A DNA stretch of 64,000 nucleotides, taken from contig CP115858.1 in NCBI GenBank assembly GCA_027920525.1, forward strand, positions 4,340,001 through 4,404,000. Direction: 5' to 3'. Below, in pieces: positions 1-64,000 of the stretch. Within the stretch, counting starts at the first letter, position 1. The number at the start of each line of letters is the position of its first letter. The translations under genes and the position numbers were made by a program. This stretch comes from Chryseobacterium daecheongense. Lineage in GTDB: Bacteria; Bacteroidota; Bacteroidia; Flavobacteriales; Weeksellaceae. The notes below the pieces were generated by a model that saw only the letters and a list, made by a program, of their open reading frames with translations, was not told the origin of the DNA and made no database searches.

Positions 1-565
1 TTTTACGTAGAAAACTTAAGTGCTCCGGTGTCATATTTAGGTATGAGGCAATATCTTTATACGAAACATGTTGAATAACTGAGGGGTATAATTTAAGAAA
101 ATTTTCATATCGTTCTTGGGATGTTAAAGAAAGGATGTTTACCAGTTTGGTCTGTTGCGTTGTGAGTGCTCCTTGCAATATATTTCTGAAGAAAGTTTCC
201 ATTATTATATGATTAGCCAATAGTTTCTCAAATGAGGGTCTTGATATTTGTAAGACTTCTGTTTTCATAATTGACATTATTGAGTAATCTGAATGTAATC
301 CATTGATAAATGAATTCAGATCTGAGGCCCATAGTCCTGGGGATAAAAATGAGAGAATATGATCTTTCCCATTTTTATCCGTATAGTATGATTTAAGACA
401 TCCTGAAATAATAAAATATATAAAATTACAAGGTTCTCCAGCCAATTGTAAATGAGTTTTACTTTTTATTTTCCTATATTCAAAAAGCTTAGTAAGAGAT
501 ACTTTTAATTCATCATCTACTTTGATATATTCTTCGACATGCTTTAAAAATAATTTGTATACCAT
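1..565 (-). CDS. Crp/Fnr-family transcriptional regulator (3' end outside window, copy A)
   Basis: This is the partial twin of the complete gene at 38066-38671; every base present matches. It would encode a roughly 200-aa protein with an N-terminal cyclic-nucleotide-binding-type beta-barrel and a short C-terminal winged helix. The start codon is at 563-565. The visible part lacks only the last dozen or so codons. The family senses small ligands or redox state and binds palindromic DNA. It faces away from the duplicated region. See the full copy for details. The ligand and targets are not evident from sequence. Confidence 0.85.
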   Translation of the reverse strand, partial: MVYKLFLKHVEEYIKVDDELKVSLTKLFEYRKIKSKTHLQLAGEPCNFIYFIISGCLKSYYTDKNGKDHILSFLSPGLWASDLNSFINGLHSDYSIMSIMKTEVLQISRPSFEKLLANHIIMETFFRNILQGALTTQQTKLVNILSLTSQERYENFLKLYPSVIQHVSYKDIASYLNMTPEHLSFLRK

Positions 566-814
566 TTGTTATTGTTTATTATATATACTGTACTTAGGTT
601 ATTATGACTAATAATTTATCATATCTCTTTTCAATGATTGATCAACAAGATTCTATTTAATAGAGTACTGTTATTTTAATTTCTAATATAATCCCTATAT
701 AGTCAGATAAGTTGTATAAGAAATAAATTATATCAGGCTTAAAGTATTTAATATGCTATATGATACATATTTGCCTATGATATTTAAATTTAGACAAAAA
801 GATGATGTACTATC

Positions 815-870
815 CTTAAGATATCTTAAGAAAATTTAAGCTCTATGGGTAAAACAATATAAAATTTTTG
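815..870 (+). promoter_or_regulatory. Triple CTTAAG-type operator with -7-like box, no gene downstream
   Basis: Three half-sites lie at 10-base intervals: CTTAAG 815-820, CTTAAG 825-830 and TTTAAG 835-840, with A/T spacers. An AATTTTTG box ends at 870, 30 bases after the last half-site, against exactly 29 at the other sites. No ORF of useful length follows before the cassette promoter at 1486. It may be a dead promoter or drive a short RNA. An identical copy is at 38921-38976. Confidence 0.5.
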
Positions 871-1151
871 CGTAGCAATATCTATTCAGAATATTTGTTT
901 CTAATTAGGGAAATTATAAATTGTTATTAATTAGCTTGTTAGTGCAAATGATCGGCAGCAGATGAATGCAAAATAGATAATCATTTAATATAATGAAAAT
1001 TATATTTTAAGGATGGAATTATTAATTATTCATTCTGAGACTGGGCTTATTTTTAAAATAATCTTATCTATCTAATGAGTTTGAGCAAATTCATAAGTAT
1101 TAAGTTGTGGTTTCTTTGCATAGTATATTCTAACTAAAAGGATAATTTTGA

Positions 1152-1208
1152 CAAAAGTAAAAATCACTTGTATTATTTAAAAGCAAACTAGTATCACATT
1201 AATATCAC
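1152..1208 (-). promoter_or_regulatory. Leftward GTGATA-N5-GTGATA promoter
   Basis: On the minus strand two GTGATA repeats (1203-1208 and 1192-1197) are 5 bases apart, and 32 bases further on lies TACTTTTG (1152-1159). The same spacing occurs at 14254-14310 in front of a surface-protein gene. No leftward ORF was found between here and the Crp/Fnr gene ending its 5' side at 565, so the target is unclear. Copy B has it at 39258-39314. Confidence 0.5.
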
Positions 1209-1485
1209 TTATTGGATTTCATAAGATTTCTATGATGGGAATGAATGTATAAATGACGACCTTTAGCTAGTTTACTTTGTTCGTAGAACTTTGAAGCTTT
1301 TTATCATATATTTTCAGGGCATATTACCATTATCAAAGAACTTATTTTGGAATAATTGTAATAATGAATAAAATTTATTTCCTGAATTTGTGATTTGATA
1401 TGAATTTTATTTAACTTTACATTATTCTGTTATGAAAAAATAATGGGTTTTCTTAATTGTACTATAATTGTTAATGATTTCTGTT

Positions 1486-1530
1486 CTTAAGAAATCTTAA
1501 GAGTATTTGAGCTGTATCGTAGTAATTTTG
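1486..1530 (+). promoter_or_regulatory. Cassette promoter: CTTAAG dyad plus TAATTTTG box
   Basis: CTTAAG at 1486-1491 and 1496-1501 (spacer AAAT) form a TTAAG-N4-CTTAA dyad. Exactly 21 bases follow before TAATTTTG at 1523-1530. There is no well-spaced -33 TTTG element, as expected for an activator-dependent promoter. The dyad centre is about 36.5 bases before the end of the -7 box, so close to -41.5 for a start about 5 bases further on. It drives the FISUMP gene with a leader of about 240 bases. Confidence 0.7.
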
Positions 1531-1773
1531 CAAAAGATATTACATAGTAGTGACTAAGGATATTTTTTTTGATCAATATGGGAAGGGTAATTTTTTCAAG
1601 TTCATTTTGATCTTAGATAGTTCTAATGCGATTATTCATTAAAATAATAATAATCATAGTCACAAAAGCTTAAAATTACATCTATAGAAAAATCTTAATT
1701 CTAAAAAAGTTAGGTCTTTTCTATACACTTATTATTATATAATAGCAACTTATAATTTAATAAATTATCACAG

Positions 1774-3756
1774 ATGAGAAAAACACTATTACTAATTTTC
1801 GGATGCTTTTGTTGTATTGCTTTGAGCGGTCAGGTAGGCATCAATAATACGAATCCCAAGGCTACATTAGATGTAATGGCCAAAAACAGTGATGGGAGTA
1901 GCGCGGAGGGTCTTCTTGCCCCTCGTTTAACAGGCGATCAGATTCAATCAGGCAATTCCCGTTATGGTTTGGATCAGGCGGGAACTCTTATTTATGCCAC
2001 TTCTGGAGTAAGTAGCCCAGATGCTGTAACTCAAAATATTACCACTGCTGGTTATTATTACTTTGATGGTACTGCCTGGCAGGTTTTGGGAGGTAGTGCA
2101 GGAGTCTCTGATTATAATATTTATGATTCAGATGGATCTCTTTCGGGTAATCGTCAGGTTGATTTGTCAGGAAAGAACCTTGGTTTTACAGGCGGTAATG
2201 TTGGTGTTGGAATTGCAGTAGCGGATGCTTCAGCAATATTAGATGTAAGCAGTACGACGCAGGGTTTTGCTCCTCCTCGTGTTACCAAAGTACAAAGGGA
2301 TAATATTGTATCCCCAGTTTCCGGTTTGATTGTTTATTGTACAGATTGTGGAGTGGGTTCTACGGGTTGTTTATCCCTGAATTTGGGAACTCCTGGAGCA
2401 CCTAACTGGAGCTGTGTAGGCTCTACAACATCTTCTACCGTGGTAACTTCCGAATGTACCGGTTTTTCAGGTACCTACACTTCGGGCTCAGCCTTATCAG
2501 GAGCCAGTTATAAAGTAACGGTAACGAATAATTCTTTTTCTTCTGCGACGATCAATTTTTCTTCGGGAGATTTGGTTTTAAGTGGTATTACAGGTCTAAC
2601 GGTTGGTACTCCCACTTTTTCAGGAGGATCAGTAAGTGGGAGTAATGTTACTTTGACTTCTGGGCAGACAGTTGTTATAAGCTATCCTATTACGGGTACT
2701 CCGGGAGCCAATGGTACCCTTACGGGTGTCTGGACAAAGCTTTCCCTTTCTTGTACGAGTAGCCAAATAGTAGGTAAGGGTACTGCCCGTTTTACTCTTC
2801 CTCAAAACCTGTATGTTGCTTCTGTGAATTTGGGAGGAACAGGAGATGTCCAGGGAGTTGTAGATAACGGATCTAATAAGCTTACGATTCAAGTCCCTTA
2901 TACTGGAGGGAAAGGTAGTTATGACGCTTATACGAGCGCATGGATTTCCAATAATTCAGGAAGTGGCCAGGGAGGAGACACTAATAAGTTTAGGGTTTCT
3001 TATCCTGCGGGAACGTTTAGTAGTTCGGGAAGTATTGCGGTGAGTATTGAGGTAGATGGGGATGGTAGTTTTAATGCCTTAAAGCTTCTTCCTGGAAATA
3101 CTATGGTTTTGGGAACGCTTCCTTTTGCTCACAATGGCATTTATGATGGCGATATCATCATCCATATTGTAACGTGTGGAGCATTTATAGCACCGGGAGT
3201 CTTTAAGGCGTTTATGTGTCATAATTTAGGGGCTGATATGAATGCAGATCCCTTCCAACCTTCGGCCTCTATTCACGGAGCTAAATACCAATGGGGAGCT
3301 AAGACAGGCCAGGCAGGACGTTATATAAGCCAGGCGGATGATCAGGCTAATAGTGGTGCTATTGGAGGATGGATTAGTTCTCCGCTTCCTAATAACAGCT
3401 GGTCTGATACAACGAAGACTGCGCAGGATCCATGTCCTGTAGGATATAGGGTTCCTACAAATGACCAATGGCAGAAGGTGATTGCTAATAATAGCTTCAC
3501 TACTACAGGGACCTGGACAAATAGCCCAACGAATTACAGCAGTGGAGGCAAGTTTGGAAATACATTATTTCTGCCAGCCGCCGGCAGCCGTAACAACGTG
3601 AATGGAGCCCTGTTCAGCCGTGGCAACAACGGGTACTATTGGAGCAGTACGCAGTACGCAAGTGCCTACGCCTACAACTTGAACTTTGGTAGCACCGGGG
3701 TGAATGTCATCACAAACCGTACAAACGGGTACAGTGTTCGTTGTATTCAGGAATAG
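1774..3756 (+). CDS. Secreted FISUMP-domain (Fib_succ_major) protein, cassette gene 1, copy A
   Basis: A 660-residue exported protein. Residues 1-19 form a signal peptide (basic MRK, hydrophobic stretch, ending SGQ). A 'VGINNTNPKATLDV' segment follows, as in many Flavobacteriia surface or tail-fibre-like proteins. The middle is Gly/Ser/Thr-rich and probably beta-structured. From about residue 476 (FKAFMCHNLG) to the end lies a FISUMP domain with the signatures CPVGYRVPT, LPAAG, YYWSS and SVRCI; this domain is related to C-type-lectin-like folds. From about base 3570 (residue 600) composition changes abruptly: GC rises and AAC, TAC and GCC codons become frequent, as in variable regions of diversity-generating retroelements. 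The function is unknown; surface ligand binding is an inference. All three intact copies encode the same protein. Confidence 0.85.
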   Translation: MRKTLLLIFGCFCCIALSGQVGINNTNPKATLDVMAKNSDGSSAEGLLAPRLTGDQIQSGNSRYGLDQAGTLIYATSGVSSPDAVTQNITTAGYYYFDGTAWQVLGGSAGVSDYNIYDSDGSLSGNRQVDLSGKNLGFTGGNVGVGIAVADASAILDVSSTTQGFAPPRVTKVQRDNIVSPVSGLIVYCTDCGVGSTGCLSLNLGTPGAPNWSCVGSTTSSTVVTSECTGFSGTYTSGSALSGASYKVTVTNNSFSSATINFSSGDLVLSGITGLTVGTPTFSGGSVSGSNVTLTSGQTVVISYPITGTPGANGTLTGVWTKLSLSCTSSQIVGKGTARFTLPQNLYVASVNLGGTGDVQGVVDNGSNKLTIQVPYTGGKGSYDAYTSAWISNNSGSGQGGDTNKFRVSYPAGTFSSSGSIAVSIEVDGDGSFNALKLLPGNTMVLGTLPFAHNGIYDGDIIIHIVTCGAFIAPGVFKAFMCHNLGADMNADPFQPSASIHGAKYQWGAKTGQAGRYISQADDQANSGAIGGWISSPLPNNSWSDTTKTAQDPCPVGYRVPTNDQWQKVIANNSFTTTGTWTNSPTNYSSGGKFGNTLFLPAAGSRNNVNGALFSRGNNGYYWSSTQYASAYAYNLNFGSTGVNVITNRTNGYSVRCIQE

Positions 3757-3778
3757 GTTTTCATTTTTCATATTAAGC

Positions 3779-3814
3779 AAACCCTTGGTGGCTTTTGCCA
3801 CTAAGGGTTTTTTT
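3779..3814 (+). terminator. Rho-independent terminator after FISUMP gene
   Basis: A stem of about 14 bp (AAACCCTTGGTGGC paired with GCCACTAAGGGTTT, one mismatch) has a TTTT loop and is followed by a T run. It lies 23 bases after the stop codon, so gene 1 is probably transcribed mostly alone. The same hairpin is preserved in the decayed cassette. Confidence 0.8.
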
Positions 3815-3959
3815 ACTATTTAATGTCCCGGTTTAGGGATAAACTGGATTTTTCTTACCATACTTAACTTATAGTTGAGCTTTGTTTATCGTGTATTTTT
3901 AAGAATAGTCCGTGTTATAGATGTAGTTTATCAAAATTTACAGATCATAATTTTTATCT

Positions 3960-5294
3960 ATGAAAAAAATAATAGTATTAATTTTAGGGATTTTCTTTTT
4001 GGTATCCAAAGGGCAGGATATTGCAATGGATTTTCCTTATTTTAAAGGCAAGAGCTACGATTTTGTGCTCTTTCAGGGGAGTGAGGCCAAAACAGTGTTC
4101 CAAGGGACAATTCCTGAAAACGGGAAGTTTATTTTACATATTCCCAAGGAGTATGCTCCCTATCGGGGTATGAGTCGTTGGCTTATCACCGGGAGTAAAG
4201 AAGGGGGCGGACTTGATCTGCTGATCCCGGGGCACAGCTTCTCGGTAAGCTGCAGTGAAGAAAAGCCCACGGATAAGAACATTATCTACACCAATAATAC
4301 GGAAATCCCTGAGCTTAATAGTCTTTATAAAAAAGAGCAGGCGATCTTCGCCAGATATGGAGCCATGCTCCAGGCCACGAAATCTTTTTCAAAGACGGAT
4401 AAAAACTATTTGATTTTTGAAAAAGAGGCTCAAACTCAAGTTCAGGCTTATGGGGATTATCAGGGAGAGCTAAAGAAAAACAAGAGTTATGCATCAGGCC
4501 TTATCAATATCATTAATATTACCCAGGGTATAGGAACTGGTCTTTTTGAAGCGGAGGAAGAAAAGGCAAAAAACATCAGTGATTATATTACCAGGGATCT
4601 CGATTGGGACGCCCTGTATACTTCCGGGCACTGGACGGAGGTGATCGCTTCCTGGGCAGATATTCATGCCTTAGTATTGGAGGATCCTAAGTCCTTTGCC
4701 AAAGATGTAGAAACCGTAAGCTCCCGAATCAAAAATCCTGCGGAGTATAGGGATTTTGCAGAAAGACTGGCCGTGGCGTTCACCCGTAACGGGAGAGATG
4801 ATTTTATCAGTGCTATTACGCCCATCATCAGGGCTTGCGGCAAGATAAGTTCTTTCGAAGGCCCCTTATCTGTTTTTGTATCTGCAGCAGTAGGAATGCA
4901 GGCTCCAGATCTTGATCTTCGTGCTTCGGGATATAAAGTTCTTAAAAGTAGTTCCTTTTCAGGAAAGGGTTATGATAAAACACTATTACTTTTTTACCGA
5001 TCAGATTGTGGTCCCTGTGAAGATCTTTTAAAAGATCTTAGTGGGAAATATGATATGCTAAAATCAAGAGGGGTTCATATAATCTCTGTCTCCGGTGATC
5101 AGGCAGAATCGTTATTTAAAGAAAAGGGCAAGGAATTACCCTGGGAGGATAAATATTGTGATTATAAAGGTTTTGAAGGGGTTAATTTTAGAAATTACGG
5201 TATATCGGGTACCCCTACTGTTTTTCTAATTGATGGTGAGGGTAAAATAATAGAAAGAAGGGCTTCCCTAACGGATATTATGGGAAGGTTATGA
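3960..5294 (+). CDS. Exported thioredoxin-like (TlpA/ResA-type) protein, cassette gene 2, copy A
   Basis: A 444-residue protein with an N-terminal signal peptide (MKKIIVLILGIFFLVSKGQ). Residues 20-110 look like the beta-rich N-terminal domain found in Bacteroidota thioredoxin-like proteins. A helical middle follows (about 110-300). The C-terminal thioredoxin fold (about 315-444) has the active site CGPC at residues 350-353 (bases 5007-5018) and a cis-Pro-type GTPTVFLID segment. It probably acts as a periplasmic or envelope disulfide reductase; the partner is unknown. It follows the FISUMP gene after a terminator and a 200-base gap, so a separate weak promoter is likely. Residues about 82-117 (bases 4205-4310) differ strongly from copy M although the rest is almost identical. 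Confidence 0.85.
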   Translation: MKKIIVLILGIFFLVSKGQDIAMDFPYFKGKSYDFVLFQGSEAKTVFQGTIPENGKFILHIPKEYAPYRGMSRWLITGSKEGGGLDLLIPGHSFSVSCSEEKPTDKNIIYTNNTEIPELNSLYKKEQAIFARYGAMLQATKSFSKTDKNYLIFEKEAQTQVQAYGDYQGELKKNKSYASGLINIINITQGIGTGLFEAEEEKAKNISDYITRDLDWDALYTSGHWTEVIASWADIHALVLEDPKSFAKDVETVSSRIKNPAEYRDFAERLAVAFTRNGRDDFISAITPIIRACGKISSFEGPLSVFVSAAVGMQAPDLDLRASGYKVLKSSSFSGKGYDKTLLLFYRSDCGPCEDLLKDLSGKYDMLKSRGVHIISVSGDQAESLFKEKGKELPWEDKYCDYKGFEGVNFRNYGISGTPTVFLIDGEGKIIERRASLTDIMGRL

Positions 5295-5351
5295 TAAGAT
5301 CGTAAAATAGAAAGTTTTGCTTTCATAGGAAAAAATAAAAAAATAGAAGTA

Positions 5352-5582
5352 TTGATAACAAAAGATAAAATATTTTCAATGAGTATTGATGAAGCTTTCA
5401 TAGAAGAACATTTATTAGGAAAAAGCCCTAAAGAAATAGTTTGTTTTATGTCCAAAGTTCCAGATGCAGAAAAGGGTAATGAGTGGATGTATGTTACTAA
5501 AAAATACTTGTGGGGGATGTATAAAAGGAGGCTTTATTTGTATTTTCATAATGGAGTGGTGAGCGAATATTATTGTGAGTAA
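5352..5582 (+). CDS. Small ORF of unknown function, cassette gene 3, copy A
   Basis: A 76-residue ORF that can begin only at TTG 5352 or at an internal ATG (5379). The same frame stays open upstream to the two stops that end the thioredoxin-like gene, and that stretch also reads like protein (KIESFAFIGKNKK). The ATG overlapping the upstream stop (TTATGATAA) would enter this frame if one base were removed, so the original start may have been lost to a frameshift shared by all three copies. No signal peptide or known domain is seen. The sequence is Lys/Tyr-rich and ends VSEYYCE. It may be a pseudogene remnant. Confidence 0.45.
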   Translation: MITKDKIFSMSIDEAFIEEHLLGKSPKEIVCFMSKVPDAEKGNEWMYVTKKYLWGMYKRRLYLYFHNGVVSEYYCE

Positions 5583-5684
5583 CAAAAAGTGGAAGATCTG
5601 GATAATCCCCTTGGAATTATAATTAATAGAGCGGGATCGATGAACACAAGATAACCTATAATAAATAAACTAAAATCCATAAAA

Positions 5685-6191
5685 ATGAAAAGAGTACTAT
5701 TAATCAGTATGTTGTTTATTGGAAGTTTGTATAATGGACAAATAGCAATAGGAAAGTCTGAGCTTACTAATGAGTCTGTTTCTCTGGAGTTCTCTGGTGC
5801 AGAAAACCGGGGTCTTATCCTGCCTTATGTAGAAGATAAGACAGGTATCACCGAAAATGGGACTTTTATATTTGATACAACAGACAAAAAGGTAAAATTA
5901 TTAAGTAGTGGTGTATGGCATGATTTGAGTGTTGATCCGGGAGGAGTTGTAGATTTAAGCGATCAAAAGGATAGGGAAGAAAATGCAGACGGTAAGGTGG
6001 GTATTGGTAAGCAAAGCGCTGTTATGGGTATTCTGGTCCTTGAGGACAGTGATAAGGCCATGATTCTCCCTAAGGTGGCTAGTCCCCATTTAAATATCAT
6101 CAATCCTTCTGCCGGAATGATGGTGTATGATACAGTAGCTCGTCAGTTAGCCGTTTATAATGGGAGTGTATGGTCTTTTTGGAAGCCATAA
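5685..6191 (+). CDS. Exported small protein of unknown function, cassette gene 4, copy A
   Basis: A 168-residue protein with a signal peptide (MKRVLLISMLFIGSLYNGQ). It has two short segments of the kind seen in Flavobacteriia surface proteins: NRGLILPYV...GTFIFDT and AMILPKV...GMMVYDT, each followed by a variant of 'lavYNGSVW'. This duplicated pattern also occurs in the 660-aa and 361-aa proteins, so it may be a minimal version of the same architecture. No anchoring motif or catalytic site is visible. It lies about 100 bases after gene 3 and is followed by a strong terminator. Copy M differs by one residue near position 38 (Gly to Asp). Confidence 0.75.
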   Translation: MKRVLLISMLFIGSLYNGQIAIGKSELTNESVSLEFSGAENRGLILPYVEDKTGITENGTFIFDTTDKKVKLLSSGVWHDLSVDPGGVVDLSDQKDREENADGKVGIGKQSAVMGILVLEDSDKAMILPKVASPHLNIINPSAGMMVYDTVARQLAVYNGSVWSFWKP

Positions 6192-6302
6192 AACCATAAA
6201 AAAACCATAAAAGATATGGCGTTATAGCTACAGTTATAGCTATTAATCATAGGAGGTAAGTTGTCATGATCATTCTTTATTCTTTACCTATTCTTTCAAA
6301 AC

Positions 6303-6340
6303 AGAAGTCTATCTTTTTTAAAAAGATGGACTTCTTTATT
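6303..6340 (+). terminator. Terminator at the end of the cassette operon
   Basis: A long hairpin (AGAAGTC.ATCTTTTT paired with AAAAAGAT.GACTTCT) is followed by TTTATTTT. It closes the four-ORF cassette. The outward promoter lies only about 40 bases further on. Confidence 0.8.
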
Positions 6341-6377
6341 TTATTTAAGCTTATAAAGTTTTTAGATTTATCATTCT

Positions 6378-6422
6378 CTTAATATATCTTAAGTTAATTA
6401 TTGATGCTATAAGCTAATTTTG
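6378..6422 (+). promoter_or_regulatory. Outward-facing cassette-end promoter, drives GMC oxidoreductase
   Basis: CTTAAT 6378-6383 and CTTAAG 6388-6393 flank an ATAT spacer. After exactly 21 bases comes TAATTTTG at 6415-6422. The 5.1-kb repeat ends at 6435, just past the expected start of transcription. The GMC gene follows at 6735, giving a leader of about 300 bases. The equivalent site in cassette M feeds a different gene. Confidence 0.7.
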
Positions 6423-6734
6423 TAATACAAGCTATTCTATTTCAGTGCTTTGGATAAATGAGTGATTGATTCCCGTAAGTATTTATTTTTAACCGTGTCA
6501 TCTAATTTACAGCTTGATAATTCGGAGTGATAGAATTTGGATTTTTATGATAGAGAGCTGTTCTTGAATTTTTAAGAAAAAAATATAGACTTATACCCAA
6601 CAATTATCTCAACATTTTAAAGTGAGCAGAAATGCTATTATAGTTGGAAGACAAGATTTTTAGTTTAACTAAACCTTGGATGTTAAATTACTTAATAAGA
6701 GATACTAACATATTTATAAAATATAATTAATTAT

Positions 6735-8288
6735 ATGGGAAAACAAGAAAATACTATAGGTCAGAAATATGATCATATTGTAATAGGTGCAGGGTCAGCC
6801 GGATGTATTTTAACAAGGAGATTACTTGACGCGGGTAAAAAAGTTTTGCTTATTGAGGCTGGGCCTATTGATAATAAACCCGAAATACATGATCCAATGG
6901 GATCTATAGCATTATGGAATTCGGATGTTGATTGGGCCTTTGAGACAGAGCCTCAAAAATTTGCTAATAATCGTAGGTTACCCTTTCCCAGGGGAAAAAC
7001 TTTGGGAGGGAGCAGTTCATTTAATGGAATGATCTATGTAAGAGGTGCAAAACAAGATTTTGATACCTGGGCCTATTTGGGAAACCATGGTTGGGATTAT
7101 GAATCAGTAAAAAATAATTTTAAAAGATTCGAGCAATTTATTCCTGAAGAGGATGCTATTAATAAGGATGAATTGGGAACTAAGGGTGATTTGCCTATAA
7201 CTTTAAATCCCCAACCGACCGATATTACAAAGGCGTTCATTGCCGATGCTGTTGATTTGGGAATTCCTTATAACCCAAATTATAATGATGGTAATGAGAT
7301 GTTTGGGGCCTATCATACATGGTTAACCCTTAAAGATAACAAAAGGATGAGTAGTTGGGTTGCTTTCCTGGAGCCTTTAAAAAATCATCCTAATCTTACT
7401 GTTTTGGTTAATGCCAATGTTACTCGGGTAGTATTTTCTGGCGAAACAGCAGTTGGTGTAGCATATACCATTGATTCTTCCGAAGATGAAGAACAAGCTT
7501 ATGCGAAAGATGATATTATATTAAGTGCAGGTTCAATTAATACTCCAAAGATATTAATGCTGTCAGGAATAGGAGATCAGGAGCATCTTAAAGAAGTAGG
7601 TATTAGTTCTAAAGTACATTTACCAGGTGTGGGACAGAATTTACAAGACCATATTAATGTTCCGCATGTATGGGAGACACATGAAAATATTCCTCTGTCT
7701 AAAGCCCAAGGTTTGGAAGGAACATTTTTTTGGAAAACAAAACCAGATATGAAGGTACCGGACATGCAACCAATTCTTATAACATTTCCATATCCCATGG
7801 AAAAATCACCTGAAAATGGTTTTACAATTGTTTCAACATTATTACACCCACAAAGTAGAGGGATAATTAAACTAAAATCAAACAACCCCAATGATAAACC
7901 TATTATTGATCCGAGATTTTTAGAAGATCCGGATGATTTGAATGCACTTGTACTGCAAACGCTTTTTCTTCGTAAATTAGTTACTGGAAAGCAAATGGGG
8001 TCGCTTATTAAAAAGGAATTTTCTCCAGGAGCTGAAGTTGATAGTATTGAAGATCTTGAAAACTTTATTAAGGCCCATGCTGTCAGTGATCACCACCAAG
8101 TGGGTACAGCTAAAATGGGTGTAGACAAAATGGCAGTTGTCGACCCACGGTTAAAGGTATATGGTGTTAAGAATCTTAGAGTAGCTGATGGCTCTATCAT
8201 GCCAATGATAAACACAGGTAATACAAACGCAGCTTGCATTATGATCGGAGACCGTGCTGCTGACTTTATACTAAATTCGGAAATATAG
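6735..8288 (+). CDS. GMC-family FAD-dependent oxidoreductase (choline dehydrogenase-like), copy A
   Basis: A 517-residue flavoprotein of the glucose-methanol-choline family. The FAD-binding GAGSAG motif is at residues 18-23, and the family's first signature (FPRGKTLGGSSSFNGM) is near 92. The second signature region is around AGSINTPKILMLSGIG. The catalytic His pair lies at about 453-454 (SDHHQVGTAKMG), and the C-terminal block NLRVADGSIMP...TGNTN carries the family's last conserved Asn/His position. It has no signal peptide and is therefore probably cytoplasmic, oxidising an alcohol to an aldehyde. The substrate cannot be read from sequence. It is expressed from the outward cassette promoter. 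The start ATG is preceded by an A/T-rich leader, normal for this group. Copy B (44841-46394) encodes the same protein. Confidence 0.92.
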   Translation: MGKQENTIGQKYDHIVIGAGSAGCILTRRLLDAGKKVLLIEAGPIDNKPEIHDPMGSIALWNSDVDWAFETEPQKFANNRRLPFPRGKTLGGSSSFNGMIYVRGAKQDFDTWAYLGNHGWDYESVKNNFKRFEQFIPEEDAINKDELGTKGDLPITLNPQPTDITKAFIADAVDLGIPYNPNYNDGNEMFGAYHTWLTLKDNKRMSSWVAFLEPLKNHPNLTVLVNANVTRVVFSGETAVGVAYTIDSSEDEEQAYAKDDIILSAGSINTPKILMLSGIGDQEHLKEVGISSKVHLPGVGQNLQDHINVPHVWETHENIPLSKAQGLEGTFFWKTKPDMKVPDMQPILITFPYPMEKSPENGFTIVSTLLHPQSRGIIKLKSNNPNDKPIIDPRFLEDPDDLNALVLQTLFLRKLVTGKQMGSLIKKEFSPGAEVDSIEDLENFIKAHAVSDHHQVGTAKMGVDKMAVVDPRLKVYGVKNLRVADGSIMPMINTGNTNAACIMIGDRAADFILNSEI

Positions 8289-8322
8289 TGTTATTTTAAT
8301 ATTGAATATTTGATTAGTTTTT

Positions 8323-8354
8323 AAAGGCCTGGATTAAAATAATCCAGGCCTTTT
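8323..8354 (+). terminator. Terminator after GMC gene
   Basis: AAAGGCCTGGATT pairs with AATCCAGGCCTTTT around a short A-rich loop, ending in T residues. It lies about 35 bases after the GMC stop codon. Copy B: 46429-46460. Confidence 0.85.
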
Positions 8355-8544
8355 ATATAAGATATCATAAAAGTAAATAATTCACATATGATAAAATTCT
8401 TAAAATATAATATATATGATAAATACTTTCGTATATGTATAGATTTTATATTAGAAAGTATATAGAACAAAGATAAATGGTGAAAAATCTTCCTTTTACT
8501 TGGAGCTTTTTTATACAAAAAAACATTAAATTCAATAGAAAGTG

Positions 8545-8589
8545 AATAATATTTCTTAAGATTATTATCAGTTGGATGATTTACCTTTG
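8545..8589 (+). promoter_or_regulatory. CTTAAG-type promoter for surface protein
   Basis: One clear half-site CTTAAG (8555-8560) and a poor distal half (AATAAT 8545-8550). TACCTTTG follows at 8582-8589 after exactly 21 bases. It lies about 175 bases before the surface-protein start. Copy B: 46651-46695. Confidence 0.6.
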
Positions 8590-8765
8590 TTTTACAAAAG
8601 AAGATTTATTAATATAAGTGTATTTACTTAAATCCGGAGTTACTCTTCACTAAGTATGATGTTGCTTTAATTTTTATTATTAGATGTACTTAAGTATGTA
8701 AGTGCATCAATAGCAATTAAGGGTAATATCTGTTTCTAATACATAAAATTTAAAGGAAATTAACA

Positions 8766-9987
8766 ATGCGGAAAGATAGATTTCTAGGGCTCATTTTATT
8801 CATTTTTTTAGTGACCTTGAAGGGATTGCATGCACAAACGATTAATTGCCCGGGCCCGACTTTAAATATACCAGTAAACGGTGAAGTTATAGTTAATGAG
8901 ATTAAGGTTACAACTGTTTCAACAGGAAATGTGGTCAGCTTTAACGACAGCTATCCAACATGTGGGGGAGATTGAGTGAAAAATCTCTTTGGGTTGGTCG
9001 TACTGCTCCTTTGGGACCAAGTGAAGGAACTGAATGGGCGGTTACATTTTTGTTTGATGAACCCGTTAATAATTTGATTTTTATTTTGGGAGCTACGGGA
9101 GAAGTTAATAATCAAGATTTTGTTTTTAATTCTAATGGGGGGCTGTATCAATTTTTTCTGATAACAGTTGTTATTCGACCATTATAGATAACGCGATATT
9201 TTCGGGGAGTGGGGCACAACATGGCGGAGGCGGTGGCCTATTCGAAATACATGCTCCTACAGCTTATACTCAATTAACAGTTAGCGGATTGGGAGGAGAT
9301 GGAGGTTCGTTATTATCAATTTGTACTGCCAGTATTGTATCTGCTTTAAAAATTTCGTCTATTCATCCCAGTACTCAAACAGTATGTAAAAATACTGTTC
9401 CGACACCTATTACGGTTTCCGTATTATCTTCGGATTCTGAAGTTTTATCTTACCAGTGGTTTAAGAATTCTGTAGACAGTAATATGGGAGGGACTATTAT
9501 TAATGGAGCGAATACAAATACTTTTATTCCTCCTGCTTCCTCTTCTTCTAAAACAGATTATTATTATGCAACTGTTACTAGCAGTGAGGGTAGCAAAAAC
9601 TCTCCTACTGCTAAGGTGATAACAACAGACTGTCTTTGTTATAAACCTGGAATTACAGAAGTTTCTAAAAAATCTTTGGATAGTAAAATGGGGATATCCT
9701 CTCTGAATAAAGGAAAAGATGTTGTTGGTTCTGACCATTGGCCTTTGACAAGAAAAGGGGCTTGGCTGGTATTGGAATCTAAATTTAAAGGATTGGTAGT
9801 AAATAGGGTGCAATTTAATAGCTTGGGAAATCCGGTCGGAATTCCTCCTTCAGATTTTGTAGAGGGAATGATAGTATATGATATGACAGACAATTGTTTG
9901 AAAATTTATACTTCAATTGATGAAGGAGCAACATTCGCTTGGCGGTGTATAAATACACAAGCATGTCCAGATAGAATAGGGGGATAG
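8766..9987 (+). pseudogene. Surface protein gene, frameshifted at two G runs (copy A)
   Basis: Copy B (46872-48095) has one open frame of 407 codons for this gene. Copy A is one G shorter at two runs: G5 at 8964-8968 (G6 in B) and G6 at 9137-9142 (G7 in B). The first change stops translation after 69 codons. The product would be an exported Cys-containing protein with an Ig/PKD-like segment (SYQWFKNS) and a C-terminal 'EGMIVYDMTDNCLKIY' segment similar to that of gene 4 of the cassette. Because all differences between the two copies here are homopolymer lengths, this may be slippage-based ON/OFF switching, simple decay, or sequencing error. I cannot decide between them. Confidence 0.8.
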
Positions 9988-10071
9988 ATAGCCCTACGTT
10001 ATAGGTTTTTTTATTACTTGTGATCATTATTAAATGTTCTATGAGTTCTTTTTTTCATAGTTTTGTGTTTG

Positions 10072-10164
10072 ATACTGGGAATCTATTTCCCAGTATTTTT
10101 ATTTTCTATTAATGAATATGAATATTGGGAAAAGTAAAACCAGAAATGTAACATTTCTGGTTTT
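10072..10164. terminator. Two hairpins between convergent genes
   Basis: The first hairpin (10072-10100) pairs ATACTGGGAA with TTCCCAGTAT and runs into T residues, ending the surface-protein transcript. The second (10138-10164) is a near-perfect AACCAGAAATGT/ACATTTCTGGTT inverted repeat with T or A flanks on both sides, suitable for termination from either direction. The stretch from 10165 to 10489 shows nothing else. Copy B: 48181-48273. Confidence 0.75.
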
Positions 10165-10489
10165 ATATCATTTTAGATGTTTCCTATCCCAACTTGGCTA
10201 AATTATTCATTGGATAATAAGTAAAACTTTTAGTGATTATGATTAGCTTTAAGAATATTAGGAAAATTGAAAAATATAAGATTATCTCTGTATCTCGAAA
10301 TTATTAAGTGCAGAAAATGAGTTTTGTATATTTTATTTATTATAAAATGAGAAAATTTTCCCTTGTTACTTTTTATTTTTATGGGTAGCCCAGAAGTTAA
10401 GAGAGGGGATATTATTTTCCATAAAGTGTTCAAAGCAGCTTATAGAAAAAATATTGCTTATAGGTCTTGGGAAATATACTAATTCAGTA

Positions 10490-10819
10490 TTAATAATATT
10501 TTTTCTTCCATTTTGTAATAGTATTTCTACTGATACTGAAATGTTTAGCGGTTTGTGTATTATTCAAAAGGTTATTTTTTTGATAATCTAACATTTCTAT
10601 TATTGAAGCACGATCATATGAACGAAATTTTTGACTTTGTGTATTCGATTCCTGATTAGTTAATCCGTATATTTTTTGATTTATTTTAATGATGTCTAAT
10701 GCAGTAAGAGTTGTCTTTTGTAATGCCTCTTCAAATTCTGTAGCTTTTTCGGGAAATTTTTTAGAAATAATATCCAAATAAATTTTACCATAATTAATTG
10801 ATGTTTTTTTATCTTCCAT
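10490..10819 (-). CDS. Small helix-turn-helix protein, second gene of HTH module (copy A)
   Basis: A 109-residue protein. The C-terminal 45 residues form a helix-turn-helix (MLDYQKNNLLNNTQTAKHFSISRNTITKWKKKYY) of the kind used by IS3/helix-turn-helix_28 transposase subunits and related regulators. The N-terminal half (YLDIISKKFPEKATEFEE...) is helical and not recognised. It lies 10 bases downstream of the 149-aa HTH gene on the same strand, so the two form an operon. No DDE catalytic ORF is nearby, so this is unlikely to be an active insertion sequence. Both genes are probably DNA-binding proteins of a genus-restricted type. A truncated relative is at 32159-32308. Confidence 0.7.
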   Translation of the reverse strand: MEDKKTSINYGKIYLDIISKKFPEKATEFEEALQKTTLTALDIIKINQKIYGLTNQESNTQSQKFRSYDRASIIEMLDYQKNNLLNNTQTAKHFSISRNTITKWKKKYY

Positions 10820-10829
10820 ACTTTTAACT

Positions 10830-11279
10830 TTATTTTGAAAATTGTTCGTTGATTTTGGGACTGTATTTTACCAGCCACCTATATAGAGTTGTTTTTGGAA
10901 TTCCATACTCTTGAACTACTTCTTTTCTGGACATCTCTCCTTTTATCACAATTTCGATAATGTAATCTATGAGTTCTTTGGTATAAATATTTTTTCTAAA
11001 TTGAGGAACGGTAGATTTTTTTTTAACATTTTCTCGTTCTCTTTTCGACGGTGGGGAATATAAAATCAAATGTTGTGAGAAGATTCTGAAGAGATCATAT
11101 TCCAAAAGCTTTGACCATCTTAATAATATTGTTGAATCAAGGCTTTCAGAGTTGTACATATCATTAATTTCCGCTTCCGTAGCATTTAAGAAAGTGCATA
11201 TACGGGATATTTTAATTTTATCCTCCAATACTATTTGTTTAATGAGAGTTCCAATGTGGATATCTTTTACGTTATTCAT
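10830..11279 (-). CDS. Helix-turn-helix protein, first gene of HTH module (copy A)
   Basis: A 149-residue protein. Residues 1-75 resemble a phage-repressor-like helical domain (IGTLIKQIVLEDKIKISRICTFLN...) ending in a conserved SQHLILYSPP. Residues 100-140 carry a second HTH (KEVVQEYGIPKTTLYRWLVKY). A homologue with the same layout is at 31684-32115. The role is unknown; a DNA-binding regulator is the simplest reading. Its promoter is of the GTGATA type (11311-11367). Copy B has lost one T in a run of nine (11016-11024), which breaks the frame after about 86 residues. Confidence 0.75.
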   Translation of the reverse strand: MNNVKDIHIGTLIKQIVLEDKIKISRICTFLNATEAEINDMYNSESLDSTILLRWSKLLEYDLFRIFSQHLILYSPPSKRERENVKKKSTVPQFRKNIYTKELIDYIIEIVIKGEMSRKEVVQEYGIPKTTLYRWLVKYSPKINEQFSK

Positions 11280-11310
11280 AACAGTTTAGATATACGGTTA
11301 TTTATACTAG

Positions 11311-11367
11311 CAAACATAGGGTAGGGAATCAAATTTTACAAATTAATAGATATCACATACCTTTCTC
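11311..11367 (-). promoter_or_regulatory. GTGATA-type promoter of the HTH module
   Basis: On the minus strand GAGAAA (11362-11367) and GTGATA (11351-11356) are 5 bases apart. Then 32 bases later comes TATGTTTG (11311-11318). The start codon is at 11279, giving a leader of about 27 bases. This is the same spacing as at 14254-14310. Copy B: 49419-49475. Confidence 0.55.
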
Positions 11368-11415
11368 TGTTTTAAATTAATGATTTGTAAACCAATATAT
11401 TATTTATAATGTTGT

Positions 11416-12924
11416 TTAATTATGATCCATTGCCTTGTTTTTCATCCATAAATAAATATCCTGATCAGAAGGAATATTAAGCTTCTTACGGAGTCTGTTT
11501 TTCCTAAGCTGAACAGCTCTAGGAGTGACAAAAGTGTACTGCGCAATTTCTTTAGTTGAAAAATTTAAGTATAGGTATCCACAAAATGTAAGCTCCCGGG
11601 TCTGAAGTTTGGGATCTATTTTTAGTAGAGTAGGAATAACTGTTGGGTATACTTCATCAAATCGTTTGATAAACTCCGTGCTATTTTCTTTGGCTAGCCT
11701 TATTACTTCATCAAATGCTTCATTTATTTTCTGCTCTAGTGATAAATTTTTTTCTTCTTTCTCTGCTATTATACTATTTTGAATGTTAATTTTGTTTTTT
11801 ATTAAACGTTGTCGTCCTGTAAAATAATAAAAAATTAAGATCGAAATAATGAGAGTTAATAATACAAACCAGATGAGATATTGAGTTATATGGGTTTTTG
11901 ATTTCGTTTTTTCATCGGTAATTAAATTTTCAACAGCCTCTTCCTGATTATTTGAAATCTGTTTTATAGATTTATCCTGAAAATCTATAATTTTAGCATT
12001 AAATTCATTGGATTTTTCCATATTTCCTTTTGATTGATAAACATCAGCAATGCGATGATAAATAAAGGGATATGCCTTTGTGAGCCGTAGCTCTTGAGTA
12101 TTTTTTAATGCTGTTGTATAGTAGTATAACGCTGAATCAGGTTGATTCATTTCCTTTTTCATATCTCCCCAAATTAAATAAGTGAAGTTTGTACTTTTGA
12201 ATTTTCTGGCTTTTGCAATTTTCAGAGACTTCTTTAAGCAGTATTCTACTGAGTCATAGTGTTTATTTGAAAGTTGGGATATTCCAATTAAATTATAATT
12301 TGTAGTAATTTCTTCTGTTGGCACCCTGGACTCACCTATGATATTAATATTATGTTTAGTTTTTGCTAAGTAAAACCGAATAGAATCCTGATTATTTTCA
12401 GCAAGATATAAATAAACCAAATTATTATATGCTTTAATTTCTTGTAGAACTATGCTTTTTTTATCTTTAATTTTGTTTATAAATTTAAAACCTTGTTTTT
12501 GTATCTCAACTGCCTTTCCAGGCATCATTAGAGAGCTATATATATTACTCCTTTTTATATAAATATCAGACATTAATATTGGGCTCTCCTGGGAATACTC
12601 TTCTTTTTCTGCCGCTAATAAATATTGTAGAGCAATATTTGGTTTCCCGATGTCAAAAAGGGATTGGGCAATATAAAAATTGCTGTATGCGATGCCATAA
12701 GAGTAATGGATTTTTTGGCTTTTTAGTAAGGCTTTATTGGCACTTTTTTGGCTGGCTTTAAAATCCATTTCCTCGTATTGCTTTTTAGATAGAGCTAAAA
12801 AACGCTTAATTTCTTTTGTTTCATTAGTAGAAGCTCGCTGAGTTACTAAATGGGGATCAATTTCTTGGCTATGAAGATTTACAAAAATGCATAATAGCAA
12901 AAAACAATATGGAATTTTTTTCAT
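11416..12924 (-). CDS. Membrane-anchored TPR regulator with LuxR-type HTH (copy A)
   Basis: A 502-residue protein typical of Flavobacteriia membrane regulators. A signal peptide (MKKIPYCFLLLCIFVNLHSQ) is followed by about six tetratricopeptide-like helix pairs (residues 40-330). One membrane helix follows at about 347-367 (TQYLIWFVLLTLIISILIFYY), then a short coiled coil (about 370-410) and a C-terminal LuxR/GerE-type HTH (about 435-495: LTFCGYLYLNFSTKEIAQYTFVTPRAVQ...RKKLNIPSDQ). The TPR part would lie outside the inner membrane and the HTH inside. It is monocistronic, divergent from the beta-propeller gene. Targets are unknown. Copy B is identical in protein. Confidence 0.85.
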   Translation of the reverse strand: MKKIPYCFLLLCIFVNLHSQEIDPHLVTQRASTNETKEIKRFLALSKKQYEEMDFKASQKSANKALLKSQKIHYSYGIAYSNFYIAQSLFDIGKPNIALQYLLAAEKEEYSQESPILMSDIYIKRSNIYSSLMMPGKAVEIQKQGFKFINKIKDKKSIVLQEIKAYNNLVYLYLAENNQDSIRFYLAKTKHNINIIGESRVPTEEITTNYNLIGISQLSNKHYDSVEYCLKKSLKIAKARKFKSTNFTYLIWGDMKKEMNQPDSALYYYTTALKNTQELRLTKAYPFIYHRIADVYQSKGNMEKSNEFNAKIIDFQDKSIKQISNNQEEAVENLITDEKTKSKTHITQYLIWFVLLTLIISILIFYYFTGRQRLIKNKINIQNSIIAEKEEKNLSLEQKINEAFDEVIRLAKENSTEFIKRFDEVYPTVIPTLLKIDPKLQTRELTFCGYLYLNFSTKEIAQYTFVTPRAVQLRKNRLRKKLNIPSDQDIYLWMKNKAMDHN

Positions 12925-13271
12925 GTGTACAAATTATAGTGATAATTAGTTCTATATATCATACCTTCTAATAAGTTATACGAACAGTATGAATTTAGGC
13001 CAGCAAAAATAGAAATATCAAAAAATACTTTATGACGTTTGGTTAAAAGTGATATATATGTGATATCTCGTATTTACAAATAACAGTACAATGATGATAA
13101 AATTAATAATATTCTTGTTTATGTACAATAATAATTATGAGAGTAATAGGATATTTTAAAATGTTCTTGAAAACAGTTTGAGAAAGTTTAAAATACTTTA
13201 ATGAAAAGAGATATTCATGTGATAATTTACATGTTTTTATAAATGTGGATTTTTGTAAAAAAAATTAAGAT
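12925..13271. promoter_or_regulatory. Divergent intergenic region with GTGATA repeats
   Basis: GTGATA at 13049-13054 and 13060-13065 repeats the 11-base period seen elsewhere but has no TTTG box at the usual distance. A second pair, GAGATA 13208-13213 and GTGATA 13219-13224, lies 23 bases before GATTTTTG (13248-13255). That would start transcription only about 10 bases before the beta-propeller ATG. Copy B: 51033-51379. Confidence 0.4.
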
Positions 13272-14117
13272 ATGTGTTTTCGTTTAGCTGTTACATGGGT
13301 AACATTACATTTATTATTTCAATATTCTTATGGTCAAATTCTTAACAAACCGGAAAGTGTTGATTTTGATCCTAATACAGAAACTTATTATATATCCAAT
13401 ATTGGAGGAAGCTCTGGAGGTTTTATTGTTGTTGATTCTAAAAAGAAAACAACTGAGGTGAAAAAGGAAGGAAAAGGACAATATTTGGGAATTAAACGCT
13501 ATGGAAAATATATTATATGTGCTATTGACCAAGATAATACAAAAGAAAATGGATTGTCTGATGAAGTAGCATTATATGATGCAAAAAGTTATAAACTGAT
13601 TAAAACAATATCAATACCAGGTGCCATACAGTTGAATGATATTGAAGTTGATGAACGAGGGGTGGTTTATGTGACTGATAGAGGAGCTAATCAAGTATAT
13701 GAAGTTAATATTGTTTCCGGTTCTTTTAATCCGTTATTAAAAGAAAATAATATTTTAACTCCTAATGGTCTTTTTTATGATTTGAAAACAAAACTTCTTT
13801 ATATATGTACAACTAATGAAACTAATAATGCAATATATATTTTAGATCCCAAGAGTAGAAAAATAGAAGATAAGATAGCAATACCTTTCTCAAATTTAGA
13901 TGGAATAATAATTGACAAGAATGATAATATCTATGTCTCTTCATGGTCGAATGATTGGAAATCTTCCCGGATATTGAAATTGGGCTCCGATAAAAAATCT
14001 ATAAGCGTTTTGATGGAAAATGAAAATGGAATGGCTGATATTGCCTATGATAAAGTAAACAATCGTATTCTTATTGCTTGTATGTATAAAAATACTATAC
14101 AAGTACTTCATTTATAG
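13272..14117 (+). CDS. Exported beta-propeller (SMP-30/NHL-like) protein (copy A)
   Basis: A 281-residue protein with a short signal peptide (about 1-22, ending YSYGQ). The rest shows repeated strands of the type 'LNDIEVDERGVVYVTDRGANQVYEV', 'TPNGLFYDLKTKLLYICTTNE', 'LDGIIIDKNDNIYVSSWSND' and 'MADIAYDKVNNRILIACMYKN'. This fits a six-bladed propeller as in NHL or SMP-30/gluconolactonase-like proteins. No clear metal-binding set could be confirmed, so enzymatic activity is uncertain; a binding role is equally possible. It is monocistronic and divergent from the TPR/LuxR regulator. Confidence 0.75.
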   Translation: MCFRLAVTWVTLHLLFQYSYGQILNKPESVDFDPNTETYYISNIGGSSGGFIVVDSKKKTTEVKKEGKGQYLGIKRYGKYIICAIDQDNTKENGLSDEVALYDAKSYKLIKTISIPGAIQLNDIEVDERGVVYVTDRGANQVYEVNIVSGSFNPLLKENNILTPNGLFYDLKTKLLYICTTNETNNAIYILDPKSRKIEDKIAIPFSNLDGIIIDKNDNIYVSSWSNDWKSSRILKLGSDKKSISVLMENENGMADIAYDKVNNRILIACMYKNTIQVLHL

Positions 14118-14253
14118 ATACTTAAAATATTGGTATTGATTCATTAATGGATATCTGTAGTTCTAATGTATTGGTTAAATTCAGTTGTACTGCTACATGT
14201 AATAAGGTTTGATTATTATATGTATGATGAAAAATTTTAATAAAATTGTATTA

Positions 14254-14310
14254 GTGATATTAATGTGATACTTATATTTTTTAGATTTAAATTAATAGTT
14301 TTTACTTTTG
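14254..14310 (+). promoter_or_regulatory. GTGATA-N5-GTGATA promoter of 361-aa surface protein
   Basis: GTGATA at 14254-14259 and 14265-14270, then 32 bases, then TACTTTTG at 14303-14310. The leader to the ATG is about 220 bases. The sequence from GTGATA to the -7 box is almost the reverse complement of 1152-1208, including the inner TTAAT spacer. Copy B: 52362-52418. Confidence 0.6.
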
Positions 14311-14538
14311 GCAAGGATTATAAGCAGACATTGAATGTTGAGTTACAATATTCTAAATAATTATATTGATGAATGCTTAATTAGGGAACGGGCGAATCCA
14401 AGAAAATGATTCTAAAAACACAAAATTATACTCCTCCTTCGCCTGTTTTCCTAATAAAATATGCTTTTTAATATTACCTAGTAGCTTAACAAATCCAAAT
14501 TACATTATTTGAGAAAATATTAACTTAAAACTATTCAA

Positions 14539-15624
14539 ATGAAAAACAAGACCTTTTTATTTGGAATCCTTGGAGGGATTTCATTTTTAAATGCACAAGT
14601 TGGTGTTAATACAACATCACCAGGGGCTACCTTAGATGTCGTTGCTAAAAATACATCTACAACAAGTGTTGATGGAATTATTGCTCCTAGGGTTGACCGA
14701 TTAAAAGCTTCGACTATGGTGGGAGTTCAAAATGGAACGTTTATTTATGTAAATGATGCTTCTACAGGAACGGCAACAGGGCAAGCGGTTAATATCAATA
14801 CAACAGGTTATTATTATTTTGAAGGCAGTACATGGCAAAAGTTTGCCGGCGGTGGCGGATCATCGGGTGCTAATATTTATACAACCGACGGAAGCCTTAC
14901 AGGTAATAGAAATGTAGATTTAGGAGGCAATACTTTAAGATTTAGTGGTCCCGGAAACGTGGGAATTGGAACCACAGCTCCCAACAATGATGCTATCCTT
15001 GACACATCTGCACCAAATAAAGGGTTTTTAATGCCTCGAATTGCTCTTACAGGTACGAATGCCAGTGCTCCTTTATCTTCACATACTGCAGGAATGTTAG
15101 TATACAATACAGCTTCTGCCGGAGTATCTCCTAATGATGTAACTCCTGGAATATACTATAACGATGGTACAAAATGGTATAAAACCAATCAAACAACTGG
15201 CACTCAAAGTGGATCAAGTGTAAATTATCAGGGCTTTATTAATGCAAGTACAGCTACAAATTCTGTTATACAATTAGGAAATCTTCAAGTTAGATATAAT
15301 GGAACAAATACTGCTGGAACGATTTCCTTCAGGAATATAGGTAGCCATCCAATTTATGCTTATTATTTTGCCGTTTGGGGACATACTAGTAATTCTAGTA
15401 CAACTTATGATGGTCCATATACATTACAACCCAATGTTTGGGTAGAAACCTATAGTTATGGATCTCAAAACTCTGAGGGAACAATCATGCAGTTAGACAC
15501 CTATGATCCATCCCCTGCTGATGGTACAACGGTTAAATCCTATAATCTTTCTACCCGAATGTTTTATGCTTCTGAAGTAGGAGCAGTAGGAGACTACATG
15601 TTTATGAGGTTTTTTAGAAATTAG
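14539..15624 (+). CDS. Exported surface protein with 'VGVNTTSPGATLDV' repeat (copy A)
   Basis: A 361-residue protein with a signal peptide (about 1-19, ending LNAQ). Two copies of the motif VGVNTTSPGATLDV / VGIGTTAPNNDAILD each precede an 'APR' or 'MPR' plus 'G.fiYv' or 'GMLVYNT' block, ending with 'IYYNDGTKWYK'. This is the same layout as the N-terminal 215 residues of the FISUMP protein, so the two share an N-terminal module and differ in C-terminal domain. The last 130 residues are probably beta-structured; I recognise no family. The trimeric tail-fibre-like module suggests display on the surface. The gene is in a different regulatory group (GTGATA promoter). Copy B encodes the same protein. 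Confidence 0.8.
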   Translation: MKNKTFLFGILGGISFLNAQVGVNTTSPGATLDVVAKNTSTTSVDGIIAPRVDRLKASTMVGVQNGTFIYVNDASTGTATGQAVNINTTGYYYFEGSTWQKFAGGGGSSGANIYTTDGSLTGNRNVDLGGNTLRFSGPGNVGIGTTAPNNDAILDTSAPNKGFLMPRIALTGTNASAPLSSHTAGMLVYNTASAGVSPNDVTPGIYYNDGTKWYKTNQTTGTQSGSSVNYQGFINASTATNSVIQLGNLQVRYNGTNTAGTISFRNIGSHPIYAYYFAVWGHTSNSSTTYDGPYTLQPNVWVETYSYGSQNSEGTIMQLDTYDPSPADGTTVKSYNLSTRMFYASEVGAVGDYMFMRFFRN

Positions 15625-15689
15625 TTGTATGATAGTCAGAAGAATTTTAAATAGTTGAATCACTATTGATTATGTGTTTTAATATGCTT

Positions 15690-16110
15690 GTCTGACAAAG
15701 GATGGGCGGGTGTAGATATTACTAAATAGAGAAAAGGAAACTTTTATTATAACGAAGGATATAGTAAATGGTCATGTTTCTCAAAGCGAAAGATAGAAAA
15801 TGCATCGTAAAAATTAATAGCGCGTTCAATGATAAAAGCTTGCTTGAAAGCTTACTAAAGTAAGGATAATTCTATTTATTTTTTACTACTATGGATTAAG
15901 CATGGTAAATTTAAAGTTTTAAATAGCATTCCAGATATTACAATCAATGTAATTGATTACATATAATGGTGTAACTTATCAAATGGTAATAAGGGACCAT
16001 AACTATGCTCAACACCGTGGAACAATCACAAAAGTGTAACCGGTAAGTGGTATGTTGATAATACTTTCTCTGTTGTACCATATCTAGGCCAATAATCCTT
16101 AGTTAATAAG
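15690..16110 (+). pseudogene. Decayed gene relic, only its tail recognisable
   Basis: No open frame survives. Near 16030-16100 the reading SVTGKWYVDNTFSVVPYLG followed by a broken 'ANNP' stop can be seen. The same tail (GYVDGTFSVVPYPGANNP) occurs in another relic at 32397-32465, so both come from one gene family now lost from both places. Copy B has the same relic at about 53798-54218 with a few substitutions. Confidence 0.5.
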
Positions 16111-16196
16111 TTTTATGCATTATTTTGTACTGGCTATATTGATGACTTAATATTATCAAGGATCTAACTAATTTGCGTCAATATCTAAATAAATAA

Positions 16197-16224
16197 AAAG
16201 CGAAGATGAGTCTTCGCTTTATTT
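16197..16224. terminator. Hairpin between convergent relics
   Basis: AAAGCGAAGA pairs with TCTTCGCTTT around TGAG, followed by ATTTAT. It separates the rightward relic from the leftward pseudogene. In copy B the right arm is lost with the 776-bp deletion. Confidence 0.65.
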
Positions 16225-16340
16225 ATCAGATAATTATATTATGAATAATATAATATTAAAGTTATTTAATATAGAGGTCAAATAATAAATAATTAAGATA
16301 GAATAAAACGTATATGTATAAATATGAATAAACAAAATAT

Positions 16341-17057
16341 TTATTTTAGCCTTTTTAAAGACATTTGTGTTATAGGGTCTGATCTTGTCGATCCTGAGCT
16401 TAAATACTTAATTGTTATACTAGCTGTGTTTACTATTCTGAAAGAATATCTATCCAAAGCTACCATTGGAATAGGTGTTACTAATGTGTAGGTCTGTAGC
16501 TTCCATTGGAGCAGTGTACAAATCGTTAACACGTGCGACCCAATTATTAGTTGTATCATTCCGTACACCTACAACAGGAGAAGTCTCAGTAGACATTGAT
16601 AATTGACAATTCATTGTTATTTGATAGACGCCATTTTCTGAGACTTAAATGAATTTGTTGTGGCTGAAGCAGTATATACATTTTCATTGTCAACAATCTT
16701 ATTATTTAAATTTCCTATAGTAATTGCATTACTGGTTCCTGAATTTGTAAAATCAGCAGTCATTTGAACTATTATTTCTCGAGCAACTATAAATTGACCA
16801 TTCACAACAATTCAGGTTCCAGGAGAAGTAGGAAGACCTACAAGGTTTTGCCATGTAGGCGCTGGTTCAGGACCATTAGATTTTAGTACCTGACCAATAT
16901 TTCCAGCAGTAGAAATATCTCCTCCTACATTCAATTCATTACAATTTGTAAAGACCCATTTACATATAATGTTTTTTGAGGGGTTGTAGTATTAAGCCCA
17001 ATTTGAGAATTATACAAAAGCGGAAAAAAATACTAAAAGCAATGTTCTTCTTTTCAT
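16341..17057 (-). pseudogene. Broken surface-protein gene (leftward)
   Basis: The gene begins at ATG 17055-17057 with a signal-peptide-like MKRRTLLLVFF. Frameshifts and stops follow throughout. Readable fragments are 'ELNVGGDISTAGNIGQVLKSNG', 'MTADFTNSGTSNAITIGNLNNK' and 'DRYSFRIVNTASITIKYLSSGS'. This is the arrangement of a Flavobacteriia surface protein with a 'TPQKTLYVNG' type N-terminus. In copy B everything except roughly the first 20 codons has been deleted (remnant 54320-54389). Confidence 0.75.
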
Positions 17058-17605
17058 TTTTATATTTTTAAAATTAAAGATGAAATATGCAAGGTAGAAT
17101 GTGCAATATTAATATTTTTAGTCACTCTTAACTGTATATATGATAATTAAGATTTGATGGCTATTAAACAAATTTAAATATTTTTATAATACAAAGATTC
17201 TTTTTAAAGATATATCTATATATCAGCTAAGGTTGATAATACTATTATTTACGGAGAAGAGAGGAATACAGGAAGCCTTTTTATCTACATGTCAAGAGTA
17301 TATAAGTGTATTCATTATAAATATTACCTTAGGTTTTAGTAAAATAATGTATTGATTCTTCTGAAGGCTATTACCAGGTTATTTCTATGAGCCCTCTAGC
17401 TTTAACTATAAAGAGTTTAAGCTAAAGTAAAGTGGCTAATTGATTATATGCTTTTAATTCTATCATAATTAGTGCTATAACAAACATAACTTATAGAGCT
17501 TTCATTCGAAATGAGTAATTCTATAACCATTGTAAAATGATGAGTTATTTAAATGTATGATATTCAATTATTAAAAAAGAAAATTCCTTTATTGTTATTT
17601 TGTTG
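17058..17605. other. Intergenic region containing the right edge of the duplication
   Basis: No gene is visible. Similarity to copy B ends at 17331. The remaining bases to the next promoter are AT-rich and unremarkable. Confidence 0.7.
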
Positions 17606-17650
17606 CTTAAGAATTCTTAAGAAAACTATCATTGCAATGTAATATTTTTG
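17606..17650 (+). promoter_or_regulatory. CTTAAG-type promoter of alcohol dehydrogenase
   Basis: CTTAAG 17606-17611 and 17616-17621 (spacer AATT), then exactly 21 bases, then TATTTTTG 17643-17650. The leader is about 67 bases. Confidence 0.7.
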
Positions 17651-17721
17651 TAAGAGTCATTTAGATAGCCTCTAAATGAAATACAGAGTTACAATAAATA
17701 CTTATAATTAGATAAAAAAAT

Positions 17722-18819
17722 ATGGAAATAGAAGCAGGATTGGTATTACGCCAGGGAACAGAGGTAGAAGTAACAAAACTTATTTTAGACGAACCTTTGG
17801 ATAATGAGGTATTGGTAAAGATGGTTTCTGCAGGAATCTGTAGAACTGATATTGATGTCATGGAACAGTATATCGAGACCCCTTTACCTGCAGTATTAGG
17901 TCATGAAGGAGCCGGTGTTGTTGTCAAAGTTGGAAAAGATGTTACAAAGGTAAAAGAAGGAGATCATGTTGTATTATCATTAAGCTCCTGTGGACAATGT
18001 GAAAAATGCAAATCTGGATTACCATCTTATTGTATAAAACACGTAGCTCTTAATTTTGGAGGAAGTCGTGTTGATGGATCTGTATGTCTGCATTGTTCAG
18101 ATGGAAATGCTGTACATAGCCATTTCTTTGGACAATCTTCTCATTCCTCATATTCTGTAGTAAATGAAACTTCAGTAATTAAGGTATCGAAGAATGCTGA
18201 CTTACGATACTTAGCTCCATTTGCTTGTGGAATTATGACAGGAGCAGGAGGTATTTTAAATACACTAAAGCCTGAAGCGGGAAGTTCCATAGTTATATAT
18301 GGAATGGGAGCAGTGGGATTAAGTGCTGTAATGGCCGCGAAAATTGCAGGGTGTAGTACTGTTATTGCTGTAGATATTAGTGAAAATAGGCTTCATCTAG
18401 CATTGGAGATGGGGGCAACACATACCTTTAATGGGAATGATAAAGCATTACAAGAACAAATATCAGCCGTTACAAATGGGGGGGCAGATTATGCATTTGA
18501 ATCCTCAGGTGTTAAAAAAGTGATGAACTCAGCTTTGGACACAATAAAGGAGAATGGTACTATGATTCTTACGGGAGTCTTACCTCAAGGAGAAACGGTT
18601 GCTTTTGATGCCTGGAACCTGGTAAGAGGACGTACAATAAAAGGAAGTATTATGGGAGACTGTGTTCCTGAGATTTTTATTCCTAAGCTAATTAGTTTTT
18701 ATGAAGAGGGTCGTTTTCCAGTAGATAAAATGATGAAATTCTTTAGTTTGAAAGATTTTAATGCTGCAATAAAAGAAAGTCTCTCTGGAGAAACTATTAA
18801 AGCAGTAATTACGTTTTAA
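17722..18819 (+). CDS. Zinc-dependent alcohol dehydrogenase (MDR family, aryl-alcohol type)
   Basis: A 365-residue medium-chain dehydrogenase. The catalytic zinc ligands are Cys40 and His61-Glu62 (GHEGAG), with a third Cys near 167 (APFACGIMTGAG). Four structural-zinc cysteines are at 90, 93, 96 and 104. The Rossmann motif GMGAVG is near 193-198, followed by an acidic residue (VIAVD) that favours NAD(H). The three extra features PYCIKH-like loop, FFGQSSHSSYS and ACG..TGAG match aryl- or benzyl-alcohol dehydrogenases and class III-like enzymes, so it probably interconverts an alcohol and aldehyde in the cytoplasm. It stands alone behind a CTTAAG promoter, the same control as the two GMC oxidoreductase genes. 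Confidence 0.9.
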   Translation: MEIEAGLVLRQGTEVEVTKLILDEPLDNEVLVKMVSAGICRTDIDVMEQYIETPLPAVLGHEGAGVVVKVGKDVTKVKEGDHVVLSLSSCGQCEKCKSGLPSYCIKHVALNFGGSRVDGSVCLHCSDGNAVHSHFFGQSSHSSYSVVNETSVIKVSKNADLRYLAPFACGIMTGAGGILNTLKPEAGSSIVIYGMGAVGLSAVMAAKIAGCSTVIAVDISENRLHLALEMGATHTFNGNDKALQEQISAVTNGGADYAFESSGVKKVMNSALDTIKENGTMILTGVLPQGETVAFDAWNLVRGRTIKGSIMGDCVPEIFIPKLISFYEEGRFPVDKMMKFFSLKDFNAAIKESLSGETIKAVITF

Positions 18820-18950
18820 TATTTTATTATTCAATGAGAACTTGGAATAGTTCAGTTCTGATTGAATTCTTTTTGATTATCGGCATGTAAATATCCAAAA
18901 ACAATTAAAATATTAATAAATAGTGAGGTAAGGCAATACAAGGGTGATTT

Positions 18951-18994
18951 ATTAATATTTCTTAAGATGAATGATAGTTTTTTGCTTTACCTTG
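18951..18994 (+). promoter_or_regulatory. CTTAAG-type promoter without a coding gene
   Basis: Distal half ATTAAT (18951-18956), proximal half CTTAAG (18961-18966), then 21 bases and TACCTTG (18988-18994), one T short of the consensus. It points to a region with no ORF but with a strong terminator at 19187-19216. Confidence 0.5.
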
Positions 18995-18999
18995 TAGAT

Positions 19000-19216
19000 A
19001 TATTAAAGAGACATATGTTGATTGTCAATTAATAAAATGACTGATTGCAAAAACTAAAACGCAGTAAAATTTTCTGAACATTTATAATTTCAATTGATAT
19101 TTTCGTAGAGATTAAATTATTTTGATCTCATCATTTTGTTTTTCGGTTCATATAAAGTAGGACACATTTCTACAAATTTGGTGATGTGGTGTGATTTTTT
19201 AGTCACACCATTTTTT
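19000..19216 (+). ncRNA. Candidate short transcript, about 215 nt, no ORF
   Basis: The interval starts just after a CTTAAG-type promoter and ends in a perfect 8-bp hairpin (TGGTGTGA 19187-19194, TCACACCA 19203-19210) followed by T6. ATG-initiated frames inside stop within six or seven codons. It could be a regulatory RNA, or the leader and terminator of a gene lost between them. The sequence gives no family match that I recognise. Confidence 0.35.
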
Positions 19217-19332
19217 GTGGAAAAAGATTATGTAATATAGGCTCCGTTTTTTCAATAAACAATATTACCCTCCACACTTTAAATGAGGAGATAGGAAACT
19301 TTCAAAGATTAAAAAGTGATTATTAAATAAAA

Positions 19333-20508
19333 TCAATATTGTTTATCGGAAACTACTTTATTTCTTAGGTTTGTCATCGGAGTTTCAAATGTTTTAAATA
19401 TAATAGCAGAAAGTACAATAGTGAGAGACCAATACAAGAAATAAAAAACAGGAATAATTATGTTATAATTTGTGGTAAAACTTGTCCAGGGAATACTCTT
19501 TAAAATCATATCTTTAACAAACGTCATATGTATTAAATACATTGAGTATGAGATTAAGCTTAGTATCGTAACTATGTTAGCTATTTTATATTTTACTTTT
19601 TCTAGATTTGAAAGAAATGGAAGTAATAGAAGTGTGCCAAAAGAAATTATGCTATATTCTAATACAACATTGTAAAGGCCTATTGGGCTGGGGAAAATAT
19701 TATTTATATATATATATCTATGAATAATAAATACTAAAAGGCCACATACAAATAATTTGGTAGCAGCCATTTTCCAGTATTTTGCATAATAATAATTAAT
19801 ATAGGCGCCTATGATTCCGTACATCATACTATCTAATCGATACACTACCTGATGATGAAAGTCTCCAGCCTTTATAAGAGTTCCATGCATATATGGATAA
19901 TAATACCTTAAAAAAGAAACAAAAGATAAAGTAAAAAAAGCAATAATTATAATGGAATTTTTAGGAGATAGTTTTAAAAGAACAATTAGTGAAAAAATAA
20001 GAAAAGGAATTATTAAATAAAACCATTCTTCTACACTTAGACTCCAGGATTCTGGAAAATATTCCGATGTTGGATAAAATAAATTTTGACAAAATAAATA
20101 GTAGCTTTTAATTTTGTTAAAACTGAAAGAAGGATCTTGTATGTTATAGCAAACTACAAGAATGGATAGGATTAGAAAGTAAGTAGGAAGAGTTCTAAAC
20201 CATCTTTTTATCCAAAAGTTCAGGAGTAGTTTAAAAGACGCTTTATTGGTTTCCAATTGTTTTATTAAAATCCCCCCAATCAAAAATCCACTTAACACAA
20301 AAAAAATACTAACACCATCAAATCGTATATAATTATGAATTTTTATTATTTTTTGTGGGAAGATAAATTTACCGTGATCAATAATCACAGTGATGATTGC
20401 AAAGCATCTTAAAATATCTAATCCGAAAATCCTGTGATGGTTAAGTTCTTTACTAAAAATAGAAAATAGGCGCTCAAGGAGTGCTTTGCTTTTTAAAGGA
20501 AAAATCAT
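19333..20508 (-). CDS. Acyltransferase 3 family membrane protein
   Basis: A 391-residue polytopic protein of the acyltransferase-3 (OafA/NodX-type) family. The catalytic-type motif near the N-terminus is GLDILRCFAIITVIIDHG, with the family's conserved His, and R/GVSIFFVLSGFLIGG follows at about residues 60-75. About ten hydrophobic helices span the rest. A W-S-L-S-V-E-E-W-F-Y segment is present, another family hallmark. Such enzymes O-acetylate or otherwise acylate surface sugars in the inner membrane. It is on its own and divergent from the 52-aa ORF at 20698. No promoter box of the two motif classes was seen on its strand. Confidence 0.9.
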   Translation of the reverse strand: MIFPLKSKALLERLFSIFSKELNHHRIFGLDILRCFAIITVIIDHGKFIFPQKIIKIHNYIRFDGVSIFFVLSGFLIGGILIKQLETNKASFKLLLNFWIKRWFRTLPTYFLILSILVVCYNIQDPSFSFNKIKSYYLFCQNLFYPTSEYFPESWSLSVEEWFYLIIPFLIFSLIVLLKLSPKNSIIIIAFFTLSFVSFLRYYYPYMHGTLIKAGDFHHQVVYRLDSMMYGIIGAYINYYYAKYWKMAATKLFVCGLLVFIIHRYIYINNIFPSPIGLYNVVLEYSIISFGTLLLLPFLSNLEKVKYKIANIVTILSLISYSMYLIHMTFVKDMILKSIPWTSFTTNYNIIIPVFYFLYWSLTIVLSAIIFKTFETPMTNLRNKVVSDKQY

Positions 20509-20582
20509 CTGTTTGTATTTTTTGTTAAAAATTATAAGGATAAATAAGGAAGTCCAATTTAAAAAACTAATAATAATTACCT

Positions 20583-20627
20583 CTTAAGATTTCTTAAGTA
20601 AACTGTGGTTGTTATCATTTAATTTTG
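20583..20627 (+). promoter_or_regulatory. CTTAAG-type promoter of a 52-aa ORF
   Basis: CTTAAG 20583-20588 and 20593-20598 (spacer ATTT), exactly 21 bases, then TAATTTTG 20620-20627. The only downstream ORF is 20698-20856. It also lies about 75 bases upstream (on the other strand) of the acyltransferase start. Confidence 0.65.
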
Positions 20628-20697
20628 TAAGACAATTCTTTCTTTTCTTAGAATGCTGTAGAAAACTATAGTTATAGTAATAATTTAGATAATTTCG

Positions 20698-20856
20698 ATG
20701 AGATTTACTGGAACTAAAAATAAAAAAAGACAAAAGAAAAAAACAGAAGCAATATCAGCACAACTTTCATCATGGGGATATTTTAAGCGAAGTATTTTTA
20801 TTAGCCTGGCTCGGCTTTTTTCTATATATAAAACCAATCGTAGAAAAGATATGTAG
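20698..20856 (+). CDS. Possible small basic protein (52 aa)
   Basis: ATG 20698 to TAG 20854-20856. The first 17 residues are almost all Lys, Arg, Gln or Thr (MRFTGTKNKKRQKKKTE). A possibly amphipathic hydrophobic stretch follows (FKRSIFISLARLFSIY), then a basic tail. It has a well-formed CTTAAG promoter with a leader of about 65 bases. No family is recognised. It might instead be the chance ORF left in a decayed gene; the 380 bases after it hold no gene. Confidence 0.4.
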   Translation: MRFTGTKNKKRQKKKTEAISAQLSSWGYFKRSIFISLARLFSIYKTNRRKDM

Positions 20857-21239
20857 TAGGTTTATCATATTTACCATACTATTTCCTAAACTATTCTATG
20901 AAGGAATATGGAACCATTTCCATTGTTTCTATCATTGTTAAACGAATAATATTAGATAGAACATTATATTTCAGATGATTTGAAATTAATTAGCAGTATT
21001 AATTTGAGAAATAAGGATATTAATGGATAATAAAATATAGTTTTTGTTGAGACGCAACGAGTATAGGCAATAATTTTTTAAATTGATTTTAGGTAGTGAG
21101 TATATTTCCGCTGTTTGTTTAAAGCAGTGGAAATTACTGACGAATATTATTGTTTAAAAAGCGTCTGGGCTATTAAAGCTTATAAATAATGTGGTAATTT
21201 ATTAATATACCCTTGAACTTAAAAAGTTATTTTGCTATA
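20857..21239. other. Intergenic stretch without recognisable gene
   Basis: AT-rich. A hairpin of about 9 bp (TTTCCGCTG with CAGTGGAAA, about 21104-21137) is present but lacks a T run. Nothing else was seen. Confidence 0.6.
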
Positions 21240-22090
21240 ATCTGTAATAATAAATAAATGTATTTCCTGTTATTGTGAGTTTGTTTGACTTTACATTATT
21301 CTGTTATACTAAATAATAGGTTTTCTTACTTGTACGATAATTGTTAAGGATTTCTCTTCTTAAGAAATCTTAAGAATAAGTAGACTGTATTATTGTAGTT
21401 TTGCAAATGATATTACATAGTAGTGACTAAGGATAATTTTTTTGATAAATATGGGAGGGGAATTTTCTAATTGATAGTGCAACAAATTGCAGCAGTGGGA
21501 CAAGTTTTGAAATACATTATTTCTGGCTGCTGCGAGGAAACGTAGTTTTGGTACGCTGAATAGTTTCCTCCAGGATAGAGGGAGCGTTGGAGGATATCAG
21601 ACTTCTTTTCTGAGTTTTTTAGTTTAGTTTTTATTTCGAATGGCTCTGTGGGTATAAATACAGAGTCATTGGTACCCTTCCCACCCGTTGTATTAAGGAA
21701 TAGGTTTTCATTTTCATATTAAGCAAACCCTTAGTGGCTTTTGTCACTAAGGGTTTTTTATTATTTTATATCCCTATGTGGAGATAAGTGTGATTTTTTT
21801 ATGTTTTATACTAGTTGAGCTTTGTTTATATCCTGTTTTTAAATCCGTTTGCGGGTTTATAGGATTTTGTTTTTCAAGATTTACAGATCATAATTTTTTA
21901 ATATATGAAAATGATAGTATTAATTTTTGGACTTATTTTTTATCTTGATTGGAAAGAGCTTAATACTTCTGGACATTGTCTGGGGTGATCACTTACTAGA
22001 TAGATCACTATACCACGAATTTTCTGCATAATGCTAAAGGTTTTTCACGTAATTTTCAACTATAAACCAAGATAAAGAGCCCAGGGTAGT
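21240..22090 (+). pseudogene. Decayed cassette (promoter, FISUMP tail, start of thioredoxin-like gene)
   Basis: The region keeps a cassette promoter (CTTAAG 21359-21364 and 21369-21374, 21 bases, TAGTTTTG 21396-21403). It then jumps straight to the FISUMP C-terminal part (from about 21485; readable 'FGNTLFL' and 'RGSVGGYQ'). The conserved terminator hairpin (21725-21760) follows, then a signal-peptide start of the thioredoxin-like gene (ATG near 21905) fused to its 'LDW..LNTSGH' middle. Large internal deletions and frameshifts have removed the rest. After the 'LFL' anchor its sequence differs completely from the three intact cassettes, as expected for a variable region. Confidence 0.75.
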
Positions 22091-22148
22091 AGAAGAAAAG
22101 TAAAATTTTGTGGAATGGCAAAATCTATAAAAGGTTTACTTTAATAGA

Positions 22149-22700
22149 TTAAACTGATTTGATTAATCGGTAAATAGTAGCCGGATGAACATCGAATAAT
22201 TTGGCTACTTCAGGAGCTGTTTTTCTTCCCGATTGGACAAGATGTTTTATTTCTTTTCTTTGAACTTCCTTTAGTTTGGGTTTTCTTCCTCCAATCCTTC
22301 CTTCTTTTCTGGCGTGCTCAAGTCCTTTTTTAGTACGTTCTTTTAGCATTTCTCTTTCAAATTCTGCAAAAATTCCAACCATCTGCATCATCATTCTTCC
22401 TGAATATGTAGTAGTGTCAATAGATTCTGTCAAGCTTCGGAATCCTGATTTTTTTTCTTCAATCTGCTCTATCAAGAAGAGAAGATCTTTCAGTGATCGG
22501 GAAAGTCTGTCCAGCTTCCAGACAATAACAATGTCGTCCTTGCGAAGATGGTTGAGAAGCTCTTTAAGTTTCGGGCGATCCCATCTTCCACCAGAAGTCT
22601 TTTCCTCAAAGATAAGTTCACAACCTACTTTTCTCAAAGCTTCAATCTGAACTGAACTATTTTGCTCCTGAGTGGAGACTCTAGCATATCCTATTAACAT
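22149..22700 (-). CDS. Serine recombinase (resolvase/invertase, Pin-Hin type)
   Basis: A 183-residue site-specific recombinase. The resolvase N-terminal domain starts MLIGYARVST, with catalytic Ser9. Arg residues sit in VWKLDRLSRSL (about 60-70). The E-helix FAEFEREMLKERTKKGL links to a C-terminal HTH (RKTAPEVAKLFDVHPATIYRLI, about 158-182) like that of Hin and Pin. Such enzymes invert or resolve DNA between short sites. It lies next to a decayed cassette and upstream of an intact one, but I found no clear pair of inverted crossover sites. It is followed (upstream on its strand) by the toxin-antitoxin pair with a 10-base gap, so the three genes may be one transcript. Confidence 0.92.
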   Translation of the reverse strand: MLIGYARVSTQEQNSSVQIEALRKVGCELIFEEKTSGGRWDRPKLKELLNHLRKDDIVIVWKLDRLSRSLKDLLFLIEQIEEKKSGFRSLTESIDTTTYSGRMMMQMVGIFAEFEREMLKERTKKGLEHARKEGRIGGRKPKLKEVQRKEIKHLVQSGRKTAPEVAKLFDVHPATIYRLIKSV

Positions 22701-22710
22701 AGATTCTATT

Positions 22711-23007
22711 TTATAACTCTAAATCTTGTGGGTTTTTATGTCCGTCCCAGAAAGAAAGAATTTGAATTGTTTTGTTATTAACCCTATAAAAAATTAAAAA
22801 CTTTCTAAGGACAACCACATAACGGACATCTGGAATCTCAAAAACTTCCTGCCCTGCGTAAGGATTGTTGGCAATGTAATCTTCTTTTTCAGAAACCTGT
22901 TTTACTATCTTTTTTGAATACGTGGCAGACTTATTATGGTTAATCCAAAACTCCAACGCTTCCAGATATAAATGCTCCGCTTTCTGAGTCCATTCTATTT
23001 CGAACAT
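22711..23007 (-). CDS. ParE/RelE-family toxin
   Basis: A 98-residue protein with the ParE-like layout: EWTQKAEHLYLEALEFW at the N-terminus, NPYAGQEVFEIPDVRYVVVLRKFLIFYRV in the centre and IQILSFWDGHKNP at the end. The family inhibits DNA gyrase (ParE) or cleaves mRNA at the ribosome (RelE); the hydrophobic VLRKFLIFYRV segment fits ParE slightly better. Its start overlaps the end of the antitoxin gene by 13 bases, typical of type II modules. Confidence 0.85.
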   Translation of the reverse strand: MFEIEWTQKAEHLYLEALEFWINHNKSATYSKKIVKQVSEKEDYIANNPYAGQEVFEIPDVRYVVVLRKFLIFYRVNNKTIQILSFWDGHKNPQDLEL

Positions 23008-23213
23008 AAGGCTGCTGCTTTTTTTCTTACTTCATCACTTGAAATAAGCCTTCCCTCTTTTGCATCTTTTATGCCTTCTAATACAGATTGTTTTATTTCT
23101 TCGGAAATTATAATGTCTTCCTGGCTTTTAAAACGGATTTTCATTTCTTCTAAAAAAGCTTCAATAATGGAGAACTGTTTGGGGTTATCGGGGTAAATAA
23201 CAATACTTTTCAT
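22995..23213 (-). CDS. Antitoxin of ParE/RelE pair
   Basis: A 72-residue protein if started at ATG 23211-23213 (MKSIVIYPDNPKQFSII...). The longer open frame to 23336 has no fitting promoter position, and a -7 box (TATCTTTG, minus strand, 23230-23237) lies between the two starts, so I prefer the shorter one. The C-terminal SEEIKQSVLEGIKDAKEGRLISSDEVRKKAAALCSK is typical of the toxin-binding helix of ParD/RelB-like antitoxins. Confidence 0.8.
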   Translation of the reverse strand: MKSIVIYPDNPKQFSIIEAFLEEMKIRFKSQEDIIISEEIKQSVLEGIKDAKEGRLISSDEVRKKAAALCSK

Positions 23214-23229
23214 GATAAGATTATTTATA

Positions 23230-23278
23230 CAAAGATAAAAATTTTGCATAAACATATCGCAAAATATTTTTATTTTGC
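23230..23278 (-). promoter_or_regulatory. Toxin-antitoxin promoter and operator
   Basis: A TATCTTTG box on the minus strand (23230-23237) is preceded by an inverted repeat, GCAAAAT 23259-23265 and ATTTTGC 23272-23278. A further ATTTTGC lies at 23241-23247. This is the usual place for autorepression by an antitoxin-toxin complex. Confidence 0.6.
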
Positions 23279-23359
23279 AATACTTTTTTGCGACTGCAAA
23301 ATTAATGCTTCTCGAGCATTTTGAGCTTTGTTGCAAAAAGGATCGTTTGTGCGAAGAAT

Positions 23360-23488
23360 AATTTGAATTATCCTTTAAGAAAAATACTATCTGAGAAAGA
23401 GAAAGAAAAGTTAATTGAGTCCTTTCTAAGAAAAGATTTAATAAATCAGTATACTTTTACGGAGTTTAATATTATAATTATTGACTAA
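23360..23488 (+). pseudogene. C-terminal gene fragment
   Basis: An open stretch without start codon reads NNLNYPLRKILSEKEKEKL and continues to IIID before a stop at about 23488. It looks like the tail of a real protein. Cassette M begins only 12 bases later. The origin is not recognised. Confidence 0.35.
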
Positions 23489-23650
23489 ATATTAACTTTA
23501 AAAGAACTTATTTTGGAATAATTGTAATAATGAATAAAATTTATTTCCTGAATTTGTGATTTGATATGGATTTTATTTAACTTTACATTATTCTGTTATG
23601 AAAAATAATGGGTTTTCTTAATTGTACTATAATTGTTAATGATTTCTGTT

Positions 23651-23695
23651 CTTAAGAAATCTTAAGAGTATTTGAGCTGTATCGTTGTAATTTTG
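23651..23695 (+). promoter_or_regulatory. Cassette M promoter (CTTAAG type)
   Basis: CTTAAG 23651-23656 and 23661-23666 (spacer AAAT), 21 bases, then TAATTTTG 23688-23695. It differs from copy A by one base between operator and box (A to T), leaving the spacing unchanged. Confidence 0.7.
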
Positions 23696-23938
23696 CAAAA
23701 GATATTACATAGTAGTGACTAAGGATATTTTTTTTGATCAATATGGGAAGGGTAATTTTTTCAAGTTCATTTTGATCTTAGATAGTTCTAATGCGATTAT
23801 TCATTAAAATAATAATAATCATAGTCACAAAAGCTTAAAATTACATCTATAGAAAAATCTTAATTCTAAAAAAGTTAGGTCTTTTCTATACACTTATTAT
23901 TATATAATAGCAACTTATAATTTAATAAATTATCACAG

Positions 23939-25921
23939 ATGAGAAAAACACTATTACTAATTTTCGGATGCTTTTGTTGTATTGCTTTGAGCGGTCAGGT
24001 AGGCATCAATAATACGAATCCCAAGGCTACATTAGATGTAATGGCCAAAAACAGTGATGGGAGTAGCGCGGAGGGTCTTCTTGCCCCTCGTTTAACAGGC
24101 GATCAGATTCAATCAGGCAATTCCCGTTATGGTTTGGATCAGGCGGGAACTCTTATTTATGCCACTTCTGGAGTAAGTAGCCCAGATGCTGTAACTCAAA
24201 ATATTACCACTGCTGGTTATTATTACTTTGATGGTACTGCCTGGCAGGTTTTGGGAGGTAGTGCAGGAGTCTCTGATTATAATATTTATGATTCAGATGG
24301 ATCTCTTTCGGGTAATCGTCAGGTTGATTTGTCAGGAAAGAACCTTGGTTTTACAGGCGGTAATGTTGGTGTTGGAATTGCAGTAGCGGATGCTTCAGCA
24401 ATATTAGATGTAAGCAGTACGACGCAGGGTTTTGCTCCTCCTCGTGTTACCAAAGTACAAAGGGATAATATTGTATCCCCAGTTTCCGGTTTGATTGTTT
24501 ATTGTACAGATTGTGGAGTGGGTTCTACGGGTTGTTTATCCCTGAATTTGGGAACTCCTGGAGCACCTAACTGGAGCTGTGTAGGCTCTACAACATCTTC
24601 TACCGTGGTAACTTCCGAATGTACCGGTTTTTCAGGTACCTACACTTCGGGCTCAGCCTTATCAGGAGCCAGTTATAAAGTAACGGTAACGAATAATTCT
24701 TTTTCTTCTGCGACGATCAATTTTTCTTCGGGAGATTTGGTTTTAAGTGGTATTACAGGTCTAACGGTTGGTACTCCCACTTTTTCAGGAGGATCAGTAA
24801 GTGGGAGTAATGTTACTTTGACTTCTGGGCAGACAGTTGTTATAAGCTATCCTATTACGGGTACTCCGGGAGCCAATGGTACCCTTACGGGTGTCTGGAC
24901 AAAGCTTTCCCTTTCTTGTACGAGTAGCCAAATAGTAGGTAAGGGTACTGCCCGTTTTACTCTTCCTCAAAACCTGTATGTTGCTTCTGTGAATTTGGGA
25001 GGAACAGGAGATGTCCAGGGAGTTGTAGATAACGGATCTAATAAGCTTACGATTCAAGTCCCTTATACTGGAGGGAAAGGTAGTTATGACGCTTATACGA
25101 GCGCATGGATTTCCAATAATTCAGGAAGTGGCCAGGGAGGAGACACTAATAAGTTTAGGGTTTCTTATCCTGCGGGAACGTTTAGTAGTTCGGGAAGTAT
25201 TGCGGTGAGTATTGAGGTAGATGGGGATGGTAGTTTTAATGCCTTAAAGCTTCTTCCTGGAAATACTATGGTTTTGGGAACGCTTCCTTTTGCTCACAAT
25301 GGCATTTATGATGGCGATATCATCATCCATATTGTAACGTGTGGAGCATTTATAGCACCGGGAGTCTTTAAGGCGTTTATGTGTCATAATTTAGGGGCTG
25401 ATATGAATGCAGATCCCTTCCAACCTTCGGCCTCTATTCACGGAGCTAAATACCAATGGGGAGCTAAGACAGGCCAGGCAGGACGTTATATAAGCCAGGC
25501 GGATGATCAGGCTAATAGTGGTGCTATTGGAGGATGGATTAGTTCTCCGCTTCCTAATAACAGCTGGTCTGATACAACGAAGACTGCGCAGGATCCATGT
25601 CCTGTAGGATATAGGGTTCCTACAAATGACCAATGGCAGAAGGTGATTGCTAATAATAGCTTCACTACTACAGGGACCTGGACAAATAGCCCAACGAATT
25701 ACAGCAGTGGAGGCAAGTTTGGAAATACATTATTTCTGCCAGCCGCCGGCAGCCGTAACAACGTGAATGGAGCCCTGTTCAGCCGTGGCAACAACGGGTA
25801 CTATTGGAGCAGTACGCAGTACGCAAGTGCCTACGCCTACAACTTGAACTTTGGTAGCACCGGGGTGAATGTCATCACAAACCGTACAAACGGGTACAGT
25901 GTTCGTTGTATTCAGGAATAG
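23939..25921 (+). CDS. Secreted FISUMP-domain protein, cassette gene 1, copy M
   Basis: The 660-residue product is the same as those at 1774 and 39880, including the GC-rich variable-looking tail (25735-25918). If this tail were being diversified actively, the three copies should differ; identity implies recent copying, homogenisation by gene conversion, or an inactive diversification system. Signal peptide, Gly/Ser/Thr-rich middle and FISUMP C-terminus are as described for copy A. Confidence 0.85.
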   Translation: MRKTLLLIFGCFCCIALSGQVGINNTNPKATLDVMAKNSDGSSAEGLLAPRLTGDQIQSGNSRYGLDQAGTLIYATSGVSSPDAVTQNITTAGYYYFDGTAWQVLGGSAGVSDYNIYDSDGSLSGNRQVDLSGKNLGFTGGNVGVGIAVADASAILDVSSTTQGFAPPRVTKVQRDNIVSPVSGLIVYCTDCGVGSTGCLSLNLGTPGAPNWSCVGSTTSSTVVTSECTGFSGTYTSGSALSGASYKVTVTNNSFSSATINFSSGDLVLSGITGLTVGTPTFSGGSVSGSNVTLTSGQTVVISYPITGTPGANGTLTGVWTKLSLSCTSSQIVGKGTARFTLPQNLYVASVNLGGTGDVQGVVDNGSNKLTIQVPYTGGKGSYDAYTSAWISNNSGSGQGGDTNKFRVSYPAGTFSSSGSIAVSIEVDGDGSFNALKLLPGNTMVLGTLPFAHNGIYDGDIIIHIVTCGAFIAPGVFKAFMCHNLGADMNADPFQPSASIHGAKYQWGAKTGQAGRYISQADDQANSGAIGGWISSPLPNNSWSDTTKTAQDPCPVGYRVPTNDQWQKVIANNSFTTTGTWTNSPTNYSSGGKFGNTLFLPAAGSRNNVNGALFSRGNNGYYWSSTQYASAYAYNLNFGSTGVNVITNRTNGYSVRCIQE

Positions 25922-25943
25922 GTTTTCATTTTTCATATTAAGC

Positions 25944-25979
25944 AAATCCTTGGTGGCTTTTGCCACTAAGGTTTTTTTA
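25944..25979 (+). terminator. Terminator after FISUMP gene, copy M
   Basis: Same hairpin as at 3779, but with AAATCC in place of AAACCC on the left arm and one G fewer on the right arm, so the base of the stem is slightly weaker. Confidence 0.75.
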
Positions 25980-26123
25980 CTATTTAATGTCCCGGTTTAG
26001 GGATAAACTGGATTTTTCTTACCATACTTAACTTATAGTTGAGCTTTGTTTATCGTGTATTTTTAAGAATAGTCCGTGTTATAGATGTAGTTTATCAAAA
26101 TTTACAGATCATAATTTTTATCT

Positions 26124-27458
26124 ATGAAAAAAATAATAGTATTAATTTTAGGGATTTTCTTTTTGGTATCCAAAGGGCAGGATATTGCAATGGATTTTCC
26201 TTATTTTAAAGGCAAGAGCTACGATTTTGTGATCTTTCAGGGGAGTGAGGCCAAAACAGTGTTCCAAGGGACAATTCCTGAAAACGGGAAGTTTATTTTA
26301 CATATTCCCAAGGAGTATGCTCCCTATCGGGGTATGAGTCGTTGGCTTATCACCGGGAGTAAAGAAGGAGGCGGCTTGGATATGGTGATCCCGGGTCATG
26401 ATTTCTCAGTAGGTAGTAAAGAATCTCAACCTAGAGAAGAGAATATTATTTATATGGGAAATGAGGAAGTAAAAGAGCTTAATAGTCTTTATAAAAAAGA
26501 GCAGGCGATCTTCGCCAGATATGGAGCCATGCTCCAGGCCACGAAATCTTTTTCAAAGACGGATAAAAACTATTTGATTTTTGAAAAAGAGGCTCAAACT
26601 CAAGTTCAGGCTTATGGGGATTATCAGGGAGAGCTAAAGAAAAACAAGAGTTATGCATCAGGCCTTATCAATATCATTAATATTACCCAGGGTATAGGAA
26701 CTGGTCTTTTTGAAGCGGAGGAAGAAAAGGCAAAAAACATCAGTGATTATATTACCAGGGATCTCGATTGGGATGCCCTGTATACTTCCGGGCACTGGAC
26801 GGAGGTGATCGCTTCCTGGGCAGATATTCATGCCTTAGTATTGGAGGATCCTAAGTCCTTTGCCAAAGATGTAGAAACCGTAAGCTCCCGAATCAAAAAT
26901 CCTGCGGAGTATAGGGATTTTGCAGAAAGACTGGCCGTGGCGTTCACCCGTAACGGGAGAGATGATTTTATCAGTGCTATTACGCCCATCATCAGGGCTT
27001 GCGGCAAGATAAGTTCTTTCGAAGGCCCCTTATCTGTTTTTGTATCTGCAGCAGTAGGAATGCAGGCTCCAGATCTTGATCTTCGTGCTTCGGGATATAA
27101 AGTTCTTAAAAGTAGTTCCTTTTCAGGAAAGGGTTATGATAAAACACTATTACTTTTTTACCGATCAGATTGTGGTCCCTGTGAAGATCTTTTAAAAGAT
27201 CTTAGTGGGAAATATGATATGCTAAAATCAAGAGGGGTTCATATAATCTCTGTCTCCGGTGATCAGGCAGAATCGTTATTTAAAGAAAAGGGCAAGGAAT
27301 TACCCTGGGAGGATAAATATTGTGATTATAAAGGTTTTGAAGGGGTTAATTTTAGAAATTACGGTATATCGGGTACCCCTACTGTTTTTCTAATTGATGG
27401 TGAGGGTAAAATAATAGAAAGAAGGGCTTCCCTAACGGATATTATGGGAAGGTTATGA
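26124..27458 (+). CDS. Exported thioredoxin-like protein, cassette gene 2, copy M (divergent patch)
   Basis: A 444-residue protein like that at 3960, with signal peptide and CGPC active site at 350-353. Residues about 82-117 differ: here LDMVIPGHDFSVGSKESQPR and onward, against LDLLIPGHSFSVSCSEEKPT in copies A and B. About half of these positions change, while outside the patch there is only one other amino-acid difference (Ile37 for Leu). The patch lies between the N-terminal beta domain and the helical middle. Gene conversion from a more distant paralogue explains such a sharply bounded block. Confidence 0.85.
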   Translation: MKKIIVLILGIFFLVSKGQDIAMDFPYFKGKSYDFVIFQGSEAKTVFQGTIPENGKFILHIPKEYAPYRGMSRWLITGSKEGGGLDMVIPGHDFSVGSKESQPREENIIYMGNEEVKELNSLYKKEQAIFARYGAMLQATKSFSKTDKNYLIFEKEAQTQVQAYGDYQGELKKNKSYASGLINIINITQGIGTGLFEAEEEKAKNISDYITRDLDWDALYTSGHWTEVIASWADIHALVLEDPKSFAKDVETVSSRIKNPAEYRDFAERLAVAFTRNGRDDFISAITPIIRACGKISSFEGPLSVFVSAAVGMQAPDLDLRASGYKVLKSSSFSGKGYDKTLLLFYRSDCGPCEDLLKDLSGKYDMLKSRGVHIISVSGDQAESLFKEKGKELPWEDKYCDYKGFEGVNFRNYGISGTPTVFLIDGEGKIIERRASLTDIMGRL

Positions 27459-27515
27459 TAAGATCGTAAAATAGAAAGTTTTGCTTTCATAGGAAAAAAT
27501 AAAAAAATAGAAGTA

Positions 27516-27746
27516 TTGATAACAAAAGATAAAATATTTTCAATGAGTATTGATGAAGCTTTCATAGAAGAACATTTATTAGGAAAAAGCCCTAAAGAAA
27601 TAGTTTGTTTTATGTCCAAAGTTCCAGATGCAGAAAAGGGTAATGAGTGGATGTATGTTACTAAAAAATACTTGTGGGGGATGTATAAAAGGAGGCTTTA
27701 TTTGTATTTTCATAATGGAGTGGTGAGCGAATATTATTGTGAGTAA
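27516..27746 (+). CDS. Small ORF of unknown function, cassette gene 3, copy M
   Basis: Identical to 5352-5582 in protein, with the same start problem: TTG, or internal ATG, with the frame open back to the upstream stop codons. Retention without change in all three cassettes shows recent copying more than selection. Confidence 0.45.
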   Translation: MITKDKIFSMSIDEAFIEEHLLGKSPKEIVCFMSKVPDAEKGNEWMYVTKKYLWGMYKRRLYLYFHNGVVSEYYCE

Positions 27747-27848
27747 CAAAAAGTGGAAGATCTGGATAATCCCCTTGGAATTATAATTAATAGAGCGGGA
27801 TCGATGAACACAAGATAACCTATAATAAATAAACTAAAATCCATAAAA

Positions 27849-28355
27849 ATGAAAAGAGTACTATTAATCAGTATGTTGTTTATTGGAAGTTTGTATAATG
27901 GACAAATAGCAATAGGAAAGTCTGAGCTTACTAATGAGTCTGTTTCTCTGGAGTTCTCTGATGCAGAAAACCGGGGTCTTATCCTGCCTTATGTAGAAGA
28001 TAAGACAGGTATCACCGAAAATGGGACTTTTATATTTGATACAACAGACAAAAAGGTAAAATTATTAAGTAGTGGTGTATGGCATGATTTGAGTGTTGAT
28101 CCGGGAGGAGTTGTAGATTTAAGCGATCAAAAGGATAGGGAAGAAAATGCAGACGGTAAGGTGGGTATTGGTAAGCAAAGCGCTGTTATGGGTATTCTGG
28201 TCCTTGAGGACAGTGATAAGGCCATGATTCTCCCTAAGGTGGCTAGTCCCCATTTAAATATCATCAATCCTTCTGCCGGAATGATGGTGTATGATACAGT
28301 AGCTCGTCAGTTAGCCGTTTATAATGGGAGTGTATGGTCTTTTTGGAAGCCATAA
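27849..28355 (+). CDS. Exported small protein, cassette gene 4, copy M
   Basis: A 168-residue protein with signal peptide. It differs from copies A and B by one residue (Asp for Gly near position 38, FSDAENR). The rest, including the two 'ILPxV ... fxYDT' blocks, is the same. It ends 112 bases before the operon terminator at 28467. Confidence 0.75.
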   Translation: MKRVLLISMLFIGSLYNGQIAIGKSELTNESVSLEFSDAENRGLILPYVEDKTGITENGTFIFDTTDKKVKLLSSGVWHDLSVDPGGVVDLSDQKDREENADGKVGIGKQSAVMGILVLEDSDKAMILPKVASPHLNIINPSAGMMVYDTVARQLAVYNGSVWSFWKP

Positions 28356-28466
28356 AACCATAAAAAAACCATAAAAGATATGGCGTTATAGCTACAGTTA
28401 TAGCTATTAATCATAGGAGGTAAGTTGTCATGATCATTCTTTATTCTTTACCTATTCTTTCAAAAC

Positions 28467-28504
28467 AGAAGTCTATCTTTTTTAAAAAGATGGACTTCTT
28501 TATT
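28467..28504 (+). terminator. Terminator at end of cassette M
   Basis: Same hairpin as at 6303-6340 (AGAAGTC.ATCTTTTT with AAAAAGAT.GACTTCT, then TTTATTTT). Confidence 0.8.
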
Positions 28505-28541
28505 TTATTTAAGCTTATAAAGTTTTTAGATTTATCATTCT

Positions 28542-28586
28542 CTTAATATTTCTTAAGTTAATTATTGATGCTATAAGCTAATTTTG
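28542..28586 (+). promoter_or_regulatory. Outward promoter of cassette M, drives DUF6759 gene
   Basis: CTTAAT 28542-28547 and CTTAAG 28552-28557 (spacer ATTT), 21 bases, TAATTTTG 28579-28586. The cassette repeat ends at 28599 and unrelated sequence follows. The next gene starts at 28713. Confidence 0.7.
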
Positions 28587-28712
28587 TAATACAAGCTATA
28601 CATGTTCCTCTACCTATTACTTTGGGGTTAAAAATTCTTGCACTTGGACTTAGCAAGTGTGACATAAGGCTTTTTACTAAATATAAAATACATTTTAATA
28701 TATTATAGATTC

Positions 28713-29318
28713 ATGAAAAAAATTATAATAATTACTTCTATACTTTTAATGGTTATATCTAACACATTTAATGCACAAAAAAGAAAAGGAAATATACTTA
28801 AGAGTTCCGATATTGCAGAAATTGAAGCATACTTGAATGTATCTCATCCAGATGATCCTAAAAGATCTATTTTGAAATCTAGAGTTATTGATTTAAAGAA
28901 TAAAGCATGGACGAAAGGGAGGTTAACGTCTAAACCAATGGCTGCAAGGCCTGTTATTGATGAATCGGAGCTTGTGAATAAATCTAAGGATAGTATCAAA
29001 TTTGAACAGTTGATTAAGCAAACACCCAAGGAACATAAAAAGAAAACTGTGAAGCTTTTAAACTCCATGTTCAATGAGGATCCTAAATATAATGAAGCAA
29101 TACTCTTATTTAGAAATAAATCTGATTGCAATTTAATTTTGGAAATAGAAGGTAAGAGCTCTTATAGTCTTGCAATTCCGGCGCAAGATGAAAACTTTAT
29201 AATTATAACAAAGGGAGTGTATTCTTTAAAAAGTAATATTTGTAATACCAAATATACTTCGCAAAAAGAAATTAATAAGAGTGTTATTTTAACAATAACT
29301 CCATCCTGTCAATTTTAG
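28713..29318 (+). CDS. Exported DUF6759-like protein
   Basis: A 201-residue protein with a signal peptide (about 1-21, ending NTFNAQ). The segments 'SSDIAEIEAYLNVSHPDDPKRS', 'LKNKAWTKGR' and 'KPMAARPVI' plus a C-terminal beta-rich half ('ILLFRNKSDCNLILEIEGKSSY') are characteristic of a Chryseobacterium-group family that I identify as DUF6759 from memory. Function unknown. It depends on the outward promoter of cassette M, so it is predicted to be co-regulated with the cassettes. Confidence 0.75.
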   Translation: MKKIIIITSILLMVISNTFNAQKRKGNILKSSDIAEIEAYLNVSHPDDPKRSILKSRVIDLKNKAWTKGRLTSKPMAARPVIDESELVNKSKDSIKFEQLIKQTPKEHKKKTVKLLNSMFNEDPKYNEAILLFRNKSDCNLILEIEGKSSYSLAIPAQDENFIIITKGVYSLKSNICNTKYTSQKEINKSVILTITPSCQF

Positions 29319-29570
29319 TAAAATGCACTATACTATGTCTAATTAATCCAATTTACTCAAATTCCTACTATTTTTAGTAACAACAGCTATTTTATCAATT
29401 TTTACATCTTGTATAAGACAAATAGTTCTTAACCAGGAGATTTTTTGCTTTGGATTGTGAAAGTCTGGTTTGCAAATGAAAGGCAGTAATTTGAAATCTA
29501 AGGGGTAAAATATCAGTGAAATAATATTAAAGTAACAAACGATAAATTTCAAAATTAAACGGAAAATTAA
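29319..29570. other. Intergenic region
   Basis: No gene or motif-class promoter was recognised before the TPR/AraC regulator. Confidence 0.5.
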
Positions 29571-31133
29571 TTGGGAAAAATACAAAACGGTGGATTACTA
29601 TGTATTCTCTTTTTTTTCTCACTCATGGGTAAATCAACAAAATCTCGTGATTTAATCGAAAAAGATTTTGATTTGATTTACTATAGAGTATTCATGGAAA
29701 GCCGAACCGATAAGATGCTCAAAATAGGCGACTCACTATATCGTGCTTCTACTACTCAAACTCACAAGATAAAGTCAACTGTCATTATAGCTACAGCATA
29801 CTCACAGAATTTGAGTATGAATAAATCTATTGTCTATTGGAAAAAAGTAGATTCCATGGCTACAAAAGCTAATCTTTATGATTGGGTAACATTTGCCAAT
29901 GAACGTCTCGCCAATGAGTATTTGAAGCTAAATTTAGTAAAGGCAAGCAAGCAGTTTATGGACAGAGCAGAGAAATCTAGTAAGTCATTGTCTGGATCAA
30001 CTGATAGCAAATATATTTATGCGATGATGTTAGAAACGAAAGCTTTACAAAGGATTTGGCAGAACGATACTGCAAACTTTATAAAAGGAATAAAAACCAA
30101 TCAGGCTTACTTACGATCTTTATCTAAAAATGATGTGACAAAAGTATTATTAGGGAAGTCTTATCTTAAAACTGGTGAAGTCTATGCTCAAAAAAATAGT
30201 ATAGACTCAGCCAATTATTACCTCTGTTTAGCTGAAAATGAATTTGGAAGTTCAACAATAAAAACAAATGTGAGAAATTCTTCATTATGCAGAGTATTCG
30301 GAAACCTTGCTCGCAAAAAAAAACAATATAAAGAGGCAGAAGTCTATTTATTGCAGGCAAAAGAAATAGCTTTTGTTAATAAGGATCGAAAAGAAATGGA
30401 TCTTATTATTAATGATCTGCGGAGATATTACAGAGAGGTACATAATTATAGAGCACTATTCGAAATTAATAAAATCAAGGATTCTCTCGATCACATTAAA
30501 AATTTTGAATTGGTCGAAATTACGGATAGGGACTTTGCAAATGAATATATAGATAAAAATAGATTCAAAAGTTATACGTATGTCCTAATCGTTCTCTTGG
30601 TTTTTGGGAATTGTTTAGTTGTGATTCTAATGATCTTCTTCAAAAGAAACAATAAATTACAGATTATCAATCAATTAAATTATAAGAGAGGGGATTCTAA
30701 TCTAAGCGCCCCAACAAATAATAATCTTGAATCGAAGAATGGGGTCAATATACAAATGAGTGCTGATAAGGAAAAAGATATACTTCGTCTATTGGCAGAT
30801 TTTGAATCAAAGTATCTTTATCTTAACAAGGATATATCTCGACCAAAAATGGCCTCTTTTCTAAAAACCAATACTAAATATTTATCTTTTATTATCAAAA
30901 AATATAGAACATCTGATTTTAATGATTACATTAATCACTATAGAATAAAATATATCATAAATAAATTATATACAGAACCAGCCTATCGTAATTATAAGAT
31001 AAGTTATTTAGCAGAAATATGTGGATATTCTTCACATAGCCGGTTTGCTGATGTATTCAAACAACATATGAAAATTCCACCTTCTGAATTTATTATGCAA
31101 TTAAGAAATCATGATCAATCACACCAATCGTAA
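29571..31133 (+). CDS. Membrane TPR regulator with AraC-type HTH
   Basis: A 520-residue protein. The start is probably TTG 29571, since a stop lies just upstream in frame and the next in-frame ATG (residue 19) would remove the signal-like MGKIQNGGLLCILFFFSLMG. Residues 40-320 are helical TPR-like repeats. A membrane helix lies at about 338-360 (SYTYVLIVLLVFGNCLVVILMIFF). The C-terminus (about 410-515) is an AraC/XylS HTH: ISRPKMASFLKTNTKYLSFIIKKY, then YKISYLAEICGYSSHSRFADVFKQHMKIPPSEF. This class of Flavobacteriia regulator links an extracytoplasmic TPR sensor to DNA. Targets unknown. Confidence 0.85.
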   Translation: MGKIQNGGLLCILFFFSLMGKSTKSRDLIEKDFDLIYYRVFMESRTDKMLKIGDSLYRASTTQTHKIKSTVIIATAYSQNLSMNKSIVYWKKVDSMATKANLYDWVTFANERLANEYLKLNLVKASKQFMDRAEKSSKSLSGSTDSKYIYAMMLETKALQRIWQNDTANFIKGIKTNQAYLRSLSKNDVTKVLLGKSYLKTGEVYAQKNSIDSANYYLCLAENEFGSSTIKTNVRNSSLCRVFGNLARKKKQYKEAEVYLLQAKEIAFVNKDRKEMDLIINDLRRYYREVHNYRALFEINKIKDSLDHIKNFELVEITDRDFANEYIDKNRFKSYTYVLIVLLVFGNCLVVILMIFFKRNNKLQIINQLNYKRGDSNLSAPTNNNLESKNGVNIQMSADKEKDILRLLADFESKYLYLNKDISRPKMASFLKTNTKYLSFIIKKYRTSDFNDYINHYRIKYIINKLYTEPAYRNYKISYLAEICGYSSHSRFADVFKQHMKIPPSEFIMQLRNHDQSHQS

Positions 31134-31526
31134 AATATTTATTAACAACCTTTTATTTGATATTAACAATGCATTACAATGATCAGTATAGCTGTTAGTA
31201 TTCGCGAATAATGACAGTCCTTTCCTTTCCGAAACATAAAATTTGGATTAAATTTGTGTCAATAAGTTTAAAAATGTAATCCATATTTTGTGATTCAGAT
31301 TATGATTAACATTTGGTACTTTTTCCATAGTTATTTTTTTTGTAAATCATTTTTAAGTTTACATCAGACAGCCATTATGTAATGCTAATGGCTGTCTTAA
31401 AAAACTTTTACCAGTAATTAAATAATATGGCTTTCATATTAATTGAAATGTTGAAAAGTTTAAATATATTTTGTGGTTTTTTATATCAATATTTGGTGAT
31501 GTAATGTATAGGAGATATCCTAATCT

Positions 31527-31556
31527 GAGACCTCTTAAAAAGAGGTCTCATTCTTT
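31527..31556 (+). terminator. Strong hairpin terminator
   Basis: A perfect 9-10 bp stem (GAGACCTCTT with AAGAGGTCTC) is followed by ATTCTTT. It lies about 390 bases after the AraC-type gene. The intervening stretch (31134-31526) shows no gene; a second, weaker hairpin (GACAGCCATTA with TAATGGCTGTC, about 31366-31396) may end the upstream transcript. Confidence 0.7.
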
Positions 31557-31683
31557 GCGAAATTTGTAATAAGATAAAGTGTAAACTCAATAAGTATTGT
31601 AAATGAAATTTTCATTAGAAGTATATTTTCTCCCAATAAGCTGTAATAATTAAAATGAACATAAATTATTAAATATATAACTA

Positions 31684-32115
31684 ATGCGAATAGATTTAAA
31701 AAATATCAAAGTGGGTTACTTAATTTCTGAAAGAATAAAAGAGTGCGATATTGATATTACACGTATTTGTGATTTTTTTAGTTGTGAGGAACCTGAAATC
31801 GAAAAAATGTGCCAAATGGATAGCTTAGAAAGCGATACCCTTCTTAAATGGTGTAAATTACTAAAATATGACTTTTTTAGACTGTATACACAACATCTCA
31901 TTCTGTATTCTCCACCTGCCTCCAGAGATAAACACATTAATACTAAATCCGACATATTACCGACATTTAGAAAAAATGTCTATACCAAGGAGCTAATATC
32001 ATTTGTTATGGAACAATTAAACAATGGAGTGATGGATACAGAGCAAATTATTGAAGAATATAGGATTCCTAAAACTACCTTGTTTAAGTGGTTAAGTAAA
32101 TATAAAAATTTTTGA
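31684..32115 (+). CDS. Helix-turn-helix protein, homologue of the 149-aa gene
   Basis: A 143-residue protein with the same two-part layout as 10830-11279: an N-terminal repressor-like domain ending 'TQHLILYSPP' and a C-terminal HTH ('EQIIEEYRIPKTTLFKWLSKY'). It is followed at 32159 by a truncated homologue of the second gene, so the two-gene module existed here too. It lacks the GTGATA promoter of the other copy. Function unknown; probably DNA-binding. Confidence 0.7.
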   Translation: MRIDLKNIKVGYLISERIKECDIDITRICDFFSCEEPEIEKMCQMDSLESDTLLKWCKLLKYDFFRLYTQHLILYSPPASRDKHINTKSDILPTFRKNVYTKELISFVMEQLNNGVMDTEQIIEEYRIPKTTLFKWLSKYKNF

Positions 32116-32158
32116 GTAAGCTTCATCCAATCATTATATTATTAAGAAAACATTGAAT

Positions 32159-32465
32159 ATGGAAAAACAACAATCGTCAAATTATATCAGAATTTATAGG
32201 GATATTATACAAACCAAATATCCTGAGAAAGAGGAGAAGTGCTCTTTTTTCTTGAAAAAAGCTAAATTAACATCAAGGGAAGTTCTTCAGAATGTTTTTG
32301 GTTATTGAAAGTTATTGCAGATGCACAAGAATATTTTAAAGATTTTCCATTGCAAAATTGGGTTTAAGGGAAGTAGCTAATAATGAATTTATGATTAAAG
32401 CTGTAAGTGGGTATGTTGATGGTACTTTCTCCGTTGTACCTTATCCAGGAGCTAATAATCCTTAG
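32159..32465 (+). pseudogene. Truncated second HTH-module gene joined to another gene's tail
   Basis: ATG 32159 opens a 49-codon frame (MEKQQSSNYIRIYRDIIQTK...) that matches the N-terminal half of the 109-aa gene and stops at 32306-32308 before its HTH. After about 32330 unrelated sequence follows, whose end reads 'GYVDGTFSVVPYPGANNP' then stop (32463-32465). That is the same tail as in the relic at 16030-16100. A deletion appears to have fused the two. Confidence 0.6.
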
Positions 32466-32758
32466 GTTGTAAGTTTAATGACTAATGTTAATAATGTAAT
32501 CATGTCAATATATAACTAATTTAGGTCAATATCTAATAAATAAAAAGTTAAGTGAGTCTTCACTTTTTTCTTAGAGTGTGGCATTATTCATAAAAATGAT
32601 ACTGAAATTATTTAACATAATAGATCAAATAATAAATATGACCTATGGAAAACTTATACTTATTAAATCTCAAAAATACGATTGGATTAGATCTAATATT
32701 TTCGCACAATAAAGTTCTAGATTGATTTCAAACCAAAAAATCGTTAAATATTAAAATT
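32466..32758. other. Intergenic region
   Basis: AT-rich, with a short hairpin (AAAAGTTAAGTGAG with CTTCACTTTTT, about 32542-32570) that may end the upstream relic. No gene seen. Confidence 0.5.
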
Positions 32759-33178
32759 ATGAAACAAATATTAATTATACTATTGACAACTTCTATTTTC
32801 ACAACTTCTTGTAATGAAAATAACAAGTCCAGAATGAAGAATCAGGTGTTAAATAAAAACAAAATAGAATTAAAAGACATAATTGGCAAAACATACGAAT
32901 TCAATTATTCAGACCAATATGTGTATCATATAAAATTTGAATCAGACTCGACAGTTAATTGGAAATTGATAAAAGGAGAATTTCCTGGAGCAATTGAAGA
33001 AACTGACCAGTATATTTCTACTCAAATAAATGAAAATATGCTTTTTATTTCTTGGGTTGAAGAAAGTGGATTGGGATATTGTAATATAATGGACTTTAAC
33101 ACAAATACTTTGACAACTCACGCAAGACAAGATAATTCTGTTTTTGTTAATCCTGGTAAATTTAATGAAGTCAAATAA
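32759..33178 (+). CDS. Lipoprotein, MoaF-like calycin domain
   Basis: A 139-residue protein with a lipoprotein signal (hydrophobic stretch and TTSC lipobox, Cys18). The rest reads GKTYEFNYSDQYVYHIKFESDSTVNWKLIKG and 'FISWVEESGLGYCNIMDF..NTLTTHAR', a pattern of the MoaF/phenolic-acid-decarboxylase-like beta-barrel group. Ligand binding in the envelope is likely; enzymatic activity cannot be claimed. No operon partner. Confidence 0.6.
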   Translation: MKQILIILLTTSIFTTSCNENNKSRMKNQVLNKNKIELKDIIGKTYEFNYSDQYVYHIKFESDSTVNWKLIKGEFPGAIEETDQYISTQINENMLFISWVEESGLGYCNIMDFNTNTLTTHARQDNSVFVNPGKFNEVK

Positions 33179-33594
33179 AAGCCTACATACAATAAAGGTT
33201 TTGCGTCAGGCAAGCTGAAGTGCAAAAATTCAATAGCAGTTTTTCAAGTGAAAATTAGTAATAACATCAACTTTGTGCATCGATTTCCTACCCGCAAAGC
33301 CCCGAGAAATTAAACCCGATAAACTAAGTCTATCATAAACTGAAATAAAATGATAATTTGAAGTTTGTTACAAATAGATTTTAAATCTATCTTAATAAAG
33401 AATCATTTTTTTGTTAGAATTTCAGTTGATAGGGGCATTGGAACTCTTATCTTGTTTGGTTAAAAAATAAATGCAACAAATAGATATTTCATATTATTTC
33501 GTAGCATTTATTTTTACGGGATTTCTAATACCTATATTTTCCATGTCTGATTTAGCTCAGTAATTCTAAATTATAAGAAATTGTCTAGTAGTAA
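33179..33594. other. Intergenic region
   Basis: No gene recognised. A short GC-richer segment (about 33284-33325) stands out from its surroundings and may be a relic of foreign DNA. Confidence 0.4.
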
Positions 33595-34167
33595 TTACAT
33601 TTTTTTACGGAGGTAGCTTAGATGTTCGGGAGTCATATTAAGATAAGTAGCAATATCCTTAAAAGAAATGTACTCGGATAAGTTAGGGAATTGTTGTAAA
33701 AAATTGTCATAACGTTCTTGTGCAGATAGTGATAACATTTCAACAACTTTTTTATGTTGAGCAATTAAAGCCCCTTGATATATTTTTCTGAAGAAAGTCT
33801 CCATTATTGGATGTTGAGATAAAAGTTTGTCATATGAATTTTTTGATATTCGAAGCACTTCAGTATCTACTATTGCCATTATTGAATAATCTGAAACGGT
33901 TCCGTTAAAAAAGGAATTTAAATCTGAAGCCCACCATTGTGGGGGAAGAAATATTATTGTGTGATCTTTTCCATGTTTATCAGTATGATAAGTTTTAACA
34001 CAGCCAGAAATAATAAAATATTGATAATTACAGACTTCACAAGGAATTTGTAAATAGTTTTTTTTTTCGATTTTCTGATATTCAAATGATTGGATAAGTG
34101 CTAATTTAAGTTCTTCATCTGTTTCTATATAGTTTCCTACATAGTTTAGAAAAAAATCGTTAGGCAT
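33595..34167 (-). CDS. Crp/Fnr-family transcriptional regulator
   Basis: A 190-residue regulator. The N-terminal part is a cyclic-nucleotide-binding-type barrel ('YFIISGCVKTYHTDKHGKDHTIIFLPPQWWASDLNSFF', residues about 50-90). A long dimerisation helix follows, and the C-terminal winged helix reads 'ISFKDIATYLNMTPEHLSYLRKKM'. It has no N-terminal FNR-type cysteine cluster, so an iron-sulfur sensor is unlikely. It is divergent from the GMC/hydrolase/FMN-reductase operon, which begins with a CTTAAG operator, so it is a prime candidate for binding that operator. It is about 55% similar by eye to the regulator at 38066. Confidence 0.9.
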   Translation of the reverse strand: MPNDFFLNYVGNYIETDEELKLALIQSFEYQKIEKKNYLQIPCEVCNYQYFIISGCVKTYHTDKHGKDHTIIFLPPQWWASDLNSFFNGTVSDYSIMAIVDTEVLRISKNSYDKLLSQHPIMETFFRKIYQGALIAQHKKVVEMLSLSAQERYDNFLQQFPNLSEYISFKDIATYLNMTPEHLSYLRKKM

Positions 34168-34257
34168 AATGATTATTTTTATATTATACGTTCGTACAAT
34201 TACAAATTTTATACCATCAGGCAGGCCTACTTATTGTAATAAGCCGTCATTTGATCT

Positions 34258-34302
34258 CTTAAGAATTATTAAGAAGTAATTAGTAATTGATAAATAATTT
34301 TG
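34258..34302 (+). promoter_or_regulatory. CTTAAG-type promoter of redox operon
   Basis: CTTAAG 34258-34263 and ATTAAG 34268-34273 (spacer AATT), 21 bases, TAATTTTG 34295-34302. The predicted transcription start (about 34307) lies after the first in-frame ATG at 34287, so translation must begin at a later ATG (34326). Confidence 0.7.
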
Positions 34303-34325
34303 TTTCAAGTTTTAAAAAGATACAT

Positions 34326-35996
34326 ATGGAACGAAGAGAAGCTATTAAAATTGGTGCATTAACGATGGCTACAGGTTTAATAGGAATTACAACTAATGCT
34401 ATGAAAAATACTCTAGATAATTTTGGGGTAGATTTGGATTATGATAATAATCAGGAAGGTGATTTTGATGAGGATAAGCCTTACGATTTTATTATTGCAG
34501 GAGCTGGGTCAGCGGGTGCTGTATTAGCAAATCGTTTATCAGAGGAAAAGAAGTGGAAGATTTTGTTAATAGAGGCAGGATTGGATTTTAATCCCGAAAG
34601 TAATCCGGAACTTATTTATAGTAGCAATATAATTGCTGCAAATTTGGATAAGAGATATGATTGGGGTTATAAAAGTACTGAACAAGAATATGGTAATGTT
34701 ATTATTGCACCAAGAGGAAAAGGAGTTGGAGGCAGTTCTAATATCAATGGTGCAGTAGCAGTTCGAGCTTTAAAATTTGATTTTGATCGTTGGACAAAAA
34801 TGGGACTTGAAGGTTGGAAATTTGATGATGTACTACCATATTATAAAAAAATGGAAAGTACAGAACATGGATCAGATAAGTGGCATGGGAGAAAAGGACC
34901 TTTTCCTATTCATCAAATGGAAAAGCATTATATAACGCCAGTGCAAAGTGCGGTTGTTGATACTGCAGTTGCTATGGGATATAATGAAGTTATGGACTTT
35001 AATGATCCGAATGAAAATAATGGAGCGGGTCCTATTCCTATGAATGTTATTAATGGTGTACGTGTAAATGTAGGGATTGCTTATCTTAATAATCAAGTAA
35101 GAAAACGTAATAATCTCCATATTTTAAGCGAAAGCTTAATAGATAAAGTAATAATAGAAAAAGGAAAAGCAAAGGGTATTTTATTAGCAAATGGGAAGCG
35201 AATTTTTGGGAGAGAAGTAATACTATCTTCAGGAGCTTACGGTAGTGCTGCAATTTTAATGCGATCTGGTATTGGACCAGCGAAGGACCTAAAGGAGTTG
35301 GATATTGATGTCGTTTTAGATGCCCCAGTTGGAAAGCGTTTACTTGACCATCCTTTTTACTGGATGAATTTTGCGGCAGTACCGGAGAAAAATACAAGAA
35401 TACATCCTGTAGTAGGATCGCAGCTCTGGACTAATTCTACTAGAGCTTCCTCAAAGAATGAGCTTGATATAGCTATCTCACCATCACATTTGGTAGACCC
35501 TTCTACTAGCCCTACAAAATCAATATTTACTCTTGGATTGGAACTCATGAACTGTCAGTCAGAGGGATCAGTTAAATTGGCGAGCAAAAATCCAGCTGAT
35601 ATGCCGATTATCGATTTTAGGCACCTAACATCAGAGGAAGATATGTTACGGATGATAGAATGTTTTAAAATTGCCCGTAAAATGGTTACAGTTAGTCCAT
35701 TAAAGGAGTTTTATCATAGCGAAATTTACCCAGGCTCTGATGTTCAAAGTGATGAACAGATTAGAAAAGCCCTATTAAGTGGAGTATCCACACTCCAGCA
35801 TCCTTGTTCAACAGTTCCAATGGGTAAAGAAGGAGGTGAGAATTCAGTAGTAGATGCTGAAGGACGTCTATATGGTATACAAAATCTAAGAGTTGTTGAT
35901 GCTTCTATATTTCCTGAAATTCCTCTTATCAACTTAAATCCTCAAGTTATAATGGTAGCAGAAAAGATAGCGGATAAAATTAAAGGTAAAATTTAA
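34326..35996 (+). CDS. GMC-family FAD-dependent oxidoreductase, exported type
   Basis: A protein of 556 residues when started at ATG 34326; an upstream ATG (34287) is excluded because it precedes the -7 box. The N-terminus [25 protein letters not shown] has a twin-arginine-like signal (RRE followed by a hydrophobic stretch), fitting export of a folded flavoprotein. The FAD motif GAGSAG is near residues 55-60, the family block [15 protein letters not shown] near 130, and the C-terminal catalytic region has [11 protein letters not shown] with the active His and LINLNPQ. It is the first gene of an operon with a hydrolase and an FMN reductase. The substrate is probably an alcohol. The family resemblance to 6735-8288 is clear but identity is low. 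Confidence 0.9.
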
Positions 35997-36210
35997 TTAA
36001 ACAAAGTTACAAGAGCAAGATTAGAGGTTACTGATTAATAAGGTGGATGCTTTTATTAAATCCTTATAAATGAATTTTCTTGACACTAATTTATCACACT
36101 CTCGAAACTCAGAACTTTCAGGGAGGGTTGGAAAGAAATAGTTAATGGAACTTTTGTATAGGATTATGATGAAGTAAAATTACATTAATAAATTCAAGTA
36201 TAGCGAACCT

Positions 36211-37191
36211 ATGGATAAAATAAACCGGCCTATTGAAAATGATTCAAATATTTTGAAGGATATTCGGTCTTTTCTTATAAAGATGAATAGTGAAAATCCC
36301 AAAACAAATGATGAAATGAGTATAGAAGATACTAGAGATATGCTTATTAAAAGTAGTACATCTATGAACTTTGATTACTCAGATATTGATGTTTTCAATA
36401 TGGATATTCAGCAAGACGGGATATCTATAAATATTAATATTGTAAAGCCAAAAAAGGCAGAAGGGCAACTTCCCGTATTTATGTTTTTTCATGGTGGCGG
36501 TTGGACTTTTGAGGATTTTTTAACTCATAAAAAATTGGTAAGGGATCTGGTTGTTGAAAGTGGAGCTGTAGCAGTATTTCCAAATTATACCTTGTCTCCT
36601 GAAGTAACATATCCTATTGCTCTTAATCAAGTATATGCTGCTACAAAGTGGATTTCTTTTCATGGAGACAAAATTGGGGTTGATGGGAAGAAATTGGCTG
36701 TCGTTGGAAATAGTGCAGGAGGAAATTTAGCAGCAGCAGTAGCTTTAATGGCGAAAGATAAAAAAGGGCCTAATATTCTGTATCAGATTTTATTATGGCC
36801 TGTCACCGATTCTGATTTTTCTCGAGAGTCATATAAAAAATACGGACAAGATAGGTTTTTAACGACTGAAACAATGAAGTGGATGTGGGATAATTATGTT
36901 CCTGACCTGATTAAAAGAAAGGAAAAGTATGCTTCTCCAAATCAAGCGTCTATTGAGGAGTTGCAAGGACTGCCTCCAGCGCTTATTCAGATTGCTGAGA
37001 ATGATATACTTTATGACGAAGGAATAGAATATGGTCGAAAGCTTGACGAGGCAGGAGTTGCAACTACAATTGCTGTTTATAAGGGATTAATCCACGATTA
37101 TGGTAAGTTAGAACATCTTTCACATATTCAGTCTGTTAGGGATTCTGTTACACAGGTAGCAATAGCTCTTAAAAATATACTTTTTAAGTGA
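36211..37191 (+). CDS. Alpha/beta hydrolase (hormone-sensitive lipase-like)
   Basis: A 326-residue hydrolase. The oxyanion motif HGGG is at about residues 95-98 (FMFFHGGGW), the nucleophile elbow is GNSAGG (about 169-174), the acid is in AENDILYDEG and the His is in LIHDYG. This is the HSL/arylacetamide-deacetylase type esterase group. It has no signal peptide and probably cleaves esters or lactones. It follows the GMC gene by 214 bases on the same strand, with no terminator seen, and is likely co-transcribed. Confidence 0.88.
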   Translation: MDKINRPIENDSNILKDIRSFLIKMNSENPKTNDEMSIEDTRDMLIKSSTSMNFDYSDIDVFNMDIQQDGISININIVKPKKAEGQLPVFMFFHGGGWTFEDFLTHKKLVRDLVVESGAVAVFPNYTLSPEVTYPIALNQVYAATKWISFHGDKIGVDGKKLAVVGNSAGGNLAAAVALMAKDKKGPNILYQILLWPVTDSDFSRESYKKYGQDRFLTTETMKWMWDNYVPDLIKRKEKYASPNQASIEELQGLPPALIQIAENDILYDEGIEYGRKLDEAGVATTIAVYKGLIHDYGKLEHLSHIQSVRDSVTQVAIALKNILFK

Positions 37192-37286
37192 AAAAAATGA
37201 GTTGGGCTATTTGTATTTATTCCTATCTGGTAGATTTTATTAAAATATGAGTACAATTAATATTAAGGAAAACAGCAATAAAAATT

Positions 37287-37853
37287 ATGGGAAAAGTTAT
37301 AGGAATTCTTGCAGGAAGTTTGCATAGAGATTCATTTTCAAAAAAAATAGCCAAAACAATTAAATCCTTTGTCCCGCAGGAGGGATATGAATTTAAAATT
37401 ATTGATTTGGAAGGATTACCCGTGTACAATCAAGATTTTGATACCGACAAAAATATTCCTTGGGCTATTGAAAGATTTAGGGCAGATATGCAAAGTGTAA
37501 ATGGTGTTATATTTGTAACCCCGGAATACAATAGATCTGTTCCCAGTGTTTTAAAAAATGCAATTGATATAGGCTCAACACCATTCGGAAAGAGTATTTG
37601 GAACGGGAAACCGGCAGCAATTTTCAGTCATTCTCCTGGGAATATTTCGGGTTTTGGAGCTAATCATCATTTAAGACAAAGTCTTGTATTTCTTAATATG
37701 CCAACCATGCAACAGCCAGAGGTTTATATTACAAATAGTGATGCGCTGTTTTCTGTAAATGGAGTTATGATTGAAGGCAGCACAAAAGATTTTGTAAGGA
37801 GTGCAGTGAACTCTTACATTAAATGGTTTGAAAAAAGCTACAGTACTATTTAG
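37287..37853 (+). CDS. NAD(P)H-dependent FMN reductase
   Basis: A 188-residue flavodoxin-like protein of the NADPH-dependent FMN reductase (ChrR/YieF-like) family. The FMN phosphate loop is GSLHRDSFSKKI (about 10-21), and the flavin-contacting segment TPEYNRSVPSVLKNAID (about 80-96) is the family signature. It would reduce FMN or quinone-like electron acceptors. It is last in the operon with the GMC oxidoreductase and the hydrolase; a bidirectional terminator follows. Confidence 0.88.
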   Translation: MGKVIGILAGSLHRDSFSKKIAKTIKSFVPQEGYEFKIIDLEGLPVYNQDFDTDKNIPWAIERFRADMQSVNGVIFVTPEYNRSVPSVLKNAIDIGSTPFGKSIWNGKPAAIFSHSPGNISGFGANHHLRQSLVFLNMPTMQQPEVYITNSDALFSVNGVMIEGSTKDFVRSAVNSYIKWFEKSYSTI

Positions 37854-37976
37854 ATTACTATCGGAAGTGTCAAAAAGAAGAGATAGAGAGATGCTACTTT
37901 TCACAAAGTTATTTAAGCCCCCTGCTATTCTGGGAATTCTTGTTCTTAAATAACTTATCACTTTAAAATTGAAAAT

Positions 37977-38030
37977 AACCAATAATACAAAAAACGGTTA
38001 ATAGCCTTTTGTATTATTGGTTTATTTTTT
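37977..38030. terminator. Bidirectional terminator between operon and Crp/Fnr gene
   Basis: AACCAATAATACAAAA (37977-37992) pairs with TTTTGTATTATTGGTT (38007-38022), followed by T6. It is suitable for both the rightward operon and the leftward regulator gene. Confidence 0.8.
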
Positions 38031-38065
38031 CAATAATTATTATTAAAAAGTAATATTATATTAGA

Positions 38066-38671
38066 TCAAGTGCTAGCAAAGCTGTTTTTTTCGTCGTTAA
38101 GCATCTTTTTACGTAGAAAACTTAAGTGCTCCGGTGTCATATTTAGGTATGAGGCAATATCTTTATACGAAACATGTTGAATAACTGAGGGGTATAATTT
38201 AAGAAAATTTTCATATCGTTCTTGGGATGTTAAAGAAAGGATGTTTACCAGTTTGGTCTGTTGCGTTGTGAGTGCTCCTTGCAATATATTTCTGAAGAAA
38301 GTTTCCATTATTATATGATTAGCCAATAGTTTCTCAAATGAGGGTCTTGATATTTGTAAGACTTCTGTTTTCATAATTGACATTATTGAGTAATCTGAAT
38401 GTAATCCATTGATAAATGAATTCAGATCTGAGGCCCATAGTCCTGGGGATAAAAATGAGAGAATATGATCTTTCCCATTTTTATCCGTATAGTATGATTT
38501 AAGACATCCTGAAATAATAAAATATATAAAATTACAAGGTTCTCCAGCCAATTGTAAATGAGTTTTACTTTTTATTTTCCTATATTCAAAAAGCTTAGTA
38601 AGAGATACTTTTAATTCATCATCTACTTTGATATATTCTTCGACATGCTTTAAAAATAATTTGTATACCAT
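38066..38671 (-). CDS. Crp/Fnr-family transcriptional regulator (complete, copy B)
   Basis: A 201-residue protein. Residues about 1-125 form the cyclic-nucleotide-binding-type sensor ('YFIISGCLKSYYTDKNGKDHILSFLSPGLWASDLNSFI'), about 125-145 the dimer helix ('QGALTTQQTKLVNILSLTSQERYENFL') and about 160-190 the winged HTH ('VSYKDIASYLNMTPEHLSFLRKK'). No cysteine cluster for iron-sulfur is present. The duplicated segment begins at 38107 or to its left, inside this gene's 3' end as far as the window shows. With 33595 it is the second candidate to bind the TTAAG-N4-CTTAA dyads. The 1.2 kb upstream is the same relic-rich gap as 566-1773. Confidence 0.9.
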   Translation of the reverse strand: MVYKLFLKHVEEYIKVDDELKVSLTKLFEYRKIKSKTHLQLAGEPCNFIYFIISGCLKSYYTDKNGKDHILSFLSPGLWASDLNSFINGLHSDYSIMSIMKTEVLQISRPSFEKLLANHIIMETFFRNILQGALTTQQTKLVNILSLTSQERYENFLKLYPSVIQHVSYKDIASYLNMTPEHLSFLRKKMLNDEKNSFAST

Positions 38672-38920
38672 TTGTTATTGTTTATTATATATACTGTACT
38701 TAGGTTATTATGACTAATAATTTATCATATCTCTTTTCAATGATTGATCAACAAGATTCTATTTAATAGAGTACTGTTATTTTAATTTCTAATATAATCC
38801 CTATATAGTCAGATAAGTTGTATAAGAAATAAATTATATCAGGCTTAAAGTATTTAATATGCTATATGATACATATTTGCCTATGATATTTAAATTTAGA
38901 CAAAAAGATGATGTACTATC

Positions 38921-38976
38921 CTTAAGATATCTTAAGAAAATTTAAGCTCTATGGGTAAAACAATATAAAATTTTTG
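38921..38976 (+). promoter_or_regulatory. Triple CTTAAG operator, copy B
   Basis: Same array as at 815-870, with no gene directly downstream. Confidence 0.5.
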
Positions 38977-39257
38977 CGTAGCAATATCTATTCAGAATAT
39001 TTGTTTCTAATTAGGGAAATTATAAATTGTTATTAATTAGCTTGTTAGTGCAAATGATCGGCAGCAGATGAATGCAAAATAGATAATCATTTAATATAAT
39101 GAAAATTATATTTTAAGGATGGAATTATTAATTATTCATTCTGAGACTGGGCTTATTTTTAAAATAATCTTATCTATCTAATGAGTTTGAGCAAATTCAT
39201 AAGTATTAAGTTGTGGTTTCTTTGCATAGTATATTCTAACTAAAAGGATAATTTTGA

Positions 39258-39314
39258 CAAAAGTAAAAATCACTTGTATTATTTAAAAGCAAACTAGTAT
39301 CACATTAATATCAC
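39258..39314 (-). promoter_or_regulatory. Leftward GTGATA promoter, copy B
   Basis: Identical to 1152-1208; the target is unclear here as well. Confidence 0.5.
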
Positions 39315-39591
39315 TTATTGGATTTCATAAGATTTCTATGATGGGAATGAATGTATAAATGACGACCTTTAGCTAGTTTACTTTGTTCGTAGAACTTTGA
39401 AGCTTTTTATCATATATTTTCAGGGCATATTACCATTATCAAAGAACTTATTTTGGAATAATTGTAATAATGAATAAAATTTATTTCCTGAATTTGTGAT
39501 TTGATATGAATTTTATTTAACTTTACATTATTCTGTTATGAAAAAATAATGGGTTTTCTTAATTGTACTATAATTGTTAATGATTTCTGTT

Positions 39592-39636
39592 CTTAAGAAA
39601 TCTTAAGAGTATTTGAGCTGTATCGTAGTAATTTTG
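39592..39636 (+). promoter_or_regulatory. Cassette B promoter (CTTAAG type)
   Basis: CTTAAG 39592-39597 and 39602-39607, 21 bases, TAATTTTG 39629-39636. Confidence 0.7.
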
Positions 39637-39879
39637 CAAAAGATATTACATAGTAGTGACTAAGGATATTTTTTTTGATCAATATGGGAAGGGTAATTTT
39701 TTCAAGTTCATTTTGATCTTAGATAGTTCTAATGCGATTATTCATTAAAATAATAATAATCATAGTCACAAAAGCTTAAAATTACATCTATAGAAAAATC
39801 TTAATTCTAAAAAAGTTAGGTCTTTTCTATACACTTATTATTATATAATAGCAACTTATAATTTAATAAATTATCACAG

Positions 39880-41862
39880 ATGAGAAAAACACTATTACTA
39901 ATTTTCGGATGCTTTTGTTGTATTGCTTTGAGCGGTCAGGTAGGCATCAATAATACGAATCCCAAGGCTACATTAGATGTAATGGCCAAAAACAGTGATG
40001 GGAGTAGCGCGGAGGGTCTTCTTGCCCCTCGTTTAACAGGCGATCAGATTCAATCAGGCAATTCCCGTTATGGTTTGGATCAGGCGGGAACTCTTATTTA
40101 TGCCACTTCTGGAGTAAGTAGCCCAGATGCTGTAACTCAAAATATTACCACTGCTGGTTATTATTACTTTGATGGTACTGCCTGGCAGGTTTTGGGAGGT
40201 AGTGCAGGAGTCTCTGATTATAATATTTATGATTCAGATGGATCTCTTTCGGGTAATCGTCAGGTTGATTTGTCAGGAAAGAACCTTGGTTTTACAGGCG
40301 GTAATGTTGGTGTTGGAATTGCAGTAGCGGATGCTTCAGCAATATTAGATGTAAGCAGTACGACGCAGGGTTTTGCTCCTCCTCGTGTTACCAAAGTACA
40401 AAGGGATAATATTGTATCCCCAGTTTCCGGTTTGATTGTTTATTGTACAGATTGTGGAGTGGGTTCTACGGGTTGTTTATCCCTGAATTTGGGAACTCCT
40501 GGAGCACCTAACTGGAGCTGTGTAGGCTCTACAACATCTTCTACCGTGGTAACTTCCGAATGTACCGGTTTTTCAGGTACCTACACTTCGGGCTCAGCCT
40601 TATCAGGAGCCAGTTATAAAGTAACGGTAACGAATAATTCTTTTTCTTCTGCGACGATCAATTTTTCTTCGGGAGATTTGGTTTTAAGTGGTATTACAGG
40701 TCTAACGGTTGGTACTCCCACTTTTTCAGGAGGATCAGTAAGTGGGAGTAATGTTACTTTGACTTCTGGGCAGACAGTTGTTATAAGCTATCCTATTACG
40801 GGTACTCCGGGAGCCAATGGTACCCTTACGGGTGTCTGGACAAAGCTTTCCCTTTCTTGTACGAGTAGCCAAATAGTAGGTAAGGGTACTGCCCGTTTTA
40901 CTCTTCCTCAAAACCTGTATGTTGCTTCTGTGAATTTGGGAGGAACAGGAGATGTCCAGGGAGTTGTAGATAACGGATCTAATAAGCTTACGATTCAAGT
41001 CCCTTATACTGGAGGGAAAGGTAGTTATGACGCTTATACGAGCGCATGGATTTCCAATAATTCAGGAAGTGGCCAGGGAGGAGACACTAATAAGTTTAGG
41101 GTTTCTTATCCTGCGGGAACGTTTAGTAGTTCGGGAAGTATTGCGGTGAGTATTGAGGTAGATGGGGATGGTAGTTTTAATGCCTTAAAGCTTCTTCCTG
41201 GAAATACTATGGTTTTGGGAACGCTTCCTTTTGCTCACAATGGCATTTATGATGGCGATATCATCATCCATATTGTAACGTGTGGAGCATTTATAGCACC
41301 GGGAGTCTTTAAGGCGTTTATGTGTCATAATTTAGGGGCTGATATGAATGCAGATCCCTTCCAACCTTCGGCCTCTATTCACGGAGCTAAATACCAATGG
41401 GGAGCTAAGACAGGCCAGGCAGGACGTTATATAAGCCAGGCGGATGATCAGGCTAATAGTGGTGCTATTGGAGGATGGATTAGTTCTCCGCTTCCTAATA
41501 ACAGCTGGTCTGATACAACGAAGACTGCGCAGGATCCATGTCCTGTAGGATATAGGGTTCCTACAAATGACCAATGGCAGAAGGTGATTGCTAATAATAG
41601 CTTCACTACTACAGGGACCTGGACAAATAGCCCAACGAATTACAGCAGTGGAGGCAAGTTTGGAAATACATTATTTCTGCCAGCCGCCGGCAGCCGTAAC
41701 AACGTGAATGGAGCCCTGTTCAGCCGTGGCAACAACGGGTACTATTGGAGCAGTACGCAGTACGCAAGTGCCTACGCCTACAACTTGAACTTTGGTAGCA
41801 CCGGGGTGAATGTCATCACAAACCGTACAAACGGGTACAGTGTTCGTTGTATTCAGGAATAG
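39880..41862 (+). CDS. Secreted FISUMP-domain protein, cassette gene 1, copy B
   Basis: Same 660-residue product as at 1774. The GC-rich tail (41676-41859) is unchanged. The terminator hairpin follows at 41885-41920. Confidence 0.85.
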   Translation: MRKTLLLIFGCFCCIALSGQVGINNTNPKATLDVMAKNSDGSSAEGLLAPRLTGDQIQSGNSRYGLDQAGTLIYATSGVSSPDAVTQNITTAGYYYFDGTAWQVLGGSAGVSDYNIYDSDGSLSGNRQVDLSGKNLGFTGGNVGVGIAVADASAILDVSSTTQGFAPPRVTKVQRDNIVSPVSGLIVYCTDCGVGSTGCLSLNLGTPGAPNWSCVGSTTSSTVVTSECTGFSGTYTSGSALSGASYKVTVTNNSFSSATINFSSGDLVLSGITGLTVGTPTFSGGSVSGSNVTLTSGQTVVISYPITGTPGANGTLTGVWTKLSLSCTSSQIVGKGTARFTLPQNLYVASVNLGGTGDVQGVVDNGSNKLTIQVPYTGGKGSYDAYTSAWISNNSGSGQGGDTNKFRVSYPAGTFSSSGSIAVSIEVDGDGSFNALKLLPGNTMVLGTLPFAHNGIYDGDIIIHIVTCGAFIAPGVFKAFMCHNLGADMNADPFQPSASIHGAKYQWGAKTGQAGRYISQADDQANSGAIGGWISSPLPNNSWSDTTKTAQDPCPVGYRVPTNDQWQKVIANNSFTTTGTWTNSPTNYSSGGKFGNTLFLPAAGSRNNVNGALFSRGNNGYYWSSTQYASAYAYNLNFGSTGVNVITNRTNGYSVRCIQE

Positions 41863-41884
41863 GTTTTCATTTTTCATATTAAGC

Positions 41885-41920
41885 AAACCCTTGGTGGCTT
41901 TTGCCACTAAGGGTTTTTTT
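41885..41920 (+). terminator. Terminator after FISUMP gene, copy B
   Basis: Identical hairpin to 3779-3814. Confidence 0.8.
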
Positions 41921-42065
41921 ACTATTTAATGTCCCGGTTTAGGGATAAACTGGATTTTTCTTACCATACTTAACTTATAGTTGAGCTTTGTTTATCGTGT
42001 ATTTTTAAGAATAGTCCGTGTTATAGATGTAGTTTATCAAAATTTACAGATCATAATTTTTATCT

Positions 42066-43400
42066 ATGAAAAAAATAATAGTATTAATTTTAGGGATTTT
42101 CTTTTTGGTATCCAAAGGGCAGGATATTGCAATGGATTTTCCTTATTTTAAAGGCAAGAGCTACGATTTTGTGCTCTTTCAGGGGAGTGAGGCCAAAACA
42201 GTGTTCCAAGGGACAATTCCTGAAAACGGGAAGTTTATTTTACATATTCCCAAGGAGTATGCTCCCTATCGGGGTATGAGTCGTTGGCTTATCACCGGGA
42301 GTAAAGAAGGGGGCGGACTTGATCTGCTGATCCCGGGGCACAGCTTCTCGGTAAGCTGCAGTGAAGAAAAGCCCACGGATAAGAACATTATCTACACCAA
42401 TAATACGGAAATCCCTGAGCTTAATAGTCTTTATAAAAAAGAGCAGGCGATCTTCGCCAGATATGGAGCCATGCTCCAGGCCACGAAATCTTTTTCAAAG
42501 ACGGATAAAAACTATTTGATTTTTGAAAAAGAGGCTCAAACTCAAGTTCAGGCTTATGGGGATTATCAGGGAGAGCTAAAGAAAAACAAGAGTTATGCAT
42601 CAGGCCTTATCAATATCATTAATATTACCCAGGGTATAGGAACTGGTCTTTTTGAAGCGGAGGAAGAAAAGGCAAAAAACATCAGTGATTATATTACCAG
42701 GGATCTCGATTGGGACGCCCTGTATACTTCCGGGCACTGGACGGAGGTGATCGCTTCCTGGGCAGATATTCATGCCTTAGTATTGGAGGATCCTAAGTCC
42801 TTTGCCAAAGATGTAGAAACCGTAAGCTCCCGAATCAAAAATCCTGCGGAGTATAGGGATTTTGCAGAAAGACTGGCCGTGGCGTTCACCCGTAACGGGA
42901 GAGATGATTTTATCAGTGCTATTACGCCCATCATCAGGGCTTGCGGCAAGATAAGTTCTTTCGAAGGCCCCTTATCTGTTTTTGTATCTGCAGCAGTAGG
43001 AATGCAGGCTCCAGATCTTGATCTTCGTGCTTCGGGATATAAAGTTCTTAAAAGTAGTTCCTTTTCAGGAAAGGGTTATGATAAAACACTATTACTTTTT
43101 TACCGATCAGATTGTGGTCCCTGTGAAGATCTTTTAAAAGATCTTAGTGGGAAATATGATATGCTAAAATCAAGAGGGGTTCATATAATCTCTGTCTCCG
43201 GTGATCAGGCAGAATCGTTATTTAAAGAAAAGGGCAAGGAATTACCCTGGGAGGATAAATATTGTGATTATAAAGGTTTTGAAGGGGTTAATTTTAGAAA
43301 TTACGGTATATCGGGTACCCCTACTGTTTTTCTAATTGATGGTGAGGGTAAAATAATAGAAAGAAGGGCTTCCCTAACGGATATTATGGGAAGGTTATGA
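42066..43400 (+). CDS. Exported thioredoxin-like protein, cassette gene 2, copy B
   Basis: A 444-residue product identical to that at 3960, including the A-type patch at residues 82-117 (42311-42416). Signal peptide and CGPC (350-353) are intact. Confidence 0.85.
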   Translation: MKKIIVLILGIFFLVSKGQDIAMDFPYFKGKSYDFVLFQGSEAKTVFQGTIPENGKFILHIPKEYAPYRGMSRWLITGSKEGGGLDLLIPGHSFSVSCSEEKPTDKNIIYTNNTEIPELNSLYKKEQAIFARYGAMLQATKSFSKTDKNYLIFEKEAQTQVQAYGDYQGELKKNKSYASGLINIINITQGIGTGLFEAEEEKAKNISDYITRDLDWDALYTSGHWTEVIASWADIHALVLEDPKSFAKDVETVSSRIKNPAEYRDFAERLAVAFTRNGRDDFISAITPIIRACGKISSFEGPLSVFVSAAVGMQAPDLDLRASGYKVLKSSSFSGKGYDKTLLLFYRSDCGPCEDLLKDLSGKYDMLKSRGVHIISVSGDQAESLFKEKGKELPWEDKYCDYKGFEGVNFRNYGISGTPTVFLIDGEGKIIERRASLTDIMGRL

Positions 43401-43457
43401 TAAGATCGTAAAATAGAAAGTTTTGCTTTCATAGGAAAAAATAAAAAAATAGAAGTA

Positions 43458-43688
43458 TTGATAACAAAAGATAAAATATTTTCAATGAGTATTGATGAAG
43501 CTTTCATAGAAGAACATTTATTAGGAAAAAGCCCTAAAGAAATAGTTTGTTTTATGTCCAAAGTTCCAGATGCAGAAAAGGGTAATGAGTGGATGTATGT
43601 TACTAAAAAATACTTGTGGGGGATGTATAAAAGGAGGCTTTATTTGTATTTTCATAATGGAGTGGTGAGCGAATATTATTGTGAGTAA
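43458..43688 (+). CDS. Small ORF of unknown function, cassette gene 3, copy B
   Basis: Identical to 5352-5582, with the same TTG start or lost-start question. Confidence 0.45.
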   Translation: MITKDKIFSMSIDEAFIEEHLLGKSPKEIVCFMSKVPDAEKGNEWMYVTKKYLWGMYKRRLYLYFHNGVVSEYYCE

Positions 43689-43790
43689 CAAAAAGTGGAA
43701 GATCTGGATAATCCCCTTGGAATTATAATTAATAGAGCGGGATCGATGAACACAAGATAACCTATAATAAATAAACTAAAATCCATAAAA

Positions 43791-44297
43791 ATGAAAAGAG
43801 TACTATTAATCAGTATGTTGTTTATTGGAAGTTTGTATAATGGACAAATAGCAATAGGAAAGTCTGAGCTTACTAATGAGTCTGTTTCTCTGGAGTTCTC
43901 TGGTGCAGAAAACCGGGGTCTTATCCTGCCTTATGTAGAAGATAAGACAGGTATCACCGAAAATGGGACTTTTATATTTGATACAACAGACAAAAAGGTA
44001 AAATTATTAAGTAGTGGTGTATGGCATGATTTGAGTGTTGATCCGGGAGGAGTTGTAGATTTAAGCGATCAAAAGGATAGGGAAGAAAATGCAGACGGTA
44101 AGGTGGGTATTGGTAAGCAAAGCGCTGTTATGGGTATTCTGGTCCTTGAGGACAGTGATAAGGCCATGATTCTCCCTAAGGTGGCTAGTCCCCATTTAAA
44201 TATCATCAATCCTTCTGCCGGAATGATGGTGTATGATACAGTAGCTCGTCAGTTAGCCGTTTATAATGGGAGTGTATGGTCTTTTTGGAAGCCATAA
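43791..44297 (+). CDS. Exported small protein, cassette gene 4, copy B
   Basis: Identical to the 168-residue product at 5685, with Gly at the position where copy M has Asp. Confidence 0.75.
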   Translation: MKRVLLISMLFIGSLYNGQIAIGKSELTNESVSLEFSGAENRGLILPYVEDKTGITENGTFIFDTTDKKVKLLSSGVWHDLSVDPGGVVDLSDQKDREENADGKVGIGKQSAVMGILVLEDSDKAMILPKVASPHLNIINPSAGMMVYDTVARQLAVYNGSVWSFWKP

Positions 44298-44408
44298 AAC
44301 CATAAAAAAACCATAAAAGATATGGCGTTATAGCTACAGTTATAGCTATTAATCATAGGAGGTAAGTTGTCATGATCATTCTTTATTCTTTACCTATTCT
44401 TTCAAAAC

Positions 44409-44446
44409 AGAAGTCTATCTTTTTTAAAAAGATGGACTTCTTTATT
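44409..44446 (+). terminator. Terminator at end of cassette B
   Basis: Same hairpin as 6303-6340. Confidence 0.8.
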
Positions 44447-44483
44447 TTATTTAAGCTTATAAAGTTTTTAGATTTATCATTCT

Positions 44484-44528
44484 CTTAATATATCTTAAGT
44501 TAATTATTGATGCTATAAGCTAATTTTG
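44484..44528 (+). promoter_or_regulatory. Outward promoter of cassette B
   Basis: CTTAAT/CTTAAG pair, 21 bases, TAATTTTG 44521-44528, driving the GMC gene at 44841. Confidence 0.7.
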
Positions 44529-44840
44529 TAATACAAGCTATTCTATTTCAGTGCTTTGGATAAATGAGTGATTGATTCCCGTAAGTATTTATTTTTAACC
44601 GTGTCATCTAATTTACAGCTTGATAATTCGGAGTGATAGAATTTGGATTTTTATGATAGAGAGCTGTTCTTGAATTTTTAAGAAAAAAATATAGACTTAT
44701 ACCCAACAATTATCTCAACATTTTAAAGTGAGCAGAAATGCTATTATAGTTGGAAGACAAGATTTTTAGTTTAACTAAACCTTGGATGTTAAATTACTTA
44801 ATAAGAGATACTAACATATTTATAAAATATAATTAATTAT

Positions 44841-46394
44841 ATGGGAAAACAAGAAAATACTATAGGTCAGAAATATGATCATATTGTAATAGGTGCAGGG
44901 TCAGCCGGATGTATTTTAACAAGGAGATTACTTGACGCGGGTAAAAAAGTTTTGCTTATTGAGGCTGGGCCTATTGATAATAAACCCGAAATACATGATC
45001 CAATGGGATCTATAGCATTATGGAATTCGGATGTTGATTGGGCCTTTGAGACAGAGCCTCAAAAATTTGCTAATAATCGTAGGTTACCCTTTCCCAGGGG
45101 AAAAACTTTGGGAGGGAGCAGTTCATTTAATGGAATGATCTATGTAAGAGGTGCAAAACAAGATTTTGATACCTGGGCCTATTTGGGAAACCATGGTTGG
45201 GATTATGAATCAGTAAAAAATAATTTTAAAAGATTCGAGCAATTTATTCCTGAAGAGGATGCTATTAATAAGGATGAATTGGGAACTAAGGGTGATTTGC
45301 CTATAACTTTAAATCCCCAACCGACCGATATTACAAAGGCGTTCATTGCCGATGCTGTTGATTTGGGAATTCCTTATAACCCAAATTATAATGATGGTAA
45401 TGAGATGTTTGGGGCCTATCATACATGGTTAACCCTTAAAGATAACAAAAGGATGAGTAGTTGGGTTGCTTTCCTGGAGCCTTTAAAAAATCATCCTAAT
45501 CTTACTGTTTTGGTTAATGCCAATGTTACTCGGGTAGTATTTTCTGGCGAAACAGCAGTTGGTGTAGCATATACCATTGATTCTTCCGAAGATGAAGAAC
45601 AAGCTTATGCGAAAGATGATATTATATTAAGTGCAGGTTCAATTAATACTCCAAAGATATTAATGCTGTCAGGAATAGGAGATCAGGAGCATCTTAAAGA
45701 AGTAGGTATTAGTTCTAAAGTACATTTACCAGGTGTGGGACAGAATTTACAAGACCATATTAATGTTCCGCATGTATGGGAGACACATGAAAATATTCCT
45801 CTGTCTAAAGCCCAAGGTTTGGAAGGAACATTTTTTTGGAAAACAAAACCAGATATGAAGGTACCGGACATGCAACCAATTCTTATAACATTTCCATATC
45901 CCATGGAAAAATCACCTGAAAATGGTTTTACAATTGTTTCAACATTATTACACCCACAAAGTAGAGGGATAATTAAACTAAAATCAAACAACCCCAATGA
46001 TAAACCTATTATTGATCCGAGATTTTTAGAAGATCCGGATGATTTGAATGCACTTGTACTGCAAACGCTTTTTCTTCGTAAATTAGTTACTGGAAAGCAA
46101 ATGGGGTCGCTTATTAAAAAGGAATTTTCTCCAGGAGCTGAAGTTGATAGTATTGAAGATCTTGAAAACTTTATTAAGGCCCATGCTGTCAGTGATCACC
46201 ACCAAGTGGGTACAGCTAAAATGGGTGTAGACAAAATGGCAGTTGTCGACCCACGGTTAAAGGTATATGGTGTTAAGAATCTTAGAGTAGCTGATGGCTC
46301 TATCATGCCAATGATAAACACAGGTAATACAAACGCAGCTTGCATTATGATCGGAGACCGTGCTGCTGACTTTATACTAAATTCGGAAATATAG
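44841..46394 (+). CDS. GMC-family FAD-dependent oxidoreductase, copy B
   Basis: Same 517-residue protein as 6735-8288, giving the cell two identical copies under identical promoters. GAGSAG at 18-23, His pair at 453-454 and all family blocks are intact, so both copies look functional. Confidence 0.92.
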   Translation: MGKQENTIGQKYDHIVIGAGSAGCILTRRLLDAGKKVLLIEAGPIDNKPEIHDPMGSIALWNSDVDWAFETEPQKFANNRRLPFPRGKTLGGSSSFNGMIYVRGAKQDFDTWAYLGNHGWDYESVKNNFKRFEQFIPEEDAINKDELGTKGDLPITLNPQPTDITKAFIADAVDLGIPYNPNYNDGNEMFGAYHTWLTLKDNKRMSSWVAFLEPLKNHPNLTVLVNANVTRVVFSGETAVGVAYTIDSSEDEEQAYAKDDIILSAGSINTPKILMLSGIGDQEHLKEVGISSKVHLPGVGQNLQDHINVPHVWETHENIPLSKAQGLEGTFFWKTKPDMKVPDMQPILITFPYPMEKSPENGFTIVSTLLHPQSRGIIKLKSNNPNDKPIIDPRFLEDPDDLNALVLQTLFLRKLVTGKQMGSLIKKEFSPGAEVDSIEDLENFIKAHAVSDHHQVGTAKMGVDKMAVVDPRLKVYGVKNLRVADGSIMPMINTGNTNAACIMIGDRAADFILNSEI

Positions 46395-46428
46395 TGTTAT
46401 TTTAATATTGAATATTTGATTAGTTTTT

Positions 46429-46460
46429 AAAGGCCTGGATTAAAATAATCCAGGCCTTTT
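46429..46460 (+). terminator. Terminator after GMC gene, copy B
   Basis: Same hairpin as 8323-8354. Confidence 0.85.
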
Positions 46461-46650
46461 ATATAAGATATCATAAAAGTAAATAATTCACATATGATAA
46501 AATTCTTAAAATATAATATATATGATAAATACTTTCGTATATGTATAGATTTTATATTAGAAAGTATATAGAACAAAGATAAATGGTGAAAAATCTTCCT
46601 TTTACTTGGAGCTTTTTTATACAAAAAAACATTAAATTCAATAGAAAGTG

Positions 46651-46695
46651 AATAATATTTCTTAAGATTATTATCAGTTGGATGATTTACCTTTG
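46651..46695 (+). promoter_or_regulatory. CTTAAG-type promoter of intact surface protein
   Basis: CTTAAG proximal half at 46661-46666, 21 bases, TACCTTTG 46688-46695. Confidence 0.6.
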
Positions 46696-46871
46696 TTTTA
46701 CAAAAGAAGATTTATTAATATAAGTGTATTTACTTAAATCCGGAGTTACTCTTCACTAAGTATGATGTTGCTTTAATTTTTATTATTAGATGTACTTAAG
46801 TATGTAAGTGCATCAATAGCAATTAAGGGTAATATCTGTTTCTAATACATAAAATTTAAAGGAAATTAACA

Positions 46872-48095
46872 ATGCGGAAAGATAGATTTCTAGGGCTCAT
46901 TTTATTCATTTTTTTAGTGACCTTGAAGGGATTGCATGCACAAACGATTAATTGCCCGGGCCCGACTTTAAATATACCAGTAAACGGTGAAGTTATAGTT
47001 AATGAGATTAAGGTTACAACTGTTTCAACAGGAAATGTGGTCAGCTTTAACGACAGCTATCCAACATGTGGGGGGAGATTGAGTGAAAAATCTCTTTGGG
47101 TTGGTCGTACTGCTCCTTTGGGACCAAGTGAAGGAACTGAATGGGCGGTTACATTTTTGTTTGATGAACCCGTTAATAATTTGATTTTTATTTTGGGAGC
47201 TACGGGAGAAGTTAATAATCAAGATTTTGTTTTTAATTCTAATGGGGGGGCTGTATCAATTTTTTCTGATAACAGTTGTTATTCGACCATTATAGATAAC
47301 GCGATATTTTCGGGGAGTGGGGCACAACATGGCGGAGGCGGTGGCCTATTCGAAATACATGCTCCTACAGCTTATACTCAATTAACAGTTAGCGGATTGG
47401 GAGGAGATGGAGGTTCGTTATTATCAATTTGTACTGCCAGTATTGTATCTGCTTTAAAAATTTCGTCTATTCATCCCAGTACTCAAACAGTATGTAAAAA
47501 TACTGTTCCGACACCTATTACGGTTTCCGTATTATCTTCGGATTCTGAAGTTTTATCTTACCAGTGGTTTAAGAATTCTGTAGACAGTAATATGGGAGGG
47601 ACTATTATTAATGGAGCGAATACAAATACTTTTATTCCTCCTGCTTCCTCTTCTTCTAAAACAGATTATTATTATGCAACTGTTACTAGCAGTGAGGGTA
47701 GCAAAAACTCTCCTACTGCTAAGGTGATAACAACAGACTGTCTTTGTTATAAACCTGGAATTACAGAAGTTTCTAAAAAATCTTTGGATAGTAAAATGGG
47801 GATATCCTCTCTGAATAAAGGAAAAGATGTTGTTGGTTCTGACCATTGGCCTTTGACAAGAAAAGGGGCTTGGCTGGTATTGGAATCTAAATTTAAAGGA
47901 TTGGTAGTAAATAGGGTGCAATTTAATAGCTTGGGAAATCCGGTCGGAATTCCTCCTTCAGATTTTGTAGAGGGAATGATAGTATATGATATGACAGACA
48001 ATTGTTTGAAAATTTATACTTCAATTGATGAAGGAGCAACATTCGCTTGGCGGTGTATAAATACACAAGCATGTCCAGATAGAATAGGGGGATAG
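46872..48095 (+). CDS. Exported surface protein with Ig/PKD-like segment (intact copy)
   Basis: A 407-residue protein; signal peptide about 1-23 (ending LHAQ). Residues 25-200 are beta-rich with paired cysteines (INCPGP, YPTCGG, DNSCYS, SICTAS). About 215-300 resembles an Ig/PKD-like module (PTPITVSVLSSDSEVLSYQWFKNS ... TDYYYATVTSSEG). The last 100 residues carry 'MGISSLNKGKD', 'LVLESKFKGLVVNRV' and 'EGMIVYDMTDNCLKIY', the same block type as in cassette gene 4 and the FISUMP protein. There is no C-terminal sorting motif. The frame depends on G6 (47070-47075) and G7 (47244-47250). Copy A carries the shorter runs and is broken. Confidence 0.8.
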   Translation: MRKDRFLGLILFIFLVTLKGLHAQTINCPGPTLNIPVNGEVIVNEIKVTTVSTGNVVSFNDSYPTCGGRLSEKSLWVGRTAPLGPSEGTEWAVTFLFDEPVNNLIFILGATGEVNNQDFVFNSNGGAVSIFSDNSCYSTIIDNAIFSGSGAQHGGGGGLFEIHAPTAYTQLTVSGLGGDGGSLLSICTASIVSALKISSIHPSTQTVCKNTVPTPITVSVLSSDSEVLSYQWFKNSVDSNMGGTIINGANTNTFIPPASSSSKTDYYYATVTSSEGSKNSPTAKVITTDCLCYKPGITEVSKKSLDSKMGISSLNKGKDVVGSDHWPLTRKGAWLVLESKFKGLVVNRVQFNSLGNPVGIPPSDFVEGMIVYDMTDNCLKIYTSIDEGATFAWRCINTQACPDRIGG

Positions 48096-48180
48096 ATAGC
48101 CCTACGTTATAGGTTTTTTTTATTACTTGTGATCATTATTAAATGTTCTATGAGTTCTTTTTTTCATAGTTTTGTGTTTG

Positions 48181-48273
48181 ATACTGGGAATCTATTTCCC
48201 AGTATTTTTATTTTCTATTAATGAATATGAATATTGGGAAAAGTAAAACCAGAAATGTAACATTTCTGGTTTT
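48181..48273. terminator. Two hairpins between convergent genes, copy B
   Basis: Same pair as at 10072-10164. Confidence 0.75.
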
Positions 48274-48598
48274 ATATCATTTTAGATGTTTCCTATCCCA
48301 ACTTGGCTAAATTATTCATTGGATAATAAGTAAAACTTTTAGTGATTATGATTAGCTTTAAGAATATTAGGAAAATTGAAAAATATAAGATTATCTCTGT
48401 ATCTCGAAATTATTAAGTGCAGAAAATGAGTTTTGTATATTTTATTTATTATAAAATGAGAAAATTTTCCCTTGTTACTTTTTATTTTTATGGGTAGCCC
48501 AGAAGTTAAGAGAGGGGATATTATTTTCCATAAAGTGTTCAAAGCAGCTTATAGAAAAAATATTGCTTATAGGTCTTGGGAAATATACTAATTCAGTA

Positions 48599-48928
48599 TT
48601 AATAATATTTTTTCTTCCATTTTGTAATAGTATTTCTACTGATACTGAAATGTTTAGCGGTTTGTGTATTATTCAAAAGGTTATTTTTTTGATAATCTAA
48701 CATTTCTATTATTGAAGCACGATCATATGAACGAAATTTTTGACTTTGTGTATTCGATTCCTGATTAGTTAATCCGTATATTTTTTGATTTATTTTAATG
48801 ATGTCTAATGCAGTAAGAGTTGTCTTTTGTAATGCCTCTTCAAATTCTGTAGCTTTTTCGGGAAATTTTTTAGAAATAATATCCAAATAAATTTTACCAT
48901 AATTAATTGATGTTTTTTTATCTTCCAT
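48599..48928 (-). CDS. Small helix-turn-helix protein, copy B
   Basis: Identical to 10490-10819 (109 residues, C-terminal HTH). It may still be translated although the upstream partner gene is frameshifted in this copy. Confidence 0.7.
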   Translation of the reverse strand: MEDKKTSINYGKIYLDIISKKFPEKATEFEEALQKTTLTALDIIKINQKIYGLTNQESNTQSQKFRSYDRASIIEMLDYQKNNLLNNTQTAKHFSISRNTITKWKKKYY

Positions 48929-48938
48929 ACTTTTAACT

Positions 48939-49387
48939 TTATTTTGAAAATTGTTCGTTGATTTTGGGACTGTATTTTACCAGCCACCTATATAGAGTTG
49001 TTTTTGGAATTCCATACTCTTGAACTACTTCTTTTCTGGACATCTCTCCTTTTATCACAATTTCGATAATGTAATCTATGAGTTCTTTGGTATAAATATT
49101 TTTTCTAAATTGAGGAACGGTAGATTTTTTTTAACATTTTCTCGTTCTCTTTTCGACGGTGGGGAATATAAAATCAAATGTTGTGAGAAGATTCTGAAGA
49201 GATCATATTCCAAAAGCTTTGACCATCTTAATAATATTGTTGAATCAAGGCTTTCAGAGTTGTACATATCATTAATTTCCGCTTCCGTAGCATTTAAGAA
49301 AGTGCATATACGGGATATTTTAATTTTATCCTCCAATACTATTTGTTTAATGAGAGTTCCAATGTGGATATCTTTTACGTTATTCAT
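48939..49387 (-). pseudogene. Helix-turn-helix protein, frameshifted (copy B)
   Basis: Same gene as 10830-11279 but with eight T instead of nine at 49125-49132 (A run in the coding strand). The frame now ends after 103 codons with a foreign tail (NLPFLNLEKIFIPKNS) and the C-terminal HTH is lost. The N-terminal repressor-like domain stays intact and might retain activity. The difference may be a slippage variant or a sequencing error. Confidence 0.75.
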
Positions 49388-49418
49388 AACAGTTTAGATA
49401 TACGGTTATTTATACTAG

Positions 49419-49475
49419 CAAACATAGGGTAGGGAATCAAATTTTACAAATTAATAGATATCACATACCTTTCTC
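49419..49475 (-). promoter_or_regulatory. GTGATA-type promoter of HTH module, copy B
   Basis: Same element as 11311-11367. Confidence 0.55.
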
Positions 49476-49523
49476 TGTTTTAAATTAATGATTTGTAAAC
49501 CAATATATTATTTATAATGTTGT

Positions 49524-51032
49524 TTAATTATGATCCATTGCCTTGTTTTTCATCCATAAATAAATATCCTGATCAGAAGGAATATTAAGCTTCTTACGGA
49601 GTCTGTTTTTCCTAAGCTGAACAGCTCTAGGAGTGACAAAAGTGTACTGCGCAATTTCTTTAGTTGAAAAATTTAAGTATAGGTATCCACAAAATGTAAG
49701 CTCCCGGGTCTGAAGTTTGGGATCTATTTTTAGTAGAGTAGGAATAACTGTTGGGTATACTTCATCAAATCGTTTGATAAACTCCGTGCTATTTTCTTTG
49801 GCTAGCCTTATTACTTCATCAAATGCTTCATTTATTTTCTGCTCTAGTGATAAATTTTTTTCTTCTTTCTCTGCTATTATACTATTTTGAATGTTAATTT
49901 TGTTTTTTATTAAACGTTGTCGTCCTGTAAAATAATAAAAAATTAAGATCGAAATAATGAGAGTTAATAATACAAACCAGATGAGATATTGAGTTATATG
50001 GGTTTTTGATTTCGTTTTTTCATCGGTAATTAAATTTTCAACAGCCTCTTCCTGATTATTTGAAATCTGTTTTATAGATTTATCCTGAAAATCTATAATT
50101 TTAGCATTAAATTCATTGGATTTTTCCATATTTCCTTTTGATTGATAAACATCAGCAATGCGATGATAAATAAAGGGATATGCCTTTGTGAGCCGTAGCT
50201 CTTGAGTATTTTTTAATGCTGTTGTATAGTAGTATAACGCTGAATCAGGTTGATTCATTTCCTTTTTCATATCTCCCCAAATTAAATAAGTGAAGTTTGT
50301 ACTTTTGAATTTTCTGGCTTTTGCAATTTTCAGAGACTTCTTTAAGCAGTATTCTACTGAGTCATAGTGTTTATTTGAAAGTTGGGATATTCCAATTAAA
50401 TTATAATTTGTAGTAATTTCTTCTGTTGGCACCCTGGACTCACCTATGATATTAATATTATGTTTAGTTTTTGCTAAGTAAAACCGAATAGAATCCTGAT
50501 TATTTTCAGCAAGATATAAATAAACCAAATTATTATATGCTTTAATTTCTTGTAGAACTATGCTTTTTTTATCTTTAATTTTGTTTATAAATTTAAAACC
50601 TTGTTTTTGTATCTCAACTGCCTTTCCAGGCATCATTAGAGAGCTATATATATTACTCCTTTTTATATAAATATCAGACATTAATATTGGGCTCTCCTGG
50701 GAATACTCTTCTTTTTCTGCCGCTAATAAATATTGTAGAGCAATATTTGGTTTCCCGATGTCAAAAAGGGATTGGGCAATATAAAAATTGCTGTATGCGA
50801 TGCCATAAGAGTAATGGATTTTTTGGCTTTTTAGTAAGGCTTTATTGGCACTTTTTTGGCTGGCTTTAAAATCCATTTCCTCGTATTGCTTTTTAGATAG
50901 AGCTAAAAAACGCTTAATTTCTTTTGTTTCATTAGTAGAAGCTCGCTGAGTTACTAAATGGGGATCAATTTCTTGGCTATGAAGATTTACAAAAATGCAT
51001 AATAGCAAAAAACAATATGGAATTTTTTTCAT
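49524..51032 (-). CDS. Membrane-anchored TPR regulator with LuxR-type HTH (copy B)
   Basis: A 502-residue product identical to 11416-12924: signal peptide, TPR-like repeats, one membrane helix near 347-367, LuxR-type HTH near 435-495. Confidence 0.85.
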   Translation of the reverse strand: MKKIPYCFLLLCIFVNLHSQEIDPHLVTQRASTNETKEIKRFLALSKKQYEEMDFKASQKSANKALLKSQKIHYSYGIAYSNFYIAQSLFDIGKPNIALQYLLAAEKEEYSQESPILMSDIYIKRSNIYSSLMMPGKAVEIQKQGFKFINKIKDKKSIVLQEIKAYNNLVYLYLAENNQDSIRFYLAKTKHNINIIGESRVPTEEITTNYNLIGISQLSNKHYDSVEYCLKKSLKIAKARKFKSTNFTYLIWGDMKKEMNQPDSALYYYTTALKNTQELRLTKAYPFIYHRIADVYQSKGNMEKSNEFNAKIIDFQDKSIKQISNNQEEAVENLITDEKTKSKTHITQYLIWFVLLTLIISILIFYYFTGRQRLIKNKINIQNSIIAEKEEKNLSLEQKINEAFDEVIRLAKENSTEFIKRFDEVYPTVIPTLLKIDPKLQTRELTFCGYLYLNFSTKEIAQYTFVTPRAVQLRKNRLRKKLNIPSDQDIYLWMKNKAMDHN

Positions 51033-51379
51033 GTGTACAAATTATAGTGATAATTAGTTCTATATATCATACCTTCTAATAAGTTATACGAACAGTATGA
51101 ATTTAGGCCAGCAAAAATAGAAATATCAAAAAATACTTTATGACGTTTGGTTAAAAGTGATATATATGTGATATCTCGTATTTACAAATAACAGTACAAT
51201 GATGATAAAATTAATAATATTCTTGTTTATGTACAATAATAATTATGAGAGTAATAGGATATTTTAAAATGTTCTTGAAAACAGTTTGAGAAAGTTTAAA
51301 ATACTTTAATGAAAAGAGATATTCATGTGATAATTTACATGTTTTTATAAATGTGGATTTTTGTAAAAAAAATTAAGAT

Positions 51380-52225
51380 ATGTGTTTTCGTTTAGCTGTT
51401 ACATGGGTAACATTACATTTATTATTTCAATATTCTTATGGTCAAATTCTTAACAAACCGGAAAGTGTTGATTTTGATCCTAATACAGAAACTTATTATA
51501 TATCCAATATTGGAGGAAGCTCTGGAGGTTTTATTGTTGTTGATTCTAAAAAGAAAACAACTGAGGTGAAAAAGGAAGGAAAAGGACAATATTTGGGAAT
51601 TAAACGCTATGGAAAATATATTATATGTGCTATTGACCAAGATAATACAAAAGAAAATGGATTGTCTGATGAAGTAGCATTATATGATGCAAAAAGTTAT
51701 AAACTGATTAAAACAATATCAATACCAGGTGCCATACAGTTGAATGATATTGAAGTTGATGAACGAGGGGTGGTTTATGTGACTGATAGAGGAGCTAATC
51801 AAGTATATGAAGTTAATATTGTTTCCGGTTCTTTTAATCCGTTATTAAAAGAAAATAATATTTTAACTCCTAATGGTCTTTTTTATGATTTGAAAACAAA
51901 ACTTCTTTATATATGTACAACTAATGAAACTAATAATGCAATATATATTTTAGATCCCAAGAGTAGAAAAATAGAAGATAAGATAGCAATACCTTTCTCA
52001 AATTTAGATGGAATAATAATTGACAAGAATGATAATATCTATGTCTCTTCATGGTCGAATGATTGGAAATCTTCCCGGATATTGAAATTGGGCTCCGATA
52101 AAAAATCTATAAGCGTTTTGATGGAAAATGAAAATGGAATGGCTGATATTGCCTATGATAAAGTAAACAATCGTATTCTTATTGCTTGTATGTATAAAAA
52201 TACTATACAAGTACTTCATTTATAG
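51380..52225 (+). CDS. Exported beta-propeller (SMP-30/NHL-like) protein (copy B)
   Basis: Identical in protein to 13272-14117. The divergent region 51033-51379 carries the same GTGATA repeats. Confidence 0.75.
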   Translation: MCFRLAVTWVTLHLLFQYSYGQILNKPESVDFDPNTETYYISNIGGSSGGFIVVDSKKKTTEVKKEGKGQYLGIKRYGKYIICAIDQDNTKENGLSDEVALYDAKSYKLIKTISIPGAIQLNDIEVDERGVVYVTDRGANQVYEVNIVSGSFNPLLKENNILTPNGLFYDLKTKLLYICTTNETNNAIYILDPKSRKIEDKIAIPFSNLDGIIIDKNDNIYVSSWSNDWKSSRILKLGSDKKSISVLMENENGMADIAYDKVNNRILIACMYKNTIQVLHL

Positions 52226-52361
52226 ATACTTAAAATATTGGTATTGATTCATTAATGGATATCTGTAGTTCTAATGTATTGGTTAAATTCAGTTGTACTG
52301 CTACATGTAATAAGGTTTGATTATTATATGTATGATGAAAAATTTTAATAAAATTGTATTA

Positions 52362-52418
52362 GTGATATTAATGTGATACTTATATTTTTTAGATTTAAAT
52401 TAATAGTTTTTACTTTTG
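52362..52418 (+). promoter_or_regulatory. GTGATA-N5-GTGATA promoter, copy B
   Basis: Same element and spacing as 14254-14310. Confidence 0.6.
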
Positions 52419-52646
52419 GCAAGGATTATAAGCAGACATTGAATGTTGAGTTACAATATTCTAAATAATTATATTGATGAATGCTTAATTAGGGAACGGG
52501 CGAATCCAAGAAAATGATTCTAAAAACACAAAATTATACTCCTCCTTCGCCTGTTTTCCTAATAAAATATGCTTTTTAATATTACCTAGTAGCTTAACAA
52601 ATCCAAATTACATTATTTGAGAAAATATTAACTTAAAACTATTCAA

Positions 52647-53732
52647 ATGAAAAACAAGACCTTTTTATTTGGAATCCTTGGAGGGATTTCATTTTTAAAT
52701 GCACAAGTTGGTGTTAATACAACATCACCAGGGGCTACCTTAGATGTCGTTGCTAAAAATACATCTACAACAAGTGTTGATGGAATTATTGCTCCTAGGG
52801 TTGACCGATTAAAAGCTTCGACTATGGTGGGAGTTCAAAATGGAACGTTTATTTATGTAAATGATGCTTCTACAGGAACGGCAACAGGGCAAGCGGTTAA
52901 TATCAATACAACAGGTTATTATTATTTTGAAGGCAGTACATGGCAAAAGTTTGCCGGCGGTGGCGGATCATCGGGTGCTAATATTTATACAACCGACGGA
53001 AGCCTTACAGGTAATAGAAATGTAGATTTAGGAGGCAATACTTTAAGATTTAGTGGTCCCGGAAACGTGGGAATTGGAACCACAGCTCCCAACAATGATG
53101 CTATCCTTGACACATCTGCACCAAATAAAGGGTTTTTAATGCCTCGAATTGCTCTTACAGGTACGAATGCCAGTGCTCCTTTATCTTCACATACTGCAGG
53201 AATGTTAGTATACAATACAGCTTCTGCCGGAGTATCTCCTAATGATGTAACTCCTGGAATATACTATAACGATGGTACAAAATGGTATAAAACCAATCAA
53301 ACAACTGGCACTCAAAGTGGATCAAGTGTAAATTATCAGGGCTTTATTAATGCAAGTACAGCTACAAATTCTGTTATACAATTAGGAAATCTTCAAGTTA
53401 GATATAATGGAACAAATACTGCTGGAACGATTTCCTTCAGGAATATAGGTAGCCATCCAATTTATGCTTATTATTTTGCCGTTTGGGGACATACTAGTAA
53501 TTCTAGTACAACTTATGATGGTCCATATACATTACAACCCAATGTTTGGGTAGAAACCTATAGTTATGGATCTCAAAACTCTGAGGGAACAATCATGCAG
53601 TTAGACACCTATGATCCATCCCCTGCTGATGGTACAACGGTTAAATCCTATAATCTTTCTACCCGAATGTTTTATGCTTCTGAAGTAGGAGCAGTAGGAG
53701 ACTACATGTTTATGAGGTTTTTTAGAAATTAG
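52647..53732 (+). CDS. Exported surface protein with 'VGVNTTSPGATLDV' repeat (copy B)
   Basis: Identical in protein to 14539-15624. The first base differences between the two large copies appear about 10 bases after its stop codon. Confidence 0.8.
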   Translation: MKNKTFLFGILGGISFLNAQVGVNTTSPGATLDVVAKNTSTTSVDGIIAPRVDRLKASTMVGVQNGTFIYVNDASTGTATGQAVNINTTGYYYFEGSTWQKFAGGGGSSGANIYTTDGSLTGNRNVDLGGNTLRFSGPGNVGIGTTAPNNDAILDTSAPNKGFLMPRIALTGTNASAPLSSHTAGMLVYNTASAGVSPNDVTPGIYYNDGTKWYKTNQTTGTQSGSSVNYQGFINASTATNSVIQLGNLQVRYNGTNTAGTISFRNIGSHPIYAYYFAVWGHTSNSSTTYDGPYTLQPNVWVETYSYGSQNSEGTIMQLDTYDPSPADGTTVKSYNLSTRMFYASEVGAVGDYMFMRFFRN

Positions 53733-53797
53733 TTGTATGATAGTTAGAAGAATTTTAAATAGTTGAATCACTATTGATTATGTGTTTTAATATGCTT

Positions 53798-54218
53798 GTC
53801 TGACAAAGGATGGGCGGGTGTAGATATTACTAAATAGAGAAAAGGAAACTTTTATTATAACGAAGGATATAGTAAATGGTCATGTTTCTCAAAGCGAAAG
53901 ATAGAAAATGCATCGTAAAAATTAATAGCGCGTTCAATGATAAAAGCTTGCTTGAAAGCTTACTAAAGTAAGGATAATTCTATTTATTTTTTACTACTAT
54001 GGATTAAGCATGGTAAATTTAAAGTTTTAAATAGCATTCCAGATATTACAATCAATGTAATTGATTACATATAATGGTGTAACTTATCAAATGGTAATAA
54101 GGGACCATAACTATGCTCAACACCGTGGAACAATCACAAAAGTGTAACCGGTAAGTGGTATGTTGATAATACTTTCTCTGTTGTACCATATCTAAGCCAA
54201 TAATCCTTAGTTAATAAG
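53798..54218 (+). pseudogene. Decayed gene relic, copy B
   Basis: Counterpart of 15690-16110 with a few substitutions. The readable tail 'WYVDNTFSVVPYL' is still visible near 54155-54195. Confidence 0.45.
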
Positions 54219-54319
54219 TTTTATGCATTATTTTGTACTGGCTATATTGATGACTTAATATTATCAAGGATCTAACTAATTTGCGTCAATATCTAAATAA
54301 ATAAAAAGTGAAGATGGGT

Positions 54320-54389
54320 AGTATTAAGTTCAATTTGAGAATTATACAAAAGCGGAAAAAAATACTAAAAGCAATGTTCTTCTTTTCAT
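54320..54389 (-). pseudogene. Remnant of the leftward surface-protein pseudogene
   Basis: Only the start region (ATG 54387-54389 and the next twenty or so codons) is left. A 776-bp deletion removed the remainder and the hairpin arm present at 16209-16224 of copy A. Confidence 0.65.
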
Positions 54390-54689
54390 TTTTATATTTT
54401 TTAAATTAAAGATGAAATATGCAAGGTATAATGTGCAATATTAATATTTTTGGTCACTCTTAACTGTATATATGATAATTAAGATTTGATGGCTATTAAA
54501 CAAATTTAAATATTTTTATAATACAAAGATTCTTTTTAAAGATATATCTATATATCAGCTAAGGTTGATAATACTATTATTTACGGAGAAGAGAGGAATA
54601 CAGGAAGCCTTTTTATCTACATGCCAAGAGTATATAAGTGTATTCATTATAAATACTACCTTAACTTTTTAATATCAAATGTCCACTTT

Positions 54690-55145
54690 TTGCTGACGAT
54701 TTACAACTTCCTGCATTTGAAGGCTCGTGGAAAGGAACTTGGAAAAATAAAACCTTTCTAATTAATTTAAAAAAAAATAAAATATTATTTTACTCATCTA
54801 CAAAACAATCCATATTATCAAGATATATTAATTGGAAAGTTTCAAGTTAAAGATTCTAATGGAAACATTTTATTTGATAATTTAAATGTTTCGGATACTC
54901 AATCTAAAATTAAGGGAGTTAAAATATCACCCAGTGGAAAGTATGTTTTATAGTATATTGATCCTGATTTATGCTTAAAGAGCGGAGGTTTAATTATTGA
55001 ATTTACAAATACCACAAAAACGCAATTAAAATTAAAATTTGCAGAGACTAGTGATTTAATAGAGCCTGATTGCTTCTATTATGGTAAACCGGGAGATCAA
55101 AGGCCAGAACCAATACCAAAGGAAATTATTTTAACAAAACAATAG
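54690..55145 (+). pseudogene. DUF6705-like gene, broken
   Basis: Readable blocks are 'FEGSWKGTWKNKTFLINLKKNK', 'KFQVKDSNGNILFDNLNV', 'SKIKGVKISPSGKYVL', 'YIDPDLCLKSGGLIIEFTN' and 'CFYYGKPGDQRPEPIPKEII'. They lie in two frames with an in-frame stop at 54951-54953 and no usable start. The block order is that of a family common in Chryseobacterium, DUF6705 by my recollection. A terminator follows at 55152. Confidence 0.65.
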
Positions 55146-55151
55146 CATAAT

Positions 55152-55176
55152 ACCACCTTAAAGAGGTGGTGTTTTT
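55152..55176 (+). terminator. Terminator after DUF6705-like relic
   Basis: ACCACCT pairs with AGGTGGT around TTAAA-type loop, followed by GTTTTTAT. Confidence 0.7.
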
Positions 55177-55479
55177 ATATTATTGGAACCCATAAAAAAT
55201 GTATTTTTATGTATTATACCTTTACATAAGAATAATAACATAGACCGAAGCCAATGATGTATAAAAGGATAGGATCTGTTTTTATGGGAGCAAAGGAAAA
55301 TCCTTTTGATACAGCATCTTCTAAATGGTTAATAACACCAATGTATGAAAAAGGTTTTGTCATTATTTTTGTTGTGCAGTCTTTTTAGTGTAAAGCTCAC
55401 TCCGGGACAGTTACTTTGGATGAACAAATTAATACAATCTGTAATTAATAATTCTGCTCCATCTTTTGATTACTTGTAT
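55177..55479. other. Intergenic/relic DNA
   Basis: No intact gene. A short frame near 55258-55350 (YKRIGSVFMGAKENPFDTAS...) may be another relic; not recognised. Confidence 0.4.
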
Positions 55480-55690
55480 CAGTAAAACCTCTACGTCTAT
55501 CCCATGCTCCTTGCACAAGTAAGTATAATATCCTGCTTGGTCTTGATGTTGAAATCGTCTCCACCGTGAAACATCATAACTAAAACATAGTCAAAATATG
55601 GTGAATTGAGTTCTTTATCCAGTTAGTAAATAGCCGTTCAAAACCTGGTCTATTAGCTAGAAGCCCAATTGCTCCTCGTCAAATCTTTAA
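55480..55690 (-). pseudogene. Relic of a large serine recombinase
   Basis: The minus strand reads 'LLANRPGFERLFTNWIK' in one frame and, after a shift, 'YDVSRWRRFQHQDQAGYYTYLCKEHGIDV' in another. The second block closely follows the recombinase-family signature YDVSRWGRFQ..DE.AYYEYLC..AGI. Both ends of the gene are missing. It suggests that an integrative element used this place earlier, next to the conjugative-element fragment. Confidence 0.6.
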
Positions 55691-55927
55691 GTTTCAATTA
55701 AGTTCTGCTATTTTAATTTCAACACAGTCTGAAATCTTTCAGCACCATTTCCAAAAAGCTGTTCGGCTATGTCCACAGTCTTTATTATTTTACTATAAAT
55801 ATCGATTTTTTTTATAAAAGATTTACTGCTAATAAAATAAATCTTTTCGTTACTACGAAAAAGTAGTGATTTTATATGATTTCTGTTGTCCAATTTTACA
55901 TCACCAGCAATCATAAAAATCACAGTT

Positions 55928-56209
55928 ATGAATATCGAAAAAACAGAATTTATAGCCTGGATGGAGAGAATCATGGAAAGATTTGACCTACTGAAAGAAC
56001 AGATGCTCAAGAACCAGTCGAAATTTATTGAAATAGACGGCGAACAGCTTCTGGATAACCAGGATGTTTTACAGCTTTTAAAAATAAGTTCCAGATCATT
56101 ACAACGGTACCGGACTGACAAAAAACTGCCGTATTACACAATCAGCGGAAAGCTGTACTATAAGCTTTCTGATGTCCATCAATTGATCAGAGAGTGTTTA
56201 AACTCTTGA
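55928..56209 (+). CDS. Helix-turn-helix (excisionase-like) protein of a conjugative element
   Basis: A 93-residue protein started at ATG 55928; the frame is open to 55886 but the N-terminus MNIEKTEFIAWMERIMERFD is the form usual for this family. Residues 43-88 contain a MerR/HTH_17-type domain: 'LLDNQDVLQLLKISSRSLQRYRTDKKLPYYTISGKLYYKLSDV'. Such genes stand just upstream of topoisomerase and mobilisation functions in Bacteroidota conjugative transposons (CTnDOT-like), where they regulate excision or transfer. Composition is higher in GC than the left part of the window. Confidence 0.8.
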   Translation: MNIEKTEFIAWMERIMERFDLLKEQMLKNQSKFIEIDGEQLLDNQDVLQLLKISSRSLQRYRTDKKLPYYTISGKLYYKLSDVHQLIRECLNS

Positions 56210-56307
56210 TAGTAACAAGACATCTAGAGCCAAATCATTCATCACTATTCCAATCTTCAGGATTTTCTTAATTGAGCCAATATCTTGGTTCCATTAAATG
56301 AAATACA

Positions 56308-57762
56308 ATGGAAAATGAATTGATAAACTCTCAGGAACCTGATGAACTTAAACCATCAACAGACACACTCCTTGTCCTGAACATTCATACCAACCAGGTT
56401 GAGATGGTCAAGGGAGTTGATCAGGATGGGAATCTTCAAAAGGTTCCTCCACAAGAAAAAAAGGATAATGAACAGCTGATCAGGGTAGATAAACATGGCG
56501 ATCTATTCTCCAATTTCTTTTCCAACTTTTACCGGCAGCTTAAAAATCCTACGCATTTCAACTTTTTCAAAGTTTCAGAATACGATGCTGTTAATACTGC
56601 TAACGATCTTCAAAAATATATCGATCAGGCATCCCCCGAAGAAAAAGAAAAGCTGAAAGACTACGAAGTTTTACCTCAATATAACAATAATCCAAAAAAT
56701 CAAAATACAATGGACAACAACACAGACAATCAGGAATATCGTTTTAAGCCGGAACAGATCGACTGGAAAACGATGGGAAAATTCGGACTTAATCAGGAGA
56801 AGCTTGAAAAAATGAATGCGATGGATGCATTACTCAGAGGTTTTAAAACCAATACATTAATCCCGATATCCATTAATCTGGGAACGGCAGTGAGCAAAAT
56901 GGATGTCCGGTTATCCCTTCAAACAGGAGATACCGGACAGGTTACCGTTCATCTGCATGGAATCCGCAAAGAGCCTAACCTTAACAATAAATTCTTAGGT
57001 CATCAGTTTAGTGATGAAGACAAAAAGAATCTGAAAGAAACCGGGAATATGGGCAGGGTAGTAGATCTTGTCAATCCTAAAACAGATGAAATCATTCCAT
57101 CAGTAATCAGCCGTGACCGTTTAACCAATGAACTCGTGGCCTATAGAGCGGAGTACATGAAAATTCCTGATGAAATTAAAGGAATTAGGCTTGATGAACA
57201 TCAGAAACAAACCTTACTGGAAGGAGCACCATTGTACCTTGAAGGTATGACCTCTAAAAAAGGTGAACTTTTTGATGCCACCGTACAGTTCAATGCGGAT
57301 AAGCGGTATGTGGAATTTTTATTCAACAATAACCAGGCACCGAAGCAAAGTCAACAACAGCATCATAACCAACAACAAACTCAACCTACGGATAAAGAAG
57401 CATCCAAAATATTCAGAGGAAAAGAACTGGACGATTCACAATATGAAAAGTTTAAAGCGGGACAGACCGTTTATGTTGACGGTCTTACCGATGCTAAAGG
57501 TAAAGCCTATCAAGGCTATATTACCTTCAACAAAGAAACTTCCAAAACCGACTTTTCATTCACTCATCCTAATAAACTTAAAGAAGAGGCAAAACCTACA
57601 GAAGATCATAAAATCCAAACAGCGGTTAACACCCATGGTAAAACCAATGAATCTACTAAAAATGTGAAGGAGCCTTTAGCATCAAAACAGCAGCAGCCTA
57701 CCAATAAACAGCAGGAGGATCAGCAAAAAAAGGTTAGAAAACCAAGAAGGCAAAAACTATAA
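56308..57762 (+). CDS. DUF4099/DUF3945 protein of a conjugative element
   Basis: A 484-residue protein. Residues about 145-290 match the DUF4099 layout ('FKPEQIDWKTMGKFGLNQEKLEKMNAMDALLRGFKTN', 'INLGTAVSKMDVRLSLQTGD'). From about 290 there are two DUF3945-like repeats ('IPDEIKGIRLDEHQKQTLLEGAPLYLEGMTSKKGELFDATVQFNADKRYVEF' and 'RGKELDDSQYEKFKAGQTVYVDGLTDAKGKAYQGYITF'). Gln/Lys-rich low-complexity linkers lie at about 345-365 and at the C-terminus. The biochemical role is unknown; the family travels with topoisomerase III in integrative conjugative elements. It lies 20 bases upstream of topB. Confidence 0.88.
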   Translation: MENELINSQEPDELKPSTDTLLVLNIHTNQVEMVKGVDQDGNLQKVPPQEKKDNEQLIRVDKHGDLFSNFFSNFYRQLKNPTHFNFFKVSEYDAVNTANDLQKYIDQASPEEKEKLKDYEVLPQYNNNPKNQNTMDNNTDNQEYRFKPEQIDWKTMGKFGLNQEKLEKMNAMDALLRGFKTNTLIPISINLGTAVSKMDVRLSLQTGDTGQVTVHLHGIRKEPNLNNKFLGHQFSDEDKKNLKETGNMGRVVDLVNPKTDEIIPSVISRDRLTNELVAYRAEYMKIPDEIKGIRLDEHQKQTLLEGAPLYLEGMTSKKGELFDATVQFNADKRYVEFLFNNNQAPKQSQQQHHNQQQTQPTDKEASKIFRGKELDDSQYEKFKAGQTVYVDGLTDAKGKAYQGYITFNKETSKTDFSFTHPNKLKEEAKPTEDHKIQTAVNTHGKTNESTKNVKEPLASKQQQPTNKQQEDQQKKVRKPRRQKL

Positions 57763-57782
57763 TAATCATTTAAATCTTTCAT

Positions 57783-59858
57783 ATGATAGCAATCATCGCA
57801 GAAAAACCGAGTGTTGCAAGAGAAATCGCACAATTATTAGGAGCCCATGAAAAGAAGGATGGTTATTTATCCGGTAACGGATATTGTGTCACCTGGGCAT
57901 TAGGACATCTGATCGCATTAGGAATGCCGGAAGATTATGGTATAAGAGGCTTTAACAAAGCCTCTTTGCCTATCTTTCCGAATCCTTTTATTCTAACTCC
58001 TAAAAAACTAAAGAAAGCAAAAGGCGATGGGCCTGATCCTTCGGCTTTAAAACAACTCAACATCATAAAACAAGTCATCAATCAATGCAGCAGTATCATT
58101 GTCGCAACAGATGCTGGAAGGGAAGGAGAGCTGATATTCCGCTATATCTATCACTTCATACAATGCAATAAACCCTTTGAAAGACTCTGGATCAGCTCCC
58201 TTACCGAAAAGGCAATACAAGAAGGTTTTAAGAATCTTCAGCCAGGCGTTACCTTTGATGGTTTGTATCAAGCTGCTAAAGCCAGAAGCGAAGCGGACTG
58301 GCTGGTGGGAATTAACGCTACCCAGGCATTAACCATCGCAGGAAACCAAGATGTTTATTCATTAGGCAGAGTGCAAACACCGACCCTTGCTTTAATCTGT
58401 CAACGGTTTCTTCAGCATCAAAACTTCACCAAGCAAAAGTACTTTCAAATCCAGCTGAACCATAGAAAAGAATATACAGACTTCACCAGCCTCTCACTAT
58501 TACAATGGGAAGAAAAAAAGCAGGCAGAACAAATCCAGAAATCCATAGAGCGGGAGGGGAGAGCTTTTGTAGAGGATGTATCTATTACAACAGTGCAGGA
58601 ACAGTCTCCGTTACTTTTCGACCTCACAGAATTACAGAAAGAAGCCAACAGAAAGTTGGGACTTTCTGCCGATGAGGTTTTACAAACAGCCCAAACCCTC
58701 TATGAGAAACAGTTCATCACTTATCCAAGAACCGGCAGCAAGTATATTCCTGAAGATTTATGGACAGAGATTCCTGAACTGGTCAGAATTCTCAACACAT
58801 CGGACTCATTCAAAACGGCTGTATCAACTTTAAAATTCGGAAATTTCAATAAGCGGATCGTCAATGATCTAAAAGTTACCGACCATCACGGATTACTCAT
58901 AACCACTAAAACACTTTCTGCACTTAGTGCTACGGAAAAAGCCATTTATGAGATGATTGCTTACCGTTTATTAGAATCCTTATCCCATACCTGTATAAAA
59001 CAAGTCACCCAAATCCTGATAAAAGTACATCATTATGAATTCCAGATCAAAGGCTCTACAATCCTAGAGAAAGGCTGGCGAGCCATCAAAGGAATTCTGT
59101 CTGACAATGAAAATTCCAATAATAAAAATGAAGTCCTTACTGAACTTCCGGAATTCAAAATCGGAGATGAATTGAAGATCTCAAAAACCGACTTACTTGA
59201 AAAAACAACCCAGCCTCCCAAACTTTTCACAGAAGCCGACCTTTTATCAGCGATGGAAAATGCTGGTAGAGCTATTGAGAACAAAGAAGAACAGAAAGCA
59301 TTATCCAATATAGGCATCGGAACCCCAGCCACCAGAGCTTCCATTATTGAAACCCTGCTCAGCAGAAACTATATCATCAGGAAAAGCAAAACGCTGCATC
59401 CTACAGATAAAGGCCTACAGGTTTACAACCTTGTCAAAGACAAAAAAATAGCCAATGTCCAAATGACCGCAGAGTGGGAAATAGCACTGGATAGAATTGA
59501 AAAAGGTGAACTCAATAAAACCCAATTCATCAACGACATCCAACACTACACAGCAGAAATCACCAATGAACTCTTATCTCTTCATATTCTTCAGGAAAAT
59601 ATACCACAATTAAAATGTCCCAAATGCCAACAGCATCATCTTATCATCAAGGATAAAATTGTCAAATGCCCAGATGAACAATGCGGTTGGATTCTCTTCA
59701 GAATTATATGCGGAGTTCAACTCAGTATTAAAGATCTTACCTTATTATTAACTCAAAACAAAACATCATTAATCAAAAACATGAAAAGCAAGAACGGTAA
59801 AAAGTTTGATGCTTTCATCATTCTTAAAAATGATTTCAGTACATCATTTGAATTTTGA
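57783..59858 (+). CDS. topB: DNA topoisomerase III (conjugative-element type)
   Basis: A 691-residue type IA topoisomerase. The TOPRIM domain starts at residue 1 (IIAEKPSVAREIA, catalytic Glu7), with the Asp motif ATDAGREGELIFRYIY at about 109-124. The SLGRVQTPTL block lies near 200. The catalytic tyrosine is Tyr314 in FITYPRTGSKYI. A C-terminal zinc-ribbon-like segment (LKCPKCQQHH ... KCPDEQCGW) follows at about 617-645. It relaxes single-stranded DNA and is thought to aid conjugative transfer. It ends the element fragment: no tra genes, relaxase or integrase follow, and a terminator comes at 59891. Confidence 0.92.
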   Translation: MIAIIAEKPSVAREIAQLLGAHEKKDGYLSGNGYCVTWALGHLIALGMPEDYGIRGFNKASLPIFPNPFILTPKKLKKAKGDGPDPSALKQLNIIKQVINQCSSIIVATDAGREGELIFRYIYHFIQCNKPFERLWISSLTEKAIQEGFKNLQPGVTFDGLYQAAKARSEADWLVGINATQALTIAGNQDVYSLGRVQTPTLALICQRFLQHQNFTKQKYFQIQLNHRKEYTDFTSLSLLQWEEKKQAEQIQKSIEREGRAFVEDVSITTVQEQSPLLFDLTELQKEANRKLGLSADEVLQTAQTLYEKQFITYPRTGSKYIPEDLWTEIPELVRILNTSDSFKTAVSTLKFGNFNKRIVNDLKVTDHHGLLITTKTLSALSATEKAIYEMIAYRLLESLSHTCIKQVTQILIKVHHYEFQIKGSTILEKGWRAIKGILSDNENSNNKNEVLTELPEFKIGDELKISKTDLLEKTTQPPKLFTEADLLSAMENAGRAIENKEEQKALSNIGIGTPATRASIIETLLSRNYIIRKSKTLHPTDKGLQVYNLVKDKKIANVQMTAEWEIALDRIEKGELNKTQFINDIQHYTAEITNELLSLHILQENIPQLKCPKCQQHHLIIKDKIVKCPDEQCGWILFRIICGVQLSIKDLTLLLTQNKTSLIKNMKSKNGKKFDAFIILKNDFSTSFEF

Positions 59859-59890
59859 ATCAGAAATTAATTTCAAAAAAATAATAATTT

Positions 59891-59922
59891 AAAGAAGCAG
59901 CCGATAGGCTGCTTCTTTATTC
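59891..59922 (+). terminator. Terminator after topB
   Basis: AAAGAAGCAGCC (59891-59902), GATA loop, GGCTGCTTCTTT (59907-59918): a perfect 12-bp stem ending in T-rich sequence. Confidence 0.85.
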
Positions 59923-60168
59923 TACATCTTATCCAATTCTTTTAATTTCTTAAAATAAAGTCTAAAATATTTACTACTTTTTTTTTGAATTTTGTTAGCC
60001 ATTATGATAGTGATATAGTAGGAAATTAGATTATAATAATGTAATACAATTATTTAAAAAGTATAGTTAAGTATTATGGCGTAATGATTAAAAAAAAACT
60101 TAATAATATTTTTTTTATAGTATTGTAAAGTAAGATTTATTATTTAAATTTAAGAATATTTCAAAACC
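59923..60168. other. Very AT-rich intergenic region
   Basis: Composition drops sharply after the topB terminator, marking the right edge of the conjugative-element fragment. No clear TAnnTTTG promoter could be chosen. Confidence 0.5.
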
Positions 60169-61077
60169 ATGAAGACATTTATACAAATCAAAATTAACTT
60201 TTTGAAACTTTGCTTTGTTATTGTATTTTCAACTATTTCATGTATCAAAACATACGCCCAAAAATTTGAAGATATATTTTTAGCTAACGATTTTGTACTT
60301 TATAAAAATACAAAGGTAAAATTAAAACAAGATCTCATTGGAGTCAACTTTAGTCACAATTTTTATGGTGATCTAAAAGATCTTCAAAAAGATTATGATA
60401 ATAAGGTATTATATCCCTCAGTAGCATATAATTTTCAAACGGAAAAAGATTCTTTAAAAAATAGAGTTTTCATTATTGAAAATATTATTGGCAAAGACGG
60501 AAAAACATTTAATACAGAAAACTCAGGTTATTTTGATTCTCCTATTTTTATCTTGAAAGATGAAGTAAAAGCCCAAACCATTTACTATAAATACGATAAA
60601 AAGTTTGAACATAACTTCCCTTTTTTAGTTGCTGATATAAATTACCCTGTAGATTTTTTTTGCTCCCAACTCTCAGAAAATGATGATGATTTCACCAATG
60701 AAAAAACTATTAGAACCCCAATGACGGAAGGCAACAATTTAGCTCCCGCATCTTTAACAAAGGTTTCAAAAAAAGGAAGACCATCTGCTTATTATCTAAG
60801 TTTAAGAGCTTATGGCAATACGGTTAATGTAAATGAACGAGGGGTAATTCTAATATTTGAAGACAATACTAAATGGATTAAAAACGCAGAGATAGATGTG
60901 GAAGCAGATAAAGATAGTTATGAATACTCAGTATTTATAACTTTATCTCAAAATGATCTTAAGCTGTTTTCGACTAAGCGAATAAAAAAATTTAAACTGT
61001 ACATATATGATGCTACCCTTAATGCAGGTTTTGCCAGTAAATTTTTGAATTATACAAAGTGCTTGTTAAAAAGATAA
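60169..61077 (+). CDS. Exported protein of unknown function
   Basis: A 302-residue protein with a signal peptide (about 1-30, ending IKTYAQ). The remainder is rich in Asp, Lys and Asn, without cysteine pairs apart from two late Cys, and shows alternating strands ('GVILIFEDNTKWIKNAEIDVEADKDSYEYSVFITLS'). I recognise no family. It sits 4 bases upstream of the HEPN/CBS gene, and the two are probably co-transcribed, which is unusual for an exported protein with a cytoplasmic partner. Confidence 0.7.
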   Translation: MKTFIQIKINFLKLCFVIVFSTISCIKTYAQKFEDIFLANDFVLYKNTKVKLKQDLIGVNFSHNFYGDLKDLQKDYDNKVLYPSVAYNFQTEKDSLKNRVFIIENIIGKDGKTFNTENSGYFDSPIFILKDEVKAQTIYYKYDKKFEHNFPFLVADINYPVDFFCSQLSENDDDFTNEKTIRTPMTEGNNLAPASLTKVSKKGRPSAYYLSLRAYGNTVNVNERGVILIFEDNTKWIKNAEIDVEADKDSYEYSVFITLSQNDLKLFSTKRIKKFKLYIYDATLNAGFASKFLNYTKCLLKR

Positions 61078-61081
61078 TAAT

Positions 61082-61792
61082 ATGACAAATGCAGAAAAAT
61101 TTTTAGATATTTATAATCAACTTGATAAATTTCTAAAAAATGGTAACAATCAGAATCATGAAACTTTTGCCTCAAAAATAAAAGGTAGCAAAAATTCAAT
61201 TATAAAATCGTACCGAGATAAATTGATAGATTATGGAGAACTTAGAAACGCTATAACACACACACCTAAATTAGGTGGCAATTATATTGCAGAACCTCTG
61301 GGAGAAGTTGTTAATGAGTTTGCCATGATTTTACAAAAATTATTAAATCCACAAAAGGTTATTCCTTTATTTTCTTTTGAAGTGATTGGAGCTAACGAAA
61401 ACGAGAGACTAGATAAAATTTTGAACGTAATGAGGGAAAAATCTTTTTCGCAATTTCCTGTATTTGACGAAGGTGGAATGGTTGCGGAGCTAATTAATAC
61501 AAATACAATTTCAAGATGGTTAGGAAAAAATATTAATCAGAATGAAATCATGGTGGAAAATCCTATTATCAAAGAATTGATAGTCGATATTGAGTTTAAG
61601 AAAAATTTTAAATTTATATCGAGAGACTGCGATATTTATACTGCCTATGATTTGTTTATTGATCAAATAAATATCCATAAAAGAAATCTCGATGTATTAT
61701 TTATTACAAACAGCGGTAGTGAAAATGAAAAATTATTAGGATTAATTACGATAGAAGATATTGCTAATAAAGTTAAGAACGTTCACTCATAA
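61082..61792 (+). CDS. HEPN-like domain fused to CBS pair
   Basis: A 236-residue cytoplasmic protein. The N-terminal helical region (1-95) contains 'YGELRNAITHTPKLGG', where RNAITH fits the R-x4-H motif of HEPN RNases. The C-terminal half (about 105-235) reads as two CBS motifs ('MREKSFSQFPVFDEGGMVAELINTNTISRWL' and 'DVLFITNSGSENEKLLGLITIEDIANKV'), which usually bind adenosyl nucleotides. A nucleotide-controlled RNase or RNA-binding switch is a reasonable inference. Without structural or family searching the HEPN call rests on one motif and the helical context. Confidence 0.6.
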   Translation: MTNAEKFLDIYNQLDKFLKNGNNQNHETFASKIKGSKNSIIKSYRDKLIDYGELRNAITHTPKLGGNYIAEPLGEVVNEFAMILQKLLNPQKVIPLFSFEVIGANENERLDKILNVMREKSFSQFPVFDEGGMVAELINTNTISRWLGKNINQNEIMVENPIIKELIVDIEFKKNFKFISRDCDIYTAYDLFIDQINIHKRNLDVLFITNSGSENEKLLGLITIEDIANKVKNVHS

Positions 61793-61887
61793 TAGAGTTC
61801 TGAACACGATTGCAGCATAGTGAAGAAATTGTTTAATATTAAAGCGTAAGATTTTGAATTACTGTATTCAACTATTCGTTATGGTTT

Positions 61888-62847
61888 TTAAAAAGTTTGT
61901 TCATAAAGAACTTCCTGCAAATCCTGTAAAGGAGTCCAGATTCCAGATTTAACTTTCAGGTAAGTATTGCATAGTGAGACGATTTTTTGTTGATCTCCAA
62001 ATCTAATTTTTTTTCTTTCTAACTCTGTTAAACCTTCGAAAGCATTTGAAGTAAAGCCGTATGTTGATAAAAACAAACCGCTCTTTCTTTTTTCATTGCA
62101 AATTACTTTTAAAAATTCTTTTACAGATTTTTGTCCTACCAGTTGTTTGGATTTCCAGTGCTTAATCTCGACAATATATTTCATGGATATTCCTTTTTTG
62201 ACAAGCTCCAAAATAATATCCTTACCTCCATCTTTGCTTGGTGATGTAAGGGTCACATCAAATGCCAAGCCTTCAAATAACTCGGCTATTGTTTTCTCGA
62301 ATTCTCTCCATTCTATTTTCAACAAAAAGTTGGGATCTTCCGCTATCTTTTCTATAAATGTTTTGCTTACAATTTTGATGATGTCTTCATATTCATGGGT
62401 ATTTAGGTTAGACTCTATTTCTATTTTAGATGTCCAAGATTTCAAGTCATCTAAGGTTAATAGTTCCACTTTTAATGGATCAGTACTATTTATAAAACGA
62501 TAGCATGCTGAAGTGAAACCATGAGGCGCAAACAAAATAAGACGGTTATAAGGATAGTTGAAAGCAAATGATACCCTCTCGTGTACTCGCTCTTCATAAA
62601 CACTTTTACCTGAATTTTGAAGGGAAATACATATTCTGTCTCGAGAATCTTGCTTTGTGCACATGAAATCAAATTTACTTGTATCAGGACTTGGATTAAG
62701 TATAGTTTTAAAACCATCATTTGATAACAATTTTGAAATGACTTGATGAAATGTAAAGCAAATTTCCCGATCGTCTCTTGGACTTGTTATAGAATGTTCT
62801 AAAACAAGAATATCACGTACAAGTTGATCTTTTATTGAGGGAGTCAT
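61888..62847 (-). CDS. Mrr-type restriction endonuclease domain protein
   Basis: A 319-residue protein. The C-terminal part (about 190-275) is an Mrr_cat-type nuclease domain: 'FEKTIAELFEGLAFDVTLTSPSKDGGKDIILE' supplies the catalytic Asp, and 'YIVEIKHWK' the E-x-K motif, followed by 'VGQKSVKEFLKVI'. The N-terminal 180 residues are not recognised and may sense DNA or a partner; a FAPHGF segment suggests a second nuclease-like fold. Mrr proteins cut modified DNA (type IV restriction), but related domains also act in other defence and repair proteins. It is 29 bases downstream of the next gene on the same strand, probably one operon. Confidence 0.75.
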   Translation of the reverse strand: MTPSIKDQLVRDILVLEHSITSPRDDREICFTFHQVISKLLSNDGFKTILNPSPDTSKFDFMCTKQDSRDRICISLQNSGKSVYEERVHERVSFAFNYPYNRLILFAPHGFTSACYRFINSTDPLKVELLTLDDLKSWTSKIEIESNLNTHEYEDIIKIVSKTFIEKIAEDPNFLLKIEWREFEKTIAELFEGLAFDVTLTSPSKDGGKDIILELVKKGISMKYIVEIKHWKSKQLVGQKSVKEFLKVICNEKRKSGLFLSTYGFTSNAFEGLTELERKKIRFGDQQKIVSLCNTYLKVKSGIWTPLQDLQEVLYEQTF

Positions 62848-62876
62848 AATTTTAATGGTTAACGAAAGTTATAATC

Positions 62877-64000
62877 CTAGAAATTCCAGTCCAGCATATC
62901 TATTTTATGAAAAAAGAAAGAATCCATATATTTCCAAATACCCCCGATCTGACCATACACCATATTTTCCCCTTGTTCATTCTGATAAAGCATGCGCAAA
63001 ACTATTTCTTTTACATAATCTGTTTCATTGAATAAGACAATCACTTTTACTTTTACTTCTGCAATTGCTGGTGCCTGATGTTCGACGGATAATATTTCAA
63101 AAGATTTTAAGTTCTTTTTTTCAAAGACTTTTCGAACTCTTCCCGCTTCCTTACCTATATTAAATTCATTTGAAAATAAACAAATCTGTTTAGCCATCTG
63201 CCCATAGTTGTTTTTCTTCCAATTTATTAAAAAGCGGACAGCATCTCTTTCCGGAGTATATTCTTCATAATCTGCTTCGTTTCCTTGAGCTGGAAAATCT
63301 TGGTTTACTATAGGTTTTCTATCTTTCCAGCAATCCATATATTTATCCATATCTTTTATCTTCAATTTTTGTTGTTGATAGTTGGAAATGGTATCTTTTA
63401 GATCTGAAAAAGTTTCTTTTAAAGTAGGAGTGTTTTTTTCTTTAAGGGGATGTTCTTTATTTTTCTTTAGAGCTTTTGCCCAATCATTAATGGCAAATAA
63501 TGTTAACCAAGCTTTCCCTGCAACATATTTATTAGCATATGAAAGATCCCTTCCATGCAAAATACCATTACGGTAAGGAAAGAATATTTCTTCAGTGGTC
63601 GTGGCCTTTCTTGTTACATTTAATATATCTCTAAGTTTAGAGAGACCTGAACTATGAGCAGCAATAGAATCCCAAGCGGTTAGATCAGTATTTTCCACGA
63701 AAAAACCTTTGCTTTTGCTAATGTCATTGACAGTACCATCAATAATCATTAATAGTAAGGGGACAGCAGAATAATATCTTTGAGCTTTTGTATCTTCAAA
63801 TGCAGCTTTAATCAAGACATTACGCAATCTAAATTCTGGAATACCGTAGGTTGAACTTATCATCCATTGCATCGCTTCAGATGTGTAATAATCGGCAAGC
63901 TTTTCCTCTGCTTCATTTATATTGCCTGCTTCTGCCAGAGCAATGCACTCCAAGATCAAATCATGATTTCCGGACTCATGTGCAATCCAACCGCGTTCGC
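62877..64000 (-). CDS. Unknown protein with HEPN-like motif (5' end outside window)
   Basis: The frame is open through the window edge, since codons before 63959 continue in frame (ERGWIAHESGN...), so the start is missing; the TTG at 63959 is not the likely start. The visible 374 residues include 'FFPYRNGILHGRDLSYANKY', where RNGILH fits the HEPN R-x4-H pattern, in an all-helical context ('SAVPLLLMIIDGTVNDI'). A C-terminal mixed domain follows. Together with the downstream Mrr-type gene it could be a defence operon; no family name can be given. Confidence 0.6.
   Translation of the reverse strand, partial: ERGWIAHESGNHDLILECIALAEAGNINEAEEKLADYYTSEAMQWMISSTYGIPEFRLRNVLIKAAFEDTKAQRYYSAVPLLLMIIDGTVNDISKSKGFFVENTDLTAWDSIAAHSSGLSKLRDILNVTRKATTTEEIFFPYRNGILHGRDLSYANKYVAGKAWLTLFAINDWAKALKKNKEHPLKEKNTPTLKETFSDLKDTISNYQQQKLKIKDMDKYMDCWKDRKPIVNQDFPAQGNEADYEEYTPERDAVRFLINWKKNNYGQMAKQICLFSNEFNIGKEAGRVRKVFEKKNLKSFEILSVEHQAPAIAEVKVKVIVLFNETDYVKEIVLRMLYQNEQGENMVYGQIGGIWKYMDSFFFHKIDMLDWNF

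Follow-up and report, generated by a model that had tools for sequence, protein, structure and literature searches.

A CTTAAG-N4-CTTAAG operator at a fixed distance from the −7 box and its probable link to Crp/Fnr-type regulators in Chryseobacterium daecheongense

Crp/Fnr-Type Operators in Related Systems

The FNR box of Escherichia coli, TTGAT-N4-ATCAA, is made up of 5-bp halves around a 4-bp spacer and is centered at −41.5 in the class II FF-41.5 promoter, the class II position of the FNR test promoters (PMC4505428). Arg-213 is described there as a main contact to the box, and four cysteines as the ligands of the iron-sulfur cluster (PMC4505428). BT4338 (Crp/Cur) of Bacteroides is also a Crp-like Bacteroidota regulator with a palindromic site; its description gives the consensus wwwTATGTTnTAnAACATAwww, a role in sugar catabolism and no known cAMP. 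Among solved structures, the closest relative by sequence of the regulators discussed below, matched over nearly the full length, is 3dn7 from Cytophaga hutchinsonii. Its recognition helix reads TPEYLSEIRKK, and the entry title (cyclic nucleotide binding regulatory protein) gives no operator or function.

The element described here lies in a 64,000-nucleotide stretch of the C. daecheongense genome (CP115858.1, genome positions 4340001-4404000; hereafter the window). It is similar to the FNR box in its 5-bp halves, 4-bp spacer and center at −41.5, and the predicted structure of one regulator from the window, P0002, has the Crp/Fnr fold in common with FNR. However, the half-site is TTAAG (extended CTTAAG) rather than TTGAT, the position of Arg-213 is occupied by Tyr or Phe, there is no four-cysteine motif, and the promoter carries a Bacteroidota −7 box. 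The Bacteroides palindrome is different and longer. No paper on this operator was found in literature searches of open-licence PMC papers.

A Repeated Operator–Promoter Element

The full element, CTTAAG-N4-CTTAAG-N21-TAnnTTTG, spans 45 bases. Since CTTAAG is itself palindromic, the two halves may also be taken as a direct repeat of 10 bp. All 13 sites listed in the original prediction were recovered where it had placed them, each with exactly 21 bases between the second half-site and the −7 box. At up to three mismatches, 15 matches occur in the window against a mean of 0.18 and a maximum of 2 in 100 shuffles of the window. These comprise 12 of the 13 listed sites, the near-dyads at 825 and 38931, which have no proper −7 box, and a reverse-strand reading of the palindrome at 20583; the site at 18951 has more than three mismatches and falls outside the set.

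Across the genome (one contig, 4.86 Mb) the pattern gives 32 matches at up to three mismatches and the backwards control 18. All 15 matches with at most two mismatches are confined to 93 kb (4293862-4386651). The 17 with three mismatches are divided between this region (5) and the rest of the genome (12), and the scattered 12 look like background given the control count. The short dyad was rejected as an enriched element in its own right: TTAAG-N4-CTTAA with one mismatch is not significantly abundant in the window (15 vs. 8.6; 4 of 100 shuffles reach 15), and CTTAAG-N4-CTTAAG at up to two mismatches is rarer genome-wide than its backwards control (249 vs. 452). What stands out is therefore the exact dyad, all eight genomic copies of which lie in the window, and the long form with its box.

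Part of this abundance reflects duplication. A 20.9-kb stretch is present in two copies (4335296-4356211 and 4373402-4394319, 99.96% identical), and a 5.1-kb cassette has a third copy at 98.9%. Once copies are collapsed, the window holds seven contexts: the groups of 1486, 6378 and 8545, and the single sites 17606, 18951, 20583 and 34258. The 1486 group is headed by the site at 1486-1530 (+; CTTAAGAAATCTTAAG-N21-TAATTTTG), in front of a 660-aa FISUMP-type protein (ATG at 1774) and its followers. It also includes the duplicate at 39592-39636 (+) and the third cassette copy at 23651-23695 (+), both identified by pattern match and duplication, and the operator–promoter of a truncated cassette remnant at 21359-21403 (+), which matches ~250 bp of the 1486 region at ~81% identity. 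In the second group, the site at 6378-6422 (+; CTTAATATATCTTAAG-N21-TAATTTTG, one mismatch in the first half) stands in front of a GMC oxidoreductase and has a duplicate at 44484-44528 (+; pattern match and duplication). Its relative at 28542-28586 (+) stands in front of a DUF6759 protein (28713). The third group consists of a weak site at 8545-8589 (+; AATAATATTTCTTAAG-N21-TACCTTTG) and its duplicate at 46651-46695 (+). The duplicate has a 407-aa gene (46872) downstream; at 8545 the copy of that gene is split into short frames.

Among the single sites, 17606-17650 (+) has a perfect 16-bp palindrome, CTTAAGAATTCTTAAG, in front of a zinc alcohol dehydrogenase (17722), and 34258-34302 (+; CTTAAGAATTATTAAG) lies between the divergent Crp/Fnr gene P0001 and a set of GMC, esterase and FMN reductase genes. 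The site at 20583-20627 (+) precedes a 52-aa ORF. Read backwards (20598-20554), its dyad is followed at N21 by TAAATTGG in front of an acyltransferase (19333-20508, −), and may possibly act in both directions. The degenerate site at 18951-18995 (+; ATTAATATTTCTTAAG-N21-TACCTTGT) has no ORF of at least 90 aa nearby downstream on the same strand and is probably a remnant. The weak first halves noted earlier are as described, AATAAT at 8545/46651 and ATTAAT at 18951, as is the short box TACCTTGT of the latter. Three further contexts lie upstream of the window: 4316912, 4293862 and the related pair 4306181(−)/4299297(−). No tRNA genes were found in five flanking stretches.

A different arrangement, three half-sites at 10-bp steps (CTTAAGATATCTTAAGAAAATTTAAG), is found at 815-840 upstream of a Crp/Fnr gene, with no box at N21, and again in the duplicate at 38921-38946, 250 bp upstream of P0002. 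On the strand of the P0002 gene, the latter element has TAAATTTA at N22, a weak box by eye.

Spacing and Promoter Geometry

When the box TAnnTTTG was allowed anywhere from 10 to 40 bases downstream, all 12 dyads with no or one mismatch that have such a box in a 159-kb region (copies included) were found at N21, compared with two of seven dyad–box pairs carrying two mismatches. A comparable constraint is found in another family. In 299 genomes, with spacing free from 6 to 36 (31 values), 17 of 18 exact dyads are at N21 (backwards control 2; binomial 8e-25). This search was centered on G551, a genome picked for having matches; without it the figure is 15 of 16, and the set partly overlaps the 80 loci of the species-wide scan described below. 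Among 395 genomes sampled from the class, N21 occurs in 7 of 10 dyads, six of these seven from the source genome itself.

The −7 box of Bacteroidota sigma-A promoters, TAnnTTTG, is present at 12 of the 13 listed window sites; that at 18951 is one T short. In Flavobacterium psychrophilum, this box lies at −12 to −5 (PMC9723704). Placed by this published relative, the dyad is centered at −41.5, and the class II position proposed from the geometry fits. The absence of a TTTG in the −33 register, also noted earlier, is true of the window sites (same-letter duplicates scored once), and the promoters accordingly look activator-dependent. One site outside the window, 4299297(−), has such a TTTG.

Regulators Encoded in the Window

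Crp/Fnr-family genes had been placed at 1, 33595 and 38066. All three are encoded there, but those at 1 and 38066 are copies of one gene. P0001 (33595-34167, −; 190 aa) was assigned by domain match and sequence and has the helix TPEHLSYLRKK. P0002 (38066-38671, −; 201 aa), with the helix TPEHLSFLRKK, was assigned by domain match and a predicted full-length Crp/Fnr fold, and part of its duplicate lies inside the window at 2-565 (−; whole gene 4339960-4340565). Both proteins have a PF00027 cyclic-nucleotide-binding-type sensor domain, with scores above the cut-off (E 4e-11 and 9.4e-14, respectively), and a C-terminal helix-turn-helix. The P0002 model (pLDDT 93.9) aligns over residues 1-195 to FNR and CRP structures and predicts a full-length Crp/Fnr fold with high confidence.

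Neither protein has the N-terminal cysteine ligands of FNR: P0002 has two cysteines and P0001 three, none in the first 40 residues. In an alignment to the catabolite gene activator chain 4i01, the positions of Glu, Arg, and Ser in the cAMP-binding cassette read Asp, Ser, and Asp in P0002. Both cAMP and an iron-sulfur cluster of the FNR type are therefore improbable as the ligand. According to one paper, detection of cAMP or of an adenylate cyclase has yet to be achieved in the Bacteroidetes (PMC10294740).

The regulator family is represented in this species by 33 matches in the source genome and 28 in a second genome (G104). None of the matches in G104 exceeds 35% identity to P0002 (best 31%), and the same genome has no operator–promoter at up to one mismatch. 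Close P0002 orthologs in the bacterial family were also sought and rejected, none being found at 1e-40 in 319 other genomes (ten best candidates scored in each), so the exact regulator–operator pair is not traceable across species. Among plasmids, 92 records have a match, and the ten listed are all at or below 34% identity. In a large protein set, 12 proteins were found at 1e-20: two are the window's own, P0003 is 58% identical and the rest are at most 43%. P0003 is encoded on a 14-kb contig.

The Operator in Other Genomes

A scan for the exact pattern in one genome per species (84,980 species) returned 95 stretches, where 257 billion bases of even composition would be expected to give ~7 chance matches to the 18 fixed positions. 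Linkage was counted for the 80 listed stretches, of which three are titled outside Bacteroidota. In 60 of these a Crp/Fnr gene on the same strand ends close to the start of the site, which lies at most 4 bp ahead of the gene end and at most 92 bp beyond it. The stop codon of the regulator gene lies inside the first CTTAAG in 37 of the 60. Coding constraint at the stop codon was considered as the cause of the motif and rejected, because the other 23 sites lie 6-92 bp beyond the gene end. The 20 remaining operators have no Crp gene end within 100 bp; by our own reading five of these loci (L124, L129, L137, L145, and L158) are too short on the Crp side, and L089, L092, L097, and L117 may be further targets, since the same contig holds another listed site adjoining a Crp gene. 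The Crp-linked sites are in part related: 27 are not independent, because all carry one Chryseobacterium-type regulator (26 with the helix TVEYLSYLRKK, one truncated). The rest of the 60 represent several regulator types and target operons.

Smaller samples give a more uneven picture. In an order sample, the exact pattern has a match in 12 of 395 genomes and the backwards control none among the rows shown. Within the family, 50 of 320 genomes have a match at up to one mismatch, but so do ~70 for the backwards control (counted from rows), and the tally alone proves nothing. The loci themselves are more telling: 46 of the 51 family matches outside the source genome are exact, ~45 of these represent one promoter behind a Crp gene, and all 29 loci examined have a Crp gene. 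In Chryseobacterium operons encoding Crp, a 206-aa protein and DoxX, operator and spacing are the same as those described here and the Crp-family gene is adjacent. They differ in number, with one or two matches in any other family genome, directly behind the regulator gene, vs. 13 in the source genome (up to one mismatch; copies and one reverse reading included). The class-wide tally was rejected as support, as it shows no excess over the backwards control (4 of 394 other genomes, one at N21, and ~6 genomes, respectively).

The original prediction of a Crp/Fnr regulator had only the geometry to go on. It is now supported by independent evidence from genome comparison, namely the position of 60 of 80 listed outside sites behind a Crp/Fnr gene, the fixed box distance and a common helix feature (see below). 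The sequences thus compared indicate that a Crp/Fnr-type protein, encoded next to its operator, reads the switch. Unlike in the 60 outside cases, the Crp genes of the window do not lie upstream of the operator's target but diverge from it. Two Crp genes upstream of the window, broken or truncated, have their ends immediately ahead of operators. The operator-linked regulators elsewhere are only ~28-34% identical overall to P0001 and P0002.

The Recognition Helix

The residue that follows the conserved helix Ser aligns by eye with FNR Arg-213. None of 16 distinct operator-linked helices has Arg there, compared with 14 of the 20 distinct helices from other Crp genes (Fisher 1.3e-5). P0001 and P0002 were excluded from both sets and one truncated gene was dropped; the conserved Ser is Asn in one case. 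The residue is Tyr in P0001, Phe in P0002, and Val and Ala in the damaged (broken or truncated) pair of Crp genes that precede the window. Where this Arg is lost, the G of TTGAT may be lost as well. Counter-cases are found at 4024663 and 1140802, where the helix has no Arg but this exact site does not accompany it. A general rule giving all Crp paralogs a 6-4-6 palindrome at N21 from a box was also tried and rejected: only one of 16 other Crp loci in the source genome has one, with no spacing preference, and the layout is therefore not general for the Crp/Fnr family.

Proposed Mechanism and Alternatives

We consider it very probable that the element is a class II, activator-dependent Bacteroidota promoter read by a locally encoded Crp/Fnr protein, and that the element and its regulators came in together as part of an accessory stretch. 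A dimer of P0001 and/or P0002 would bind the 16-bp palindrome CTTAAG-N4-CTTAAG centered at −41.5, such that the downstream half-site occupies the place of the missing −33 element and the bound regulator brings sigma-A polymerase to TAnnTTTG. After this arrival, the element would have spread over unrelated genes, partly by duplication. The outcome would be a local multi-promoter regulon of two GMC enzymes, alcohol and short-chain dehydrogenases and surface-type proteins, perhaps joined by the esterase and the flavin reductase that follow.

Could another protein read the operator? An AraC-type regulator (29571-31133) and a LuxR/TPR-type regulator (11416-12924 and its copy) are both encoded in the window, although the LuxR-type domain match is just under the Pfam cut-off, and the three half-sites at 10-bp steps at 815/38921 would suit such a reading. 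This is quite unlikely, as the operator elsewhere, scored for linkage to Crp/Fnr genes, stands behind them in three quarters of the listed cases (60/80). A Crp/Fnr protein that binds but represses, blocking polymerase at −41.5, is likewise unlikely. Repressors act at the −33 region as well, which such a site overlaps, and the direction of the effect is not readable from sequence; however, the window sites have no −33 TTTG, and −41.5 is the position used in the class II FNR test promoters (PMC4505428). It is hardly credible that the motif plays no part in regulation and owes its abundance only to duplication of one promoter. Several copies do stem from the 20.9-kb and 5.1-kb duplications, but the seven window and three upstream contexts keep dyad and spacing despite different flanks, and N21 is strict in another family.

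The activator reading can be extended, more tentatively. A one-operon Crp/Fnr switch, passed on across Bacteroidota together with an operator of its own and an altered recognition residue, might have become the regional regulon of an island, by promoter copying onto unrelated redox and surface genes, and might respond to an aromatic, quinone or aldehyde-type ligand and no cyclic nucleotide; we regard this as possible but doubtful. The comparison yields an operator, its fixed position, a candidate recognition rule (CTTAAG is paired with helices that lack Arg after the Ser) and natural regulator–operator–target triplets in many genera, which together make the DNA-recognition code of this little-known regulator group directly testable. 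They also suggest that an acquired stretch may be wired as one unit.

Putative Targets

Control of most genes in the window, as originally proposed, is too strong a claim. The next ORF after a site accounts for 10 of the 45 ORFs of at least 90 aa (one being a fragment 695 bp away), and by our own count same-strand followers raise this to ~18 of 45, plus the 52-aa ORF. Putative targets include a GMC oxidoreductase (6735-8288, +), the zinc alcohol dehydrogenase (17722-18819, +) and a second GMC oxidoreductase (34287-35996, +), followed on the same strand by an esterase-type alpha/beta hydrolase (36211-37191) and an FMN reductase-type gene (37287-37853). Surface-type proteins and the DUF6759 protein are further candidates in the window; upstream of it are two short-chain dehydrogenases and an FGE-sulfatase-type protein.

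Targets elsewhere were judged from ten proteins chosen among those listed. The operator leads the genes for the 206-aa protein and DoxX, a carboxymuconolactone decarboxylase-type gene with a DoxX-like gene, and an FMN reductase–GNAT–ABM series. Across the targets in the stretch and elsewhere, the common tone is small-molecule redox or aromatic chemistry; a small aromatic, quinone or aldehyde-type signal is guessed from this tone and no more. Elsewhere the operator also leads beta-lactamase-fold proteins, with CHMI nearby, and a LigB gene is second in line.

Two broken or truncated Crp/Fnr genes lie on the reverse strand upstream of the window (genome positions 4299316-4299717 and 4306188-4306430), and directly after the end of each comes an operator, which stands in front of a gene for a short-chain dehydrogenase. 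This layout, in which the operator succeeds the end of a Crp/Fnr gene, is the same as that found in other genera. A further Crp gene carries a variant palindrome, CTTAAACCAGTTTAAG, at its stop codon, ahead of a DoxX gene, in loci L069 (2060-2075; genome position 4025222) and L186 (2060-2075). It is also present in the same-species genome and is a possible sister operator.

Window positions 1-16211 and 38107-54319 form a near-identical direct repeat (99.95%) belonging to a 20.9-kb duplication with a period of 38106, and a third cassette copy, of 5.1 kb, occupies 23489-28599. The frame of the 407-aa gene is open in its second copy (46872-48095) and broken up into short frames in the first (8766-9987). 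A resolvase-type recombinase gene (22149-22700) sits between cassette copies, and its product could be the agent behind the rearrangements. No operators accompany the topoisomerase, DUF3945/DUF4099 and CBS-domain genes at 55708-64000, a region resembling part of a mobile element.

Read on the reverse strand (20554-20598), the 20583 palindrome is likewise followed at N21 by an approximate -7 box, TAAATTGG, which precedes an acyltransferase gene; this palindrome may be a two-way promoter.
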